A DNA stretch of 64,000 nucleotides, from positions 1 through 64,000 of the forward strand of contig BDIU01000459.1 in NCBI GenBank assembly GCA_002118135.1, given 5' to 3'. Positions 1 through 64,000 of the stretch are shown here, one piece after another. Below the pieces are notes generated by a model. That model saw nothing but the letters and a program-made list of their open reading frames with translations. It made no database searches and was not told the DNA's origin. The translations under genes were made by a program, and so were the position numbers. Position 1 is the first letter of the stretch. Each line of letters starts with the position of its first letter. This DNA comes from Trebouxia sp. TZW2008 (taxonomy: Eukaryota > Chlorophyta > Trebouxiophyceae > Trebouxiales > Trebouxiaceae).

Positions 1-1140
1 AGAAGTGCCAGGAATATAATGAAGGAAGATGCTAGTGCTGTGACATCACTACCACCTTAAACCTAGGTATGAAAGCTGTATTTAGCCTGCTGACCCCAGT
101 GAGACGCGAGCTAGCCAGCAATGCTGAGCCCATGCCCTGAAGCAGAGTGAAGGGCTGATAGGTGCAGAGCTCAGAAGGTAAAGCCTATGAAAATGGCATT
201 TTCTGAGAAATCTGCCCAAAAGGCCATGCTGATCAGTATTGAGAATGGATGTGACTGTGTTGGGGATGTGTTGAAAAAGAGAACCAGCGGCAAGCAGCGA
301 CACGGACAAGGGTCACAGGACAACTTGCAGACAGTTGTCCTGGCATAACTTGCGTGCAGCCGTGCTCGACTTGCAAGAGCAGAGCTAGTTGCTGGCACAC
401 AGGCCTCAAACCTGCGGCTGATGTAGCTCATACAGTCTTCCAGATGCCCTTGCAGGCTAGAACAGTATACGTGCGCGGCGTGCAGCGCCTGACTCCACAA
501 GGTGAGACTTCGCTGGCCTGCACTCGAAGCAGGGTATTTACGGCGTCTGCTTTTGTTCTTGAGCGGCGTCTTAAGTCTTGATCACCTGACCTGTGTATGC
601 AGAAATATCTCGAAGTCTCGCTTGCTTCGGCCAGGTGGCTCATGTCAACGTCATCACAATTATGCAACTGGACAGCGTCGCGATTTTGGGTGAGAGAATC
701 TGCCATGGACAGGACAAGTTGTGAAGTTTGCACTGATCACCTGCATCAACAGACTTCAAAGTTGAGTACCTGCAGGTTTGTACACTTTAGATATGCTGAA
801 TCTACCTCGCAAGCATTGCAAGCAGGAGGCTGCAATGGGCCAAGGGGGCTTTCCGTGGTCATCAGACAAGCTTTCCCAAGACAGCACCAGGATTCACATT
901 ACGGCAACCAAACAGAATCTTCATGCCTCAGCTTGGCAGTTGAGGACCCTGACAGGTATGCTGACCTTGTGTCATGCCAGCCACATGCTGTGCTGTTGAC
1001 TTCCAACTGTGACCACATTGCTCACCAGGCTTGCCAAATTCAATTGCCATTCCATTTGGTTTTGTCAAAGTGCCAGTTATGCGCTCAGCAACCTTGAGTG
1101 TTCCTAACATGGGCTTTCAAATTGCAGGGGCAATCAGCAG
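1..1140. other. unassigned stretch upstream of the LRR gene
   Basis: I recognise no conserved protein here on either strand; the open frames are short and lack family motifs. On the + strand some sequence could be upstream exons or 5' UTR of the LRR gene. There is a GT-type donor after ...GACAG at about 956, and an acceptor-like TTGCAG at about 1123-1128, just before the LRR start codon. This is inference only. Confidence 0.3.
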
Positions 1141-2640
1141 ATGGACTTGCATGCTTCAGAGCAAAACATCACACTAGCAGACATCTTGCATGAATGCCCA
1201 AGGCTGCTACAGCTGCTCACAAACAACTGTTTGAAAAGCCTGTCAGCCACCAGCCAAGGCTTGCGTCAGCTTGCACGTGGCACAGTGATCTCAATGTCTT
1301 CAACAGCTTTTGCTAGACTGAGCAAGGTTGACTGGCCAAGATTGCGCATGATCAAGTTGTCAGCAGATAGTGTATGTCCAGCACTTGACCCTGCCTGGAC
1401 CTTGCTAGCCAAAGTGAACGTTTCAACCTTGTGCGGTTTGTGGCTCAATGTACTGCTGCTGAAGGCACCTACAACAAATCAGACAGCACTTGAGACTGCC
1501 AGCGATTGGTTGGATGCTCACATGTGTGAGATCATGCTCAGACAGGATTGGCCTCAAGCCTCTACTCTCAGCGTTGAGTGCGGTCAAGAAGCATCATTGG
1601 CTGCAGCGGTTTTGAGAGAGCTTGGCCAAAAGCCCTGGTCTGAGTTGTATGCGCTGACTGTGTTTGTGAACCATTTAGATGTACAGGGTATAGCTGCCAT
1701 AGTACAGGGTAGGTGGGCAAACATATCATCGCTTAGCATCACATGCGCTCAGTTTGATGACAGAGACATGCAGCAGCTCGTCGCCGGAGAGTGGCCCAAG
1801 CTTCTGCAGATCAGATTTCATGGCGTCCGTTGCTTCCACACCAATATGTCACATATTGCAACTCCAAAATGGAAAGCTTTGCAAGAGATCTGTCTGTCAT
1901 CCATGTATGTTCAAGATACTGTGATGCAGCAGCTGGTGACAAACCCACTACGTTCGCTGGCTGCCTTGGAGCTTTCTGAATGCTGTATTGGTGCACACGC
2001 TATGTCAGTCTTTAGCGAAGCAGACTGGCCTGTCTTAACGAGGCTTGTCCTGCGTTCAAGTCCAATGGATGCAACGGCTATGTCACAGTTGGCACTGGCA
2101 ACACTGCCAGCTCTATCCAAGCTTGACCTTTCAAAAACTGGGCTCAAGGCAAAGGGCATGGAGTATTTGGTTCAAGCAGAGTGGCCACGCCTGCAGGACC
2201 TGTCTCTGTGTCAAAATCCACTCAATCTGCAGGCTGTTGAACACCTTGTCAAAGGCCAATGGACTTCACTACAATCCTTGCAAATGATGGGGACACAGCT
2301 GTCTGCTGAAAGCATCAAGGAGCTGACCAAAGGCCAATGGCATGAATTGTCTTATCTATGTATGGATTGTGACTTTGTAGATGACTCAGCCGCCAAAATC
2401 CTTGGCTTTGACAGGCATCAATTGCTGAAAGACCTTGAAGAATGCCGCTTCACAGGCGTCGTAGAAGCTGCTATGCATCAAGCCCCTGCTGGTCAAATGC
2501 TTGATAACACACGCAACCAGTGTCTGCGTCAGGGTGTGTGGCCAAAGCTGGCAACAATACATTTCTGGTCAACCTTAAGTTTGCACAGGAAGTTTTGGGC
2601 TGCCAAAATTGGTCTGGGGCACCAGTACCTCCAGAACTAG
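1141..2640 (+). CDS. leucine-rich-repeat (RNI-like) protein
   Basis: This is an uninterrupted 499-codon frame from ATG to TAG, the longest intact exon in the window outside low-complexity sequence. From about residue 60 the protein is a run of irregular repeats of about 25-28 residues. Each combines a W-P or W-x-x-L segment (such as EADWPVLTRLVL, QAEWPRLQDLSL and KGQWTSLQSLQM) with a following L-x-L strand and an A-M-x-x-L helix. This is the ribonuclease-inhibitor-like LRR pattern found in large algal families. I see no signal peptide, membrane segment, F-box or kinase domain, so it is probably cytosolic and used for protein binding; the partner is unknown. Coding sequence may begin further upstream through an unseen exon, because an acceptor-like TTGCAG lies just before the ATG. 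Confidence 0.85.
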   Translation: MDLHASEQNITLADILHECPRLLQLLTNNCLKSLSATSQGLRQLARGTVISMSSTAFARLSKVDWPRLRMIKLSADSVCPALDPAWTLLAKVNVSTLCGLWLNVLLLKAPTTNQTALETASDWLDAHMCEIMLRQDWPQASTLSVECGQEASLAAAVLRELGQKPWSELYALTVFVNHLDVQGIAAIVQGRWANISSLSITCAQFDDRDMQQLVAGEWPKLLQIRFHGVRCFHTNMSHIATPKWKALQEICLSSMYVQDTVMQQLVTNPLRSLAALELSECCIGAHAMSVFSEADWPVLTRLVLRSSPMDATAMSQLALATLPALSKLDLSKTGLKAKGMEYLVQAEWPRLQDLSLCQNPLNLQAVEHLVKGQWTSLQSLQMMGTQLSAESIKELTKGQWHELSYLCMDCDFVDDSAAKILGFDRHQLLKDLEECRFTGVVEAAMHQAPAGQMLDNTRNQCLRQGVWPKLATIHFWSTLSLHRKFWAAKIGLGHQYLQN

Positions 2641-3886
2641 TGCAAGCAGATGACTTACAAAGCCATGTCCTTTGCGTGGGATAAGACAACTTTGGGAGAT
2701 TTACAAATCAGATGACGGTTGATTGCTTGTGGGCTTCCATTGCTTTGAAGTCATCTATGGAATATATTTTGGCTGCACCAGCATTGCCATTCTACTAGTA
2801 GACAAGTTGTTCTTGACATTTTGACAGACATGCAACTGGATGAATGCTTTCTACCTGTTTAAAATGCTCATGTCCATTGATCGTGTTAGGTCTGGCTTGG
2901 TGTACATGCGTACTGAGAGATGCATGCCAAAGCCGTACTGGGTTTGCACATGAAATAAGAGCTGTAATCAAGCTTCACTCGCTCACGGGATTGCAGTGCC
3001 TGCAATATTCCTTCTGCTTTTGCTCCACCATGCAATGTGCTCTGAGGCAAGACCTTCTTGTTTGATGTAATGTGAAGCAACTGAGAACAAGACACGCGAT
3101 TCGGGGTGCATTTTGGCGGCTATGCGAATGTCCAGCTGCTCAAGCTGCAAACAAATTCAACATGAATGATTGGATGTAATCAAGGGTTGCAAAAACGACA
3201 TGTAAAGCAAACAAAGGTATGCTGAGCAAGCTGCACTGCTGCGAAAATAGTTCTATGCATGTGCATTGACTTATTGCGGCTGCAGTGAAATCTTTGATTG
3301 AATTTGCAATGCACACGAAAGTTCACTTGAAAAAAGACTGCCCTGCATTTGACCTTCTGCCATGAACAGAACGCTCGTGACGTCATAGGCTTTCAAAAAC
3401 CAACATCATGGTCACTAAACCACTTACACTTCACCCTGCACTGAAGCATGAAAACTCAAAACACCTAAAATAACAGCAAAAATGCCGCCTACATGTATTG
3501 CATCAAGCTTGCCTTCTGTATCTAAATCAAGAATGAAAATAACGCCTTGAATATACTGCAGGCATGGCATGCAGCCTCCCTTTGATGTTTGACTTGATCA
3601 AACTTTGCAGACACCTGAGTCTTGCTATCAGTACAGCCTCTCTAAGACATGACGAGCTCAACAGCAACATGCGAACTGCTATGAACCTGCATGAAACCTC
3701 TGTATGTGATGCCTGTCTGGCAGATCAATTGACATGCACTGCTTTCTCTTTGACGAAGAAAAGCCCATGTTGTTGGGCGCTCAGACAGGAGCCTCTGTGA
3801 AGGAGAGCAGCCGAGGGAGAGACTTTCTGACATCTTCTGGTCCAAAAACAGCTACACAACGCTTTCTTTATAACAGGATCCCTTAT
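2641..3886. other. intergenic stretch, no gene recognised
   Basis: Only short frames without recognisable motifs lie between the LRR stop codon and the first decayed copy of the AUX1-like last exon. It presumably holds the 3' ends of the two convergent genes. Confidence 0.4.
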
Positions 3887-4140
3887 CCAGCATTTGGAGC
3901 ACGTGCTGGAGCATGTACAAGAGCAGCATGTGTGACTTGAATCACTGGCAGCAGACTGCAGAACATGTGAACTCTTCCCAATGCATGTCACTACATCAAA
4001 TGACTTCTTGTGGATTGCTGCACCCTTTACTTCCTTAATTCAACAGCTGGGGCATGTGCTGGAGCATGCACTGGACCTGCTGCATGTGTGTGACCTTCGG
4101 GCACTGATACAATGCTGCAGACCACGTGAATCTTCTCTGG
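3887..4140 (-). repeat. two decayed copies of the AUX1-like gene's last-exon tail
   Basis: The 3' end of the intact last exon (4186 to about 4280) encodes a Cys-Tyr-Gln-Cys-Pro motif followed by an Ala/His/Pro tail. It recurs at about 4043-4130 (YQCPK still readable) and, more weakly, at about 3887-3970, with a spacing near 150 bp. The copies lie downstream of the real stop codon in gene orientation, so they would fall in the 3' UTR or beyond. Confidence 0.75.
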
Positions 4141-4185
4141 TTAATATGAGACGTTTTGCCATGAAGTGCTGCCCATGTAATGTAA

Positions 4186-7100
4186 TTATCCGACAGCTGG
4201 GGCGTGTGCCGGAGCATGCACAGGGGCAGCAGCATGCGTAACTTTGGGGCATTGATAGCATGCTGCAAACCAATGGAAGGTGTGTATGTTCTTGATCAGC
4301 TGCTTGATCGCATAGGTCAAGCCTGTGACTGAGCTGGTGGAGAAGAAGAAGACTGCCAGGAAAATGTTGAGCGCAAACAAAGGCTTCCAATCATACAGGT
4401 GGAAAGGCCTGCAGGTCATCAAAGCACATCATCAGTGGTGATACATGCTGTTGTTCATTGAGCAGCAAACAAGCCATGTCTTGCAGCCATGCATCAGTGC
4501 ATGTTGCTCTCTAGTCAGGACGTCGGCAGTGCTGCAAGATGCTGAAGATGCAGATGCAGAAAGCCTCAAGCAAAGACTTGAATGGCACACAAACATTTGC
4601 TTCAGAACATGCTGACGTGCAAGGCAGAATGGCTGCAGTCCAGAGCATTGCATGCACTTATGCCTGCAAATTGGGGCAGGGACAAATCATGTCTCAGCAC
4701 CGCAGCCCACATATTGATGCATGCCTTCATTGCCAGGGTATTGGTCAGAAAGCACACAATATATGTTCTCAGGCTACACTTGAGCGCAGTGACTCTCACT
4801 GCAATGCCTAACAGCTCAGGGCTGGAGGGTAGGGGGGGGGGGGGAAGGGGGCCAAAAGGGTGTGGGGTGGGGCAGGGGGGTCAAGGGTGTTGGGGGGGGG
4901 AGAGGGAGGGTGAGGGGAGGGGGGTGGAGGGACTGGCTTACCATGGAATGTTTTTGGGGCAGTTCTCCCTACGCTCCGTGGTTCGGTAATACCAGGTGAA
5001 AGCCAAAGTGGGTAGCACAAAGCCTTGGACTCCTCTGGTCAGTGCATCAAACAGACTGTTGATGGTGCCGTAAAAGGGTATTGCAAGGGCTATCACCCAT
5101 ATTGCGGCCACTGCAAATGACAGAAATCTGGTCTAGTCACAGCAGTGTTGACATCATATTCAGCTTGCATGCAATGAGGCCAAAGGTGTTGTGGAGCCTT
5201 CACAAGAGATGGAAGCTTGAAAAGCTGCTGTAGACAATGCAAGCAAGCATCTGGCAGGTTGGCAAGCATGCAAGGTGGTCATTTTGTGGCAAACAAGACG
5301 TAGCGCTTGCTGTCTGCTGTTTGTATGCATGTGTTGGACATATTGACAAAGCAAATGTTGCTGTGCTGGGCTGTGCTGTGCTGTGCTATGCGGTCAAGCG
5401 GCAAAAATCAATGCCCAGAGTAATGTAGTAGTGAAGAAAGCTGAGTCCATGCACAGCTCAAGTCAAATACAAACGAGCTCAAATTTGTGTGCAGGATTGA
5501 ACAAGACACTTTGCAGAGACACAGAGTCCAGCTCAAGCACATATCAGCCCATTCTTCTTGCAGGGTCAAGAGCAATAGTGCACAGCACAGGAGTCACAGG
5601 AGGCTTACATACAGGGATCCTGGAGGGTAGTCTGATGTACCAAGGGCGGTGGTGGGTATGTATGATCCTCTCCCACATGTACAGCAGCGGGTTGGTATGA
5701 AGGGTGAAAGCAGAGATGTTGTGAATCAGCATGATCCAGACGCTGACAACCTTCCAGCCACTCTTGGGCAGAATGGAGTAAACATTGGCTGCAAAGTGCA
5801 ATGGCAAGTGTGAGTGTGCCTGTAAGGATTGAGCCTCTCACATGTATAGCAGGAGCCTGGTGTAAAGGGTAAAAGCAGAGACGTTGTGAATCAGCATGAT
5901 CCACACACTGACAACCTTCCAGCCACTCTTGCGTAGAATGGAGTAAACTTTGGCTGCAAAGTGCAATGGCAAGTGTAAGTGTGTGTGTAAGTATTGAGCC
6001 TCGCTCATGTGAATTGCAGGGGGTTGGTATGCAGGGTGAAGGCGGAGATGTTGTGGATGAGCATGACCCACCCGCTGACAACCTTCCAGCCACTCTTGGG
6101 TAGAATGGAGTATACAGTGCTGCAAGTGCCAAGCAATAGTAAGTTGAAGTCAAGGCATACATTGCAACCATCTTTTCACTGTGGCGTCTGCCATGCTGAT
6201 GATTGTATCATGGCAGCAACCAGTGGGTGGCCATACAAGGCATCATCACGCATGACGCAGAGTCCTGCGCAACTCTGTCCTCTGTCTTGACAATAGCTTT
6301 TAGATGGGTGAGGATGCAGCTACTGCAGGCAATATGCAGTTGCTTGCCTGAGCTGTTGTACTTTTGACTGAACAGGTACGCAGAATGCTAGAAGCTCGCA
6401 GACAGGAATAGCAGCCCCGTTTTTGGTGCCTTGCCACACGCAGCGCTGGGCTGTGCTGTGCTGTGCTGTGCTGTGCTGTGCTGTGCTGTGCTGATCTCAC
6501 ATGCATGCCGGACCGGGCATGCATAAAGACCAACTTGACGCCTCAATTGCAGCCCCTCTTGCTTGATAGACAATTGTTCATGATGCACAGAACAGATACT
6601 CTGATGTCTACCTTGAGTGAGAATTTGGGTTGGGAAGGCCAGGACAATGGCAGCTGAGTGAGGAATCAGTAGCAGAAGGTTCCAGATCCAGGCGCAGAAG
6701 GATGCAATGTCCATTTTGCGGCTCTGTCTCATAGCATCCATCATCTCCCTGTGATTGTGCAGCAATGCTGCTTGATCAGAACACAGCCATGATGCAGAAA
6801 TTGAGTGAGGTCAACTTGCTGACATGCGCCTTCACTGAGCTGCTAGTCACTTTGGATGATGCAAAAAGGCAAAAGACTGCAACAGCAATGTCATGGCAGA
6901 CCAATGTTCACAAGAGAAGCCGGCAGCCATCATACTTGTCATGGTGTGCTTCATGCAGCGAGATGCCCTCAGTGAGCAACCACAGAGCATGTGTCTGATG
7001 AATGCTCAATGCACGTATAGTAAACTCTCATTGTAAGGACACTTGATGTAAGGACAATCTCGATGTAAGGACAGCACCAATGGTAACCAGTCACTGCATT

Positions 7101-10100
7101 CTGACTGCATTGGCCCCTCTGAGTAAGGACAATTTGATGTAAAGACAAATTTCTTGGTAGCCAAAGCAGTCGTTATAAAGAGAGTTTACTGTGACTATGT
7201 TGCAGGTTGGCAAGGCCAGGAAGATAGAGAAGGTGGAGTGGCAATGAGAGGGGTAGGGAGGGTTGGGGAGGGGTTTGAGGGGTGTCATGCGGGGGCATGC
7301 GAGGGGTAGGGACGGGTAGGGAAAGGAAGGGGGCCAGGGCAAATGGGTAGGGCAGTAAAGGGCAGATTAACATGAAGATACCCACATCTGAATGGGGTGG
7401 CCACCAGCCCCAATCACAGCTGCTCCTAGGAAGAAGCCTTGTGCACTGACAGGGCCCCTGCATGGCACAGCCCTTATCAAGCCCCAAGTAAGAAAGCCCT
7501 GTGCACCATGCATAGGCATTCAAAAATTGCACTGTGCAAGTATTTTGCTATACTTTTGGAGTTTGGTGTCAGATCAGGAGTGTGCAGGCTCATTGGAGGT
7601 CGTGCTTTTTGATGTTCTGCAAATGGCAAGCTTGCAAGCATCTGAGGTTGCTATGGGTGTAGAAGGCAACACCAGACATGCTGTGGTGCTGCACAGCACC
7701 AAACGTCTTTGAGCATGCGATCACTGTGTTTCTACATCGCAGTTGATTCAAAGGGACACAACCTTTGGTGCCTCATTGCGAGCAGGATCAAGAATTGCCA
7801 GATTGTGTGAGCACTGTTCGACGCTGCTACACCCACTTGAAGACGCAGCAAACAACTTGTATACCAGCTCAGATTGTGTGAGCACTGTTCGACGTTGCTA
7901 CACCCACTTGAAGACGCAGCAAGCAACTTGTATACCAGCTCAGCAACTGGTTGTTATAGCAGCAAGGAGCAGGACCTATGCAACCCTCATGTTTGTGTCA
8001 TCAGTGCAAGCAATTTGTTTGTCCGTTTATTGCTTACTTGGTGAAGATGCCAGGTTGTCTCCCATATTTTGCAGCATGCATGAGGAAATACAAGCAGCTG
8101 TAGTTTGTTGCAAACAGAGCAATGACATTCAACTGTTTTGCCACTGGTCTGGTGGAAAACAAGCATTTTGAGTGCTGATGCATTGCTTACTTGGTGAAGA
8201 TGCCAGGTTGCCTGCCATGCTTTGCAGCATAGATGAGGAAGTACAGGCAGCTGTAGTTTGTGCCAAACAGGGCAATGATGTTCAACACACGCACTGAGCG
8301 GAAGCTGGGCAGTAAACCAAACGCCAGAATGACTCCACCCAGTATCAAGCTCCATTGCCTGCACCAAACGCACTCAAAATGTCACCCAATCAAAGTTGAG
8401 ATAGAGCTTCTTTGCTCGCGTGCCATTAATGAGAAAGACAAACAGGGGAGTGTGATTTGCTCTGCTCACGATGATCACTCCATTGGCATCCACAATGTGA
8501 CATTTGTGTTTTGTAGAGATCAAATTACACCTAGAATTGCACTGGACATCACGAAGGTGGCAAAGGCTGTACCTGTCAGTCACTCTAATACACTCAAAGA
8601 GAACCTATATCTCAGCCGCATGCACAGAGGTTGTCAACATGTCAGACTGTGCGTGCTGGTCACCCGCGAATTGGACAGCAACGCACTCATCAAAGTAAGA
8701 TCAAGCAGACTGATGCATAGGAAACACCTTGCTTGTGCCTACCCCAACCGACATTGCTATGGTTGCATGTTGCTGCACATGTTGCCATCACTTCAGCAAA
8801 TACAGCAACTGCAATGTCAACATAACATGGCAAATTCCAGAGTCAATGGTGTTGACATAAGTCACCACATGAGCAGCCAAGACCAACGATTTGTAAAATT
8901 CCTTGTCAATGGATTGCTGACTGCCAACAGATGCCACCGATAGTTCAACAGCTCACAACTGTTGATGCATTTATAAAAATGATGACTAACCGTTTGTCAT
9001 ATTTGCTGTCAATGGACTGCTGACTACCAGCAGATGCCACAATCTGTGCAATAGCAGTGCCAAGAATGGACAGGGCTGTTAGGATCTGCCCCAAAAGGCC
9101 AAACCAGCGGCCCAGGAAGAAGCCGATGATGTCATGGTATTGAGTCACGGCGCTGCGGCGCTCGTAGCCGTTTGAATCCTTGCTGTCATACCAGCTCCCA
9201 CGCTTGACCTGTGTCAAACAGCATGTCAGGCTCATGACAGAGGTTTTGGCAATCGACAGGCTGCACGTACTCTTTATACTGAAGCTTTGCAGCAGGAATT
9301 TGCAGGGTGCATTTTTGTAACGGGTGCCTTGCGTCAATACGATAGTAGAGAAGAGCCATTATGTAAGCTGACAGGGCTGAATCTGATGTTTTTTGCTTGA
9401 ATGCCATGCTAGCGCTTCTTCTACAGCAATGCTCAGCAAGTTGCATTCAGCTAGGCTGACTGCATACGCGGGAAACATTGAGAACAGGACAAACAGACAC
9501 ACAAACAAGCTGACCAGCAGGCAGGCAAGCAGAGAAGGGCAGAGGCTTAGAGCGACAGAGAGACAGACAGCACAAAGAGCCCTGTTTGGTCGCTACAGCA
9601 AACAAAAGAGGGTTTGGGTCGGGATTGAAACACTTGGAAATCAGCAAGCCATCTATAACCTCATCCAGAGGAGGCAGGGAAAGGGGCATATCACAACATG
9701 CTTACCATGATGCGTTTCCTCTCCAGATACAGAATGACCAACAGCCATAGAGTGTAGAAATTGAGGATCCCAACTCCTATGGCAATGATAATGGCTGGAA
9801 TGATACCCATCAAAGCCATCTGATATGGGTAGGTCAGAATAACTTGCCCAACCTGCACTTTGTAGCATACAGTGAATGCCTATTGACAGCGTTACATGTC
9901 AGATACCTGTTTACAGAGTTCATTTTGGGAAAATGGGGTGCTATGCAATGTGATCATTCAGTCCTTGTTACACTTCAAATGTATGTTGATTCATATTGAT
10001 TGATGACACAAGTGACATGATGTGATGTGATGTGATACCAGACTGTACAAGGCAAATACCATCACGCAGAAGAAGAATGGCTTACAGCCTGAGGAGGCAT

Positions 10101-11279
10101 TGCTCAGAAATGCGTCCCAAGCTGTGTCCCGCTTCTGATGGTGAAGTCCAGACAGTAACGAACCTTATATCACATGGCATTGTGACGGCAAACTTCAGCT
10201 CTGATCATGCAGAAGAAGAGGAGTGGCTTACAGCTGAGGAGGCATTGCTCAGGAAAGCGTCCCATGCTGTGTGCCCCTCTGAAACAAAGCCCTTGGCAAA
10301 TTGCAATGCCTTGTGGCGCTCTGAGTGCTTGCTGTTGTAATTCTGTCCCACCACTGCAGCCATTCAAGTCTTCAGGTCAAAAGTAGAAAGACATCACTGC
10401 AGCCAATGCAGCCTTTTGACTCAATGGCAAAATGGCAAATTGCAATGCCTTGTGGAGCTCTGAGTGCTTACTGCTATAATTTTGTCCCACCACTGCAGCC
10501 ATTTCAGCCTTTGAGCCCGAAGGCAAGGCCGCAAAAAAGCAAAAATTGATGTGGCAAAGTTTTAGCCTGTTGTCAGTTTGGCAATCAATGCGCCCTCATA
10601 GGCCACTCAGGAGAGCGGTGCATGAGCTGCTGCAAACGACTGGCAAAGTCTGTTGGTGCAGGGATTGAAAAGATTCAAAATTTATGCATTGACGTGTTCC
10701 TTGGCACTGAAAATAAAAATGAAGGGCATTCATCGATGTGTCTTCAAACAGCGACTTTTGTGATGCTTTGTTTGTCAGAAGGGTGAAGTTGTTGTTCACT
10801 GTCAGTGTGTTCTGGGCACTGACATTACAAGCGATATGCATCAAGCAATGGGTATCAGACAGGAGTTCTGTGATATTATGTCTGTCACTGCAGCTGTAAA
10901 AAGTTTTGCCAACATTCCCAAATTGTCGGCATTGCTAATGGTGATTTGACTTTCTCAGATTAGCGTCATAAAGGATGCCAGCGTGTGCAGATATGCATGA
11001 CAGATGCATGACAGATGCATGACATATGCCATACAGCATGACAGTCATATCATAATCACCTGCTAAGTTGTCTTTCGCTTTTGGGTCGTCAAGTTCATGT
11101 TCATCTTTTAGAAATGCATCTGCTTTACCACCAACTTTGCCATCTTTTCCTGTGTGTAAGGTTTCAGCAGAATTCGGAGAAGAGCGGCCACTGCTGAATG
11201 ATCCTTTAAATAGTGCTGCACTGCTGTTTGCAGTCTTCAATTCCAGGTCTGCATGTGCAAAACGCAACCTGTTGAACAT
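4186..11279 (-). CDS. AUX1/LAX-like auxin influx carrier (AAAP amino-acid/auxin permease)
   Basis: This is a multi-exon membrane permease of the amino acid/auxin permease family, expected to be a proton symporter. Likely exons in gene order are 11060-11279 (hydrophilic N-terminus), 10232-10331, 9706-9852, 8991-9208, 8191-8358, 7382-7457, 6612-6744, 5609-5788, 4942-5110 and 4186-4408. Phases agree from exon 2 onward. The join from exon 1 to exon 2 does not fit, so an exon may be missing there. The exon 6/7 join uses a weak acceptor. Landmarks follow plant AUX1 in order: VGQVILTYPYQM; QYHDIIGFFLGRW; LPSFRSVRVLNIIALFGTNY; IPHSAAIVLAFP; LIHNISAFTLHTNPLLYMWE; VLAAIWVIALAIPFYGTINS; and a C-terminal KNIHTFHWFAACYQCPK, the AUX1-type Cys-x-x-Cys ending. 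Length is about 540 residues, against 480-490 in plants. Substrate is inferred: algal members may carry amino acids such as tryptophan rather than auxin. Most exons have decayed partial copies beside them. Confidence 0.9.
4828..4935. repeat. G-rich (sense-strand C-rich) tract in an AUX1-like intron
   Basis: The + strand is almost pure purine with long G runs, including a run of 13-14 G around 4830-4845. It starts a few bases inside the donor of the exon ending at 4942, so the transcript is C-rich there. Several G-quadruplexes could form on the + (template) strand. Confidence 0.85.
5609..6113 (-). repeat. tandem triplicate of an AUX1-like exon, only one copy intact
   Basis: Copy A (5609-5788) is in phase with its neighbours and continues to a GTAAGC donor. 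Copy B (about 5838-5955) keeps the CC-start acceptor phase, but a TGA replaces the conserved Trp codon (Tyr-Met-stop instead of Tyr-Met-Trp-Glu). Copy C (about 6005-6113) has lost one base after its acceptor, is out of phase and ends in TGA. All three read almost identically over YSILPKSGWKVVS and the following helix. A and B differ mainly near the 3' end. Confidence 0.9.
6449..6494. repeat. (TGCTG)n microsatellite
   Basis: About nine uninterrupted GTGCT units in an intron of the AUX1-like gene. A short related run occurs at about 5364-5391. Confidence 0.9.
7018..7191 (-). mobile_element. MITE copy 1 (pogo/Tc1-like termini) in an AUX1-like intron
   Basis: A 174-bp element with terminal inverted repeats reading CAGTAAACTCTC (left end TAGTAAACTCTC). 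The interior carries repeated TGTAAGGACA motifs and a central GTCAGAATGCAGTGACTGGTTACC-type block (on the opposite strand). The same element recurs at about 26693, 29296 and 53032. It has no coding capacity. The TA target duplication is not preserved on both sides of this copy. Confidence 0.85.
7205..7350. repeat. G-rich (sense-strand C-rich) intron tract
   Basis: GGGGTAGGGAGGG-type runs lie just inside the donor of the exon ending at 7382. This is the second such tract in the same gene. Many GGG runs on the + strand give G-quadruplex potential. Confidence 0.8.
7798..7942. repeat. 69-bp perfect-like tandem duplication in an AUX1-like intron
   Basis: Two adjacent copies starting ATTGTGTGAGCACTGTTCGA and ending TATACCAGCTCAG differ at only two positions. 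This is a recent duplication without recognisable coding content. Confidence 0.85.
8040..8291 (-). repeat. duplicated donor half of an AUX1-like exon
   Basis: The intact exon (8191-8358) ends with the reading ...GTNYSCLYFL...GRQPGIFTK and a GTAAGC donor. A second copy of this donor half, with about 20 bp of intron, lies at about 8040-8140. It reads ATNYSCLYFLMHAAKYGRQ and keeps the donor. The 5' half of the exon is not duplicated. Confidence 0.85.
8885..9050 (-). repeat. duplicated 3' end of another AUX1-like exon
   Basis: The end of the exon 8991-9208 (encoding ...ASAGSQQSIDSKYDKR) is repeated in decayed form at about 8885-8945, downstream in gene orientation, with the donor no longer intact. 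Confidence 0.75.
10030..10510 (-). repeat. partial copies of the AUX1-like second exon
   Basis: The intact exon 10232-10331 reads GHTAWDAFLSNASSA before a GTAAGC donor. Its donor half recurs downstream at about 10060-10140 (DTAWDAFLSNASS readable in another frame). Its acceptor half recurs upstream at about 10430-10500 (SKHSELHKALQFA). This one exon shows both sides of the array rule. Confidence 0.85.
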
Positions 11280-12490
11280 CTGAGATTATAGTTGTAGACA
11301 GTGTCGGCAAATGCTGCCCGTCATGTATCAACAGCATCAGTGTGGCATTGCAGCGTCGCATTAACACCAGATTGTGTGCAAGAGTGCCTTTTGCTGACAA
11401 ATAGCTTCGTAATGACTCATCATGCATTGCTTGCTGAGCATCATTGACACCAAAGCTGAGCAAGCTGTTTGTCAGATGATGCAGAGTGCGAGCACGAAGC
11501 CCGGGTGGCTGCGGCGTTGTCTATGGCCAGTGATGCGATGAGCGTACCTGATGTCGTCCCGACGGCAAAATCTTCAGCAGACGCGCCATCACTTCCGGCC
11601 AACACTGGTTCGTGCCCCACCATAGCAAAGGCGCTTTCTCTGCAGAACAAACGCTCGACTCGATCGCGGCAAACTTCCAGTCATGATGCCGATGGTGTGA
11701 ACCGATGCTGTCATTTTATTGTATATTCTCGAGGCTGCGCTCGTTGCGAGCCGCAGAATCGCGCGGACTTTCAGGTGATCTGCGTATGCATCTCGTAGCA
11801 ACTGCATGTACTCGTGCAGCGACAGTTGGTGTCACCTTGACGTTGCAGGACAGTCGAACACGGGAAATACCAACGGAACCAGCTCTGTGTCAGTCCATTG
11901 GTCACCTGCACTTGACTCAAAACAGTTGTAGCCTCGACAACAGATTGAATAGTCCGGTGACTGTGAAAATGCATGGATTCACGCACCCGTCAAGACTACG
12001 CTCTCAGGCTGTTGCCGAGCAGAAACGTTGCTGACCATTTTGAAAGCTTAGGTGACTTAGATTATGCAAGCGCACGAGGCTGCACAAGCTAAAAGAGCCC
12101 AGGCATGCACGTGCCAGCCACTGCACGTGCGCTTACTACATACATCTAGGATGGATCATCCTACTACGAGACGGATGCCCTTGCAGCGTTCATGCACTCT
12201 GCATTACACTCAATTTTGCTGACATTGCTACCCCAAACTGATACAACATCGTTTCCAATTTGGCCAATACTCGTAAGACTAAACAGCCTTGGGCCAAAAG
12301 CAAGTCTTGAGCCATGCATTTGTTTGGACAATACAGATGTTTCGCGCTGTTGTTTGGTACTGTCATTGTCAAGAGTTTGCACCAGCCTGAGGCTGTGCCA
12401 GTGTGACAGTAAGTGTGCAACTGTTATAAAGGTCGATGCGTGCGTTTGCATTCATCACGGATAATGATCAGCACATTTGGAGACAACACA
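11280..12490. other. unassigned region upstream of the AUX1-like gene
   Basis: This should contain the AUX1-like promoter. Around 11523-11700 on the + strand there is a CpG-richer open segment starting MASDAMSVPDVVPTAKSSAD, with coding-like composition and a possible first exon. I could not connect it to further exons or a family. Confidence 0.3.
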
Positions 12491-12505
12491 GTCAAATTCA
12501 CGTGG

Positions 12506-12646
12506 CAGGGGCCAGCAGCCGTACAATGGCCAGAACAAATGGCTACAATTCAAATACATATGTATTTACAATGTGCCACCAGCCTAACTCGTGTTGTCCC
12601 CTAATGGCCATTGTTGTTCTGGCCATTGTACTGCTGCTGGCCCCTG
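12506..12646. repeat. 33-nt inverted repeat (foldback) with 75-bp loop
   Basis: The arm at 12506-12538 (CAGGGGCCAGCAGCCGTACA...) is complementary to 12614-12646, with about one mismatch. A transcript would fold into a long stem of miRNA- or siRNA-precursor size. No terminal motif of a known MITE is visible. Confidence 0.8.
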
Positions 12647-12649
12647 TCA

Positions 12650-13180
12650 AGGTTTGCCCTGGCATTTATAAAGTCCAAAGAAGCCAGAGAGACTGGGTCA
12701 AATCAGAAGTTCAAGAGCTGCAGGATAAGCATGGCTGACACACCTGCTGCATTGCACACATTAAAAAAAATTGTACTTGAAGCCTGCAGAATTTGTATTG
12801 CCTGGGCACCTTTGACTTTTGCTGCCTCCCTTCAGCACTTCCTGCAGGCTCCTGCACCTGTGACAGGCAGCAAGGATACTTCGTGATAAGAAGCGAAGTC
12901 AGCACTGCTTTGTGCAATTTTCCAACGGAGATGCAATTCATGTGAAGGGTGCGTGATGCATTGCATGCACGTGCTGGCTTGCTTGAAATATGACATGCTG
13001 CCAAAAAGCGAGATGCGGCACCTGAATGCTCACCTGCCAGCAACGCCATTGATTCTTGAATGTTTGTGAGAATGCTTTAGAAGGCATGTCATGGCTTATA
13101 GTCAAACTCAACATGTCAGTCCTGAATGATCAGCAGTGAAGGCAAGCACCTTCCACTAACAACATGAGCAGTCTTGCTGA
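12650..13180. other. stretch without a recognised gene
   Basis: Short frames only, with no family motif. It separates the foldback from the decayed SLX9 exon copies. Confidence 0.35.
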
Positions 13181-13324
13181 TCATATCCATCTGCCATGGG
13201 GCACAATGCAGGACAATCCGCACGAACTGTTGGACCAGTGATTCCGCCAAAGCGCACCTGAAAACTCAGGGTGGCAATACAACCTAGGCCTGCCATTTGT
13301 GCTGGCACATGCTAATCCAAATGC

Positions 13325-13660
13325 TGCATCCGCTTTGCACCGGAGCTGACTGAGGCCTTGTCTTCTTGCCACACTGTGTTTGAGCCATTTTGTGCTTGCT
13401 GCGCCGGCAACATATGACACAAAACTCACATCAACATTGCCTGTGAGCCGCCTGGAACTATTTTCTCTTGTGCTTGCCATGTTGTGCCTGTGCCAGCTGT
13501 GCTGGGACTGACATGGCAGTTGTGGCACAGGATAAGCAAACTGCCGCATCAGCTTTGCATGGGAGCTGGCTGAGGACTCTGCTTCTTGTGCTTTTTATGC
13601 TGTGACTGAGTCATCTTCTGCTTGCTGTGCTGGGGCTCAGGTGCAATTTGGATCAGACTC
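13325..13660 (-). repeat. decayed copies of the SLX9-like last-exon tail
   Basis: The end of the intact last exon (13728 to about 13830) recurs at about 13545-13660 and about 13325-13450. The copies share the GCATCAGCTTTGCATGGGAGCTG-like core and the later GCTGGGGCTGAGGTGC-like core. They lie downstream of the real stop codon. Confidence 0.75.
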
Positions 13661-13727
13661 AAAACCAATTTCTGACCTGCCATTTATTCCAGAGCACATT
13701 GACACAATTGTTGTGTCAGCAATTGCG

Positions 13728-14621
13728 TCAGCTTTGCATGGGAGCTGCTGCCTGAGGCTTCTTCTTCTTGTGGTTGCCACGATGTGTGTGATTCATCTTC
13801 AGTGCGCTGCGCTGGGGCTGAGGTGCGGGCTCTGGAAGCGTGGCAGCCAGATGATTCTTGATGGCTGCCAAAGGATTGGCTTTGAAATCTGGATGCGCCA
13901 GGACCTGCTGTAGTCTAGCAGTCTCTGTCTGACTGCATGCCCACAACCGCTCAGCTAAGGTTGCAGAGAATAACTCTTGTGCTACTTTGTTTTTCAGGAA
14001 TGGTCAGAGCGGGCTAGGCCCCTGCTTCTCATGTACGGAAGAGATTTCTAATTGCAGCGCGAATGCCAACAAGACATTGCAACAGAAGAATGTCATATCG
14101 CAACCAGTCATGATGGACCATTGTAGCTGCGTTGGCCATTTACAAGGCAGTTGTGAATAATAGCAGCATGCACTGCCTCAAGAGAAAACAGTGCTGCCAT
14201 ACAAGCATGTTGCACATGCCAGCAAGTGGCACTTTGGGCAAGCACTGCCCACAATGCAATTGAAGGGCAATGCAAAACTGCATGCCAGTTTGGCAACAGC
14301 AGCAAGGGAGGAGTGCTTTTGAGCTTACGTGACAATGCGTCTGGCCTTAGACCCAGTAATCTGTTCTGTGCGGCCCTTGTGAGTGTTGCTCTGTTGCTCA
14401 GGCTGCTGCTGTTGCTTGGGATCCTGTTGCTGCTGCTGCTGCTTGTGATCAACTTCAGCTAGGAGCTCTGCAAGGCTGCTAAGATCTGGAAGTGCTTTTG
14501 CCTGCTTGGCCTTGGATTTATGCTTTTTCTTGCGAATGACAGATCGTGCAGCCAAGGCCTGCTGTTTGCTGTCTGCCACCCGTTCAAGGAAGTGCAACTT
14601 TTTTGTCACTTTCTTTTTCAC
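13728..14621 (-). CDS. SLX9-like ribosome biogenesis protein (N-terminus incomplete)
   Basis: Two exons fit in phase: about 14329-14621, then 13728-13932, which ends at a TGA. The upstream exon reads KKKVTKKLHFLERVADSKQ, then a Lys/Arg-rich block and ALPDLSSLAELL. The last exon reads TARLQQVLAHPDFKANPLAA and IKNHL, then an Ala/Pro/Lys tail. This order (K-rich start, FLERV helix, LPDLSSL, then a VLxHPxFxxNPLAAIxxHL end) matches the SLX9/FAM207 family, nucleolar factors in 40S pre-ribosome maturation. A Gln-rich insert of about 20 residues separates the blocks. A candidate earlier exon at about 14730-14790 reads VKKRVKATKVRKEAKVRP, but I could not phase it, so the start is open. The gene is head-to-head with HAT1. 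Confidence 0.82.
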
Positions 14622-14799
14622 ATGGCCAGGCGGGCTAGGCCCCTGCTGCGCTTGTGCTGAACCTGCGTGTTCCTGTCAAGCGGCACTGCTGTCAGTACAA
14701 TTCGGCAGTGATTTTGCGAACTGCCTTGCACACTTGGACGAACCTTGGCTTCTTTGCGGACTTTAGTAGCTTTCACCCTTTTTTTCACCTGCAACAAAT

Positions 14800-15147
14800 C
14801 ATTGCTTCAATGACAGACGACTTTCAGCCTGCAAGGCTGGTGCAAAGCTAGTGGCGCTGCAAGCTTCCTACCATGCAGGGCTGAGGGTGCTACAGAAACA
14901 GCCTATAAGGCAAATTGAACAACAGATTGACGTGCTCCAATTACGCCCCGTCCGCCAAGAACTATCGACCTTGCTCAAGTCTCTGCCGTATGCTTTGCAT
15001 GCGTTGACAGTCTGCGCAATGCACAAAGGGTTCTGGTAGGTTTGACGAGATGCTCAAAGTTCAAAGTTCTGTCCAGTTGAAGTTGCAAGATCCAGCACTT
15101 CTTTGCATTGAACGCTGCAGGCATCATCAGAGCTCAGGCCGCTTTGC
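14800..15147. promoter_or_regulatory. probable bidirectional promoter, SLX9-like / HAT1
   Basis: This short segment between the divergent SLX9-like gene and the HAT1 start codon must hold both promoters, and possibly the first SLX9 exon. I see no clear TATA box. The call rests on gene arrangement only. Confidence 0.4.
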
Positions 15148-17920
15148 ATGGAGAACATGTTTCGTCTGTCCAATGGACAGGCAACAACAAAGCGGCTCAA
15201 AACTGACGACGAGGCGTACAAGGCTAACGCGAATGACTGTTTGACGCTGCATCTGATCAACAATACGGTGCAAAGCTCCTCCTGGCCGCCGAGACCAGTT
15301 GCGAGCTTCAAGCCTGACTTTACGCACCAGATCTTTGGAGACGATGAGCAGATACTGGGCTACAAAGACCTAGCAATAGACATCTATTTCAGTCAACAAG
15401 ATTTTCGGGCTTGTGTCGAGATCTCCTACACCGACAAGCTTCACAAGGCTGTGGACATTTTCAAAACGCTTAAGGAGCACTTCCCGGCTGGCCTCTCAGA
15501 CAACAAGAAGCAGTTTATGTCTGAGGTCTCCAGCAAGGGTACAGCAACAACACTTTCGAAAAGCAGTCTTGGCAAGGGACTATCAGTCCCTGGTCTCAAG
15601 TCTGGTCTCTCAATTGTCCAAGCCATTTTAGCACAGGGCAGTCAGCAACTCAGGGTAAATGTCTGTGCACGCTAGCTGACAATTGCGCTTCCTTGTCCAT
15701 GTCGAGCTGTTTGGAGAATGACACAGCTTTCAAATGCAGGATCTGCATGCAAGGATGCAACCTTTCCTACTTTTCTTCATTGATGGAGCCAGCTTCATTG
15801 ACGAAGATGATGCAAAATGGGAGTTCTTGCTCGCTGTTGAGGAGCGTGCTGGTCAAGATGTTGTGGTAAGCTTGTTAGCATGCGGCATTGCAATGCATGC
15901 ATAATATTTGTAGCTGATTAGGCAACCTTGTGCTGGTGACAGTGAGGGAAAAGCTTGCTGTTGTGGACAGTGAGGGAAGTGCTTGCTGTTGTGGCGGCAG
16001 CGACACCTTGCTCCCTTTTGCAGGTTGGCTTCTGCACCCTGTATACCTTTTTTAACTGCCCAGATCGAAAGCGCTTCAGACTAAGCCAGATCTTTGTACT
16101 GCCGCCGTACCAGCGGCATGGGATAGGCGCAGCTCTGCTGAAAGCGGCGTATGCGCTGGCTGCAGAATGCAATGCTGTGGATGTCACGGTACGGCTAGCA
16201 TGCTCGAGATATCAGAACGACTGAAAGGATTTGGGGACTTTGATGCATACATGTTTCAGTCCGTTGCCAGCATGTTGGGCACAACATCAACAAGCTTTGC
16301 ATGTGCAGTTTGAAGATCCGACTGAGAGCTTGCAAACTCTGCGGGATCTGGTGGATTTGCAGCGGGCAACGGACTGTGGATGGCTGCAGGCAGCAGCAGA
16401 GCAGGTGAGGTGGCAATGAGATGGTGCAATTCTCTGAGTTCATTTCTTACCCAACCTTTTTGCGGCATTCTGCTCAGGCTTGTTTGTGTTGCACAGTTTC
16501 AGCTATTTGCTGAAGCAAGATTGTTTGTGAACTTGAGAGACAGGGTCAGTGGACAGTACCCTGCATTGCGTGCATGCCAGCTTGCTCACTGAACAGGGAC
16601 ATTGCTACTCCAGGTGGCCAACAAGTTGCAGAATGCAGTACCTGCAACCTCAGAAGCAGCACAACAGCCGGCTGCAGGACCACAGACAGCGTCCATTCCC
16701 AACAAAGTCCTTGCAGATGCTCAGAAAGAGCTCCACATCAGTCAACAGCAGGTGGGCAGCTTGTCCAGTAGACTCATTGTGCACGCTGCAAGGCTGATTT
16801 CACCTCTGGGCTCATTGGTAGCTTTGTGAACCAAGCCAAGCGTGAGCGGCAGTGCTTGATGTATGTTTTGTTCAAAGCAATGTTGAGATGCTTTGCATCA
16901 GCAAACATGCCATTGATGCTCTGAAGGATGCTGCCTCACATGAGAAGTTGTGCAGGGTGATCTGATCATAGCTGCATTGTTGTGGTGCACACTTACCAGG
17001 ATCACTGTCTCAACCATGTGCTCATATGCCGAATGGCAATACAGGCGAGGCGTATTTGGGAAGCCATGTTATACGCACAGCCAAAGATCAGGACAGACGC
17101 TGGTCTTGCGACCCTAGCTCTTCTGGTGCGCACATGTTGCCTATGCTTGGATGTGTGCTTGCAAGTTGCAGGCAGTCAGTACATTTGTCTGATAGTGAAA
17201 GTGCAACGCATATTATGCATATGCAGAGCTGCTACTCAGCAGGACAATATTTGAGCCTATAAAATTGAATTGAATTGCTGGCATGTGCCATTTTGATTGC
17301 ATCACTTCAAATACAGCCTGCAACAGTCTAGTCGACCTACGCCTTAGTCTTTGGATGCATAGCAATGCACTTACCAGTAGCAGCGATAGCTTGCATCAGG
17401 GCTAAAACAAACAAGTGATCTGTATGCAGGTGCGGAAACGCATTGAGGGGAACAGTGCGTCTGTGAAGAAACAAGCTGAGAAGAAACGCGTCTTCGACGT
17501 ACCACACCACGGCTTTGTCATGCGCAAGTGCAAAGGTACTGCTGTTATTTGATGGTGGCGTGCACATGTGTGTCTGTCTGTCTGTCTTTCGCAGAACGCA
17601 GCTTTTGCTAGCAGCTGATGTTGTAGTTCCTTGGCAGATGCTGTGGTTTTTACATACGTAAACTGCAAGCATACCACTGCCAGTCACACCAACAAGAGGC
17701 CCAAAAAGCATATGTTTGCTTGGGCAAGAGGCCTTTTTGACACCTGCCTCCTTTCATTGCAGGCAAGATGCCCTTGACACCAGGCAATGGCATCCCAGTT
17801 GCAATGGAGAATGACGAACAATCACCTGAAGAGGCTGAGCAGGCTCTGACAGAGGCTTTGACAACAAGAATAGCAGATTTAGACGCACAACTAGCTAAGC
17901 TAGGTGTTCTGCGAAAATGA
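15148..17920 (+). CDS. HAT1: histone acetyltransferase type B catalytic subunit (HAT1)
   Basis: Acetylates newly made histone H4 at Lys5/Lys12 before deposition, acting with an RbAp46/48-type WD40 partner in cytosol and nucleus. Nine exons join without a phase error: 15148-15654, 15740-15865, 16024-16188, 16309-16404, 16497-16544, 16614-16751, 17045-17125, 17430-17535 and 17763-17920. The HAT1 N-terminal domain reads FTHQIFGDDEQILGYKDLAI. The GNAT core reads RLSQIFVLPPYQRHGIGAAL, with the Q/R-x-x-G-x-G acetyl-CoA loop, followed by the FEDPTES motif carrying the conserved acidic residue. The C-terminal part (about 160 residues) is charged and helical, with KKRVFDVPHHGFVMRK, and ends LAKLGVLRK. 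The total is about 474 residues, slightly longer than animal HAT1. The start is the first ATG of the open frame. Apart from a 28-bp tandem duplication in intron 2 (about 15940-15995), this gene lacks the decayed exon copies seen in its neighbours. Confidence 0.95.
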
Positions 17921-18888
17921 TTTGCCTCAAAAGCAAGGCGCTCTGCTTTTTCTATGCCTTCACTGAAAGTTCTATACATGTATGACTTGCAATGTATTTG
18001 CAGAACGTCCCTCTTTTTTTAATGAGCGTGCTGCCAGAATACAGTACAGTAGCAACTTTGCTATGCCATTACTACACTGTGACATTATGGACTTGTATGG
18101 CGTTTACCTGCCTATCGTCGCGACACGCAACGCGCGGTAGCCTGTCTCAAGTCGCCTAAGACCAAGCTTTTCTCAAAATGAGTGTGTTTGGTTCTTGACC
18201 GATGGCCCTGCACCTTCAAGCAAGCCCATCTGCGCAGATCAGAAACAGGTTATAGTCACTTCGACAGCAGAAACGAGGCAAATGTAGCAAAGACAACGAA
18301 CCAAAACAGCTGTTGCCTTGCAAAGATGCAATTGCAATGCTCTGCGCAGCAAGGCGCAACGAAATCTGGACACAAGGTCAGCCAACGTTATATGCATTGC
18401 GTGCTGTTCGGCTTGGTTGCAGCATCTATTAGACCATGTCTATGCCACACAGGCTCTTCTGCGCTATCAGACGAGCAGTTTGTGCATTGTGAGAAGCCAG
18501 CCCCAACACAGAAAACCATGTAGGCAGAAAACACGAGCAGGCCCAGGTGTTGATCAAATTGATATTGTGCAACCACATCAGCTTGCACTGAAAAGCAAGG
18601 CTAGAGCGCGTACATATTTGGTGACCAAATAGGCAATGCGTGCATGCAGGGACATCTGCTGCTCCTCAAGTGGGCTCGCAACATTTTGCTACCTTGCTGG
18701 TATGTCTCTATGGTCTGTCTCACACAACCATATCAGATGCAACCTTCCAACATTTGCACATGCAGCTGTGTAAAAGTTTTGTCAAATTGCACTGGCAGCA
18801 GTGCATATTGCATAGAAACAACAGCAGCTTTGTCCAGGACAGCTGAGCATTCTCTAAGCATTGCTGTACGAGGGAAGCTGATGTGCAG
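17921..18888. other. HAT1 3' region and MPDU1 upstream region
   Basis: No protein family is recognisable. The first exon of MPDU1, encoding a short N-terminus, must lie here on the + strand, but I could not identify it. Confidence 0.4.
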
Positions 18889-21412
18889 GGCTATGGTGTC
18901 TTGGCAGGATCTTGCGTGCGTAGTGTCCCTCAGATCATGCGTATGAGCAAGAACAAAAGGTGCGCAGCACTGTTGCATTCCAGCCTCTGGCCATGATCAG
19001 CCGCATATGTGTTGCTATGATCCGTTTGTGACCATACATGCTGCATTCCAGCCTTTGGTCATTGTCAATCAAATACAAGTTGCTATGACCCATTCGTGGC
19101 ATAATCTGCTGGCACAATGCACAGCAATTGCAGCAAAAGTCAGGCTTTCTGAATGGCTGTCGCTGACAGTGCGCAGGGTGTTTCTCTGACATCCAATGTT
19201 GCTGAACTGATTGCGTACACCATCAATGTGGCCTACAACTTGCAATGGGGTGAGCTCTCACTCTGCATGCTGCAGAGACTTGGCCTGCTGATCACCAACA
19301 TCACCATCATCATCCTCCTCTACATACATTGTAGTGAGATTCTACAACCCATGCATACAGAAGCAGTGACCCACTGATGCTTCCTGTACTTCCATGCACG
19401 CCTAGACTCTGTAACATTACAAGCAATGGTCACACTCGCCTTGCTGGTCTTTAAGGCTGCTGCATTTTCCATGTGGCTGAATTTTGAGCATATGCAAAAC
19501 TTGTGATCAGACAGTGTGTCATCGCCAGATATGCTCAGAGTTGCCTTGCTTATTTTGCAGGCTACCCTTTTTCCTCATACGGAGAGGTTGTGGCATGCTG
19601 GCTGCAGGACATTGTCATTGTTGGTCTCATTTTTCATTTCAAGTAAGCTTCTGCATATGCATACAGCATACAACTTGGTCGCCACACACCTGTCTGTGCT
19701 GACATGCATCCTGATTCTGATTGCAATGCACAGCACGTCGGGTGCAACTTGCTACACAGCGCTGCACCTGTGTCGACTGACAGCATGCCCCTTGAAATCT
19801 TGTGTGCTGAAGCCAGGCCAAACAGCTCCGGCTGTGGCACTTCAAAGCGTTGATCCAACAGAAGCTACCATGTCAGTTGCACCCAAAGTTGCTACAGCTT
19901 TTAGTCTGTAAGTGTGAAGTTGACTGTTGTGTCTGTCAGTGACTGTCATGTGCCATCCTGGAGAAACAGCTGCAGCTGATTTGGTCTGTGCTTGCAGCAA
20001 CATGGAAGGCTGGCGCACATGGCTTGCCACAGCTGTGTTTGCAGTCTTCTTCTGGGCTGTCATGACTGGTGCTGTCGGTCAGCAAGTGCTGTACGGTATG
20101 CTTCACATCTTACGATGATCTGTCGTTGTGTTTATGCTGGGCAGCTGTTGCTGAGCTGTATGGTATGCTGCATGTCCTGTCACAGTTTGTCATGCTGTCA
20201 TGCCAGGTTTCATTTCATTTCCGCAACCACTTGCATTGTCGTTACAGCTACCATTTGCAATGCCATCATCACCTGATTGGCTTCAGTCTGCAGAACATCA
20301 AGCAATTGACCTGCCATCTGGCTCAGTCGTGCTGTAATATGATGGCATGTGATCATGTTGCTTGGCCAATATACTTGATGTTGACAGGTTCCAGGTGTAC
20401 TTTAAAGCCATATACAGCTTGGTCTCTGCATGCTGCACAGGACGTGGCTTCCCCAGTTCAAGGCCATGTCATGTCTGTCAAAGCCATAAATCAATTGCCA
20501 ATTTCTTCACTGCATCAGCTTGAGTTTGCACAGGATCAGCCTGGAAGACTTTTGCAGTCAACCTTTCAGTCCTCAACATTTGGCAGCATGCAGGCTTGCA
20601 AGCTTCCACTATTGCTATTATTTCTCTTGGGGGGCGAGTGCCTCAGATTTGGATGAACATTCAGCGTGGTGACACTGGCGAGTTGTCAATTCTGACCTGC
20701 ATGCTCAATTTGGCGGGCAATGTGGCCAGGGTTTTTACCACCCTCGTGCTTACACAGGTTAGGCACATGGTCACATGTCACTGCTGTCTTATTTCACAAG
20801 TTTTGAAAATGCACTAAACTCCAAAAGTATACATGGTCAAAGCATGTGGGCATTGTGAGCATGCACCTGGGCTTTCCTGCATCTGAGATTGATGCATTAT
20901 GTGGACATTGGCACCCATCTGCATCACTGCACATGCTTTTTTCAAACTGTCGCAAGTGTGCGTGATCACTGCACATGAGACAAATGCCTGACACAACAGA
21001 ATGAACCCCAAAAAGTATTCCATAAAGCACAATTGTGAACCCCAAAAAATATTCCATAAAGCACCAATTTTTCAAACAGTCACAAGTGTGCACGATCACT
21101 GCAAATGAGAATATGCCTGACATACCAGAATGGAGTCAGAAAAGAGTTATGCCGTAAGGCGTCATTACTGAAGCTGCCTGATCCTGCACTTCACTAGCAG
21201 CATATGACATGATATGTGCTTGATGGGTCAACCCTTGTCACTGTGCCTCATTGTGAAGTGTCAAATTGTTGTAATCTATGCAGGACAAACTCATCATGGC
21301 AGGGACAGTCCTAGGAGTTGTACTGAACACAATTTTGCTAGTACAGACGCTGCAGACAGCTCACAGGCAGAGACAGCCAAACCCAGGAATCATGCAGCAA
21401 CAGCCAACTTGA
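18889..21412 (+). CDS. MPDU1: mannose-P-dolichol utilization defect 1 protein (MPDU1/SL15, PQ-loop), first exon not found
   Basis: An endoplasmic-reticulum PQ-loop membrane protein needed for use of dolichol-phosphate-mannose and -glucose in N-glycan and GPI assembly. Exons in consistent phase are 18889-18959, 19170-19249, 19561-19642, 19734-19907, 19998-20095, 20594-20757 and 21284-21412. The first PQ loop reads GYGVLAGSCVRSVPQIMRM followed by KNKSAQGVSLTSN. Next comes YPFSSYGEVVACWLQDIVIV. The second PQ loop reads SLGGRVPQIWMNIQRGDTGE followed by LSILTCMLNLAGNVARVFTT. The tail reads DKLIMAGTVLGVVLNTILLV and ends at TGA. Both Pro-Gln pairs are present. Exon 19734-19907 adds about 58 residues in the loop after the third helix that plant homologues lack. 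It is in phase, but it could be a skipped or false exon. The coding N-terminus (about 35 residues in plants) is missing from this model. Confidence 0.92.
18977..19110. repeat. 67-bp tandem duplication in an MPDU1 intron
   Basis: Two adjacent copies start GCATTCCAGCCT(C/T)TGG and end CATACATGCT/ATAATCTGCT, with about 80% identity. Confidence 0.75.
20920..21130. repeat. nested duplications in the last MPDU1 intron
   Basis: A block with TTCAAAC...CACAAGTGTGC...GATCACTGCA...GCCTGACA occurs at about 20940-21000 and again at about 21068-21130. Between them a 28-bp unit, GAACCCCAAAAAGTATTCCA plus TAAAGCAC, is repeated twice in tandem. Confidence 0.8.
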
Positions 21413-22082
21413 TGCCTGCCAAATAGCACAACCCTTGAACAAATGTTTGCTGTCGCCAATGCAAGACTGTGTTCTTACATGGCTTGTCTTGCCAACATGA
21501 CAGCACTCATCTGTTTGGCAGTAACTGTATTTGTATGTATGGGTCCAATCAATGATTGGCCCTTGGTATAGGTTTGCGAGTGCAGTCATTCTTTGTCAAT
21601 GTTGCCTGTCTGATGCAAGCCAATGCTGAGTGTTTGTGACGGTTGTGAAATGTCTGACAGATGCATTGTTGCTGCATCAGGCAAAAATTTGAATAGCTGC
21701 CTGTGTTGGGCTCTGTCATTTTGGCCGAAGCAGTCAGTGCCGCGCCTAGTCGCCGTGCACGACATCAGGCGATGGAAAAGCTGCAAACTTTAGTGCAGAC
21801 TGCGCTCAAGCACTTTTGTCCAGTGTATTATTCATTTTAGACAGGATCTGGTGTCTTGGGTTTGTTCAATTTCATGCGCATGCAACTGCTGTGAACAGAA
21901 CGCAGCTCGGCTTCACTTCCTAGACTTGACAAAGATGACGCTGGCATGCCAAAGTACAGAACATCAGCAAAGAATGAACAACGCGGTTTGACCGCTGACA
22001 TCAAGAGTCTGCATCAGGTCTCGGCACAGAGTGCATAAGTGGAGTCGAGCTGCAATTGTATGTTAGCTCTGCAAATTGAGAT
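21413..22082. other. intergenic stretch between convergent MPDU1 and SDR genes
   Basis: No gene recognised; it should contain the two 3' UTRs. Confidence 0.4.
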
Positions 22083-25069
22083 TCACCAGGGGACTTCCTG
22101 CTTGTCCCATGCATAGAATTTGCCATTGCTTTCAGCTGTGGTGCCATCAATGATTTCCAGCAGCTGTTTCACAGCCCTTCCCCTGGTGAATAGCTTTTCA
22201 GCAGCAACATTCTGCATACAATACTCAAACGTCACTCAGCAGGTGTGACAGGCATTCAAAGCATAACACTCAGATGCTTGTGTGCCTGTGTTCATATATC
22301 TGCAGTTTTCAGACTTCATTTAGTGTCTGAATGTAGCAAGATGTCAACACAGCATGCATGCACTTGCCTCAGGTCAAGTATTTGAACAGAGTGCTGCGCC
22401 CTTGTGCTGCATACCTTCTAAACTGGCGCTGACAAAGCAGTGTCAGCAGTGATTTGTGCCTTGCAAACTTGATGCAAGACACATTCGACTTGCGTACTGC
22501 ACACTCAATGGCCATAATCTTGGTTCACTGCTACATACCTTTTGAAATGGGGCTGACAGGTCGGTGTCAACAGTACCAGGGTGCAGCATGATGCAAGACA
22601 CATTGGACTTGCGCCTTGCATACTCAATGGCCATAGTCTTGATTCACTGCTACATACCTTTTGAAATGGGGCTGACGGGTCACTGTCAACAGTGCCAGGG
22701 TGCAGCATGATGCGANNNNNNNNNNNNNNNNNNNNNNNNNNNNNNNNNNNNNNNNNNNNNNNNNNNNNNNNNNNNNNNNNNNNNNNNNNNNNNNNNNNNN
22801 NNNNNNNNNNNNNNNNNNNNNNNNNNNNNNNNNNNNNNNNNNNNNNNNNNNNNNNNNNNNNNNNNNNNACGGGTCACTGTCAACAGTGCCAGGGTGCAGC
22901 ATGATGCGAGACACATTGGACTTGCGCCTTGCATACTCAATGGCCATAGTCTTGGTCAATTGCTGCATACCTTTTGAAATGGGGCTGACGGGTCAGTGTC
23001 GACAGTGCCAGAATGCAGCATGATGCGAGACATGTTTAGCTTGCGCCTTGCCGACCCAATGGCCACAGCCTGGTGAACTGCTACGCACCTTTTGAAATGG
23101 GGCTGACAGGTCGGTGTCAACTGTGCCAGGATGTAGCATAATGCAAGACACATTGGACTTGCGCCTTGCGCACTCAATGGCCATTGTCTTAGTCAACTGC
23201 TACTCAACTTTTGGAACGGCACTGAGAGGTCAGTGTCATCGGTCCCTGAATGATGCAAGATACATTGGACTTGCGCCTTGCACACTCAATGGCCGCAGTC
23301 TTGGTGAACTGCTACGCACCTTTTGGAATGGGGCTGAGAGGTCGGTGTCAACCGTGCCAGGATGTAGCATAATGCAAGACACATTGGACTTGCGTCTTGC
23401 ACACTCAATGGCCATAGTCTTAGTCAGCTGATTGAGCGCAGTCTTGCTGGCTCTGTAGCTGTACCAGCCCCCCAAGCGATTGTCGCTGATGCTGCCAACT
23501 CTTGCACTCATGTTGGCAATGACAGACGGCTTTTCCCTGTAGCAGTCAACATCAGTTGATGATTAGCAAGCACTAAAATGCTTTTACAGTCATCCAAATT
23601 GGTTTTCCCCCTGATACAGTCCACACAGCAACATGTGAAACTTAGAACGGCACTGATGTGCCCTGAGGCCATTGACATGGGCATCAGTCCATGAATGACG
23701 ACTTATGCACTGCATGTGACAGCAAACAGGCACGCATGCAAGAATGCGGCCAAGCCCATTGTGCTGAAGGTCAGCTCAAACTCAACAGATGGCTGTGGGA
23801 ACTGGCTTTGACAGTTATCAGGCAGGCAGGCATGTCTACAGTCAAGCCAGTTATGCTGGCTTCAATCTGCTTAATGGCTTTGATGCATTGGCTTTGTCAG
23901 AAACAGGACAACATGTATAAGTGTTGACACGCTGGTTGTCTGGTTTTTGGTGGGCAGAGCTGTGAGCATGAGCAAACATGTTGACTCTTCTACGTTTCTG
24001 CAGGGGTCTCACTGCATACTGCCGGTGATTGTCACATATGCTTTGCTTGTTTACGTTCCTTGTAGTCGGTAATGGTGAGTAGGCGGATTACAAGTGAGCG
24101 ATGCGTCGGCGTTCCAAAGATCAATGAAGACTGACCTTGGAGTGTTGCCTTGTTTTGCACCTTTGGTCAGAAGAGGCATGAAGGCCTGCACACATGAAAG
24201 TTACGAAATGGCTCAAACATGCTCTGAGCAGACAAGCAATCACAAAAGGAAGAAATGAACAGGACAAAGTTTTGACTATAGTGCATGCAGAGGTGTCAAG
24301 AATGCTTTTCAATGCAGCGCTTGCCTTGGACACAAGGATTGGGCCGAATGTGTTTACTTCAAACACCTTGCTCAAGCTTTGTCTATCCAGCCTGGCGAGA
24401 GCAGTCTCTGCAGATGCATGATCTGCTGAGTCATTGCTGCTTTCTTGCCGATCAAGTCAAGATAAGAGACTGCATGCCTGACCTGGTGACAGGACTCCTG
24501 AAATATGCAGAATTCCTGCGGTATTGATAAGGAGAGTCAGATACTCATGCTTCTGAGTCACTTGGTCAACTGCAGCCTACACTGCACAATTACAACTCTG
24601 TTTGCTTTGTTAGTCAGCGTAGCAACACAGCAACTGTGAATGTCGGCAGCACCTGAAGCGAGGCGTCATCAGTGACATCCAGCTGTACAACATCTAGTGA
24701 GTCTCTGTGCTGGCTTTGCAGGTCCTTCAGGCTGGTGCACTTATCTGGAGACCGACATGTTGCAATGACTCTACATCAGATTCATGCCGTTTGGCCGCAA
24801 CTTGCTTGCATGAAAACTGCCATGCCATGTGACATGCCGCAAAACAAGACATACTTCTGACCGTCGCGTTTGAGCAGCTGCTGAACGTATTCGAGCCCCA
24901 GACCTCGAGATGCTCCTTGCACCAAGGCCACTGGAGGGAGTTGTTGCTCTGAACTTGCTGCCGCAAGCGGAGCTGACCTCGCCAAGGCATGGATCTCTGC
25001 TGCAAGGATCTGCTTAACCCTTGGCGCACAACTGAGACCGAGCCTTGGAGCCCTCAACAAAGCAAACAT
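22083..25069 (-). CDS. short-chain dehydrogenase/reductase, C-factor/sniffer type, probably organellar
   Basis: An NAD(P)H-dependent reductase of the classical SDR fold, about 301 residues. Seven exons agree in phase: 24855-25069, 24653-24770, 24483-24576, 24325-24407, 24136-24185, 23320-23536 and 22083-22211. An Arg/Ala-rich N-terminus of about 45 residues, starting MFALLRAPRLGLSCAPRVKQ, looks like a transit peptide. The cofactor motif reads VQGASRGLGLEYVQQLL, with the first residue of the usual TGxxxGxG replaced by Gln. The LDVTDDASLQ, LLINTAGIL and EVNTFGPI segments follow. The catalytic serine region is NMSARVGSISDN and the active site is YSYRASK (Tyr-x-x-x-Lys). The C-terminus ends FYAWDKQEVPW, like CsgA/sniffer proteins. 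The substrate cannot be told from sequence. The intron after exon 4 starts with GC (AAG|GCAAGC), a GC-AG intron. The tail of exon 6 is amplified downstream into an array that includes the assembly gap. Confidence 0.93.
22440..23320 (-). repeat. tandem array of at least seven decayed copies of an SDR exon tail, broken by an assembly gap
   Basis: The donor-side 90-100 bp of SDR exon 6 (encoding TMAIECARRKSNVSCIMLHP and the following 15 residues) plus a few intron bases recurs with a period near 120 bp. Copies start at about 23310, 23195, 23075, 22960, 22720, 22650 and 22530 (reading leftward), plus whatever lies in the gap. Most keep the ...CAAAAGGT(A/G) donor. Unit junctions read GTGCGTAGCAG or GTATGTAGCAG. 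Variation includes a deletion in the first copy and a replaced 3' end in the last. Confidence 0.92.
22716..22868. other. assembly gap (153 N)
   Basis: The run of N sits inside the SDR exon-tail array. Near-identical sequence ending or starting ...CAGCATGATGCGA / ACGGGTCACTGTCAACAG lies on both sides, so the assembler probably failed on the repeat. The true copy number is unknown. Confidence 0.98.
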
Positions 25070-25704
25070 CCTCAGTCAAATGGGGCGACAAACGACGAGG
25101 ACGTGCAGTGCAGCACAGCTCTGAGACAAGCAAAGCAACATGTGGTTCTAAATCTGTGCTTGACAATTGTCAAGGTGCATTACATGCAGCTTGTCAATTC
25201 AGTTCAAGGGCTTTACAGAGATCTGCAAGAAAAGGTACGCTCAAACAGCCAGTCTGACTTTACAAACATCGGTGCACTCCTATGTCATTTCGGAGGACCG
25301 AGACAACATTTGAGACTGCAAAATTGCAAGAGCAGACGAAAGAGAATCCTGCTGCATCAGGAGGTCAGGTGACTGTAGCCTTTGCCTCGACTCTGCTTTC
25401 CTGTTCAACCGTTGGCCATATCCATGAGCTAGTTGAGCATTTGCACCAGCATGTCTGGCAACACTACTTTGCATCAGGTGACATTTACCAATGAACAACC
25501 TTTCCCGAAGCTTTCTAATGTACAAGCAAGCAAGCAAGCTGCCAAAAGCAATTATGCATGGTACAGTGCATCCAAAGTTGATCAATTTCTTACTGTCATA
25601 TCTACAGCTATTGCACATTTGTTTCAATGACTGATGCTGTAAGTATTGCGCTCTTGACGTGATTGTATCATATCTTGCCAAATTTGGCTCAGTGCGCAAT
25701 CTTT
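25070..25704. other. SDR promoter region / COMT 3' region
   Basis: No recognisable gene. It lies between the end of the COMT-like gene and the start of the SDR gene, both on the - strand. Confidence 0.4.
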
Positions 25705-27859
25705 CTAGTGAGCCCCCTCTTTGCCCTTGTACTCTGAGACTGTCACAATGTCAGGTATGTAATTGCTGTATTCTACATTTGTCATGTGCTCAACAGTTGA
25801 GTAGTCAGCGCTGTCCTTGACATGTTTTCTGAAATCTGGGCTGCCTGGCGTCAAAACATTGTCTCCAACCACTACTGAGCCCTGTTTCAGGAAGCCATTC
25901 TTTTGCAGAATGAGCAGGTCTTGCAAATAGAGATGCTTCACATGGTCAATCAGGGCAAAGTCAACCGTGTGGATCCCTTGCTGGTGCAAAACCTGCAACA
26001 CCAGAATCCGGTTTTGAATGCATTGCTGGCCGTTTCCATGCAATCAGCATGCACACGGTGTGCTGTCACAGGGACAGGGACTGTAGATTTGCAGATCCTA
26101 ACTTTGCAGGCAAAGATGCATCTGACAATGCATTATGCAGACTGCTACTGCCGCAGCTGGTCATATCAGACATAACTCCTGCGCATGAAATAGCTACGTG
26201 GACAAGACTTAATTCACATGTTCTTTAGTCATCCCAAAAGCAACTAGCTGAAGCTATCACTTGCAGCTATGACAGCTATGCTCTGATCATATCAGACCCA
26301 ACTCCAGCGCATGAAATAGCTACATGGACAAGACCGTATTGACATGTTCTTGAGTCATCCTAGAACTAGCTGAAGCTATCAGTTGCAGCTATGATAGCTA
26401 TGCACTTCTACAGCAGCAACTTTTCAACTTTTACAGCAGCAAAACTTACTGGTATTGCAGTCTCTAGGATGCCTTGGACCACCTGCACCTTGTCACTCAA
26501 CCCGGCATGTTCAATGATTGCTCTGGCAACCCCGACATGAATCTCATTGGGGTCAATGCTGTACAGCTTGCCACCTGGAGGCAGCTTCCTGGCAATACGC
26601 ACTGCTGAGTAGCCTATGTACCCACCAAGCTCCAATGCAACCTGCCACAAAATTCTGAAGTGATTTGAGCTTGAGACGACATTTCACAAATACAGTATTT
26701 TCAATGTAAGGACACTCGACACAAGGACATTCTTGATGTAAGGACAATGCAACTGGGAACCAAGCACTGCATTTTAAATACATTGGTACTTCTGAGTAAG
26801 GACAATTCAATACAGGGACATGTTTTGGTATGCTCCCCAATCCAGTTGTAACGGGCTGTATCAGCGCATCAAGTGCAGCATGTGCTTGGTCAGGGATTGG
26901 TCTCTGATGCGCGATGTGGAATGTAAGATGTTCATGATTGGGGAGCATGGCATTGAGTTGTGACAGCCATGACAGGCAATCAGTGCAGATATTGCATTGG
27001 ATGGCAGCTTTCTGGCAATGCAGACTGCTGAATAACCTGCGAACCCACCAAGCTACAGGCAAATTGCCAACATTTGCTTAAGCATACAGATCAGGCCATG
27101 GTGATGTATGGAAGCCGTGAGCATGCCAAGTGCAGCATTCGGCTTGTCAAAGAATGGTCTCTGATGCACGACGCAAAACATAATATGATCATGATTGGGG
27201 AGCATGGTCTTAGGTCATGACAGCTAGCGCAAGCGACTGGTGCAGACGATGCGTTGCAGCAGGTACTGACCTTTGGGCGGTACTCGTCAATGACTGTGTC
27301 CACTATGGCGCCTTTGCGGTCACCAATATTCATGAGGAACCCCGTGTTCCAGCCATAGCGGTCAATGGCATCCAGCACTGCGTCTGGACTGCCTTTTGGC
27401 ACTGTGTTGAGGATTAGGTCTCGTACCTTCCTCTCTTTCTCGCCCGGATTCTGCGTCAGAAGTGAAGGTCAGAACACCCTTTTGAACAGAGAGATTGCGA
27501 CCATCCGCATGCTGCGCCCACACGGTGAGGCACGATACAGCTTCTAAGACGGACGGAGTAGCGCATCTGCGCGTGCAGACACGCACCGCCGAGGGAGGAG
27601 GGCCGCTCGAAAGTAGGCGTCGTGCCGGTCTCATGAAGGCCACCCAGATCCACTGCACCAATTTTTGCAGGAATGGGACGCTTTCGAGGAAGCGCGCGAG
27701 AGGTGGTTTCCTGCTGATCATAGAGGCCTGGCACCGCACAGGCCAAGTAGGCCGATCTGTCACCAGGCGATGTGGCACACGATGTGAATACCTCACACGG
27801 AGCAGAGCAGTGCTACCAGAGGTCACCGGCCAGGCAAAGCAGCTTGCCTTCAAGCGCAT
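25705..27859 (-). CDS. catechol-O-methyltransferase-like SAM-dependent O-methyltransferase
   Basis: A small-molecule O-methyltransferase of the animal-type COMT family. Three exons fit perfectly: 27271-27450, 26450-26641 and 25705-25992 (TAG stop). They encode DAIDRYGWNTGFLMNIGDRK, the SAM loop LELGGYIGYSAVRIARKL, SIDPNEIHVGVARAIIEHAG, FALIDHVKHLYLQD and VVGDNVLTPGSPDF. The metal-binding Asp of IDH and the Asp-Asn pair of GDNV are present, so Mg-dependent catalysis is likely. The Trp that packs on catechol in rat COMT (DHWK) is Val here, so the substrate may differ. The first exon (27587-27859) is a model: its frame is open and joins in phase through a GTGCGT donor. It encodes an Arg/Ser-rich leader with VRCQAS, resembling an algal plastid transit peptide. 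Total about 310 residues. Intron 2 holds a MITE and a decayed copy of exon 3. Confidence 0.92.
26160..26405. repeat. tandem duplication (about 122 bp) in COMT-like intron 3
   Basis: Two copies start CATATCAGACNNAACTCC and end CTATGANAGCTATGC, with about 85% identity. No coding content. Confidence 0.85.
26693..26830 (-). mobile_element. MITE copy 2 in COMT-like intron 2
   Basis: Left end TACAGTATTTTCAATGTAAGGACAC, then the family's GGACAATGCAACTGGGAACCA and GAGTAAGGACAATTC blocks. The right terminal repeat is lost. Same orientation as the copy at 7018. Confidence 0.8.
26840..27260. repeat. large duplication in COMT-like intron 2 with a decayed exon-3 copy
   Basis: A block of about 150 bp (GGTCTCTGATGC(G/A)CGA...ATTGGGGAGCATGG...TGACAGC) occurs at about 26850-26990 and again at about 27100-27250. 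Between them, 26995-27065 is a degenerate copy of the acceptor half of exon 3 (GGCAGCTTTCTGGCAATGCA on the + strand). Confidence 0.8.
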
Positions 27860-28294
27860 TGGCAGCTGCTGTGGCTGAATGTGTTTTGCACAGGCTCGAG
27901 ACGCGTCGTTACAAGATTATGTAAGTTTTACTACTTATTAGCTAAGTTGTATCACATGGTGGTGTAGTAAACTTACTCATCCGGCTCAAATTGTTGATTG
28001 TGGTTGCGGTTCACTATAGGCACCTCGCTCTGCGCGCGGGCATCGCAACCTGCAGTTGATAAGGCAATCTTGAGCTAGTTTCGCACATGATGCCGAGCAT
28101 GCAGTCAGCAGCGTCATGACCCGCTGCCTTCTCAGGCCCATGCACGCTTCACGTTCACACAGATGAACTTGGCGTCGCGTGCGCATTGCTGTCGACAGAT
28201 CCTGTACAGCCGCTGGCCGGGCGCACAGTTGCAAAGTTGCTCGTCCACCAGGAATCGAGCATATACGGCGGCGCGCTGCCGTGCAGCGGCGAAC
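27860..28294. promoter_or_regulatory. probable bidirectional promoter, COMT-like / aminotransferase
   Basis: Head-to-head arrangement with about 435 bp between predicted start codons. The segment from about 28000 is GC- and CpG-richer than the rest of the window. No distinct core element was recognised. Confidence 0.4.
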
Positions 28295-31200
28295 ATGGCT
28301 GTAAGTGCAGGCCTGCGTTGTCTGCTGATGGCAGTGTCTTCGTGGTAATCCATCTTCCGAACCCGCGTGACGTCTTGCCCAACGTTCACATTTGGGCGTG
28401 CTAGGCAGATCTCGGACAGAGTCAGGCAAACCGATGCACCGATCATTGCCAAAACGCAGAAGCTGACAGCCAGCGCCAAAGGAGTCATGTCCCTGGCGCA
28501 AGGTGCTTCCTTGCATAGCCAGATGCATAGGCTCACACCAACGCACCGCTTTCAGAAACCTGTGCTCAACACCAATTGTTGACTAACTTGCTCATCTCCT
28601 GTTGGCCCAGGCATTGTGCACTGGAGCCCTCCACAGCAAGCTATGGATGCTGTAACAGCCAGGGCTGGTGACCAGAGCCTGAATCAGTATGGCTCTGGGG
28701 CTGGCCAACCAGAGTTGGTGCAGGCGCTACAGCACAAAGTAGCAATAGAAAACGGCATCTCACAGGTGATCCACATCATCATTCTGCACCTGCTGTACAT
28801 TGTACAGGTCAGCTGTTTGCCAACAGTATCCTGAGTGTCAAGAAGAGACCAGGCGGTGAATGGTAATCATAATCACTCATATGGACGACAGTGTTTACAC
28901 ATGACTTTGTAAAAAGTGCCAGCATCCGCCTCATAGCAACATCATTGCCCATCACATTTGTACTGAGGAATGCTTCAAAAGCAGCAAACAGCCAAGCGGT
29001 ACTTGGTACTGTTCATCCTTCAAGCATTGTGTGGTCACCTGCATGATCGTAAGGAATTTGAGTAAGTGCCCGCCATGCATTGCGGCATTGTGCGTAGTGT
29101 TGACCTGAAGCGTGTGTTGTCAGTGCGAGGTGATGGTGACAGCTGGGGCCAACCAGGCGTTCACAAATGTGGTTCTGACATTGCTGGATGCCAAAGACAA
29201 GGTGGTGCTGTTCAAGCCGTACTACTTCAACCACCTTATGGCTGTGCAAATGACAGGCGGCGCAGGCAACGTTGTTTATGGCAGGTGCATCGATGTCTTT
29301 GTATAACGACTGTTTTGGTCACTAAGAAACATGTCATTGTATCACATTGTGCTTACTGAGAGGAACCAGGGCAGTCAGAATGCAGTAATTGGTTCCCAGT
29401 TGCACTGTCCTCCAACCATTGTCCCTATGTCGAGTGTCCTTATAGATAACAACAAGTCTACATCTGAGAGGCAGCAAATCGTCGGCATGCCTTCTTTGTC
29501 GCTGACAGCAATCCTGACACCATTCCAACATTACACTGTGTCCTGACCACCATGTTAGGAACACATGTTTGTCACCCTAAATGCATCATATGACTGCCTG
29601 TTGCGGCTGCACAAAGCTTGCTCGCTTGGCTGCTGCAAAGCAACAGCAAAAGGCTGTGCAAGAGCGTGCTTAACAGCATGTGCAAGGGCATGTGTATGTA
29701 CTGCAAACAAATGCAAGTCAACACTGATGCCGATGCATGCAGGTGTGACCCTGACAGCTGGCATCCTGATTTGGACTGGCTAGAACAATGTCTGCAAGGC
29801 CAGAATCCTCCTCGCATGGTGGTGTTAGTCAATCCAAACAACCCCACAGGTTGTCCTCTTAATGACTCACATTTTTATGTTCACAAACATCATGAATTGG
29901 TGTGTTATATAACCTTCTATGGCATCACAGCATTCATTGATGGCAGCTCTGTCTTGATTAGGTGTCATGCTGTATTCTCATTCCTGTTGCATTTGTCATC
30001 TGAGCTTATGCAGGTGTCATATACGCTGCATCTTGACAACTCTATGCATCTCAAATGCACTGTTGCACTGCTTCAGGTTTGCTGATGACAAAACAAGCGC
30101 CTGACAGGGAAGCAGCTGCTTTGGCAGGCTGTTGTCTGGCTTGTGGTGTATAACCTATGAGAATGTTACACACTGACAATTTCCCATATTTTGTTTTATA
30201 TGTCCGAAGTGTGTACTTGTGTGCTGCTTCAGGTGTGTTGATGACAAAGGCAGAGCTTGACAGAGCAAATCAACAGTGTTGACAGGCCAGTGTGTGGCTG
30301 ATTGTACACAACACCTATGCCAATCTTAACCAATAGCAAGTTGTCCAGTATAGTGTTATGATGCTTCAGGTGTGCTGATGACAACGGAAGAGCTTGACAG
30401 AGCAAATCAACTTTGTCAGCAGGCCGGTGTGTGGCTGGTCGTGGACAACACCTATGAGAACTTCACATATGATGGCCGGGAGCATGCCTGTGTGTCTGGG
30501 CCTCATGTGATCAACATATTCTCCATGTCAAAGGTGCGTTGGCTTTACAACAGCATGAAACACAGGGCAAAAGGTTGCGCGCATGCCGCAATTCAGACCA
30601 CATCGCTCGCGTGTCTGTGCATGCATACATCATCTGGAGTCTGACAGGCCACATCTGAACTGTGCAGAGAGACCTACTCACGTGATCTGCTGTTCCACGA
30701 TACATAGTCAGACACAAGCTAGGTATGCAGTGTACATTGCTGTTGATGCCTGTGGTTCAGGATGTCAGGACTTTGTCATACACTTAAACAACAGGTTTGT
30801 TTTGCAACTGAGTCACTAGCATGCTGCAGATGCAATGCCTATGCATCAGCCAGGTGATGAACAGTTGCTGGTGTGATTGCCATCAAGCTGAAAGCATTTG
30901 GCGTGACAGGCTGGCGGCTACAGCTATAGCCTACTGTACATTGCTGATGTAATTATCATTGTAATTCAGGCGTATGGCATGATGGGATGGCGGCTAGGGT
31001 ATATAGCCTACCCTAATGCTGACTTGGCGTCAGACCCTGAATTGGGATTCCAGATGTCAAAGGTGCAAGACACCATCCCAATATGTGTCACCCAGATGAG
31101 TCAGGTCGCAGGAGCAGGGGCACTTCAAGCTGGCAGCCCCTGGGTCAAGCAGCAAGTTCAGGGCCTTTCCAGCAACAGGTTGGTCACACACTCCTCTCAA

Positions 31201-33224
31201 TTCACACTTTCTTGCTTTGTTGCTCACTGTCTTCTGTGAGTTCTAGACTGAATACGTAGTTATGGCCATGCACACAGTTTGCTGTTATGAAATGTCAGAA
31301 TTGCATGCTTCGGCATCTTGGTACCCCTTTCACAAGGCTACAATCAGCACCATCCTTAGCTCACTGCATGCTGTGCAGCAATCTTTGTATCCCTGTCTCC
31401 GTTCAAAATTAGATATGCTTTTCAAGAGCTTGCACTGCTGTATGTCAATCAAGCAACAGATTTCCACATGACCCAGTACTATCAGTGGAAGATACTATCT
31501 TCAACAGGCTGGGATCACTGAGTTGCCGTCAACGTGTGGCATGCTGAATTCAGGGAAGCTATTCTTGACGCATTATCACCACTGTCCAGTGGGAAGGACA
31601 GTGGTGTGGCGGGAGGTGAAGGGGCCATCTACTTCTGGGCTAAGCTACCACAAGGTAATGGTAAAAATCATTGTTACACATTCCGGCACATGTGCTAGGT
31701 GTGTGTGGCTCAAGTCCTCTCACCAGGCAGACATGTTCTGAGCGTCGTTGTAAGGACGTCTGCCACAAGGTAATCTGTCCATACCACTAGCTTTTGCCTG
31801 CAGCAAGATCCAGAACGCATGTCACAGGACTGCCTTTCCAGTGTATGTTTGGGCAATAGCCAGGTACAAAGGCTAGGGGCAAACCCAGAGACATTTGGCA
31901 AACAATTGTTTACAAGAACCTCGACTCCCTTCACACACAGTCTAAATGGTTCAGGATAGCACAGGTTGGAGACAGTTGATTGCTCCAATACATACCTGGC
32001 TTGGCCTGCTGAGCCTGTCCAGCATGCGTTTAGAATGAATGACATGAATGAAGATTCAACAACAGTGCACAGCTGTGCAGCAAAGGAGAGAGAGCTATGG
32101 GTGCACCCACATGAGGCAAAGTATGTCACGTGAAATGCTGCAAGCATGCTCAGCAAACGTGCAATGACACCACAGCTGGTTGGAGACAGTAAATTGCTCC
32201 AGTACGTACCTAGCTGGGCCTGCTGAGCCTGTCTAGCACAAGTTTAGAGGGGGGGGAGGGCAAAATGGTATGAGTGATACCAGAAAGCTTGGCACAAGCG
32301 CAATGCCACAGGAAAGCTGCACCCATTTCAGCTTGAGCAGAATGTCATTCCGACATGTTTCAGGTAGTGCCAAGCAAGCCTTGCTGGCAGCACATTTGCA
32401 AGGCAATACACCTTATCCAAGTGCTGTGCTCAGGGTTGGCCCAGGAGGAAGCTTATTGATGCTTGTGATGCAGACAGCATATTGGATGAAGCCGTTGTGA
32501 GCTGGCTAATCAAGCAACATAAGTATGAGTGGTGACCACATGTTCTGGGCGCCACCTGATCTGCATGACGCTTTTTGCTGCCTGTTGTGCAGGCTGCGAA
32601 ACTCATGAAGCAGTTGTCAGCTGGCTGGTCAAAAGGCATCAAGTGTGTGTAGTGCCAGGCATTGCTTGCAGATCTGCCAGGTTGAGAGCTTGCAGTGACC
32701 TATGTCCTGTCCTCAACCTGGCAGATCTGCAAGCACTGCCTGGCACCACTCTGACGCTTTTTGCTGCCTGTGATGTAGGCTGTGAAGACGATGAAGCATT
32801 TGTCAGCTGGCTGGTCAAACAGCATCGAGTGTGTGTGGTTCAGAGCAGTGCCTGCAGCGCCCCATGCTCTATCCTCAAGCTGGCCAACATGACGCTTTTT
32901 ACTGCTTGTGGGATTCTCAGCCGTAATCTGGTCTGCACAACGCTTTTTGCTGCCTGTGATTTAGGATGTGAAGATGATGAAGCAGTTGTGAGCTGGCTGG
33001 TAAAGGAGCATCAGGTGTGTGTGGTGCCTGGCAGTGCTTGCGGTTGCCCAGGCTATGTCAGAGTGGCTTTCGCCAACTTAAACGAGCAGAAATGCAAAAA
33101 GGCTGCAGCACAGCTGAAACAGGGGCTTCAACAGCTTGTGAAGGAAGGCAGCAAAGCTCTGGCAAGCTCTCATGCGGTACAGAATGGTGTTGATCACAGC
33201 GCAGCTCCAAATCAGGACCTATAG
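28295..33224 (+). CDS. ISS1/VAS1-like PLP-dependent aminotransferase (class I/II)
   Basis: Closest in my knowledge to plant ISS1/VAS1, a methionine/aromatic aminotransferase that limits indole-3-pyruvate and auxin. Exons in agreeing phase are 28409-28502, 28611-28765, 29130-29284, 29743-29849, 30370-30533, 30970-31178, 31554-31654 and 32965-33224. A two-codon first exon (ATGGCT at 28295) joins in phase and is tentative. Motifs in order are VMSLAQGIVHWSPPQQAMDA, VMVTAGANQAFTNVVLTLLD, VVLVNPNNPTG, VVDNTYENFTYDG, the PLP-lysine site IFSMSKAYGMMGWRLGYIAY, VQDTIPICVTQMSQ, GGEGAIYFWAKLPQG and VVPGSACGCPGYVRVAFANL. The lysine of SMSK is the Schiff-base residue. The total is about 416 residues (plant homologue about 394). 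The predicted protein has no obvious targeting peptide, so it is probably cytosolic. Three exons carry decayed copies, always upstream of the intact exon. Confidence 0.93.
29296..29452 (+). mobile_element. MITE copy 3 in an aminotransferase intron
   Basis: It carries the family core (ACTGAGAGGAACCAGGGCAG, GTCAGAATGCAGTAATTGGT, GTCGAGTGTCCTTATAGATA). Both terminal repeats are eroded. Orientation is the same as the copy at 53032. Confidence 0.75.
30075..30500 (+). repeat. three tandem copies of an aminotransferase exon start, last one intact
   Basis: Copies begin after a TTCAG acceptor at about 30077, 30231 and 30370. The first two are decayed: the second reads VLMTKAELDRANQQC and then hits TGA. 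Only the third continues to the PLP-lysine region and a working donor. Confidence 0.9.
30885..31015 (+). repeat. duplicated acceptor half of the next aminotransferase exon
   Basis: The start of exon 30970-31178 (AYGMMGWRLGYIAY) is preceded at about 30893-30945 by a decayed copy reading AFGVTGWRLQL and then a stop. Confidence 0.8.
31676..31735 (-). repeat. dispersed repeat family C, copy 1
   Basis: On the - strand it reads CTTGAGCCACACACACCTAG followed by CACATGTGCCGGAATGTGTAA. Two + strand copies lie at about 56150 and 56505. Confidence 0.75.
31885..32255 (+). repeat. dispersed repeat family B, one full and one partial copy
   Basis: A unit of about 170 bp contains TTTACAAGAACCTCGACTCC, GTCAGGATAGCACAGG-like sequence, GGAGACAGTTGATTGCTCCA and GCCTGCTGAGCCTGTC. 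It occurs at about 31895-32050, with its second half again at about 32178-32250. A third copy is at about 57415-57570. No coding capacity and no clear terminal repeats. Confidence 0.8.
32470..33050 (+). repeat. four tandem copies of the aminotransferase last-exon start
   Basis: Copies at about 32475-32525, 32590-32680, 32778-32870 and the intact exon at 32965 all encode versions of CEDDEAVVSWLVKEHQVCVV. Copies 2-4 lie in one continuous open frame (about 32529-33224). Only the last carries the G-C-P-G-Y-V-R-V ending of the family. Confidence 0.9.
32652..32746. repeat. 35-nt near-perfect inverted repeat inside an exon copy
   Basis: The arm 32652-32686 (GTGCCAGGCATTGCTTGCAG...) pairs with 32712-32746 with one mismatch and a 25-nt loop. 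The arm is itself part of the second exon copy (C-V-V-P-G segment), so the foldback arose from coding sequence. Confidence 0.92.
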
Positions 33225-34460
33225 ACACAAGAAAAAGAAAAGACAAGTCTATGCCGTTAGGCGTCATAGCAGGAGTCTCTGTCTAAAGAGACAGCCCGGG
33301 AACCTATAGATGCACAATCTTGAGTTGATTTTGCTCATGCAAGCTGCCGTCATGACATCTGACGGCATTCACTTTTTTTGTCTTTTCCCTTGCACATTGC
33401 TTGCTGAATAGAACAGGACGGGCAAATTCGTCAGACATGCCAATTTGCTGCCCTTTGTGGCCAAACTGCTGCTCAGGGTTTGGCTTTTGAGACACAATGG
33501 TCCCACAGGCATCTAAGCATTTGCAGCACAATTGCATTGTACTCATGCTGAACTTGTGTTTTGATGGCTAGCTGTGTACTGATGGTCAAAGCTGTTGTTT
33601 TTTCGATGAGCATTTGAGTGTCAGTTGCAGCTTTGCTGCATTGAGCATAAGAATCTGTGAGCATGAGCCATATGAATACACTGCCTGGCAGCCTTTTGCC
33701 AAGATCTTTGTTTTCAAATTGAGTTGCTTTTGGAATAAGCGCAGTGTACGTATCAACTTGACTCTGCTTTTGACAACGGCACAGCATTTGTATGAGGACG
33801 AAAGCCCGCTGATATGCATGTGCAGGATGGAACGTTGTTGCGTTGGTGCGTCATTTTCAGTTTTTGGTGCGTAGGTGCGCGTACCAAACGCTTAAGTGCA
33901 GCAAGGAGGAGGGTCGGTGGAAGTTGAACCGTTCTGGCAAAGATACGCATGAATCTTTGGAGATGTTGCAGACATGGCTGTGCATGCAGCATCTTGCAAA
34001 ATTGCAGCTTGCATGCATTGCTGGCTGAACACCCTTCAGCATGAGGCAAAATGTTCTCAAGCAAAGACTGAGCAATTCCAGATTAAACGTGTTGAAATAA
34101 CACGATTCGTTGCAAAGAGTTGAGTGTCCAGTAATAGGCGTGTTGAAATAACACAAGGCCCCTTTGGGCTGTTTGGTGCACCTGCAAGTAGCTAGCAAGT
34201 AGCTGGCACCACCTATGTCAGAGTTGCCGACCGAGGTGACCAACGCAGCAATCAAGTTTGAACCTGCAGGCAGGCAAGCACAAAAGTGAAGGTGCATGGG
34301 TGTTTGCTGGCTGGCTGACTGCTGCCTTGGTTGTGTTGCTGACAGGGGACTCTGCTTTTGTGCCCTGCAAACAGCAAAAGATCAAAAATGATACAGCAGC
34401 AGATATTTACCTCGTGATAAAAGTCCTGAAAGCGAGAGGGCCACAAATGCTGTTGGGACC
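33225..34460. other. unassigned region, possible - strand exons
   Basis: Open - strand frames exist at 33304-33546 and 33473-33787, but I recognise no family and cannot join them. Two copies of a CGTGTTGAAATAACAC motif, itself palindromic (GTGTT/AACAC), lie at about 34088 and 34139. Confidence 0.3.
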
Positions 34461-35200
34461 ATGGCTGACAAAGCAGAGGCTGACAATGGCTGTCTGAACA
34501 AAGGCTGACGATGGGTGTCCAAGCAAAGGCTGACAACAGCTGTCCAAGCAAAGCTGGCAATGGCTGTCCAGACAAGGGCTGACAATGGCTGTCCAAGCAA
34601 AGCTGACAATGGCTGTGCAAACAAATGCTGACGACGGCTGTTTAAGCAAAGGCTGACAACAGCTGTCCAAGCAAAGGCTGACAACGGCTGTCCAAGCAAA
34701 GCTGACAATGGCTGTTCAAGCAGGGCTGACAATGGCTGTTCAAGCAAAGCTGACGATGGCTGTGCAAACAAAGGCTGACGATGGCTGTCCAAGCAAAGGC
34801 TGACAACAGCTGTCCAAGCAAAGGCTGACAACAGCTGTCCAAGCAAAGGCTGACAACGGCTGTCCAAGCAAAGCTGACAATGGCTGTTCAAGCAAAGCTG
34901 ACAATGGCTGTCCAAACAAGGGCTGACAATGGCTGTCCAAGCAAAGCTGACGATGGCTGTGCAAACAAAGGCTGACGATGGCTGTCCAAGCAAAGGCTGA
35001 CAACAGCTGTCCAAGCAAAGCTGGCAATGGCTGTCCAGACAAGGGCTGACAATGGCTGTCCAAGCAAAGCTGACAATGGCTGTGCAAACAAATGCTGACG
35101 ACGGCTGTTTAAGCAAAGGCTGACAACAGCTGTTCAAGCAAAGCTGACAATGGCTGTTCAAGCAAAGCTGACAATGGCTGTCCAAGCTGACAGCATCTGA
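34460..35200. repeat. minisatellite, about 24-bp unit, with higher-order structure
   Basis: About 30 units of the type GCTGACAATGGCTGTCCAAG + CAAA, with 24-26 bp spacing. A block of about 120 bp (AAGCTGGCAATGGCTGTCCA ... TTTAAGCAAAGGCTGACAAC) at about 34545-34665 recurs almost exactly at about 35015-35130, showing a higher-order repeat near 470 bp. Long open frames on the - strand arise from the repeat and are not evidence of a gene. Confidence 0.92.
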
Positions 35201-36270
35201 CAAGAGCTGACAAAAACTTGTACTGGCTAACAATAGCTGTCAATGGCTGACCTGGATGGGATTGTCTATGGGCTGACTCTTAGGACTGATGACTGATAAG
35301 ACACACTGCTGACACGCGGATCTGCTTCTAGTTGTAGATGGAAGCGCTCTGCAATCAGCAAACAAGATCCTGAAGGAAAACAGCAGCAAACTCTCACCTC
35401 AGAAGTCCTGGAATGTAGGGACTGACAGGTGATGATGAGCAAAGGCTGACGATGGCTGGCCTGCTCGACTATGCTGTCTACGGGCTGAACGTGAAGCTGA
35501 TAACTGAGATGTCTTGTTGCTGATGGACAAACCTGCAAAAGAGAACACTGTGTCACAGTGCAGCAGGGACATGGATATGCAAGACAAGAGACAGAATATG
35601 CATTGAAACCGGAGATGAAGGAACATAGGGCAGCAGACACTTGCCTCGAGACAGAACTCGTGAAAGCGGGGGCCGACGAGCGGTGTTGCAGCAAAGGCTG
35701 ATAGCGGCCGGCAACGGCTGGACTGTTGTTGACCAAGCTGTTCAAGAGCTGCCTCACTGACGGAAATTTGAGGTACTTGTACTGCTGACGGGCAAACCAG
35801 CTTCAGGGAACAGAAACGCCATCTTGCTGTCCAGCAGGAACTCCGGCCTTGCAAGGGTATACGACAGAGTTCTGCAGACACATAGCGCACACCCTGAGAG
35901 CATGAGTGCAGGGGTTGAAGGCAGAGGCAGGCAGTACAGGTAGCCATCAGCATCGACTTGGCAGGCCTTTGAAGATTGTTGATCACACAGGCTGAAAACA
36001 TAGGCTATTCAAAGCACGCTCACCTCCAGTGACTGACGTGTGGAAGTACATGAGGAAGGCTGGAAACTGGTCACTGCTCCAAGCTCAGCCTGTTCAGTAA
36101 TCTTACCACAAAGCTCAGAAGCTCAAGGCTGTCAGCTCGAAACGGGTAACGCACAACACGAAGAAGCCGTTCCAAACGTCATGCTGAGCGAGGGGTGAAA
36201 GGCTCGAATTGCGCGATGCTATGTGGGAACTCTAGGGAAGCTACCCCCATTTGAACATGCAGGTCAAGGC
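35200..36270 (-). other. unassigned region with repeated exon-like modules
   Basis: Several - strand donor-like boundaries share a similar context: TTTCAGGACTTTTATCACGA|GGTAAAT near 34410, TTCCAGGACTTCTGAG|GTGAGAG near 35400, and TTTCACGAGTTCTGTCTCGA near 35650. This suggests repeated copies of one exon end on both sides of the minisatellite. I do not recognise the protein. Confidence 0.35.
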
Positions 36271-38195
36271 GGTTGGCATCTCCTGCAAGGGCGTTACAAA
36301 AGCTGCTCGGAACAAATGAAGCGTCACTTATAACAGCACCTGGAAGTCACTGCCTGTGCATTATCGCTATTGACCAACAGCAGCAGCACGGCAGACAGCA
36401 CACCCAAATGGAGCGATCTCAGCTGCAGAAGGCCTCAGACTGGTTCGGCTCGACTCAATGAGGCGTGCGATCGCTCTCAGTTCACGTCACAGGACACAAG
36501 CAAGCCTTACTGACAACAGGACGGCTGCAGACAAATGTGCACACTCTCACCCCACCACACCAGCAGTACGACCATTCGCTGTCCGCATCAATACCTTGCT
36601 GTCAACAAGCGTCACTTACAAGGACTGCAAGTTGCTCTAAACTTGACCGAGCAGCCTTTGTCGTCACACGTTGCCACGCATGTCGTAGACGGTTCGTCAA
36701 AGCTCGTTGCTACTTCGTTGACAGTCGCATGCAGCAGACAGCTTGTTGCTCACTGCCTCGTGAGGCTGCTGCCATCGGGCCTATGCGCAGGGCCACATGC
36801 ACACACCGCCGGTAGTGACATCGCAGCGATACTCTTTGTACAGGTTGCAGGGCGCCCTGCCAGGCTGTTTAACGCTTGTTGCAGGGGGGTTAAGAAATCA
36901 GCTGCACTTTGTGCACCTCACAGTGTGTTTCGACACTATCTTTCTGGAAAACTTTGACACTGACAAGGCTGACTGTTGTCTTTAAAATTTCTCAACAGCA
37001 CATTGCACAATTTGTTGTCTGTGGCTTTGCTGGGCGATTTGCTTAACATACCCTTGTCTTGTTTGTTTGCACACAAGCATCAAGGTAAGCTTGGGCTTGT
37101 CAATTTTGGCTTATTGTTGTCATCTGAGTTGCGCTTGAAGACACAGGTAGCTTGTCCCAAAGTGGAAAAATCGAGAACCAAACTGGTGTCAAAGCTAATT
37201 ATGCATTTTTGGTTCTGTATCTGGGCCAATGCATCACTAGCCATGAAGAATTTTGTACAGCAAAACTGTGCACTGGCTCTTGCTTAATGGTTGAAATCTA
37301 CGTCGTAAAGCAATCATTATGCACAGTATTGCTAATGATCATGCAAGCCGTTTGGTCTGTGGCACCCAAACTTTTTGCTGTCACAGTCTCAGCAAGGTCT
37401 GACCAAATATATATGAATAAGCATTTGCTGACTTTTCATATCGCTTTCGCTTCAATAGTTCACCTCACTACATGTATGAAGTGAGAACTCAAGATCTACG
37501 CAACACTTTACTTGCTGACCTCCTTGGCATCACCTTTGATGAAAACAAGCGTAGACACAAAATATATACATAACATACACAACACATAAATATAGCTATG
37601 TAGTGCCGTATAAATTTTGATGGTATCAACTCGCGAACTCTGTCTATCCACACAAATGCTGCGGCAGCCGCAGTCAGTCACATTGAAGCTCTTGATACAA
37701 TGACTACACAAATTTCACTGAGGTTGACAAACGCTGATCTGATTCATCAACAACTGCAAAGCTAGGCTGAGAAGCAAAGCACTGTCTGTCCGCTTGTAGG
37801 CTGACCCCCTAGGGTCAAGGGTCTGCTATTTGCTGCTCTAGAGGCAGCAATCGTGGGGTGCTTGTGCTCACAGAGGCTTCTGCTACGAGGTCAAAAGGCA
37901 TACACTCTGCTTTTCTTGGCGACTTGAGCGTGTTGTGTGACATAACGCCTGCTGAAAAGCATATGATGCCTAGCTAAGTAATCCTTAGCTCTTTCCAAAC
38001 AGGATTTGCATTCAGCTTGGCAAACTATCATCTTGCCAAAAGCCCTGAGCATGCATGCATGCATGCATGCATAGCGTTACACATGCATGCCCCAAACCAA
38101 ACTACTCTTGTGCATCATCTAACATCATGACCATCCCCTTGCGAAGCACAGAGCAAAGCTCTCCATGCATGAGCTGCATGAGATTGCACCAGCGA
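36271..38195. other. unassigned region between the repeat modules and the P-type ATPase
   Basis: Short open frames on both strands without recognisable motifs. A (GCAT)n palindromic microsatellite of six units lies at about 38050-38072. The left part may include a promoter for - strand transcription into the repeat modules; the right part holds the ATPase 3' UTR. Confidence 0.35.
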
Positions 38196-41100
38196 TTATG
38201 ATGGTGCAACACGATCCTGGGGATGTTTCTCCAGCAAATGTCGCATGACAATCATGACAACAGTCGCAGCCACTACAATGGCTAGCTGCTGCGCCCGAAA
38301 GACCACGGGAAACGAGTATAGCTGAAACAGGTCCATTCCATGGACTGGGCCAAACAGTATGGCAATGAGCACCAGGGTCGTGTAGATGGCAAACAGAATT
38401 ATGAAGGGCTTGCTTCGCACTGGCGCATCGCAGAAGTACCGAACCTCTTCCATCAGCTTCCCAGGAAGGCCAGACAATTGCAGCATTGCTGTCAGCCACA
38501 AGGCTGAAGTCACAGGGTCCTGCAAGGCAGCATGAAGTCGCCTAAACAAGTGCATCTGCTTATTGCACACATTGACACTACCCATGAAGCGGCTTGCCTG
38601 CCGTTGGTGCTTTGAGAGCAATGATCAACGGGTCTTTGCACATGTCAAACTTTCTAGTTTTCAGCAACACATGGCTGCATTCAACTTGCTTAAGCATGTT
38701 TTCAATTGCGGTCTGCCGTGCAACTCACTACCTAGCAAGCACCAGTCATGCTTTTAGTGTCTCTCAAATTGCACAGCATGTTCAACACTTGCACCCATCG
38801 CACTTGTCCTCCATCCACCTTCGCTGAGTCTCTTGTTAACAGCAGCACTGTTGCCTGCCCAACAGTAGCAACGATGACACCCTTCACTATGGCTTGCATG
38901 GTATGGAGAGTGTCAAGCACAAGAGGGGTACCCTCAACCCACCTTGACTGAGTTCCTTGAGCTGCCAGCAAACCAGGGCTGTGAAAGCAGCAGCCCCAGC
39001 ACTGCTGTCTGTCCGATTGTGGCAATGAATACACCCGCCACGATGACACCAAACTTGTGTGGGGTTGAGACTGTAGGGTCGGGCCTCTTGCGCTGCAGCT
39101 GCTTGCTAGGTAGACTGGCGGCGGCTGCTGCAGTGATGGTCAAAGCCACAAAGTCCATCCCGCTTTGCTGCAGCCGAAAACACAAAGTCAACAGCAGCGC
39201 TGTCAATCAGCTCCAGCTTGTTGCACATGCCACAGGAACCTCAGAATCTGGAGGATGTCTACAAGCAAATGGGTGCTTGGCAGACCAGCGGCTGCTGCTG
39301 CTGTGATGGTCAAAGCCACAAAGTCTGTCACGCTTTGCTGCAAACCACAAAGCAAAGTCAACAGCAGCACTGTCGGTCAGTCCTTATCAATGCCAATGTG
39401 AGTACAGTCACATCATTGGTACTCGCACCACAAGCAACTTGGGGCTTGATAGACTGGCAGCTGCTGCTGTAGTGATGGCTAGAGCCACAAAATCCATCCT
39501 GCATTGCTGTAACCAACAAGACACAATCAACAGCAGCACTGTTCTTCAGTCCTTTGTCTTTGCTCATGTCGGTAGAGTCACACCAAGCATATGTCGTTGC
39601 ACCACAAGCAGTTGGGGAGCTTGGCAAGCTGACATCTATTGCTGTGATTCTCAAAGCCACAAAGTCCATCCCGCCTTGCTGCACCTTAAAAGCTCAACGT
39701 CAAGAGCAGCACAGTCTTTCAGTCTTGTAGCTTTGGCAATGTCAACAGAGTCACATCAAGCATTTGTCTGTGCATCACAAGCACTTCTGCTCTGAGTAGA
39801 CTGGCAGCTGCTGCTGCAGTGATGGTCAAAGCCACAAAGTCCATCCCCCCTTGCTGCAACCCAAAAACAAAGTCAGCAGCTGCATTGTCAGTTGTTTCTT
39901 GTGTGCGGCACATGTCAGTATAGTCGTAGCCTTGCTGCATTAGAAGCAGCATGCGTGTGCTGGGCAGACTGGTGGCTGCTGCTGCAGTGATGATCAGAGT
40001 CACAGAGTCCATTTCACCTTGCTGCAAGTCAAGCAGAAGCACTGCCAAATTGTTATTGGACAACATTCATCTTTACTTTGCTGCATGCAGCCACATTCAC
40101 TTGGCGAACTGAGTCAGCATTTTGATGACATAGCAAAAGCAAACTGCATGTCACTCTTAGATGTGAACATCATGTACCTGCCAGCTACATTTGTACGCGA
40201 ATGTCACCAAATTGTGCCAGCACCACCAGCAGCAGACAGCAAAAGCAGCAGTGATAGCAGCAAACGTAGCATCAATACTGTCAAAGCAGGGGTTTTGCGG
40301 TCTTACCTGCCAGCAGGTGAATGAGGAGCCATTCACACAGAAGCAGATAGTGGAAGACACAGCTGAGATGACTTGGTAGGACGCCATATACTGCAGCAGC
40401 AAACCCCTGATCAGTCACAGCTTTGTCAGGAAACTGCTCACTGGAAGTGCATAGGTACTGGCTGTGCTGTTGTCAGTGGGTATGCCAGATTCACAGTCAG
40501 GCGAAGGAGCAGTGCATGCCCTACAAGTCTCTGCTGCAGTGCAGTGCATCAGCAACAAAGCCAAAGCAACAACAGATAGCATAAGTCACCTATGACAGTG
40601 TGTTTTTGTTTGTTACAGGGTGCAATGGGCTGTCTCGTGGCAGTGCATATCTAATTATGGTTTTGCAGTGCATGCTTGTTTGTCACAGTGCATTACGCAC
40701 TGTCAGTTCACAGGGCATTGTTGACTATCACAGCGCAGTCCATGCAACCTATATAGCGTAAGAGCATGCTGCAACAAGCTGTAGCATGCAGGATGGACAA
40801 GCGCATAGGGGGGTGAGAGCCTACCCTGAACAATGCAATGATGAGAGCATGGCTACACTTCCCAACCCTGATGACATCACACACACCTGCAATGCACAGA
40901 TCAGGCTTCAAAATAGCAGCGGACTTGCCTTACATGCTTGTCGCAGCTTCATTGCTGCTGACACAATCAATCTGCATGCTTCACTCATGTTTCCTGTCAT
41001 GCATGCTCACTTTCAGCTGCTTGTGAACGAAGAATCGGATGTGAGCAAGCCTGCTGTAATGCAAGCAACATCAATGCAGCTGATCATCCAAACGCAGCAT

Positions 41101-44100
41101 GTCTACCTGCAGGGTACAAGCTGCTCTGCTGCAAAGTACTAATACTTTTCATAATAATACCTGCTATGGAAGTGTGCTTGGTGCAGATGTGCGCTGCAAC
41201 AGAGGCATCTGAAGCGCCTACAGCATAGCCCACATCTGCTGCTGACAGAGCTGTTAGATCATTGTAGCCATCGCCACAGAACACCACTGTCTGCTGTAGT
41301 CCCTGCAGCCACGGCATGCTTGCCTGTGTCAGTATACTATGTGGCAACTAGACAGGAGCTGCTCTTCTGCGCTGCTGATGCTGATGCTGATGTCAGCCAT
41401 GTAGGCTCTTTATTGCGCTGCTGATGCGACAGCTGCTGCTGACAGAGCTGTTAGATCATGGATTTCATTGTCACAGAATACTACGGTCAGCTGTAGTCCC
41501 TGCAGCCATGGCATCCTTGGCATTGCCAGTAGCAGCCTGACAGGAGCTAGACAGGGACTGTTGTATTGCGCTGCTGATGCTCATGTCAGCAAGCATCTGC
41601 TGCTGACAGAGTCGTTAGCTCATTGATGCCATTGCCACAGAACACAAGTGTCTGCTGCAGTCCCTGCAGCCATGCCATGCTTGCAAGTGTCAGTAGCAGC
41701 CATGCAGGACCTGATTTGCTGCACTGCTAATGCCTGTGTCAGGTGTAGCTAGGCTAGGGGAACTGTTGTCTGCGCTGCTAATGCGCCCACAGCATAGCCC
41801 ACATCGGCTGCTGACAGCGCTGTTAGATCATTGTATCCATCGCTGCAAAACATCACTGTTTGCTGTAGTCCCTGCAGTCATGCCATGCTTGCAAGTGTCA
41901 GCAACAGTTATGCAGGCCCTGTTTTGCTGCACTGCTAATGCCTGTGTCAGGTGTAGCTAGGCTAAGGGAACTATCTGTCTGCGCTGCTGATGCTGATTTC
42001 AGCAAGCATCTGCTGCTGACAGAGCCGTTAGATCAGTGATGCCATCGCCTCAGAATGCCACTGTCTGCTGTAGTCCCTGCAGCCATGGCATCTATACTTG
42101 CGTCAGTAGTTGCCAAAGAGGACCTGTGTCACTGCACTGCCGATGCTGATGCCAGTGCTGCTGCTGGTGTCAGTAGCAGCCCGCAGGACTTGTCTGGCTG
42201 CATGCTTATGCTGATGTCGGCAATAGCTGCTGCTGACAGAACTGTGAAATCGTTGATGCCATTGCCACAGAATACCGCTGTCTGCTGTAGTCCCTGCAGC
42301 CATGGCATGCTTGCCTGTGTCAGTAGCAGCCTGACAGGAGCTAGACAGGAACTGTTGTATTGCGCTGCTGATGCTGTTGTCAGCTAGAGAAGGCCTCTCA
42401 TATTGCGCTGCTGATGCAACGACTGTGCTGCTGACAGAGCCATTAGATCATTGATGCCATTGCCACAGAACACCACTCTTTGCTGCAAACCCTGCAGCCA
42501 GACAGGATCTGTTGCAATGTGCTGCTGCTGCTGATGTCAGCAACAAATGCTGCTGACTACGTGCTCAGCCATAGTCCCTCACCACGTTGAATGCAAAGGT
42601 CTGTAAGAAGACTGTATGGAACAGATAGCTTCTTGAGCTGCACGGAACAGATAGCTTCTTAAGCTGCACTTGGGTACCTGACTGAGTCTTGCAATGCTTT
42701 GCTGCAGTTGTTTTGGACCCAATGTGTCAAGCAAACTCATGTGTAGGTCCCTGACTGCTATGAATGCACGGATGCAGCAAATTGGCTGTCAGACAGAGGG
42801 CTTCTTGAGCTACATCTCATTGCCTGAATGCGTTTTGGAGTGCCTTGCTGCATTTGGTACTGTCCTGACGTGGCAAGGAAGCTCATCAGCTGCCCCTTAT
42901 GATGCAGTTGTCTGCGGTTAGTATGTTGGCAAACAGGTATGAATGCTGCAACGGACAGACAGCTTGGGAAGCTACATCTTCAGCTACATTACATGTATGT
43001 GTCGTGGAATGCCTTGCTGCAGTCGAAATAGCCAAAGCAAGCTCATCAGCTGCCCTTAATGACACAGTTGTGTTCGGTATGTTGGCAAAGAGGTGTGAAC
43101 TGCTGTAGTGAATAGACAGCTTTTTTGGCTATACTTTGAGCTGCATTACCTGTATGTGTCTTGGAATGCCTTGCTGCAGTTCATATAGCCCAGATGTGCC
43201 AAACAAGCTCATCAGCTGCCCTTGATGACGCAGTTGTGTTCGATATGTCGGCAAAGATGTGTGAATTGCTGTAGTGGACAGACAGCTTTTTGGGCTACAC
43301 CTTGAGCTACCTCACCTGTGTCCTGGAATGCCTTGCTGCAGTTCACACAGCCCAGATCTGCCAAGCGAGCTCATCAGCTGCCCTTGATGACGCAATTGGG
43401 TTCAGCATGTCAGCAAAGAGGTGTGAACTGCTGTAGTGAACAGACAGCTCTTTTGGCTACAACTTGAGTTACGTTACCTGTATGTGTCTTGGAATGCCTT
43501 GCTGCAACTGGTACAGCCCTGCCGTGCCAAGCAAGCTCATCAGCTGCCCCTTATGATGTGGTTGCATACGAGCAAACACCACTGCACTCTGCAATACAGC
43601 TTCCAGCAGTGACTCATCCGGGAGCTGCAGCAACAGCTGGAAAGCCTCCCCAGTGACTGCGCATTTCATCTGCCCTTCAGCGAGGGCAGTTGTGGCTTGC
43701 CTAGGGTCTAGCGGCTCTCCTCCATCAGCTTTGGAAAACCTAAGCCTGCTGGGCTTCACCCATGACTGTGATGTAGACACGCCTGAGCGCTGTACAAGGG
43801 CTGACAGAGACTGTGAGGAACTGGAATCCTGGTTCTGAAGCAAGCTGTTTGGATCTTGATGGCTGGATTTGTACAAAGCTGATGCTGTGGCCATTACATA
43901 ATGCACATGCCTCGTCTGACTACCACTTGACTGTTCAACTGCTAAGTGAGCTGCATGACTGCCCACAGGACTGATTCTCTCGCACTGTTCAAACAGGGGG
44001 TTGCAGTCCGTCTGTGTGAAGGTCTGAAGCTGTGACAGGACATTGGACGACTCAGGTGGAAGGGAATCTGACAAGGCAAGGCTGTCTGTCTGTGCTGACA

Positions 44101-47100
44101 AGAAAGGCTGCGACATGGAACCTTGTGATTGTGACAGTACAGGAGGTTGCGGGGACAATGGATCCAGGCGTATGGAAGAATGTCTTTTATTCAGAGCTAC
44201 ACGTACATCTGAAAGGGATGTTTGACTGCTATCCACTTGTTGCATATGACTCATGCCTGGGCGCTGACTAATGGCAACAGCTGCAGCTCGCTGCACCTCA
44301 TGTGACTGTGAGCGTGATGACTCATGTGACTGCCGCTGTGACCCTGCATACCGCTGTGACTGTGAGCGCGATGACTCATTTGACCCTCGCTGTGACTCTG
44401 AAACCCGCTGTGACCGTGAGCTTGATGACTCATCTGACTGCTGCTGTGACCCTGACGGCTGTAACTCACCCCTTGGATCCGTCTGTGCCCCTGTCCGTGT
44501 CTGCATCCCTGACTGCGTCTGACCATCTGTCTCTGCACAACTTGGCTGCTGCATAACAGCTGACTGCTGCTGATCACTGGCTGCGACGTCCTGCTGCAAT
44601 GGGCTGATGTCAGCTGCAGTTGGGCTATCCTGTAGAGTGTCTATCACCATGACTGGGCGGTCGGGTTGCAGCATTCCTACATCTGTGGCTATGGCTAAGG
44701 CTGTGTGATGGTAGTCCCCCGTCACCATCAGCGTCCTGATGCCTCCCCTGCACAAATGCATGTCCATGGTCACAGACTTGCATTTGGAAGCAGTGACTTC
44801 AATGGTAGTGATAGGGACGTGTACAGCAACCAGACACCAATAACAACAGTCATGTGTGGCTATTGCTAAGGCTGTGTGCTGGTAGTCTTCTGTCGCCAGT
44901 GTCCTGCTGCCTCCCCTGCATGGACGCATGTCCACAGTTGCATTGTACTCAGCAGCCACGCCAATACCAGCGGCAGCAGCAGCGGCATCAGGAATACAAG
45001 CTTCAGAAGCTTGAGCTGCATCAGCATTTGTGCCAAGTGCAGCTGCAACACAAGGACAATGCGCACCAGAGGTAATGACGGCAGAGGACTGCCAGCACAG
45101 CAATGACAGCAACACCCACAGTAACAGTAGTGGTAACACTGACAGTAACAGCAGCGGTGACACCAATGACCATAGTACACTCAGCCAGGAGGCTGAGTTA
45201 GGAGCAGGGATTAGTTGTGTGATGCCAACAAAGCAAAATTGCAGGAACAGCACAGTCTGATAACACATGTCGGAATTCTGTTGGCCTTAGGGGACCAGAT
45301 GCAAGAGCCTTACTTCTGCTGTAGTGAGAGCACAAATTTCTTGAGTTCAGCTCGCACAGGCCTGGTCAGCACTATCAGGCCAATCAAGGTTTTTGCATTC
45401 ACAGTTTTAGTCGTTTCTACAAGTGCAGGAGCCTTACTTCTGCTGTAGTGAGAGCACAGACTCCTTGGAATCTGCCCGCACAGGGTTGGTCAGCACTATG
45501 AGGCCAATCAGGTTGAAGCCAATGGTGTGCTCCTCCACTTGCTGTTGAGACATGCGCTTCAGGTCTAGCTGCGCCACATGTGGCAGGGATCCAACTGCTA
45601 TAGCCATCAGCCTGAAACTCTTCCTGCTGTACTGGTCCACAATCTGCAGTGCAGCCACATCAGTGATGCATGCTGGTCAACAACTTGCTGCTGTGACATG
45701 CGCTTCAGGTCTAACTGAGCTTTATGTGGCAGAAATCCAACTGCTATAGCCATCAGTCTGAAGCTCTTTCTGGTGTACTGGTCCACAATCTGCAGTGCAG
45801 CCACATCAGTGATGCATGCTGGTCAACAACTTGCTGCTGTGACATGCGCTTGAGGGCTAACTGAGCTTTATGTGGCAGAAATCCAACTGCTATAGCCATC
45901 AGTCTGAAGCTCTTTCTGCTGTACTGGTCCACAATCTGCAATCAGGCAGGCAGCTGTGATATGTAGTGGTCGACACCCAACACAGTGTTGATTGTGTTTG
46001 TGCAGAGCCATGTGTGGCAGAAACCCGACTGCTATAGCCATAAGTCTGAAGTTCTTCCTGCTGTACTGGTCAACAATCTGCAGCAGCATGGTCCGTGATG
46101 TTGAGACATGTTGTTGACGTCCAACTGAGCCGCATGTGGCAAACAGGAGTGATACATGCTGGTCAACATCCGACCTAGAAATCAAGGACAGCATCATCAC
46201 CGTTGATCAAGGCAATCTCTTTCTGTGAGCTTGAGGTCCAGCTGAGCCACATGTGACAGGAATGCTACTGCTATAGCCATTAGCCTGTAACTATTCTTAC
46301 TGTACTGGTCAACAATCTGCAGCCAAGTGCTGCTGAGCATGCTTTGCATCTTTGGGCTGCAGTCAGATCTGTGTTGCATGCCTTTCGGCACTCGATGAAT
46401 GTCCACAATGGAAACAAGGTAGTCAGGCATTTGTGCTAATACACTGAGGTCTTTTGTTGGGCTATAAATGCAAGAATGTGATGCATACGAATTTGCTCAT
46501 GCCTTTTGCACCTGCAAGCCTGATCATGTGATTGTGCAAAGCTTGTTGCCAATTACCTGGTCAAAGTCTGATGGCACAGAGCCAGGCTGCACCAAGCTCT
46601 TGATGGCTGTGTGAGCCCCCTTCACAAAGACCAGGCCTGTGCTTGATGGGTAAGCGTTTGACAAGACCACAGCAGCAGACTTGAGCGTTTGGCTGCTGAA
46701 GCTGAATGCCCTCAGCAGTTTCAGCTCCACCATGCTGAGTTGTGACAGTCTGTCTGGTTTCCTTGGAAGGGCAACAGTTGCTCTATCCTGCAAAGCCAAA
46801 CTGCAAAGCGTGAAGTATGTCCATGTCATGCATGCTTTGCTCAAGGACTTGCAAGAAGCTCACGGTCAGTCTCAGAAATGTCAGCTCCACCGCGTCAACG
46901 TCTGCCTTATTTTGTCGGGCAATGCAACAGTTGCCCTGTCCCGCAAATCTGAGAGCTTGTTTGCAGATATATATGTGCAGACAAGCTCTCAGATGGCTTG
47001 CCTGCACATTGCAGGGTTCCCGTATGGGGTTCTCTGAGCACTTTCAGCTCAATCATGCTGAGCTGTGACATCCTGTCTGGTCTCCTTGGCAATGCTACAG

Positions 47101-50100
47101 ATGCTCTATCCTGCAAGGTCAAGTGAGACAAGCAGTTTCAAGCTGATACACTATCATTGAATGCAGCGCTGGCATTGGCAGGCAGGCGAGCTGCATAGCA
47201 GCGCACATCAGCATAAGCGTAAGGTAAACGTCTTGTACACCGAGTCACAAGGAACTATAGCTCACCACAAAGCGCGCTTCAACCATCTTGAACAACATTT
47301 GCTCCACATCGTCGCCAGCAATCTGCAGCTTGTTGATCATGGTGAGCCCATTGCACACAGCCACTGCCTGCTTCAGCTTATTGCCCCAGCGCACTGAGCT
47401 CTGCTGAAGACCCTTGCTCTCCCGATCCACAATGGGAATCACACCATGAACCTCTGCCTGTATTGAAACATGTCCTTTCCAGGCATGAAGCTCATATGCA
47501 ACTCTGCTTGAAGGGAAAGGTTCACTTGTTGATCATGGTGGGTCCATTGCACACTACCACTGCCTGCTTCAGCTTATTGCCTCAGCGCATTGACGTCTGC
47601 TGCAGACCCTTCCCTCTCCCCTTTCACAATGGGCACCACGCCATGCACCTCTGCCTGTGCGGACAAGCGCATATTGTAGAGAAGTTTTGACTCCTTAGAA
47701 GAGAAATCATGACATCCTGCAAGGCAACCAACTGGTGAGCTTGTTGCCCCAGCGCACTGACTTCTGCTGCAGACCCTTGCTTTCTCCCTCCACTATGGGG
47801 ACCATGCCATGCACCTCTGCCTGCATTGACAATTGCGTTGCCACAACAGCCACTGCTTTGGTGCTGTGCATCTCTGACTACATAGGAAGGTGCACATTCA
47901 CAGCCATTGAAGCTATGACAACGTGATGTAGCTGAATGCGGCACAGCGACCAGCAAAGCATCACTCAGTGTCTTGTACACCTAGACTGATTGTAAAGCGC
48001 CCAATTCCTCACGCGCAGTGCTGTCAAGCATTGTGAAGAGGTGCTGCTTGTGATTTAACATCAGACAAGATGCATTCAAAAGGCAAGCGCTGGTGCACAA
48101 CCAGTCCAGCTGCTTACTGTGCTGCCAGTGAGGGAGCCAGGTTTGTCGAAGCACACAATGTCGGTCTCCGCAGTCAGCCCCAGCGCCTTTGGAAACACCA
48201 GGTCTAACCCCAAGCGCCCTAACCTGACTTTGCTAACCGCCCCCACCCACAATCGGGCAGTTGGGATGCCAGAAGGGGCAGCATGGTTGTGGTTCAACAA
48301 CAGACCAGACAAACTCTGAAGGCAAACGCCCACATCATGACACTGTTGGTCTGCTTTGAGTTCTGCTACTTACCGTGCTGCCAGTGAGGGTGCCAGTCTT
48401 GTCAAAGCACACGATGTCTGTCTCTGCAGTCAGCCCCAGCGCCTTAGGAAACACCAGGTCTAGCCCCAAGCGCCCTAGCCTGAGTTTGCTGACTGCCCCT
48501 ACCCACAGTAGGGCAGTTGGGATGCCAGGAGGGGCAGCATGCACTACCACGTCCAACAGCCTCAGGATGATGGCATGGGCTGTTTGCTGGAAGTGCCCTG
48601 CCCTGATGGCATACGGGATGAAGATGATGAACTGCACTAGGAGGCAGAATGCGTACTGCCTGAAGATGTCCTGCATGCCATGAGCTTGCTAAGTTGACCA
48701 ACAATCTTAGGTAATGCCAGTGTGTGTGCTGACACATGTGTGGCATGACAGTTCAGCCCACAAAAGTAGTTGCACAGTGCAGTCCCCATATATTGTGCAC
48801 ATACATCACTAAGCAATTGCAGCCTGCACAAAAGGTCGAATCCAGCTGCATTGCACAGTAGTGACAGCCCTCATGGTCCTGTTTGCACAGCCATTGCACA
48901 TTTCACAGCAGACTTTCCATTGCTTGTATAACGCAGTGACTGCAGCCTGCATGATTGACAAAGCTTGCCTGCTGCAGGGGGTGCTTGGCATGGCGCAGAT
49001 GTGAGGGGGCTATGAGGTGGCAGTTCATGTTGTTCAAGGTGCTGTGCAGCCCACCAGGCTTTTCATGCAGATGAACTATACTGCAACTGCAGTGGGCATA
49101 GTCTGACTGGGCACATGCATTGCAAAGCATTGCTTGCCCTGCTGCAAGGGGTGCTTGCGCTCAGCAACACAGCAACCTGCTTAGTGGAGTGAAGTTGATG
49201 CACGTGCAGCAGCAGAGCTTGCCTGCTGTAGGGGGTGCTTGGCTTGGCGCAGGTGTGAGGGGGCTATGAGCTGGCGGATCATGTTGCCCATGGTGCTGTG
49301 CAGCCCATTCCTGACCACCATGGCAAGCACCTCATCCTCCATATCCTCACTATTCCACACCTGCCACAAAACTGTTGTGAATGACTTTCATGAATGGCTC
49401 CTGCCAGTTAGTCCTGGGCTTTAACCTGTCAATCATGTCAATTACTGGAGTGCGCAACTTCCTGTTTGAGGGCTTACATTGCATCAAAAGTGCCTCACGG
49501 GGTTCAGAACTTGTTGATTAACCACAACAATCTGACAAATCACCAACACTAAGGATTTAAATATCAGTTCTGGCTACAAAGGATCCTTGCCACAGCTGCA
49601 TTCAGTTTGACCCCTGCCATAAACAGGTCGTGTATGCTGATTGAGCACTGCTGCAACAAGGTCCGCCTGCTGTGACTGCCCCTTGCTGTGTAGAGAGCAA
49701 TGCATGTCAATATCTGGCAGTTCAAGAGAAGAATGAGCCTTGCTGAGAGGTGCGTGTCTGATAGAGAGCTGGCGCTTGCTAGTTGACCCCAGATTGTGTC
49801 AGAAGTTGATGGCGGAAGGCAGAAGTGCATGCAAGTTGACCACTGCCATGTGCCACGCAGCTGAGACGCACCTGTTGCACCATGGTACCGGCATGGATGG
49901 TACAGCTGTGGTAGCGCTCTGGGTCATACTTCACTCCAGGGTCTGGCACATAGCTGGACTTACGCACTTGAGCTGCCTGCAAGCTGATGCCAAAGGGGCT
50001 TAGCAAACCAGCCAGTTGGCTCAGCTGGTATGCATGGTATGCTTTTAGGCGAAGCATGCTTGTAAAACAACTGACAACACGCAGCCAACCAAACAGCATG

Positions 50101-52144
50101 CTGTGCTGCACCCACTGCTCAGCACACAGCGATCTGACATCTGCATAAGATCAACACTCTGTACATAAGATGCAAACTGGGTAAGAGGCATTCAGCTGTA
50201 GCTTACATGTATGCAGCAAACTATCTGCCAAAGCCAATGTGCTCAGCGCATATGACTAATCAGCATCACAAATGAGGCATGATTAGTTATGGTCGGTCAA
50301 CTTGCCTGACAGCATGGACTCTTTCACAAGGCAGCTGCCGCAAGTCACAGGTACCCTTGCCCCATGTTGCAACAAAAGCAGAGCCCAAATCAATGATGAT
50401 GAAGCAGCCAAAACATCAGCCAGATGAAGCAGAAGAAGAAGAGATTCAGCGTACCTCTCCAGACAGCATGGATTCTTCCACAAGGCAGCTGCCACGAAGC
50501 AGCACCAGGTCACATGTGGCTTGTCCAGACTGGACCACCACCACATCACCAGGCACCAGTCTATACGACAGCATTGCCCTGACCCACCCGCCTTGCACGA
50601 CTGGCATGATGCGTCTCTGATTGATCAAGCCCATCATTGTCACATGGCGCTTGCGCAGCGTGAAGAAGAGTCCAAGGTTGGCGGCTAAGCTGAAGACGGA
50701 CAGGAGTGTTGGGTAGACCCAGTAGCCTTTGTACACCAGGTAGATGCACTCAGCGTACTGCAGGCAGGAAACATGGGATACAGCGGACATGAACACATAC
50801 GTGTGCCTGGGTATGCCTGGAATGCTGCCTGTATGAGCACGACAGGACCAAAACATCCCTGGAATAGCAAAGATAGCCACAAGAGCTGCTGCTATTGCTG
50901 ATGCTTGCTGTTGTTGATTGAGATGCTTGCTGCTTGGGTGCTCCGCTGCTGTCTTGGTTGCTTCTGGGTGTCAATGCTTGTTACACCAATGCAGTGGTCA
51001 CGTGCAGCATTCAACGAACTGAAAACACTGTTTTCCCACTTTGGCTCAAAGCTGTACATAGTCAACATGCCGCAGATAATGAACGATCAGCAATGCTGTT
51101 GAAGCTCATATGGGGGCACCGTGGCAGCTGTCAGACAGTATGCACACCACAGCAAAACTTCTACCATTCTGTAACATCATTGCATATTGTCTGGTTGCGT
51201 CATCATGGACATGTAGTCATTGCCACTTTGGCTCAAAGCTGTACAAAGTCAACATGTCGCAGGTAATGCATTGTCAGCAATGCTCTTGAAGCACATATGG
51301 GGCCACCGCAATAGTTGTCAGACATTATGCACACCACAGCCAAACTTCTACCGTTTTGCGGTACCATGCACATTGTCTCATCGCATGGTTGCGGACATGT
51401 AGTCATTGCCAGTATGCGGCACAAGCAATAAGCCTTGTTGGTTGGCTAAAGCATGTAAAACTACTCTCTCTCTTACCTGAAGAGCAAACAGCGGTATAAC
51501 TGCATCCTTCAAAGCAGCTTTGATGAACTCAGCTCTATCGTACAGGCGCTTCTTGTTGGCGTACAGTGTGACCAAGTTACTGCGGGCAGCAGCTTGAGTC
51601 TCATTGAATCGCTTCCAATCTGCACCTACATAAATTACCGACAGCAAGAGCCAAGTCAGATAATACTTTTTCTGTTGATGAGGTTTTGACCCTCAACTTG
51701 TATTTGGTTGCTGCAGGACATCATGTTGCTCTACTTGTCTGTCTGCAGGATCAATACATTGCGACCATGCAGGCTTCTGAATGAGCAAATGCACAGCGTG
51801 ACTGAGTCACTCATGATTTGCCTTATGACTGACACTGAGGAGAGAAGCTTGGTGTGCAGCTGCCGCAATGGTGTTCTGTAGCTGACTTCACAAGTTTGTC
51901 TTCAGAAAGACAGTCTGAAGCAAGGGTCTGAAGCTGGGAGGGTGCAGCTACCTTGACTGATCAGGGAAAGATCATCTAAGGCTCTGCAGATCTGGCCCGG
52001 AAGCGGCAGAGGCATGTCTGGGATGAGCACAAAAGCCTGCTTCTGTGACGAGTATACATATGTCTTCAGGAACAGCTTGAAGACCCTCAACGGCTTAGCT
52101 TTGGTCGCTGCACTGCTCACACCAGACTGCAACACACTGGTCAT
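38196..52144 (-). CDS. P5-type (P5B-like) P-type ATPase, extended by exon-copy arrays
   Basis: A polytopic cation pump; P5B members (ATP13A2 type) move polyamines in lysosomal or vacuolar membranes. Intact exons in gene order: about 52144-51902 (N-terminus incomplete); about 51647-51480; about 50760-50449 (SYRLVPGDVVVV, CLVEESMLSGE, the actuator loop in place of TGES); about 49990-49865 (HAGTMVQQ); about 49365-49225; about 48676-48370 (APPGIPTALL, then CFDKTGTLTG with the phosphorylated Asp at 48383-48403); about 47465-47260 (AVAVCNGLT, IAGDDVEQ); about 46790-46555 (FSFSSQ, VFVKGAH); about 45655-45440; about 44760-43469 (IRTLMVTGDYHHTALAIATD, a long Ser/Gln-rich insert, VVFARMQPHHKGQL); 41302-41161 (VVFCGDGYNDLTALSAADVG); about 40905-40826; about 40395-40310; about 39175-38945; and 38519-38196 (DPVTSALWLTAMLQLSGL, then TGA). 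P5B is favoured by PPGIP (PPALP-like) and the exon order. The substrate is inferred. Joins near 38520-38945 are unclear. Confidence 0.9.
38944..40025 (-). repeat. six tandem copies of an ATPase membrane exon start
   Basis: The sequence encoding GMDFVALTITAAAAASLP recurs with a period near 170 bp at about 40000, 39830, 39660, 39480, 39310 and 39150. Only the last, 3'-most copy continues into the next transmembrane hairpin (FGVIVAGVFIATIGQTAVLG). Part of that hairpin is itself copied at about 38740-38900. Confidence 0.92.
41161..42500 (-). repeat. seven tandem copies of the ATPase GDGxND hinge exon start
   Basis: Copies of the acceptor side, CTGCAG + GGACTACAGCAGACAGTGGT + ..., lie at about 41302, 41500, 41670, 41875, 42085, 42300 and 42490. 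Only the first listed (3'-most in the gene) keeps GDGYNDLTALSAADVG intact and a following donor. The others show changes such as GDG to DNE- or GNG-like readings and stops. Confidence 0.9.
42680..43560 (-). repeat. five to six tandem copies of the donor side of the large ATPase exon
   Basis: The end of the exon that stops at 43469 (encoding HHKGQLMSLL...YQLQQGIPRHIQ) recurs downstream with a period near 160 bp. Recognisable cores (CTCATCAGCTGCCCTTNATGA on the + strand) occur at about 42885, 43050, 43215, 43375 and 43540. Confidence 0.88.
43900..44680 (-). other. Ser/Gln/Arg-rich insert with 16-residue repeats in the ATPase P domain
   Basis: Within the exon 43469 to about 44760, between the TGD and FARMxP motifs, about 300 residues are low-complexity. 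Three or four related units resemble SQRQSHESSRSQSHE, and SQ dipeptides are very frequent. The same position is variable in other P5 ATPases but usually much shorter. It is probably cytosolic, disordered and phosphorylatable. Confidence 0.8.
44680..44950 (-). repeat. duplicated TGD exon start in the ATPase
   Basis: The intact reading (LCRGGIRTLMVTGDYHHTAL) is preceded in gene orientation, at about 44845-44945, by a copy reading PCRGGSRTLATEDYQHTALA, in which the MVTGD motif is destroyed. Confidence 0.9.
45290..46340 (-). repeat. copies on both sides of an ATPase nucleotide-domain exon
   Basis: Acceptor-side copies (IVDQYSRKSFRLMAIAVG and close variants) lie upstream at about 45800, 45935, 46080 and 46320. 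A donor-side copy (the + strand GAGCCTTACTTCTGCTGTAG block) lies downstream at about 45305-45400. The intact exon is about 45440-45655. Confidence 0.9.
46555..47125 (-). repeat. three copies of the ATPase FSFSSQ exon start
   Basis: Copies of the stretch reading DRATVALPRKPDRLSQLSMV occur at about 46790 (intact, continuing to FSFSSQ), 46930 and 47115. Confidence 0.85.
46947..46994. repeat. 19-nt inverted repeat with 10-nt loop
   Basis: ATCTGAGAGCTTGTTTGCA at 46947-46965 pairs with 46976-46994 with one mismatch around GATATATATG. It sits in the ATPase exon-copy array. Confidence 0.9.
47260..47850 (-). repeat. three copies of another ATPase exon start
   Basis: The intact exon (about 47260-47465, ending with the IAGDDVEQ region) is preceded in gene orientation by decayed copies at about 47515-47650 and 47735-47825. 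All share the GCCTGCTTCAGCTTATTGCC and CCACNATGGGNACCA blocks on the + strand. Confidence 0.85.
48110..48500 (-). repeat. duplicated phosphorylation-site exon, second copy with broken motif
   Basis: The donor half of the exon (GAVSKLRLGRLGLDLVFPKA through the phosphorylation motif) recurs 250 bp downstream at about 48119-48270, with very high identity. There DKTGTLT reads DKPGSLT and APPGIP reads APSGIP. Confidence 0.93.
48960..49365 (-). repeat. duplicated ATPase exon end (LIAPSHLRxAKHPLQQ)
   Basis: The intact exon at about 49225-49365 (GLHSTMGNMIRQLIAPSHLR) has a downstream copy at about 48965-49055 reading GLHSTLNNMNCHLIAPSHLR. A third fragment is near 49130-49155. Confidence 0.85.
50290..50560 (-). 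repeat. duplicated ATPase actuator-domain exon end
   Basis: The end of the intact exon (ATCDLVLLRGSCLVEESMLS) recurs frameshifted at about 50290-50365, where the + strand reads TGACAGCATGGACTCTTTCA versus AGACAGCATGGATTCTTCCA in the original. Confidence 0.88.
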
Positions 52145-52615
52145 GAGTGAGAAGGCATAAGACGCCGCTTGAATACCCTCAACGGCTTAGCTTTGGGCGC
52201 TGCACTGCACACACCAGACTGCAATCCACTGGCATGAGTGAGAAGGCATAAGATACAGCTTGAATACCCTCAACGGCTTAGCTTTGGGCGCTGCACTGCA
52301 CACACCAGACTGCAATCCACTGGCATGAATGAGAAGGCATAAGATACAGCTTGAAGGCCCTCAATGGCTGGGCTTGGGGCGCTGCACTGCTCACACCAGA
52401 CTGCAACACACTGGGCATGAGCAAGAAGGCATAAGATACAGCTTGAAGACCCTCAATGGCTTGGCCTTGAGAGCTGCATGGCTCACATCAGACTGCAACA
52501 CACTGGGCATGAGTAAGAATGCATAAGATACAGCTTGAAGACCCTCAACGGCTTAGCCTTGAGCTCTGCACTGCTCACACCAGACTGCAACAGACTGAGC
52601 ATGAGTGAGATTGCA
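52074..52615 (-). repeat. six tandem copies (about 92-bp unit) upstream of the ATPase N-terminal exon
   Basis: Units contain GAAGACCCTCAACGGCTTAG, CTGCACTGCTCACACCAGAC and ATGAGTGAGAAGGCATAAGA at about 52074, 52165, 52258, 52351, 52446 and 52537. Units 2 and 3 are nearly identical, so this array is young. The 3'-most unit is the one joined to the intact exon. Confidence 0.93.
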
Positions 52616-52649
52616 CCACAATGCAACATGCAATGCAGACCCTCGGTGT

Positions 52650-55543
52650 TCTTTAGCCTGTAAGGTTTGTGGCACATGGTTTGGTATATGCAGTGGGTGT
52701 TATCGTGAGCGTGACGACATGGAAAGACCTCTTGTCACCAGAGCTAATGCAGAAGGAGGATTCTCTTGACAAGCTTCTGATGTGCTGTTATGCATGCCAG
52801 TGAATCACCATATGTAATACTGAGTATCCAATACGTAATATGCAGTACGTAGTATTTGAGAATATAGATCACTGAGATGCAGTGCAACTTATGAAATACG
52901 CAATGCGGCGGCGCCATTATGTAAAACGTGATACATGAGCTGTGAGTTTTAATCACTGATGCATGCTGTTGATTGTGCTCATTCATTCCATGCTGATACA
53001 TGGCACACAGGCTGTTGAAACTGACAGTCTACAGTAAACTCTCTTTGTACCGACTGCTTTGGTTACCAAAAATTTTGGTAACTCCTTACATCAAATTGTC
53101 CTTACTCAGAGAGACCACTGCAGTCAGAATGCAGTGACTGGTTACCAATGGCGCTGTCCTTACATTGAGTGTCGTTACAACGAGAGTGTACTGTACCTTG
53201 ATTGTTTGCGACTGTGTAGCATCAAACCGCTGTTGCACGCTTGCAAACTGCTGTCTGCCATCAATGAGCTGCACAAAAACAAACAAATCGTGAGGAAGAT
53301 TTCAGCAAGCAATACATCTCACGTATGTAACCGTTTGCCGCCAAATTCTGTTGGCCTGGGGTCTTTAACAATAATGCCACACGTGTGCAAGTGATATGAT
53401 GGACTGTCAGCAATCTTTGAGTGAGCTGCTTAGTGCTTTGGAATTGCTGACACGATCTTAGCATCATTGTCTCTCACGTAAACCGCGTACAATAGTACGA
53501 GAATCCGCGCCCGAGCTGTGCAACAATCATAGCATTACTTGCTGATTGCATGTCATACATGTACAGCCGCATTGGAGACATTAATCAACATTCATAGGAT
53601 GGCAGTAGCATGCGTCTGAGGGGCAAAGGACACCGCAATGAGCTCAAAATTTGCATGCTCCAAGGGACAGCAGTGCATACATTTGCATCGTGCAACGAGT
53701 GCAACTAGGGTAGTTTTTGACGGCATCAGCAAAGACACGAATGGATTGAGCATGTGTCAAGGGTGACAGATCATACCGTAATGAGCACAAAATCTGCATG
53801 CTCCAGGGAACAGCAGACGAAGAGATGTTTGGTCATCCAAGGTAAAAGCTGTGCCAGTTGCACAAGTGTAGCCTGCCAAAGTGAGACTAGCACCATGAAC
53901 TGCTTGCACGAACTGCCGCAATCCTTCAATGCATATCCCGTGCATTGCTGCACAGCCTGCAACAGCGTAGTGAAAGCTGTTGAGCCTGCAATTAGTATGC
54001 TGCTGTTGACCAGCTGGCTTGCTGCAAACTGATGGTCACAGCATGCCAGTTTGCTGGCTTGTCTGCCGAGCTAAACCAGCAGGAAACAGTCAATTGATCC
54101 TCACAGTGTCCGTTTGAGTTGATCTCACACGGCTGAACGAATTTGCTGGGGCTGAAGGACTCTCTCGGGAAAACATATGTCAAGAAAACCGGCCTTCCAT
54201 CACAGCACCTGACCTATATATTGTGACCTCAACGGATGGCAGGCGACCAGGCATTGACAGCATCGTGCGTTGTCGCTAAATCGCAGCTAGGAACACAAGT
54301 TGTCGGAAAGCAGCGTTTTGTACAAGCGACCTTCGTAGCCAGGCTTACGCGTTTACATGCGACACGCTGTGGCTGCTCTCTGACCGGCAGAGCTGATGTT
54401 ACGAACGCGCATTCCCTGCCGAATGCTGGCAGCGGTTTTACCAACAAGTTAAGCAGCATGACGCATTGATCGCGACTCCTAAGCGTCGTTTGCCATTGGA
54501 GTTTAACTCGTTCAACGAGGGCCTTTGAGTAATGGCGTATCCCGAACCCACATTCGTGAATTTGTCTATGGAAAATTGAGCAACATCACTGCCACAGCAG
54601 CCTTTGCAAATTGCTGTTGGCTCACAGCTTGGCAGGTTTTTGTAGCAGGTACACTTTGCTGCATGAGAAGCGACGATATTGCGGCACAATCATGTGCATC
54701 TTACTTGGCAATGAATATATTGACCATGGTTGGGTCAATGTCGAGCTCGTTGCAGCTCAAGCAGACATCTGTTTCGGGGCTATCAGTTGGTGGTGTCAGC
54801 ATCGTGTTGTTGATTTTTCCATGCTCTTGATCTGATCATGCTCACGAAGCTCGTGGAAACATGCAGCCTGCTCCTAAAATATGAGGTTTGAACTTTGTCT
54901 ATCAATTGCGAACCAGCGGACCCCGATTTCTTGTCATATTGGCGCTACACATATGACCCTGTATACGAAGGCAAGCACAGAAAATGCTGGACAGTATTAA
55001 TCATAGATCATTGGCATTGCGATTAGTCACACCTGTGTGTGCAGTCACAAGTTTGCCCAATCGCACGGCGCTCTGCCTCAAACAATTGCCGAAGTCCTGG
55101 TTCAAGTCTGAGTCTGTACCGTGTATCGCGCAAGATGTTACACTCCGTTTATATTCCGTTCATGAACTCCGCTTATGCCGCTAAAGTGAAGTGTTTGATC
55201 CCTGCAAGCCAGGCGACAGCCGTTTGGCTGCCGGAGGCAACGTCAAAACAGATAACAATTGGCAACCTCAAAACAGACATTAATTGACCGAGAAACCTTT
55301 CTTCATCCTGTGAGACTCGCCGAAGTAAGCTGTAGTCGACTGATCACCACGTCACAAGCCTTGATCTGGGCCAGCTTTGTTCGTGTGCAACAAACTGACA
55401 AACGACATGCAACAAACTTTGCGTGCACGTGCTACAGCATGTCGGAATTCACAAGTACAGTAAAGCCTGTATGCTACAGGTTGTTTAGGGCCACCTTAGC
55501 AGAAAGTAGCTGCAGCAGTGGCCCATTCCCTTCCTGCAAACAA
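52650..55543. other. unassigned region between the ATPase and the coiled-coil gene
   Basis: It should contain the missing ATPase N-terminal exon(s), its promoter and that of the coiled-coil gene. Besides the MITE at 53032 I recognise nothing. Composition becomes more CpG-rich around 54200-55350. Confidence 0.35.
53032..53193 (+). mobile_element. MITE copy 4, best preserved, TA target duplication
   Basis: The element starts CAGTAAACTCTCTTTGTACC and ends ...CGAGAGTGTACTG, with inverted termini of about 18 bp (imperfect) and TA on both sides. CAGT ends with a TA duplication are typical of Tc1/mariner-pogo transposons. At 162 bp it is non-autonomous. Confidence 0.88.
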
Positions 55544-58500
55544 ATGCACAGCGCATTTGGCAGCTTGCATGGAATGAGTCAGGCTATTGATCAAGAGAGC
55601 CGCACACAGCTGAGTGCTTTCTTATCAGAGCTCACATCTCAGGTCGCCAGCCAGTTGGCCAGACTGCGCACAGAACTTGAGCAGGCTCAAGACCGCAAGA
55701 TACAGGTCAAGAAGCAGAAATGCATCACATTACATTGCATCACATGACATCACGTTAAATCACATCACATCACATTACATCACAATACATTGCTTTCCTG
55801 TATTAGGGAGCCAACAGGAAATCATACAGACATTATCAAGAACATGCACATTTGGGCCCTGACAAAACATCTGACAATCCAATGCGTAGTACAATATAGC
55901 ACCGCCTGGAGGCAGCAATCCTGTGGATCCTCGTCTGCATTGCACTTCGTTGAAAGCAAAGCTCGTTCTGTCTGCAGCTCGAGGTGCAAAAGGCCCTGCA
56001 AGGCACCTACTCAGCAGCTGCTGGCAAGAGGATGGAGCGCTGGGTGCATCACAAAATCACAAAGCTCTTGCAACAAGACAAAACGCAGGTCAGCATGTAT
56101 GTCCTGCATTTTGGAGCTGCACTTGATATGCCTCATGCTGGCTTAAGACAAGACTTGGGCCACACACACCTAGCACATGTGCTGGAACATGTAATGGTAA
56201 TTTGTTATTACTGTTACATTCTGGCTTGAATGTTTTCTGTGTGCTCTGCTGCCATGTGACTGGTTGGAACAATGCAAAATATGCAGGTCAAGGTGACACC
56301 CAACAGTGATTATGGCAAGGCCAACATCCAGTCTGATGCTGAAGGTGAGAAAGCAAAGTGACACAGACATGCAGAAAAGCAGAAAGGAAGAACAAAAACA
56401 AGGGTAAAAGCAAGAATGATGCTGTTAGTCTGGCTTCCAAAAGCTGAATGTCAGACCTCCCTACAAAGACGCTCAGATCAAGCCTGCCTTTGACAAGACA
56501 GGTCTTGGGCCACACACACCTAGCACATGTGCTGGAATGTGTGATGATGATGATAATTATTGTTGTTATTTTTGTTGTGATTACTATTATTATTATCAGT
56601 ATTAACAGTGTGACCATGATCATTGTCATCATTATCATCGTTGTTTATTTCTGTCATCATGACGTTAGGCTTGGTGCCAAGCCTGAGACTGATGCATTCG
56701 TTGCAGGTGCTGCGAATGCAGCACGCAGCTGTTGCAGCAAAGGATACCTGTGCACAACCGACTTGCTTTCATGTGGTGGCTGTAGGTACCCAGCAACTCA
56801 CTGAGGGCAGGTTGGAGAAGTCACAGCAGTCGGAAGTGCAACAGGAGCATGCGGCATGTCAGACAACATGTACAGATACTGCTTGCATTGACCATGGAAC
56901 TCAGACTCAGAACACTGTGGAACAGCAGGCTGCATCTTCACAACCTATGGCTAGACCAGCAGTGGCAAGGTGCGTTGTGACGGATGTTAAAAGTTCTGCC
57001 CTGGTGGCGTAAAAATCACACCTTTTGTGTACACGAGAAGTGACCTTATCATTCTGATGCGCAAAGAGGAAGCGTGACTCAGAGTTTCCTTATCTCACTT
57101 GTCACCATCACTACGCTACGTGCGTATGCTCTCCAAACATGCTGCCTGCTTGGCATGCACACATTCCACTTCATCCAGCCATACTTTCGGCACATGCTCT
57201 ATTGTCTTGTTCCCCTATCCCCACAATCCTCCATGTTCCCCCATGTCCCCACATCCCCCCTGTCCCCTGCATTAACCCTAACGCCCCCCACCCCTTTCAT
57301 GTCCACCATCCCAACATCACCATCTTTGTAGGATCAGCTAGATCACCACGCTGCGCTGAAGTGCATTGTGCAGTAAGTTGCCAGCTGGTAGTCTGCATAA
57401 CAACACTGTATGCACACCAACCGTTTACAAGGACCTCACCTCCCTTCATGCTCAGCACAATTGGGTCAGGATAGCACAGGACCGGACTGATTGGAGACAG
57501 TTGATTGTTCCAGTATGTACCTAGCTGGGCCTGCCAAGCCTGTCTAGCACACGTTTAGAATGAACGCATGAATGCACACAAAGGTTTGTGTTGGATGCTG
57601 TGCTCTTTCAGTTGGCTGTTGCTGCCAGTCATGCATGGTGTGGCCAGAGACATACAATGCTTGCAGCTGGCAGGCCTTGTTGAGTGATGTAGCGCTTGCA
57701 AGTCTCACGACTTGCCAGGTAATGCACATTTTGCTGGTCTGTAAAGACATGCGGGCGTGCAACGCGCAAGAATGCATGTGAGAGTGCGAGAAAGAGCTTA
57801 GACACGCAAGCAGGAGGTGTATAGTATACACCAATGGTTGGTGGAGGGGATCTTGGCCTGTCGGCTGCAGTTGCGTCACAGCATTAGTCATACTTTTGTC
57901 AGAAATTGTACTGTATCGTTACAGGGTCTCAGAAGTCACTGAAGGATGCAGTGTTTGCAGGTCTCAGGACTCGCTGAGTCTCATGCATCATGCCAACGCA
58001 GTCAGTGTGCTTACCCCAGCCAGCACCAAGACGACCCGCCCACAGCCCATGCACAAGTCTCCTGCAGCATCTAGACAGCCTCTGGTTAGCATTGACACAA
58101 ACCAGCATCAAACAGGTTTCAGCTCCCAGCCAGTGTCTGCAAAGCAGGGATACCATTTCAGCGCAGATCAAGAGGTGACCACAGCAGGCACAATTTCTCA
58201 CAAGCTCTATGCAGCGCCAGAGGTGAACACGCCAAGCACAGGTTTGCACAGGGCGAATGCACTGTCAAGGGTAATTACAATGGGCTCAGGGTCTCATGCT
58301 GTCGACAGTCAAAAGGAGCCGCGCCACCAGCAACAATTCTTGAGCTCTGGACAGAAGGCGCAGGACTTTGCAAGTGCAGCTGACATACAGGCCAGATTGG
58401 CAAGCACTGCTAGGCGCCTTGAGGTACAGATGCTGCAGCAGACTGGTCCGTCCCATCTGGCAATAGCGGCACCTTCACCAATTGCTTTAGAGACACCTCC

Positions 58501-59449
58501 GGCAGCAGCGCCACCACAGTCAGCGCCAGAAGTTGCACTGCAACAAGCTGGCACATATGTGAGGCACGTCACGGAGGCGCATGATCACTCTGGGGGCCTG
58601 ACACAACCCACAATCAGTCAACCTCAGAATGACTGTCATACAGCTCAGCAGTCCTATGGAGTTGTGTTGGACAGAAGAGGCACGGCAGCTGCTGACGCAC
58701 ACTATGGCAGGCTTGCACAGCGCCCAGCAGCTGCAGCAGACAAACAGTATACAACAGCAGCTGCAGGTGCGGACCATGGCGATCAAGTTCAGCGCGGAGC
58801 AGCTGCTGCATACATGCCCACAGTGCACACAGAGGCCAGGCCTGCTGTACATGATTGGTCTGGCCCTGACAGCAGCCGGCACAACGGGGTTGAGCTCAGC
58901 TGGCCTGACCCACAGTACTTTGATGCGCAGCAACAGCAGCTTGAGTCTAAGGCCTTGCCTGAGCAGCAGAACCCCTCAGCTTTGCAAGGCTCTGTGCATT
59001 CCGATGCAATGTCACAGACACAGCGCTTGGCTGATGTGCATTTCAGCACACTACCACAGAAGCAGCGCTTGGACGATGTGCATCTCGAAGCAACACCAGT
59101 GACATTGATGCAGCGCTTTGCTGATGCAAGGAAGCTGGCGCAGGAGTCAGCTGCTCATGTGTTACATGACATAGATCACCTGTCAGTAGGCATTCCTCTG
59201 ACCCCACAGACCATGCATGCACAGCCTAGAGATAGCTTGGAGGCCAGCATATGGAAGCTGTCGAGCAGTCAGGCTCGACATCCTATTCATGAACACAGCG
59301 ATTCTGCATGCTGTGCTCAGATAGCCACTGCTTCTGACACACACAATTCTAGTCAAAGCAGAAGAGAGGAGTTTCCTGCATACAAGCCGGAAGACAAGCT
59401 TGGCATAACTCTACAACATCTAAGTGCAAGGCACCTCAGAAGGATGTGA
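55544..59449 (+). CDS. coiled-coil protein with long Gln/Ala/Ser-rich tail, unknown family
   Basis: Exons that look real: about 55544-55705 (MHSAFGSLHGMSQAIDQESR, then a heptad-like helix ending ARLRTELEQAQDRKIQ), 55984-56090 (VQKALQGTYSAAAGKRMERW...), 56287-56344, 56669 to about 56969 (Gln/Thr/Cys-rich), and about 57926-59449, a continuous frame of about 508 codons ending at TGA. Splice phases are consistent for the first four. The joins between 56969 and 57926 are unresolved (a small exon reading DQLDHHAALKCIVQ lies at about 57332). The N-terminal 120 residues are probably a coiled coil. The large last exon is low-complexity and probably disordered, with repeats such as QRLADVHFSTLPQKQRLDDV. 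There is no enzyme motif. I do not recognise the family; a centrosomal or scaffold role would be a guess. Confidence 0.55.
56150..56560 (+). repeat. dispersed repeat family C, two copies
   Basis: The block CTTGGGCCACACACACCTAG + CACATGTGCTGGAA occurs at about 56154-56190 and about 56504-56540, each followed by an AT-rich tail (TTATTACTG..., GATGATGATAATTATTG...). Both lie in introns of the coiled-coil gene. Confidence 0.78.
57215..57320 (+). repeat. C-rich intron tract
   Basis: CCCCATGTCCCCACATCCCC-type sequence in an intron of the coiled-coil gene. It is C-rich on the sense strand, like the two AUX1-like tracts. Confidence 0.75.
57415..57572 (+). repeat. dispersed repeat family B, copy 3
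   Basis: Shares GTTTACAAGGACCTC, GGGTCAGGATAGCACAGG, GGAGACAGTTGATTG and CTAGCTGGGCCTGCC-like blocks with 31885-32255, in the same order and orientation. Confidence 0.8.
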
Positions 59450-59927
59450 TGTTAATGACTGACAATTCAGTGACTGACCAGCTCGTTGATTGTCAGGACA
59501 TAGCACTGGTAATTCCTAAACGCTTGCAGATTCTGCATGTAAAGGTTGTCACATTTTCAGCTGAAATCAAAGTAATGACATAACAAGAGCGCAACATGAT
59601 TGGACGGTTGCATTTACATTTCCACCATGACAGCGGAGTTTGTTCCAGCAGTCTTTGCTGCCTGCTGCGACTGGCAATCAAGCGAGATTAGAGAAGGGGC
59701 TGAGGTGGGGTTTTGCTGGGGTCAATTGGGGAGGGGGTGAATGATTGTGCATGTGATCGCCATTGCATTTGTGTCGCACTGCAACGATCATGCGCTTCGC
59801 TGCATGTCCGCCTGATATCCGGCTATCGTGCTGCGTATGTCCATGTTGTAGTCCTAGCACTGACCGAGCATGCGCAGTCAGTCTTGCCGCTCGACTCGTC
59901 GTTTCTGGTGTTCCTGAGCTGCCGACC
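59450..59927. promoter_or_regulatory. intergenic / dihydroneopterin aldolase promoter region
   Basis: No gene recognised. The frame in front of the chosen aldolase start is open back to about 59763, so a longer N-terminus is possible. Confidence 0.35.
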
Positions 59928-61012
59928 ATGTGGCAAGTGATCGCCAAACGAGCAGCCGTAGCGTGCCACACGAACGTCAGCCCGTCGGCATTTACAAAGC
60001 TATGTCCCAGATACGCATCGATCTGGGGCAACCCTGCATCGAGTGCACCAAGCCATGCCGCTTCCACTGACTGTATTCACCTGAAAGGTCTGACTTTCCA
60101 TGGGTACCATGGAGTCTTGCCAGAGGTACAGCAAATTGGCCCTTTGCACTCCGTTAAGTCGCAATTCACATTGAGTTGCTCGGTTCAGGAAAATCTGCTG
60201 GGCCAGAAGTTTGTTGTGGATGCTACACTATTTGTAGACCTCCAAAAAGCCGGCAAAACTGACAATGTACATGACACGGTCAGCTATGCAGATGTATACA
60301 GGTCAAGCCAGACACTTGCTGCAGTGCCACATGTTTGTTGACCATGCTCCTGTGCATGAGCCAGTCCAATTATTGTTGTACTGCCTGAACCACAGCAATT
60401 GAATCGCATGAAAATGCTGTCTTTGTCATGCGCCACAGGATTCCAGTATCACTTCATGCAATTTGCGCCTAAAGCAGAATAGCACCATACTCTTCATCTC
60501 AGTGTGTAGGACTCTGTCATACTTGTTTTGGAATGCGTATAGGCGCCTAGTATTGCGCATTCCATGATATATGCTGCATCTGAGAAACTGCTACTTTTAG
60601 ATACTTGTATACTGCATGTTGAGTATTACAAATGACGTTTCACTGGTCTTCAGGCATATCAAGACCGTCATGGAAGGCCGGCCACACAAGTTGTTGGAAT
60701 CAGTGGCAGATAGGCTAGTGACAGAAATCCTGAATGACTACCACATGGTTCAAGGCCTGCAACTACAAATCCAGAAACCCCATGTTGCTGTGCCTGGAGT
60801 GGTGCAATCACTAGGTGAGCATCAAACGCAGAAAGAAATAAAGCAAAACACATGTCAGCAAGATTGTTGTAGGGATGCTGCAATTGCAGTTCCAAGTGTA
60901 ATGCAGCATTTCAAGACATCATGCACACTGCTCAGTGCAAATGTCAGAAGGTTCTGATCACATGTCCTGTTGTGCAGGCATTGAAATCACTCGGTATAGG
61001 GTCACATCCTAG
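59928..61012 (+). CDS. dihydroneopterin aldolase (folate biosynthesis), probably organellar
   Basis: Converts 7,8-dihydroneopterin to 6-hydroxymethyl-dihydropterin and glycolaldehyde. Four exons agree in phase: 59928-60125, 60189-60301, 60654-60814 and 60978-61012 (TAG). The first intron is only 63 nt and a multiple of three; its retention would keep the frame open. Family motifs are HLKGLTFHGYHGVLPE, LLGQKFVVDATLFVDLQKAG, HDTVSYADVYR, LLESVADRLVTEIL, and QKPHVAVPGVVQSLGIEITR with the conserved Lys. The active-site Glu falls at the exon 1/2 junction (PE|EN). The chosen ATG gives a leader of about 45 residues, MWQVIAKRAAVACHTNVSPS..., resembling a mitochondrial presequence. Total about 168 residues, against about 120 for bacterial FolB. 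Activity in mitochondria is inferred from the leader only. Confidence 0.93.
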
Positions 61013-62282
61013 TTGGCCTTGATTACTTGCAATGGTTTGTGGTAGCACAGGATAGAACACAGCCTGGCATGTGAGCGCCATTCAAGCACTGCAAGGCAGC
61101 CTGCCAGCAGGCTGTTACATCCAACAAGAACGCCGTGTTATTACCATCTACATGGCAGCAAAAGTTCCAGTACAGGCTGCAATCCATGACTCGACATAAG
61201 AGTTCATGCACAAGCACCATCAGTGTACAATCAGTTTCAACGGATGGCTGATATTATAAGCGGGCAGCAATTGATTATGCCATCAGATTTCAGTGACAGA
61301 GCAACAGGATCGCTGCATCTTGACTGTAGCTCGTTCCCAATGTCCCCAATGTTGAGTGTTTTGTCCCTCAAACAACAGCAAACATTGGATATTGTGGTCA
61401 GCAACAGCATGAGCGGCATTGCAGCTGCTGTGTATTGGTTTCACAATCTCTGATACCCTTGTGTATGTGGTCATGCTCCAGTGACAAGTGGTTGACTTAG
61501 CTGAAACTGAGGCACAGCAAGGCCCAAGCTTGTCTGCGTAGCCCCCAATCAGTGCAAAGTCAGACAGTGAGTGTCAGTAGGCAATGTCAGTTTTAGCCAG
61601 AGCCATGCCAATAAAATAAAATAAAAAAGGTAAAATATGTAATCAACAAAATAAAATATGTAATAAATGAAATAGGTGACAGCACCAGACAGGATCCTTG
61701 CAAAGACAGGATGTTGCCAACTGTATGTTGCGATTATCTGTTGCAAGCGCGGTGCAACTAATGGAGCTCTGAACAATGAGTCATGGTCTCTAGCCTTATC
61801 TGACCTTTGTCGGTGCCTGCGAAGCTGCGTTTTCTTCCTGTAAACAATGCAATGCCGCTTGCACAAGTGCCATGCGCTTCCGTTTCATATGATATGAACT
61901 CTGTGGGATTTGTGCAATTTGCTCTTCACCTAGGTCAACTGTGTCAGCACAGCAGAGCCAGCGGCTGCTTGCAGTCATTAGAAAATGCATTTGTCCCATG
62001 CTGACTGGTATAACGCCAGCTGCTACTGTGCTACTGAACGCGTCTGCCTTCAACGGTGCGTGCTGGGCCATGCCGGAGGGGCTGGCTAGCATATCCAGGT
62101 CGCTAGCTAATCGAGCATGACAAGTCAAACTCTGTGTCCGATAATTGCCATAGACAAGGCCCGCAGCTTGCTGTAGACCGGGCTGATCAGTTCATCTTCC
62201 GAGCTGTCTGCCGTTCTCAGCACTTTTGTACATAGATAGCGAAAGTGTCTCACCAAATACGCTCAAATGTGATGAAGAGCCG
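61013..62282. other. region between the aldolase and the PhyH-family gene, possible - strand first exon
   Basis: On the - strand, a CpG-richer open segment from about 62080 to 61800 could be a first exon. It starts MAQHAPLKADAFSSTVAAGV, ends ...LQEENAASQAPTK and meets a GTCAGATA donor. That would make it head-to-head with the PhyH-family gene. No downstream exon or family was recognised. An A/T-rich AAATA-repeat stretch lies at about 61612-61675. Confidence 0.35.
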
Positions 62283-64000
62283 ATGAAGGGGAGCGTCCGG
62301 CAGGTCAGAGCAGGCAGTGGCCTGGTGAACGCTGCTGAGATGGTAGACTCCAGCAGACTTTTGGAAGAAGGAGACATCACGGCCGCTAGCTCAGGATTGC
62401 AGCGAGACGGTTATCTGCTCTTACGCGGGTATTTGCCGGCTGCAAAGGTCCTCGAGGTGACCAAAAATTGTTGCAACTACTTTGCAGCGCACCAGCATTT
62501 GTTCAACATTTGCTGTACCTGCTCTCTTCCTCGCAGGCACGAGACTGCTTGCTGACTGAGCTCAACAAATGGAAGCCTGGTCTCTGCAGCAGAGAAGTGG
62601 GTAACATGCAGCAACCCCGTTGCCATACTTCATGTTTGTCCACATCATGTCAGATGGAGGTTGACCACGCAAAGGTACCACAGCTTATAAGCACAGCAGC
62701 ACGAGTTTGGCTTTGCTGTGCAGGGCATTGGCATTGAGGGGTTGCGCAATCTGGGCATGCTGCAGAGGCAGGACTTTGCAGCGAAACCGCCTGTGCAACA
62801 AGTGCTGGAAGCCCCACAGCTGTTTGACCTAATGGAGGCCCTTCTAGGGGTATGCAGCAGCAAACAGCCCTGCGTTAGCATGGAATGCCTCCAGACAACT
62901 GTCTGTGCACCTTGTGCTGCGCTATGTCCTGTTCCACACGCTGTGCCACATGCTGTGCCACATGCTGTGCTACATGCTGTGCTACGTGCTGTGCTACCTG
63001 CTGTGCCGCATGCTGCGCTACGTGCTTTGCTACATGCTGTGCCAAATGCTGTGCTACATGCTGTGCAACATGCTGTGCAACATGCTGTGCTACATGCTGT
63101 GTTACATGCTGTGCTACATGCTGTGCTACATGCTGTGCTGTGCCTCACGCTGTGCCACACGCTGTGCCATCTGCATCACCTCATGTGCTATGTGCTCAGC
63201 GATACCCATGCCCAGAGCATATATCAGGCTGCCGGCTTTTATCCAGAGCTGTAGCGCCTGAGTCACTAAATTGCTAGCGCCTGAGTCACTAAATTGCTTG
63301 TGTTGCTGCTTATGCTGTGGTGTCAGGTGTGTCAAGTGCTCAGGTGTCTGCAGGTTTCAAATGTCATCACTACAGGGTACAAGTGGCTGCGCGCTGTCTG
63401 CCAGGGAGAGTACACTGGTGTACATACAGACAAAGTGTTCCTGGGGCGTGGTTCATCACATGTTCTCACCGCCTGGGTTCCTCTTAGCAAGGTGACACAT
63501 CCAGCCACATGACTTGACACCAGATTTTTGAGTTGCAAGCTCCCATGACGTGGTGTCTGGTGCAATTGCGTCTGACAAGTGGCTGCATCTGCCATTGCAT
63601 GCATATGCGCATTGCGGCATGCACTGCATTTTGCTGAGTCATTATGTGTGCATCAGAGGGCTTTCTCGCCGAATGCTGCCAGACGGCTTTTGCCTTATCT
63701 GGCCTGCAAAGAAGCTGACATCATCCAGACATCGACACACAAGATCTGCATGGGCTCTGGGTACTGTGAAGTTCAATTACGATTAGCAAAGATCCTGTCA
63801 CTCATTGGTTGCTGGGCTTGGCCAATGATGCAGGTGAGTGTGGAAGACGGGGCCATGATGGTGTGTAGAGGGTCACACCGCATGAGGTCTTTTGCCAAAC
63901 TCAAAGCTGGCTATGGGCAAACTCAGGTGAGTGGTCCCATATTCCCATCACGTGCTTGCCCTATGATAAGGACTCACACTGTCAGATTTGATGCCTGATA
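62283..64000 (+). CDS. phytanoyl-CoA dioxygenase (PhyH) family oxygenase, runs off the window
   Basis: An Fe(II)/2-oxoglutarate-dependent oxygenase of the PhyH superfamily. Exons seen: 62283-62456 (GLQRDGYLLLRGYLPAAKVL), 62537 to about 62596 (ARDCLLTELNKWKPG), a tentative 21-nt exon 62654-62674, 62724-62849 (GIGIEGLRNLGMLQRQDFAA...), 63354-63491 (VITTGYKWLRAVCQGEYTGV, then HTDKVFLG and a TAWVPL strand) and 63834-63926 (VEDGAMMVCRGSHRMRSFAK), followed by a donor. The H-T-D pair is the expected iron ligand motif. The second iron His and the 2-oxoglutarate Arg would lie beyond 64000. The substrate is unknown; many algae carry several such genes. The start codon is the first in-frame ATG of an open frame that begins slightly earlier. 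Confidence 0.87.
62930..63170. repeat. 12-bp minisatellite (TGCTGTGCTACA)n in a PhyH-family intron
   Basis: About 20 units of TGCTGTGC(C/T)ACA-type sequence. The unit length is divisible by three, so all three + frames stay open for over 200 bp. Not evidence of coding. Confidence 0.93.
63250..63300. repeat. 24-bp tandem duplication
   Basis: AGCGCCTGAGTCACTAAATTGCT occurs twice in direct succession in the intron before exon 63354. Confidence 0.9.

Follow-up and report, generated by a model that had tools for sequence, protein, structure and literature searches.

In this study, partial copies of exon edges were found in tandem arrays in the introns of the green alga Trebouxia sp. TZW2008, and these introns were probably filled by tandem duplications across single exon edges, which left dead partial copies behind while one intact exon kept each gene working. 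The Trebouxia genome would have undergone many tandem duplications of approximately 100-200 bp. Those falling within a coding exon would be removed by selection, and those crossing a single exon-intron junction would leave the reading frame unharmed. When the acceptor is crossed, the last copy would remain joined to the exon, and when the donor is crossed, the first copy would do so. The surplus copy would be left in the intron, 5' of the exon (acceptor) or 3' of it (donor), and would then decay as a dead fragment. Moreover, unequal exchange between copies would make the arrays grow and enlarge the introns. The intact exon, which selection holds constant, would keep old edge arrays recognisable and could recombine with the copies, which may help explain why edge arrays exceed intron-only arrays and why the exon halves of the copies outlast the intron halves.

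Arrays of this kind had been claimed for six genes in a first-pass annotation of the window, which is the whole stretch of 64,000 nucleotides from contig BDIU01000459.1 that was analysed. At the places concerned, self-BLAST revealed dozens of local direct repeats, and six resamplings of 10-kb stretches under a first-order Markov model gave none. The local repeats were direct, with inverted repeats in one of 26 ten-kb stretches and none in the other 25. Exon models were obtained by spliced alignment to related Trebouxia proteins for three genes with 29 exons, and the modelled exons fit the proteins of the relatives without using the copies. For the joined aminotransferase query, the identity was 84% to P0001 and 82% to P0002 (Trebouxia sp. 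C0010). Partial copies were located at 19 exon edges of the three modelled genes (2 in the aminotransferase, 6 in the AUX1-like and 11 in the P5-ATPase gene). The features are as follows:

28379..33221, + strand: aminotransferase gene, 8 coding exons (28379-28502, 28611-28765, 29124-29284, 29743-29849, 30370-30533, 30970-31178, 31554-31654, 32965-33221), by spliced alignment to P0001 and P0002; start of first exon uncertain
30069..30319, + strand: aminotransferase exon 5, two dead acceptor-edge copies on the 5' side
32485..32868, + strand: aminotransferase exon 8, three copies on the 5' side; in the alignment two reach the acceptor and one ends 11 bp short
4243..10353, - strand: AUX1-like amino-acid transporter gene; Pfam Aa_trans, with 9 exons from the spliced alignment to P0122 and P0123 and its ends uncertain
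10433..10511, - strand: AUX1 exon 1, acceptor-edge copy
10061..10138, - strand: AUX1 exon 1, donor-edge copy
8881..8937, - strand: AUX1 exon 3, donor-edge copy
8029..8133, - strand: AUX1 exon 4, donor-edge copy
5830..6129, - strand: AUX1 exon 7, two acceptor-edge copies, period about 167
4043..4124, - strand: AUX1 exon 9, donor-edge copy
40824..52126, - strand: P5-type ATPase gene; the spliced alignment to P0121 (Trebouxia sp. C0006) gave a model of 12 exons in which the N- and C-termini are uncertain
52167..52610, - strand: P5 exon 1, five acceptor-edge copies, 92-bp period
50305..50339, - strand: P5 exon 3, short donor-edge copy; alignment ends 4 bp before the donor, donor GT lost
48959..49053, - strand: P5 exon 5, donor-edge copy; GC donor in both exon and copy
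48103..48285, - strand: P5 exon 6, donor-edge copy
47525..47829, - strand: P5 exon 7, two acceptor-edge copies
47034..47122, - strand: P5 exon 8, acceptor-edge copy
45683..46322, - strand: P5 exon 9, acceptor-edge array, four junction copies and one partial, with the mosaic copy lying 146 bp upstream of the exon
45300..45391, - strand: P5 exon 9, donor-edge copy
44851..44934, - strand: P5 exon 10, acceptor-edge copy
42637..43390, - strand: P5 exon 10, donor-edge array, period about 160 bp
41429..42500, - strand: P5 exon 11, acceptor-edge array, six copies
22470..23311, - strand: copies 3' of an SDR exon known by profile match only (23326-23514), exon end not modelled
26998..27069, - strand: one copy 5' of a COMT-like exon known by profile match only (26471-26638)

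Together, the donor array of exon 10 and the acceptor array of exon 11 occupied 1467 of the 2175 bp of the P5 intron at 41303-43477. For SLX9, the sixth gene of the claim, the nearest array ended 13 bp outside the profile match.

Copies and exons of the modelled genes gave 43 matches, two of which represented one repeat lying wholly within the variable part of P5 exon 10 and were set aside; a few copies were matched twice, and the remaining 41 matches correspond to about 39 copies. All 26 acceptor-reaching matches lay 5' of the intact exon, and all 12 donor-reaching matches lay 3' of it. None of the 41 reached both splice edges, and three reached neither (two within edge arrays and one ending 4 bp short of the donor). 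The arrangement described in the first-pass annotation, with acceptor fragments 5' and donor fragments 3' of the intact exon, was therefore confirmed, and it recurred in a kinase sample of 43 exon segments from 35 other loci across the genome, in which 21 pairs followed the rule and none broke it; two kinase profile hits that resembled copies themselves (one each in L012 and L034) had been left out. That every edge-reaching copy lies on the side forced by adjacency indicates that the copies are direct and adjacent. The side rule is no sign of a special system, because it is forced by the geometry of tandem duplication over one junction and holds for any such duplication. Across the sampled loci, 92 arrays were found in 260 kb (69 from a first set of 20 loci, 23 from another 15), or 3.5 per 10 kb. 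The median period of the 69 arrays was 145 bp. In the modelled genes, aligned copies differed from the intact exon by 6-32%.

The state of the copies was examined by codon position, with the repeat within P5 exon 10 left out of the codon-position, stop and indel counts. In eight arrays, substitutions private to a copy fell on the three codon positions 32/51/51 times (38% third; P=0.14 against 1/3), whereas those private to the intact exon were distributed 5/3/16 (67% third; P=0.0009). The absence of a clear bias in the former and its presence in the latter argue that the copies are dead and that one exon is under coding selection. Mismatch rates were rich in third positions both between copy and exon (0.109/0.097/0.227) and between copy and copy (0.132/0.170/0.269). 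Coding constraint on the copies, which these mismatches had first suggested, was rejected since the private-change test gave a clear bias for the intact exon only.

The statement that the copies keep splice-like ends but lose frame proved right for the ends. Among 28 acceptor copies, the junction could be placed in 27 (26 by script and one by eye past an indel), and AG was kept in 27/27, although copies of one array are not independent. At 10% divergence, neutral retention of AG would be approximately 81% per copy, and 27/27 would have a probability of 0.0034 if the copies were independent, which they are not. The donor dinucleotide was kept in 9 of 11 donor copies (seven by script and two by eye) and the site was lost in the other two; one partial copy without a junction was excluded from the splice-end count. 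The loss of frame did not hold, as most copies kept the frame within the aligned part, 35 of the 41 matches being free of in-frame stops and 31 free of indels there. Six in-frame stops were counted in the copies, compared with 14.9 expected if all mismatches were random. Silent changes in the intact exon form part of these mismatches, and they may or may not fully explain the shortage of stops.

The intron halves of the units were homologous, with z of at least 2.3 in 17 of 19 and a summed score of 857 versus 205 for shuffled sequence, as whole-unit duplication requires. These halves were more decayed than expected and were outlasted by the exon halves, in which 13 indel events accompanied 458 mismatches, too few given the decay of the intron halves. 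Models of neutral decay with small indels misfitted at each of five rates, and those with large indels came only near in six settings. Simple neutral decay thus does not fit all of the data: the scarcity of exon-half indels and the excess of arrays at edges speak against it, and the complete retention of AG and the shortage of in-frame stops may do so. The P5 exon 9 copy at -146 was a clear mosaic, as unequal exchange would give: its left part sided with the intact exon 14:0 and its right part with the neighbouring copy 12:2, a pattern as extreme being seen in 0 of 5000 permutations. At P<0.02, the triples flagged by the mosaic test were 2/11 in P5 exon 9, 20/105 in P5 exon 11, 5/30 in P5 exon 10, 1/38 in P5 exon 1, 2/3 in AUX1 exon 7 and 0/3 in aminotransferase exon 8, where triples are not independent and hits close to unit ends can be artefacts. 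The side rule, the codon-position test and the mosaic support the earlier proposal of repeated tandem duplication across a junction with one exon kept by selection. The suggestion that the process is ongoing was not supported, since the best pair exceeded 95% identity in only 1.4% of the 69 arrays, although a short-read assembly could have collapsed younger ones.

Exon edges carried more arrays than uniform placement predicts. At kinase exons, 12 edge arrays were observed against 4.6 expected (P=0.001), and no intra-exon arrays against 2.5 expected. In the flagged genes, 18 of 21 arrays were at exon edges (18 and not 19, because the 35-bp copy of P5 exon 3 is under the 45-bp limit of the simulation comparison). 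The simulated edge fraction was 0.34-0.52 in 13 of 15 settings, in which 18/21 was unlikely (P 0.0014 or less); it reached 0.68 and 0.70 (P 0.06 and 0.09) in two settings, the oldest or the richest in indels, where the median edge identity was 75-79% versus 85.5% observed in the flagged genes. That detection bias alone caused the flagged-gene excess is therefore unlikely in 13 settings, and the other two mismatch the identity of the copies. The detectability advantage of edge copies was 1.0-1.8-fold in the four settings matching copy identity and approximately 3.5-fold in the two extreme ones, which would cover the kinase excess. Kinase edge pairs were somewhat older (69-89% identical), so that detection bias is harder to exclude there; the longer time for which edge copies stay detectable could account for part of the kinase excess and, at the most extreme settings, all of it. 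The expectation that units fall at exon edges more often than at random was thus borne out against uniform placement, with part of the excess being detectability.

The same excess would be given by duplication aimed at exon edges by a border feature, such as nucleosome position or transcription- or splicing-linked breaks. The median period of 145 bp is near nucleosome size, and the edge fraction in the flagged genes lies above that of identity-matched simulations. However, the exon parts of the alignments stop at varying distances of 30-168 bp from the edge, and a weak codon-usage classifier found a coding-like window in only 42% of the 69 kinase-locus arrays versus 29% of matched random places, so that many of these arrays may not be at exons. 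Better detectability of edge copies also yields the same excess. Such targeting is considered unlikely. Gene conversion from the conserved exon, which would keep copies alike and edge arrays visible far longer than intron-only ones, agrees with the mosaic copies and with the asymmetry between intron and exon halves; plain unequal exchange also yields mosaics, and conversion as the cause of preservation appears somewhat doubtful. This reading would supplement duplication across single edges and not replace it.

It is quite improbable that the copies are kept as decoys that tune how the real exon is spliced. Such a role is hinted at, no more, by the retained AGs, and the donor dinucleotides, the few exon-half indels and the better preservation of the exon halves would agree with it. 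Against it, the copies showed no clear codon constraint, two donor copies had lost their splice site, copies within an array are not independent of one another and neutral retention is already high. The largely open frames would suit mutually exclusive exons, yet no match had both splice edges, so no copy is a complete exon, and copy-private changes were not clearly biased to third positions; this possibility was largely refuted and is very improbable. An assembly artefact is hardly credible either: the assembly is fragmented (527 contigs), but the copies differ from their exons, copies and live exons evolve differently, and arrays recurred throughout both sets of sampled loci.

Minisatellite arrays in introns are tandem repeats growing by unequal exchange. 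In Trebouxia, by contrast, part of a live exon belongs to the repeated unit, which ties one end of the array to a conserved copy. Both internal gene duplication and the gain of introns by tandem duplication have already been published (PMC4974935, PMC3443670), and the Trebouxia arrays are a variant of known internal gene duplication. As cited there, internal gene duplication likewise involves small intragenic tandem duplications that may include intron-exon borders; the Trebouxia copies differ in that they seem to remain dead in old introns, often as serial arrays. In the account of intron gain in potato, the unit likewise held the start of an exon together with the branch site, pyrimidine tract and acceptor before it; there the copy joined the mRNA with a new intron, whereas in Trebouxia the protein-fitting exon models omit the copies, and the process has touched many exons. 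Tandem exon duplication (PMC6071210, PMC9013439) also copies an exon with adjacent intron, but mutually exclusive exons are whole and used, while the Trebouxia copies are halves of exons that have a single splice edge and show no clear coding selection. The earlier view that no system of this kind had been described was thus too strong as to kind; among the literature matches listed, no green-algal exon-edge duplication arrays appeared in titles or abstract openings. The literature covered also included term searches in the Trebouxia genome papers PMC11523091 and PMC12712428, in the latter of which a chromosome-level assembly of Trebouxia 'A48' is reported, and passages of the Asterochloris paper PMC6652019 and of PMC3602292.

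In conclusion, recognisable exon-edge copies made up 35% of the modelled intron bases of the P5-ATPase gene, and 13% and 11% in the other two genes. These figures bear on where intron DNA comes from. Since the arrays have an orientation and a conserved exon as their anchor, the duplication, the decay and the unequal exchange become directly measurable. The arrays also pose a splicing problem, as the spliceosome must pass as many as six acceptors that look intact before it comes to the true one. It is tentatively possible that exon edges are preferred duplication sites, or that copies are preserved by conversion or selection, with introns growing largely by recombining half-exons with intact splice sites. 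Such edge preference or active preservation would amount to a mode of intron growth in which exons feed their own introns.

Self-comparison of the window revealed numerous local direct repeats with periods mostly of 70-260 bp. Inverted local repeats occurred in just 1 of 26 ten-kb stretches. Exon models were obtained with a purpose-written spliced protein-to-DNA aligner, made to place the repeats, and comprised 8 exons for the aminotransferase, 9 for the AUX1-like transporter and 12 for the P5-type ATPase, the ends of which are uncertain. In these three genes, dead partial exon copies with adjoining intron were present at 19 exon edges. Two of the 43 exon matches represented a single in-exon repeat; among the remaining 41, the 26 that reached the acceptor all lay 5' of the intact exon, the 12 that reached the donor all lay 3', three reached neither edge, and no match spanned both splice edges. 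Edge copies accounted for 35% of the intron bases of the P5-ATPase gene and for 13% and 11% in the two remaining genes. The first-pass annotation had described such arrays in six genes; besides the three modelled genes, one SDR exon and one COMT-like exon show like behaviour, both placed only from profile matches, and SLX9 is unconfirmed. The sole in-exon duplication seen among the modelled genes was a 54/108-bp repeat (44301-44466), confined to the low-complexity stretch in exon 10 of P5.

Further repeat arrays of the window
39104-40027: array of ~170-bp units with ~70-80% identity, downstream of the modelled P5-ATPase end
34457-35187: 25-bp minisatellite GACAATGGCTGTCCAAGCAAAGGCT, ~30 copies, between aminotransferase and P5-ATPase
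62936-63139: 12-bp unit ACATGCTGTGCT repeated 17 times; long open frames overlap it on each strand

The array at 39104-40027 may be the edge array of a final exon missing from the model. The minisatellite sits within an open frame of 285 codons on the minus strand.

If a duplicated unit ran from intron into exon, the second copy would stay joined to the remaining exon and the spare would lie 5'; if it ran from exon into intron, the spare would end up 3'. Because a unit that starts or ends across one junction fixes the side of the spare, the placement rule is an outcome of tandem geometry. The rule proposed in the first-pass annotation was borne out in every edge-reaching match, but no special system is needed to produce it. 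The rule speaks against random local copy-and-paste, which should frequently place copies on the opposite side of the exon. In the P5 exon 9 array, the copy located 146 bp 5' of the exon sided with the intact exon in its left part (14:0 informative sites) and with the neighbouring copy in its right part (12:2; 0 of 5000 permutations as extreme), a mosaic of the kind that unequal exchange within exon homology would give. In six arrays, the mosaic test (P<0.02) flagged 2/11, 20/105, 5/30, 1/38, 2/3 and 0/3 triples, part of which may be unit-end artefacts.

Private substitutions, present in one sequence only, were counted in eight arrays of two or more copies. Those of the copies fell on codon positions 1/2/3 as 32/51/51 (38% at the third, P=0.14 versus 1/3 expected), and those of the intact exons as 5/3/16 (67% third, P=0.0009). 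Within the reach of this test, the copies evolve like non-coding DNA, and the third-rich changes of the intact exons explain why third positions are about twice as frequent among copy-exon mismatches. The first-pass annotation also had the copies losing their frame; instead, most matches stay in frame where aligned, with an in-frame stop in 6/41 and an indel in 10/41, which fits a modest age.

The intron halves of the units were homologous (z at least 2.3 in 17 of 19, first bases beside the splice site included), and their decay exceeded the prediction from the exon halves (summed score 857 versus 1901-2033 at small-indel ratios of 0.05-0.1). Unit-level simulations with small indels gave no fit at any of five rates; with indels of 30-60 bp added, some of six settings approached the intron halves, but exon blocks then came out shorter and indels more numerous than observed. 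The splice-signal search used exon sequence only and was therefore free of splice-site bias. All 27 acceptor copies, one of them inspected visually beyond an indel, carried AG at the homologous place; of 11 donor copies, 9 retained the donor dinucleotide, two of them judged visually. Both the asymmetry of the halves and the retained signals could be due to gene conversion by the exon or to selection acting on the splice signals. P5 exon 5 apparently uses a GC donor (49223), and its copy also carries GC.

The genome that carries the window at C428:1-64000 (68.5 Mb, 527 contigs) is in keeping with the six published Trebouxia genomes, given as 63.1-73.9 Mb with 49.6-51.1% GC in PMC11523091. In the protein comparison, the best relatives were from Trebouxia wherever an organism was named: the aminotransferase shared 84% identity with the related protein P0001 and 82% with a protein of Trebouxia sp. 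C0010, the P5-ATPase 53% with Trebouxia sp. C0006 (72% of a 150-residue query) and the AUX1-like protein 81% with Trebouxia sp. C0004 (64% of an 81-residue query). The source is taken here as a relative of Trebouxia. Elsewhere in the genome, 260 kb of sequence from 35 loci that surround protein-kinase profile hits contained 92 arrays, or 3.5 per 10 kb; these loci were picked by hit ranking and are not a random sample, yet repeats were no selection criterion. In 20 larger loci, the median period of 69 arrays was 145 bp, and the best pair exceeded 95% identity in 1.4% of them. Around 43 kinase exon segments, bounded by profile limits rather than modelled splice sites, 12 arrays straddled an edge against 4.6 under uniform placement (P=0.001), none lay entirely within a segment against 2.5 expected, and the rule was obeyed by 21 pairs and broken by none.

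Edge copies would remain recognisable for longer because the intact exon is conserved. Random duplications with neutral decay, silent exon change and small or large indels were therefore simulated in 15 settings with identical BLAST detection. In 13 settings, the share of edge arrays among those detected was 0.34-0.52, against 18/21 in the flagged genes (P 0.0014 or less). In the other two, which had the greatest age or the most indels, the share rose to 0.68 and 0.70 (P 0.06 and 0.09), with a median edge identity of 75-79% versus 85.5% observed. Since the three flagged genes were chosen for their arrays, the 2.6-fold excess at kinase exons is the fairer figure. Four identity-matched settings gave edge copies a detection advantage of 1.0-1.8-fold; an advantage of 1.4-fold leaves a kinase excess of about 1.9-fold (Poisson P 0.03), one of 2-fold makes it non-significant (P 0.21), and one of 3.5-fold, as in those two extreme settings, abolishes it. 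A preference of duplication itself for exon edges is thus a possibility.

Duplication inside genes and the gain of introns through tandem duplication are both established (PMC3443670 and PMC4974935, which cite Gao and Lynch 2009). In the potato case of intron gain, an acceptor was duplicated together with its branch site. Within the literature searched, serial half-exon arrays in old introns, their density, their exon-edge excess and their share of intron DNA look new; the arrays are a variation on known internal duplication. The kinase profile hits at L012:5271-5423 and L034:1488-1625, in two of the sampled loci, resemble exon copies. In this genome, annotation that relies on profiles may report such copies as exons or pseudogenes.
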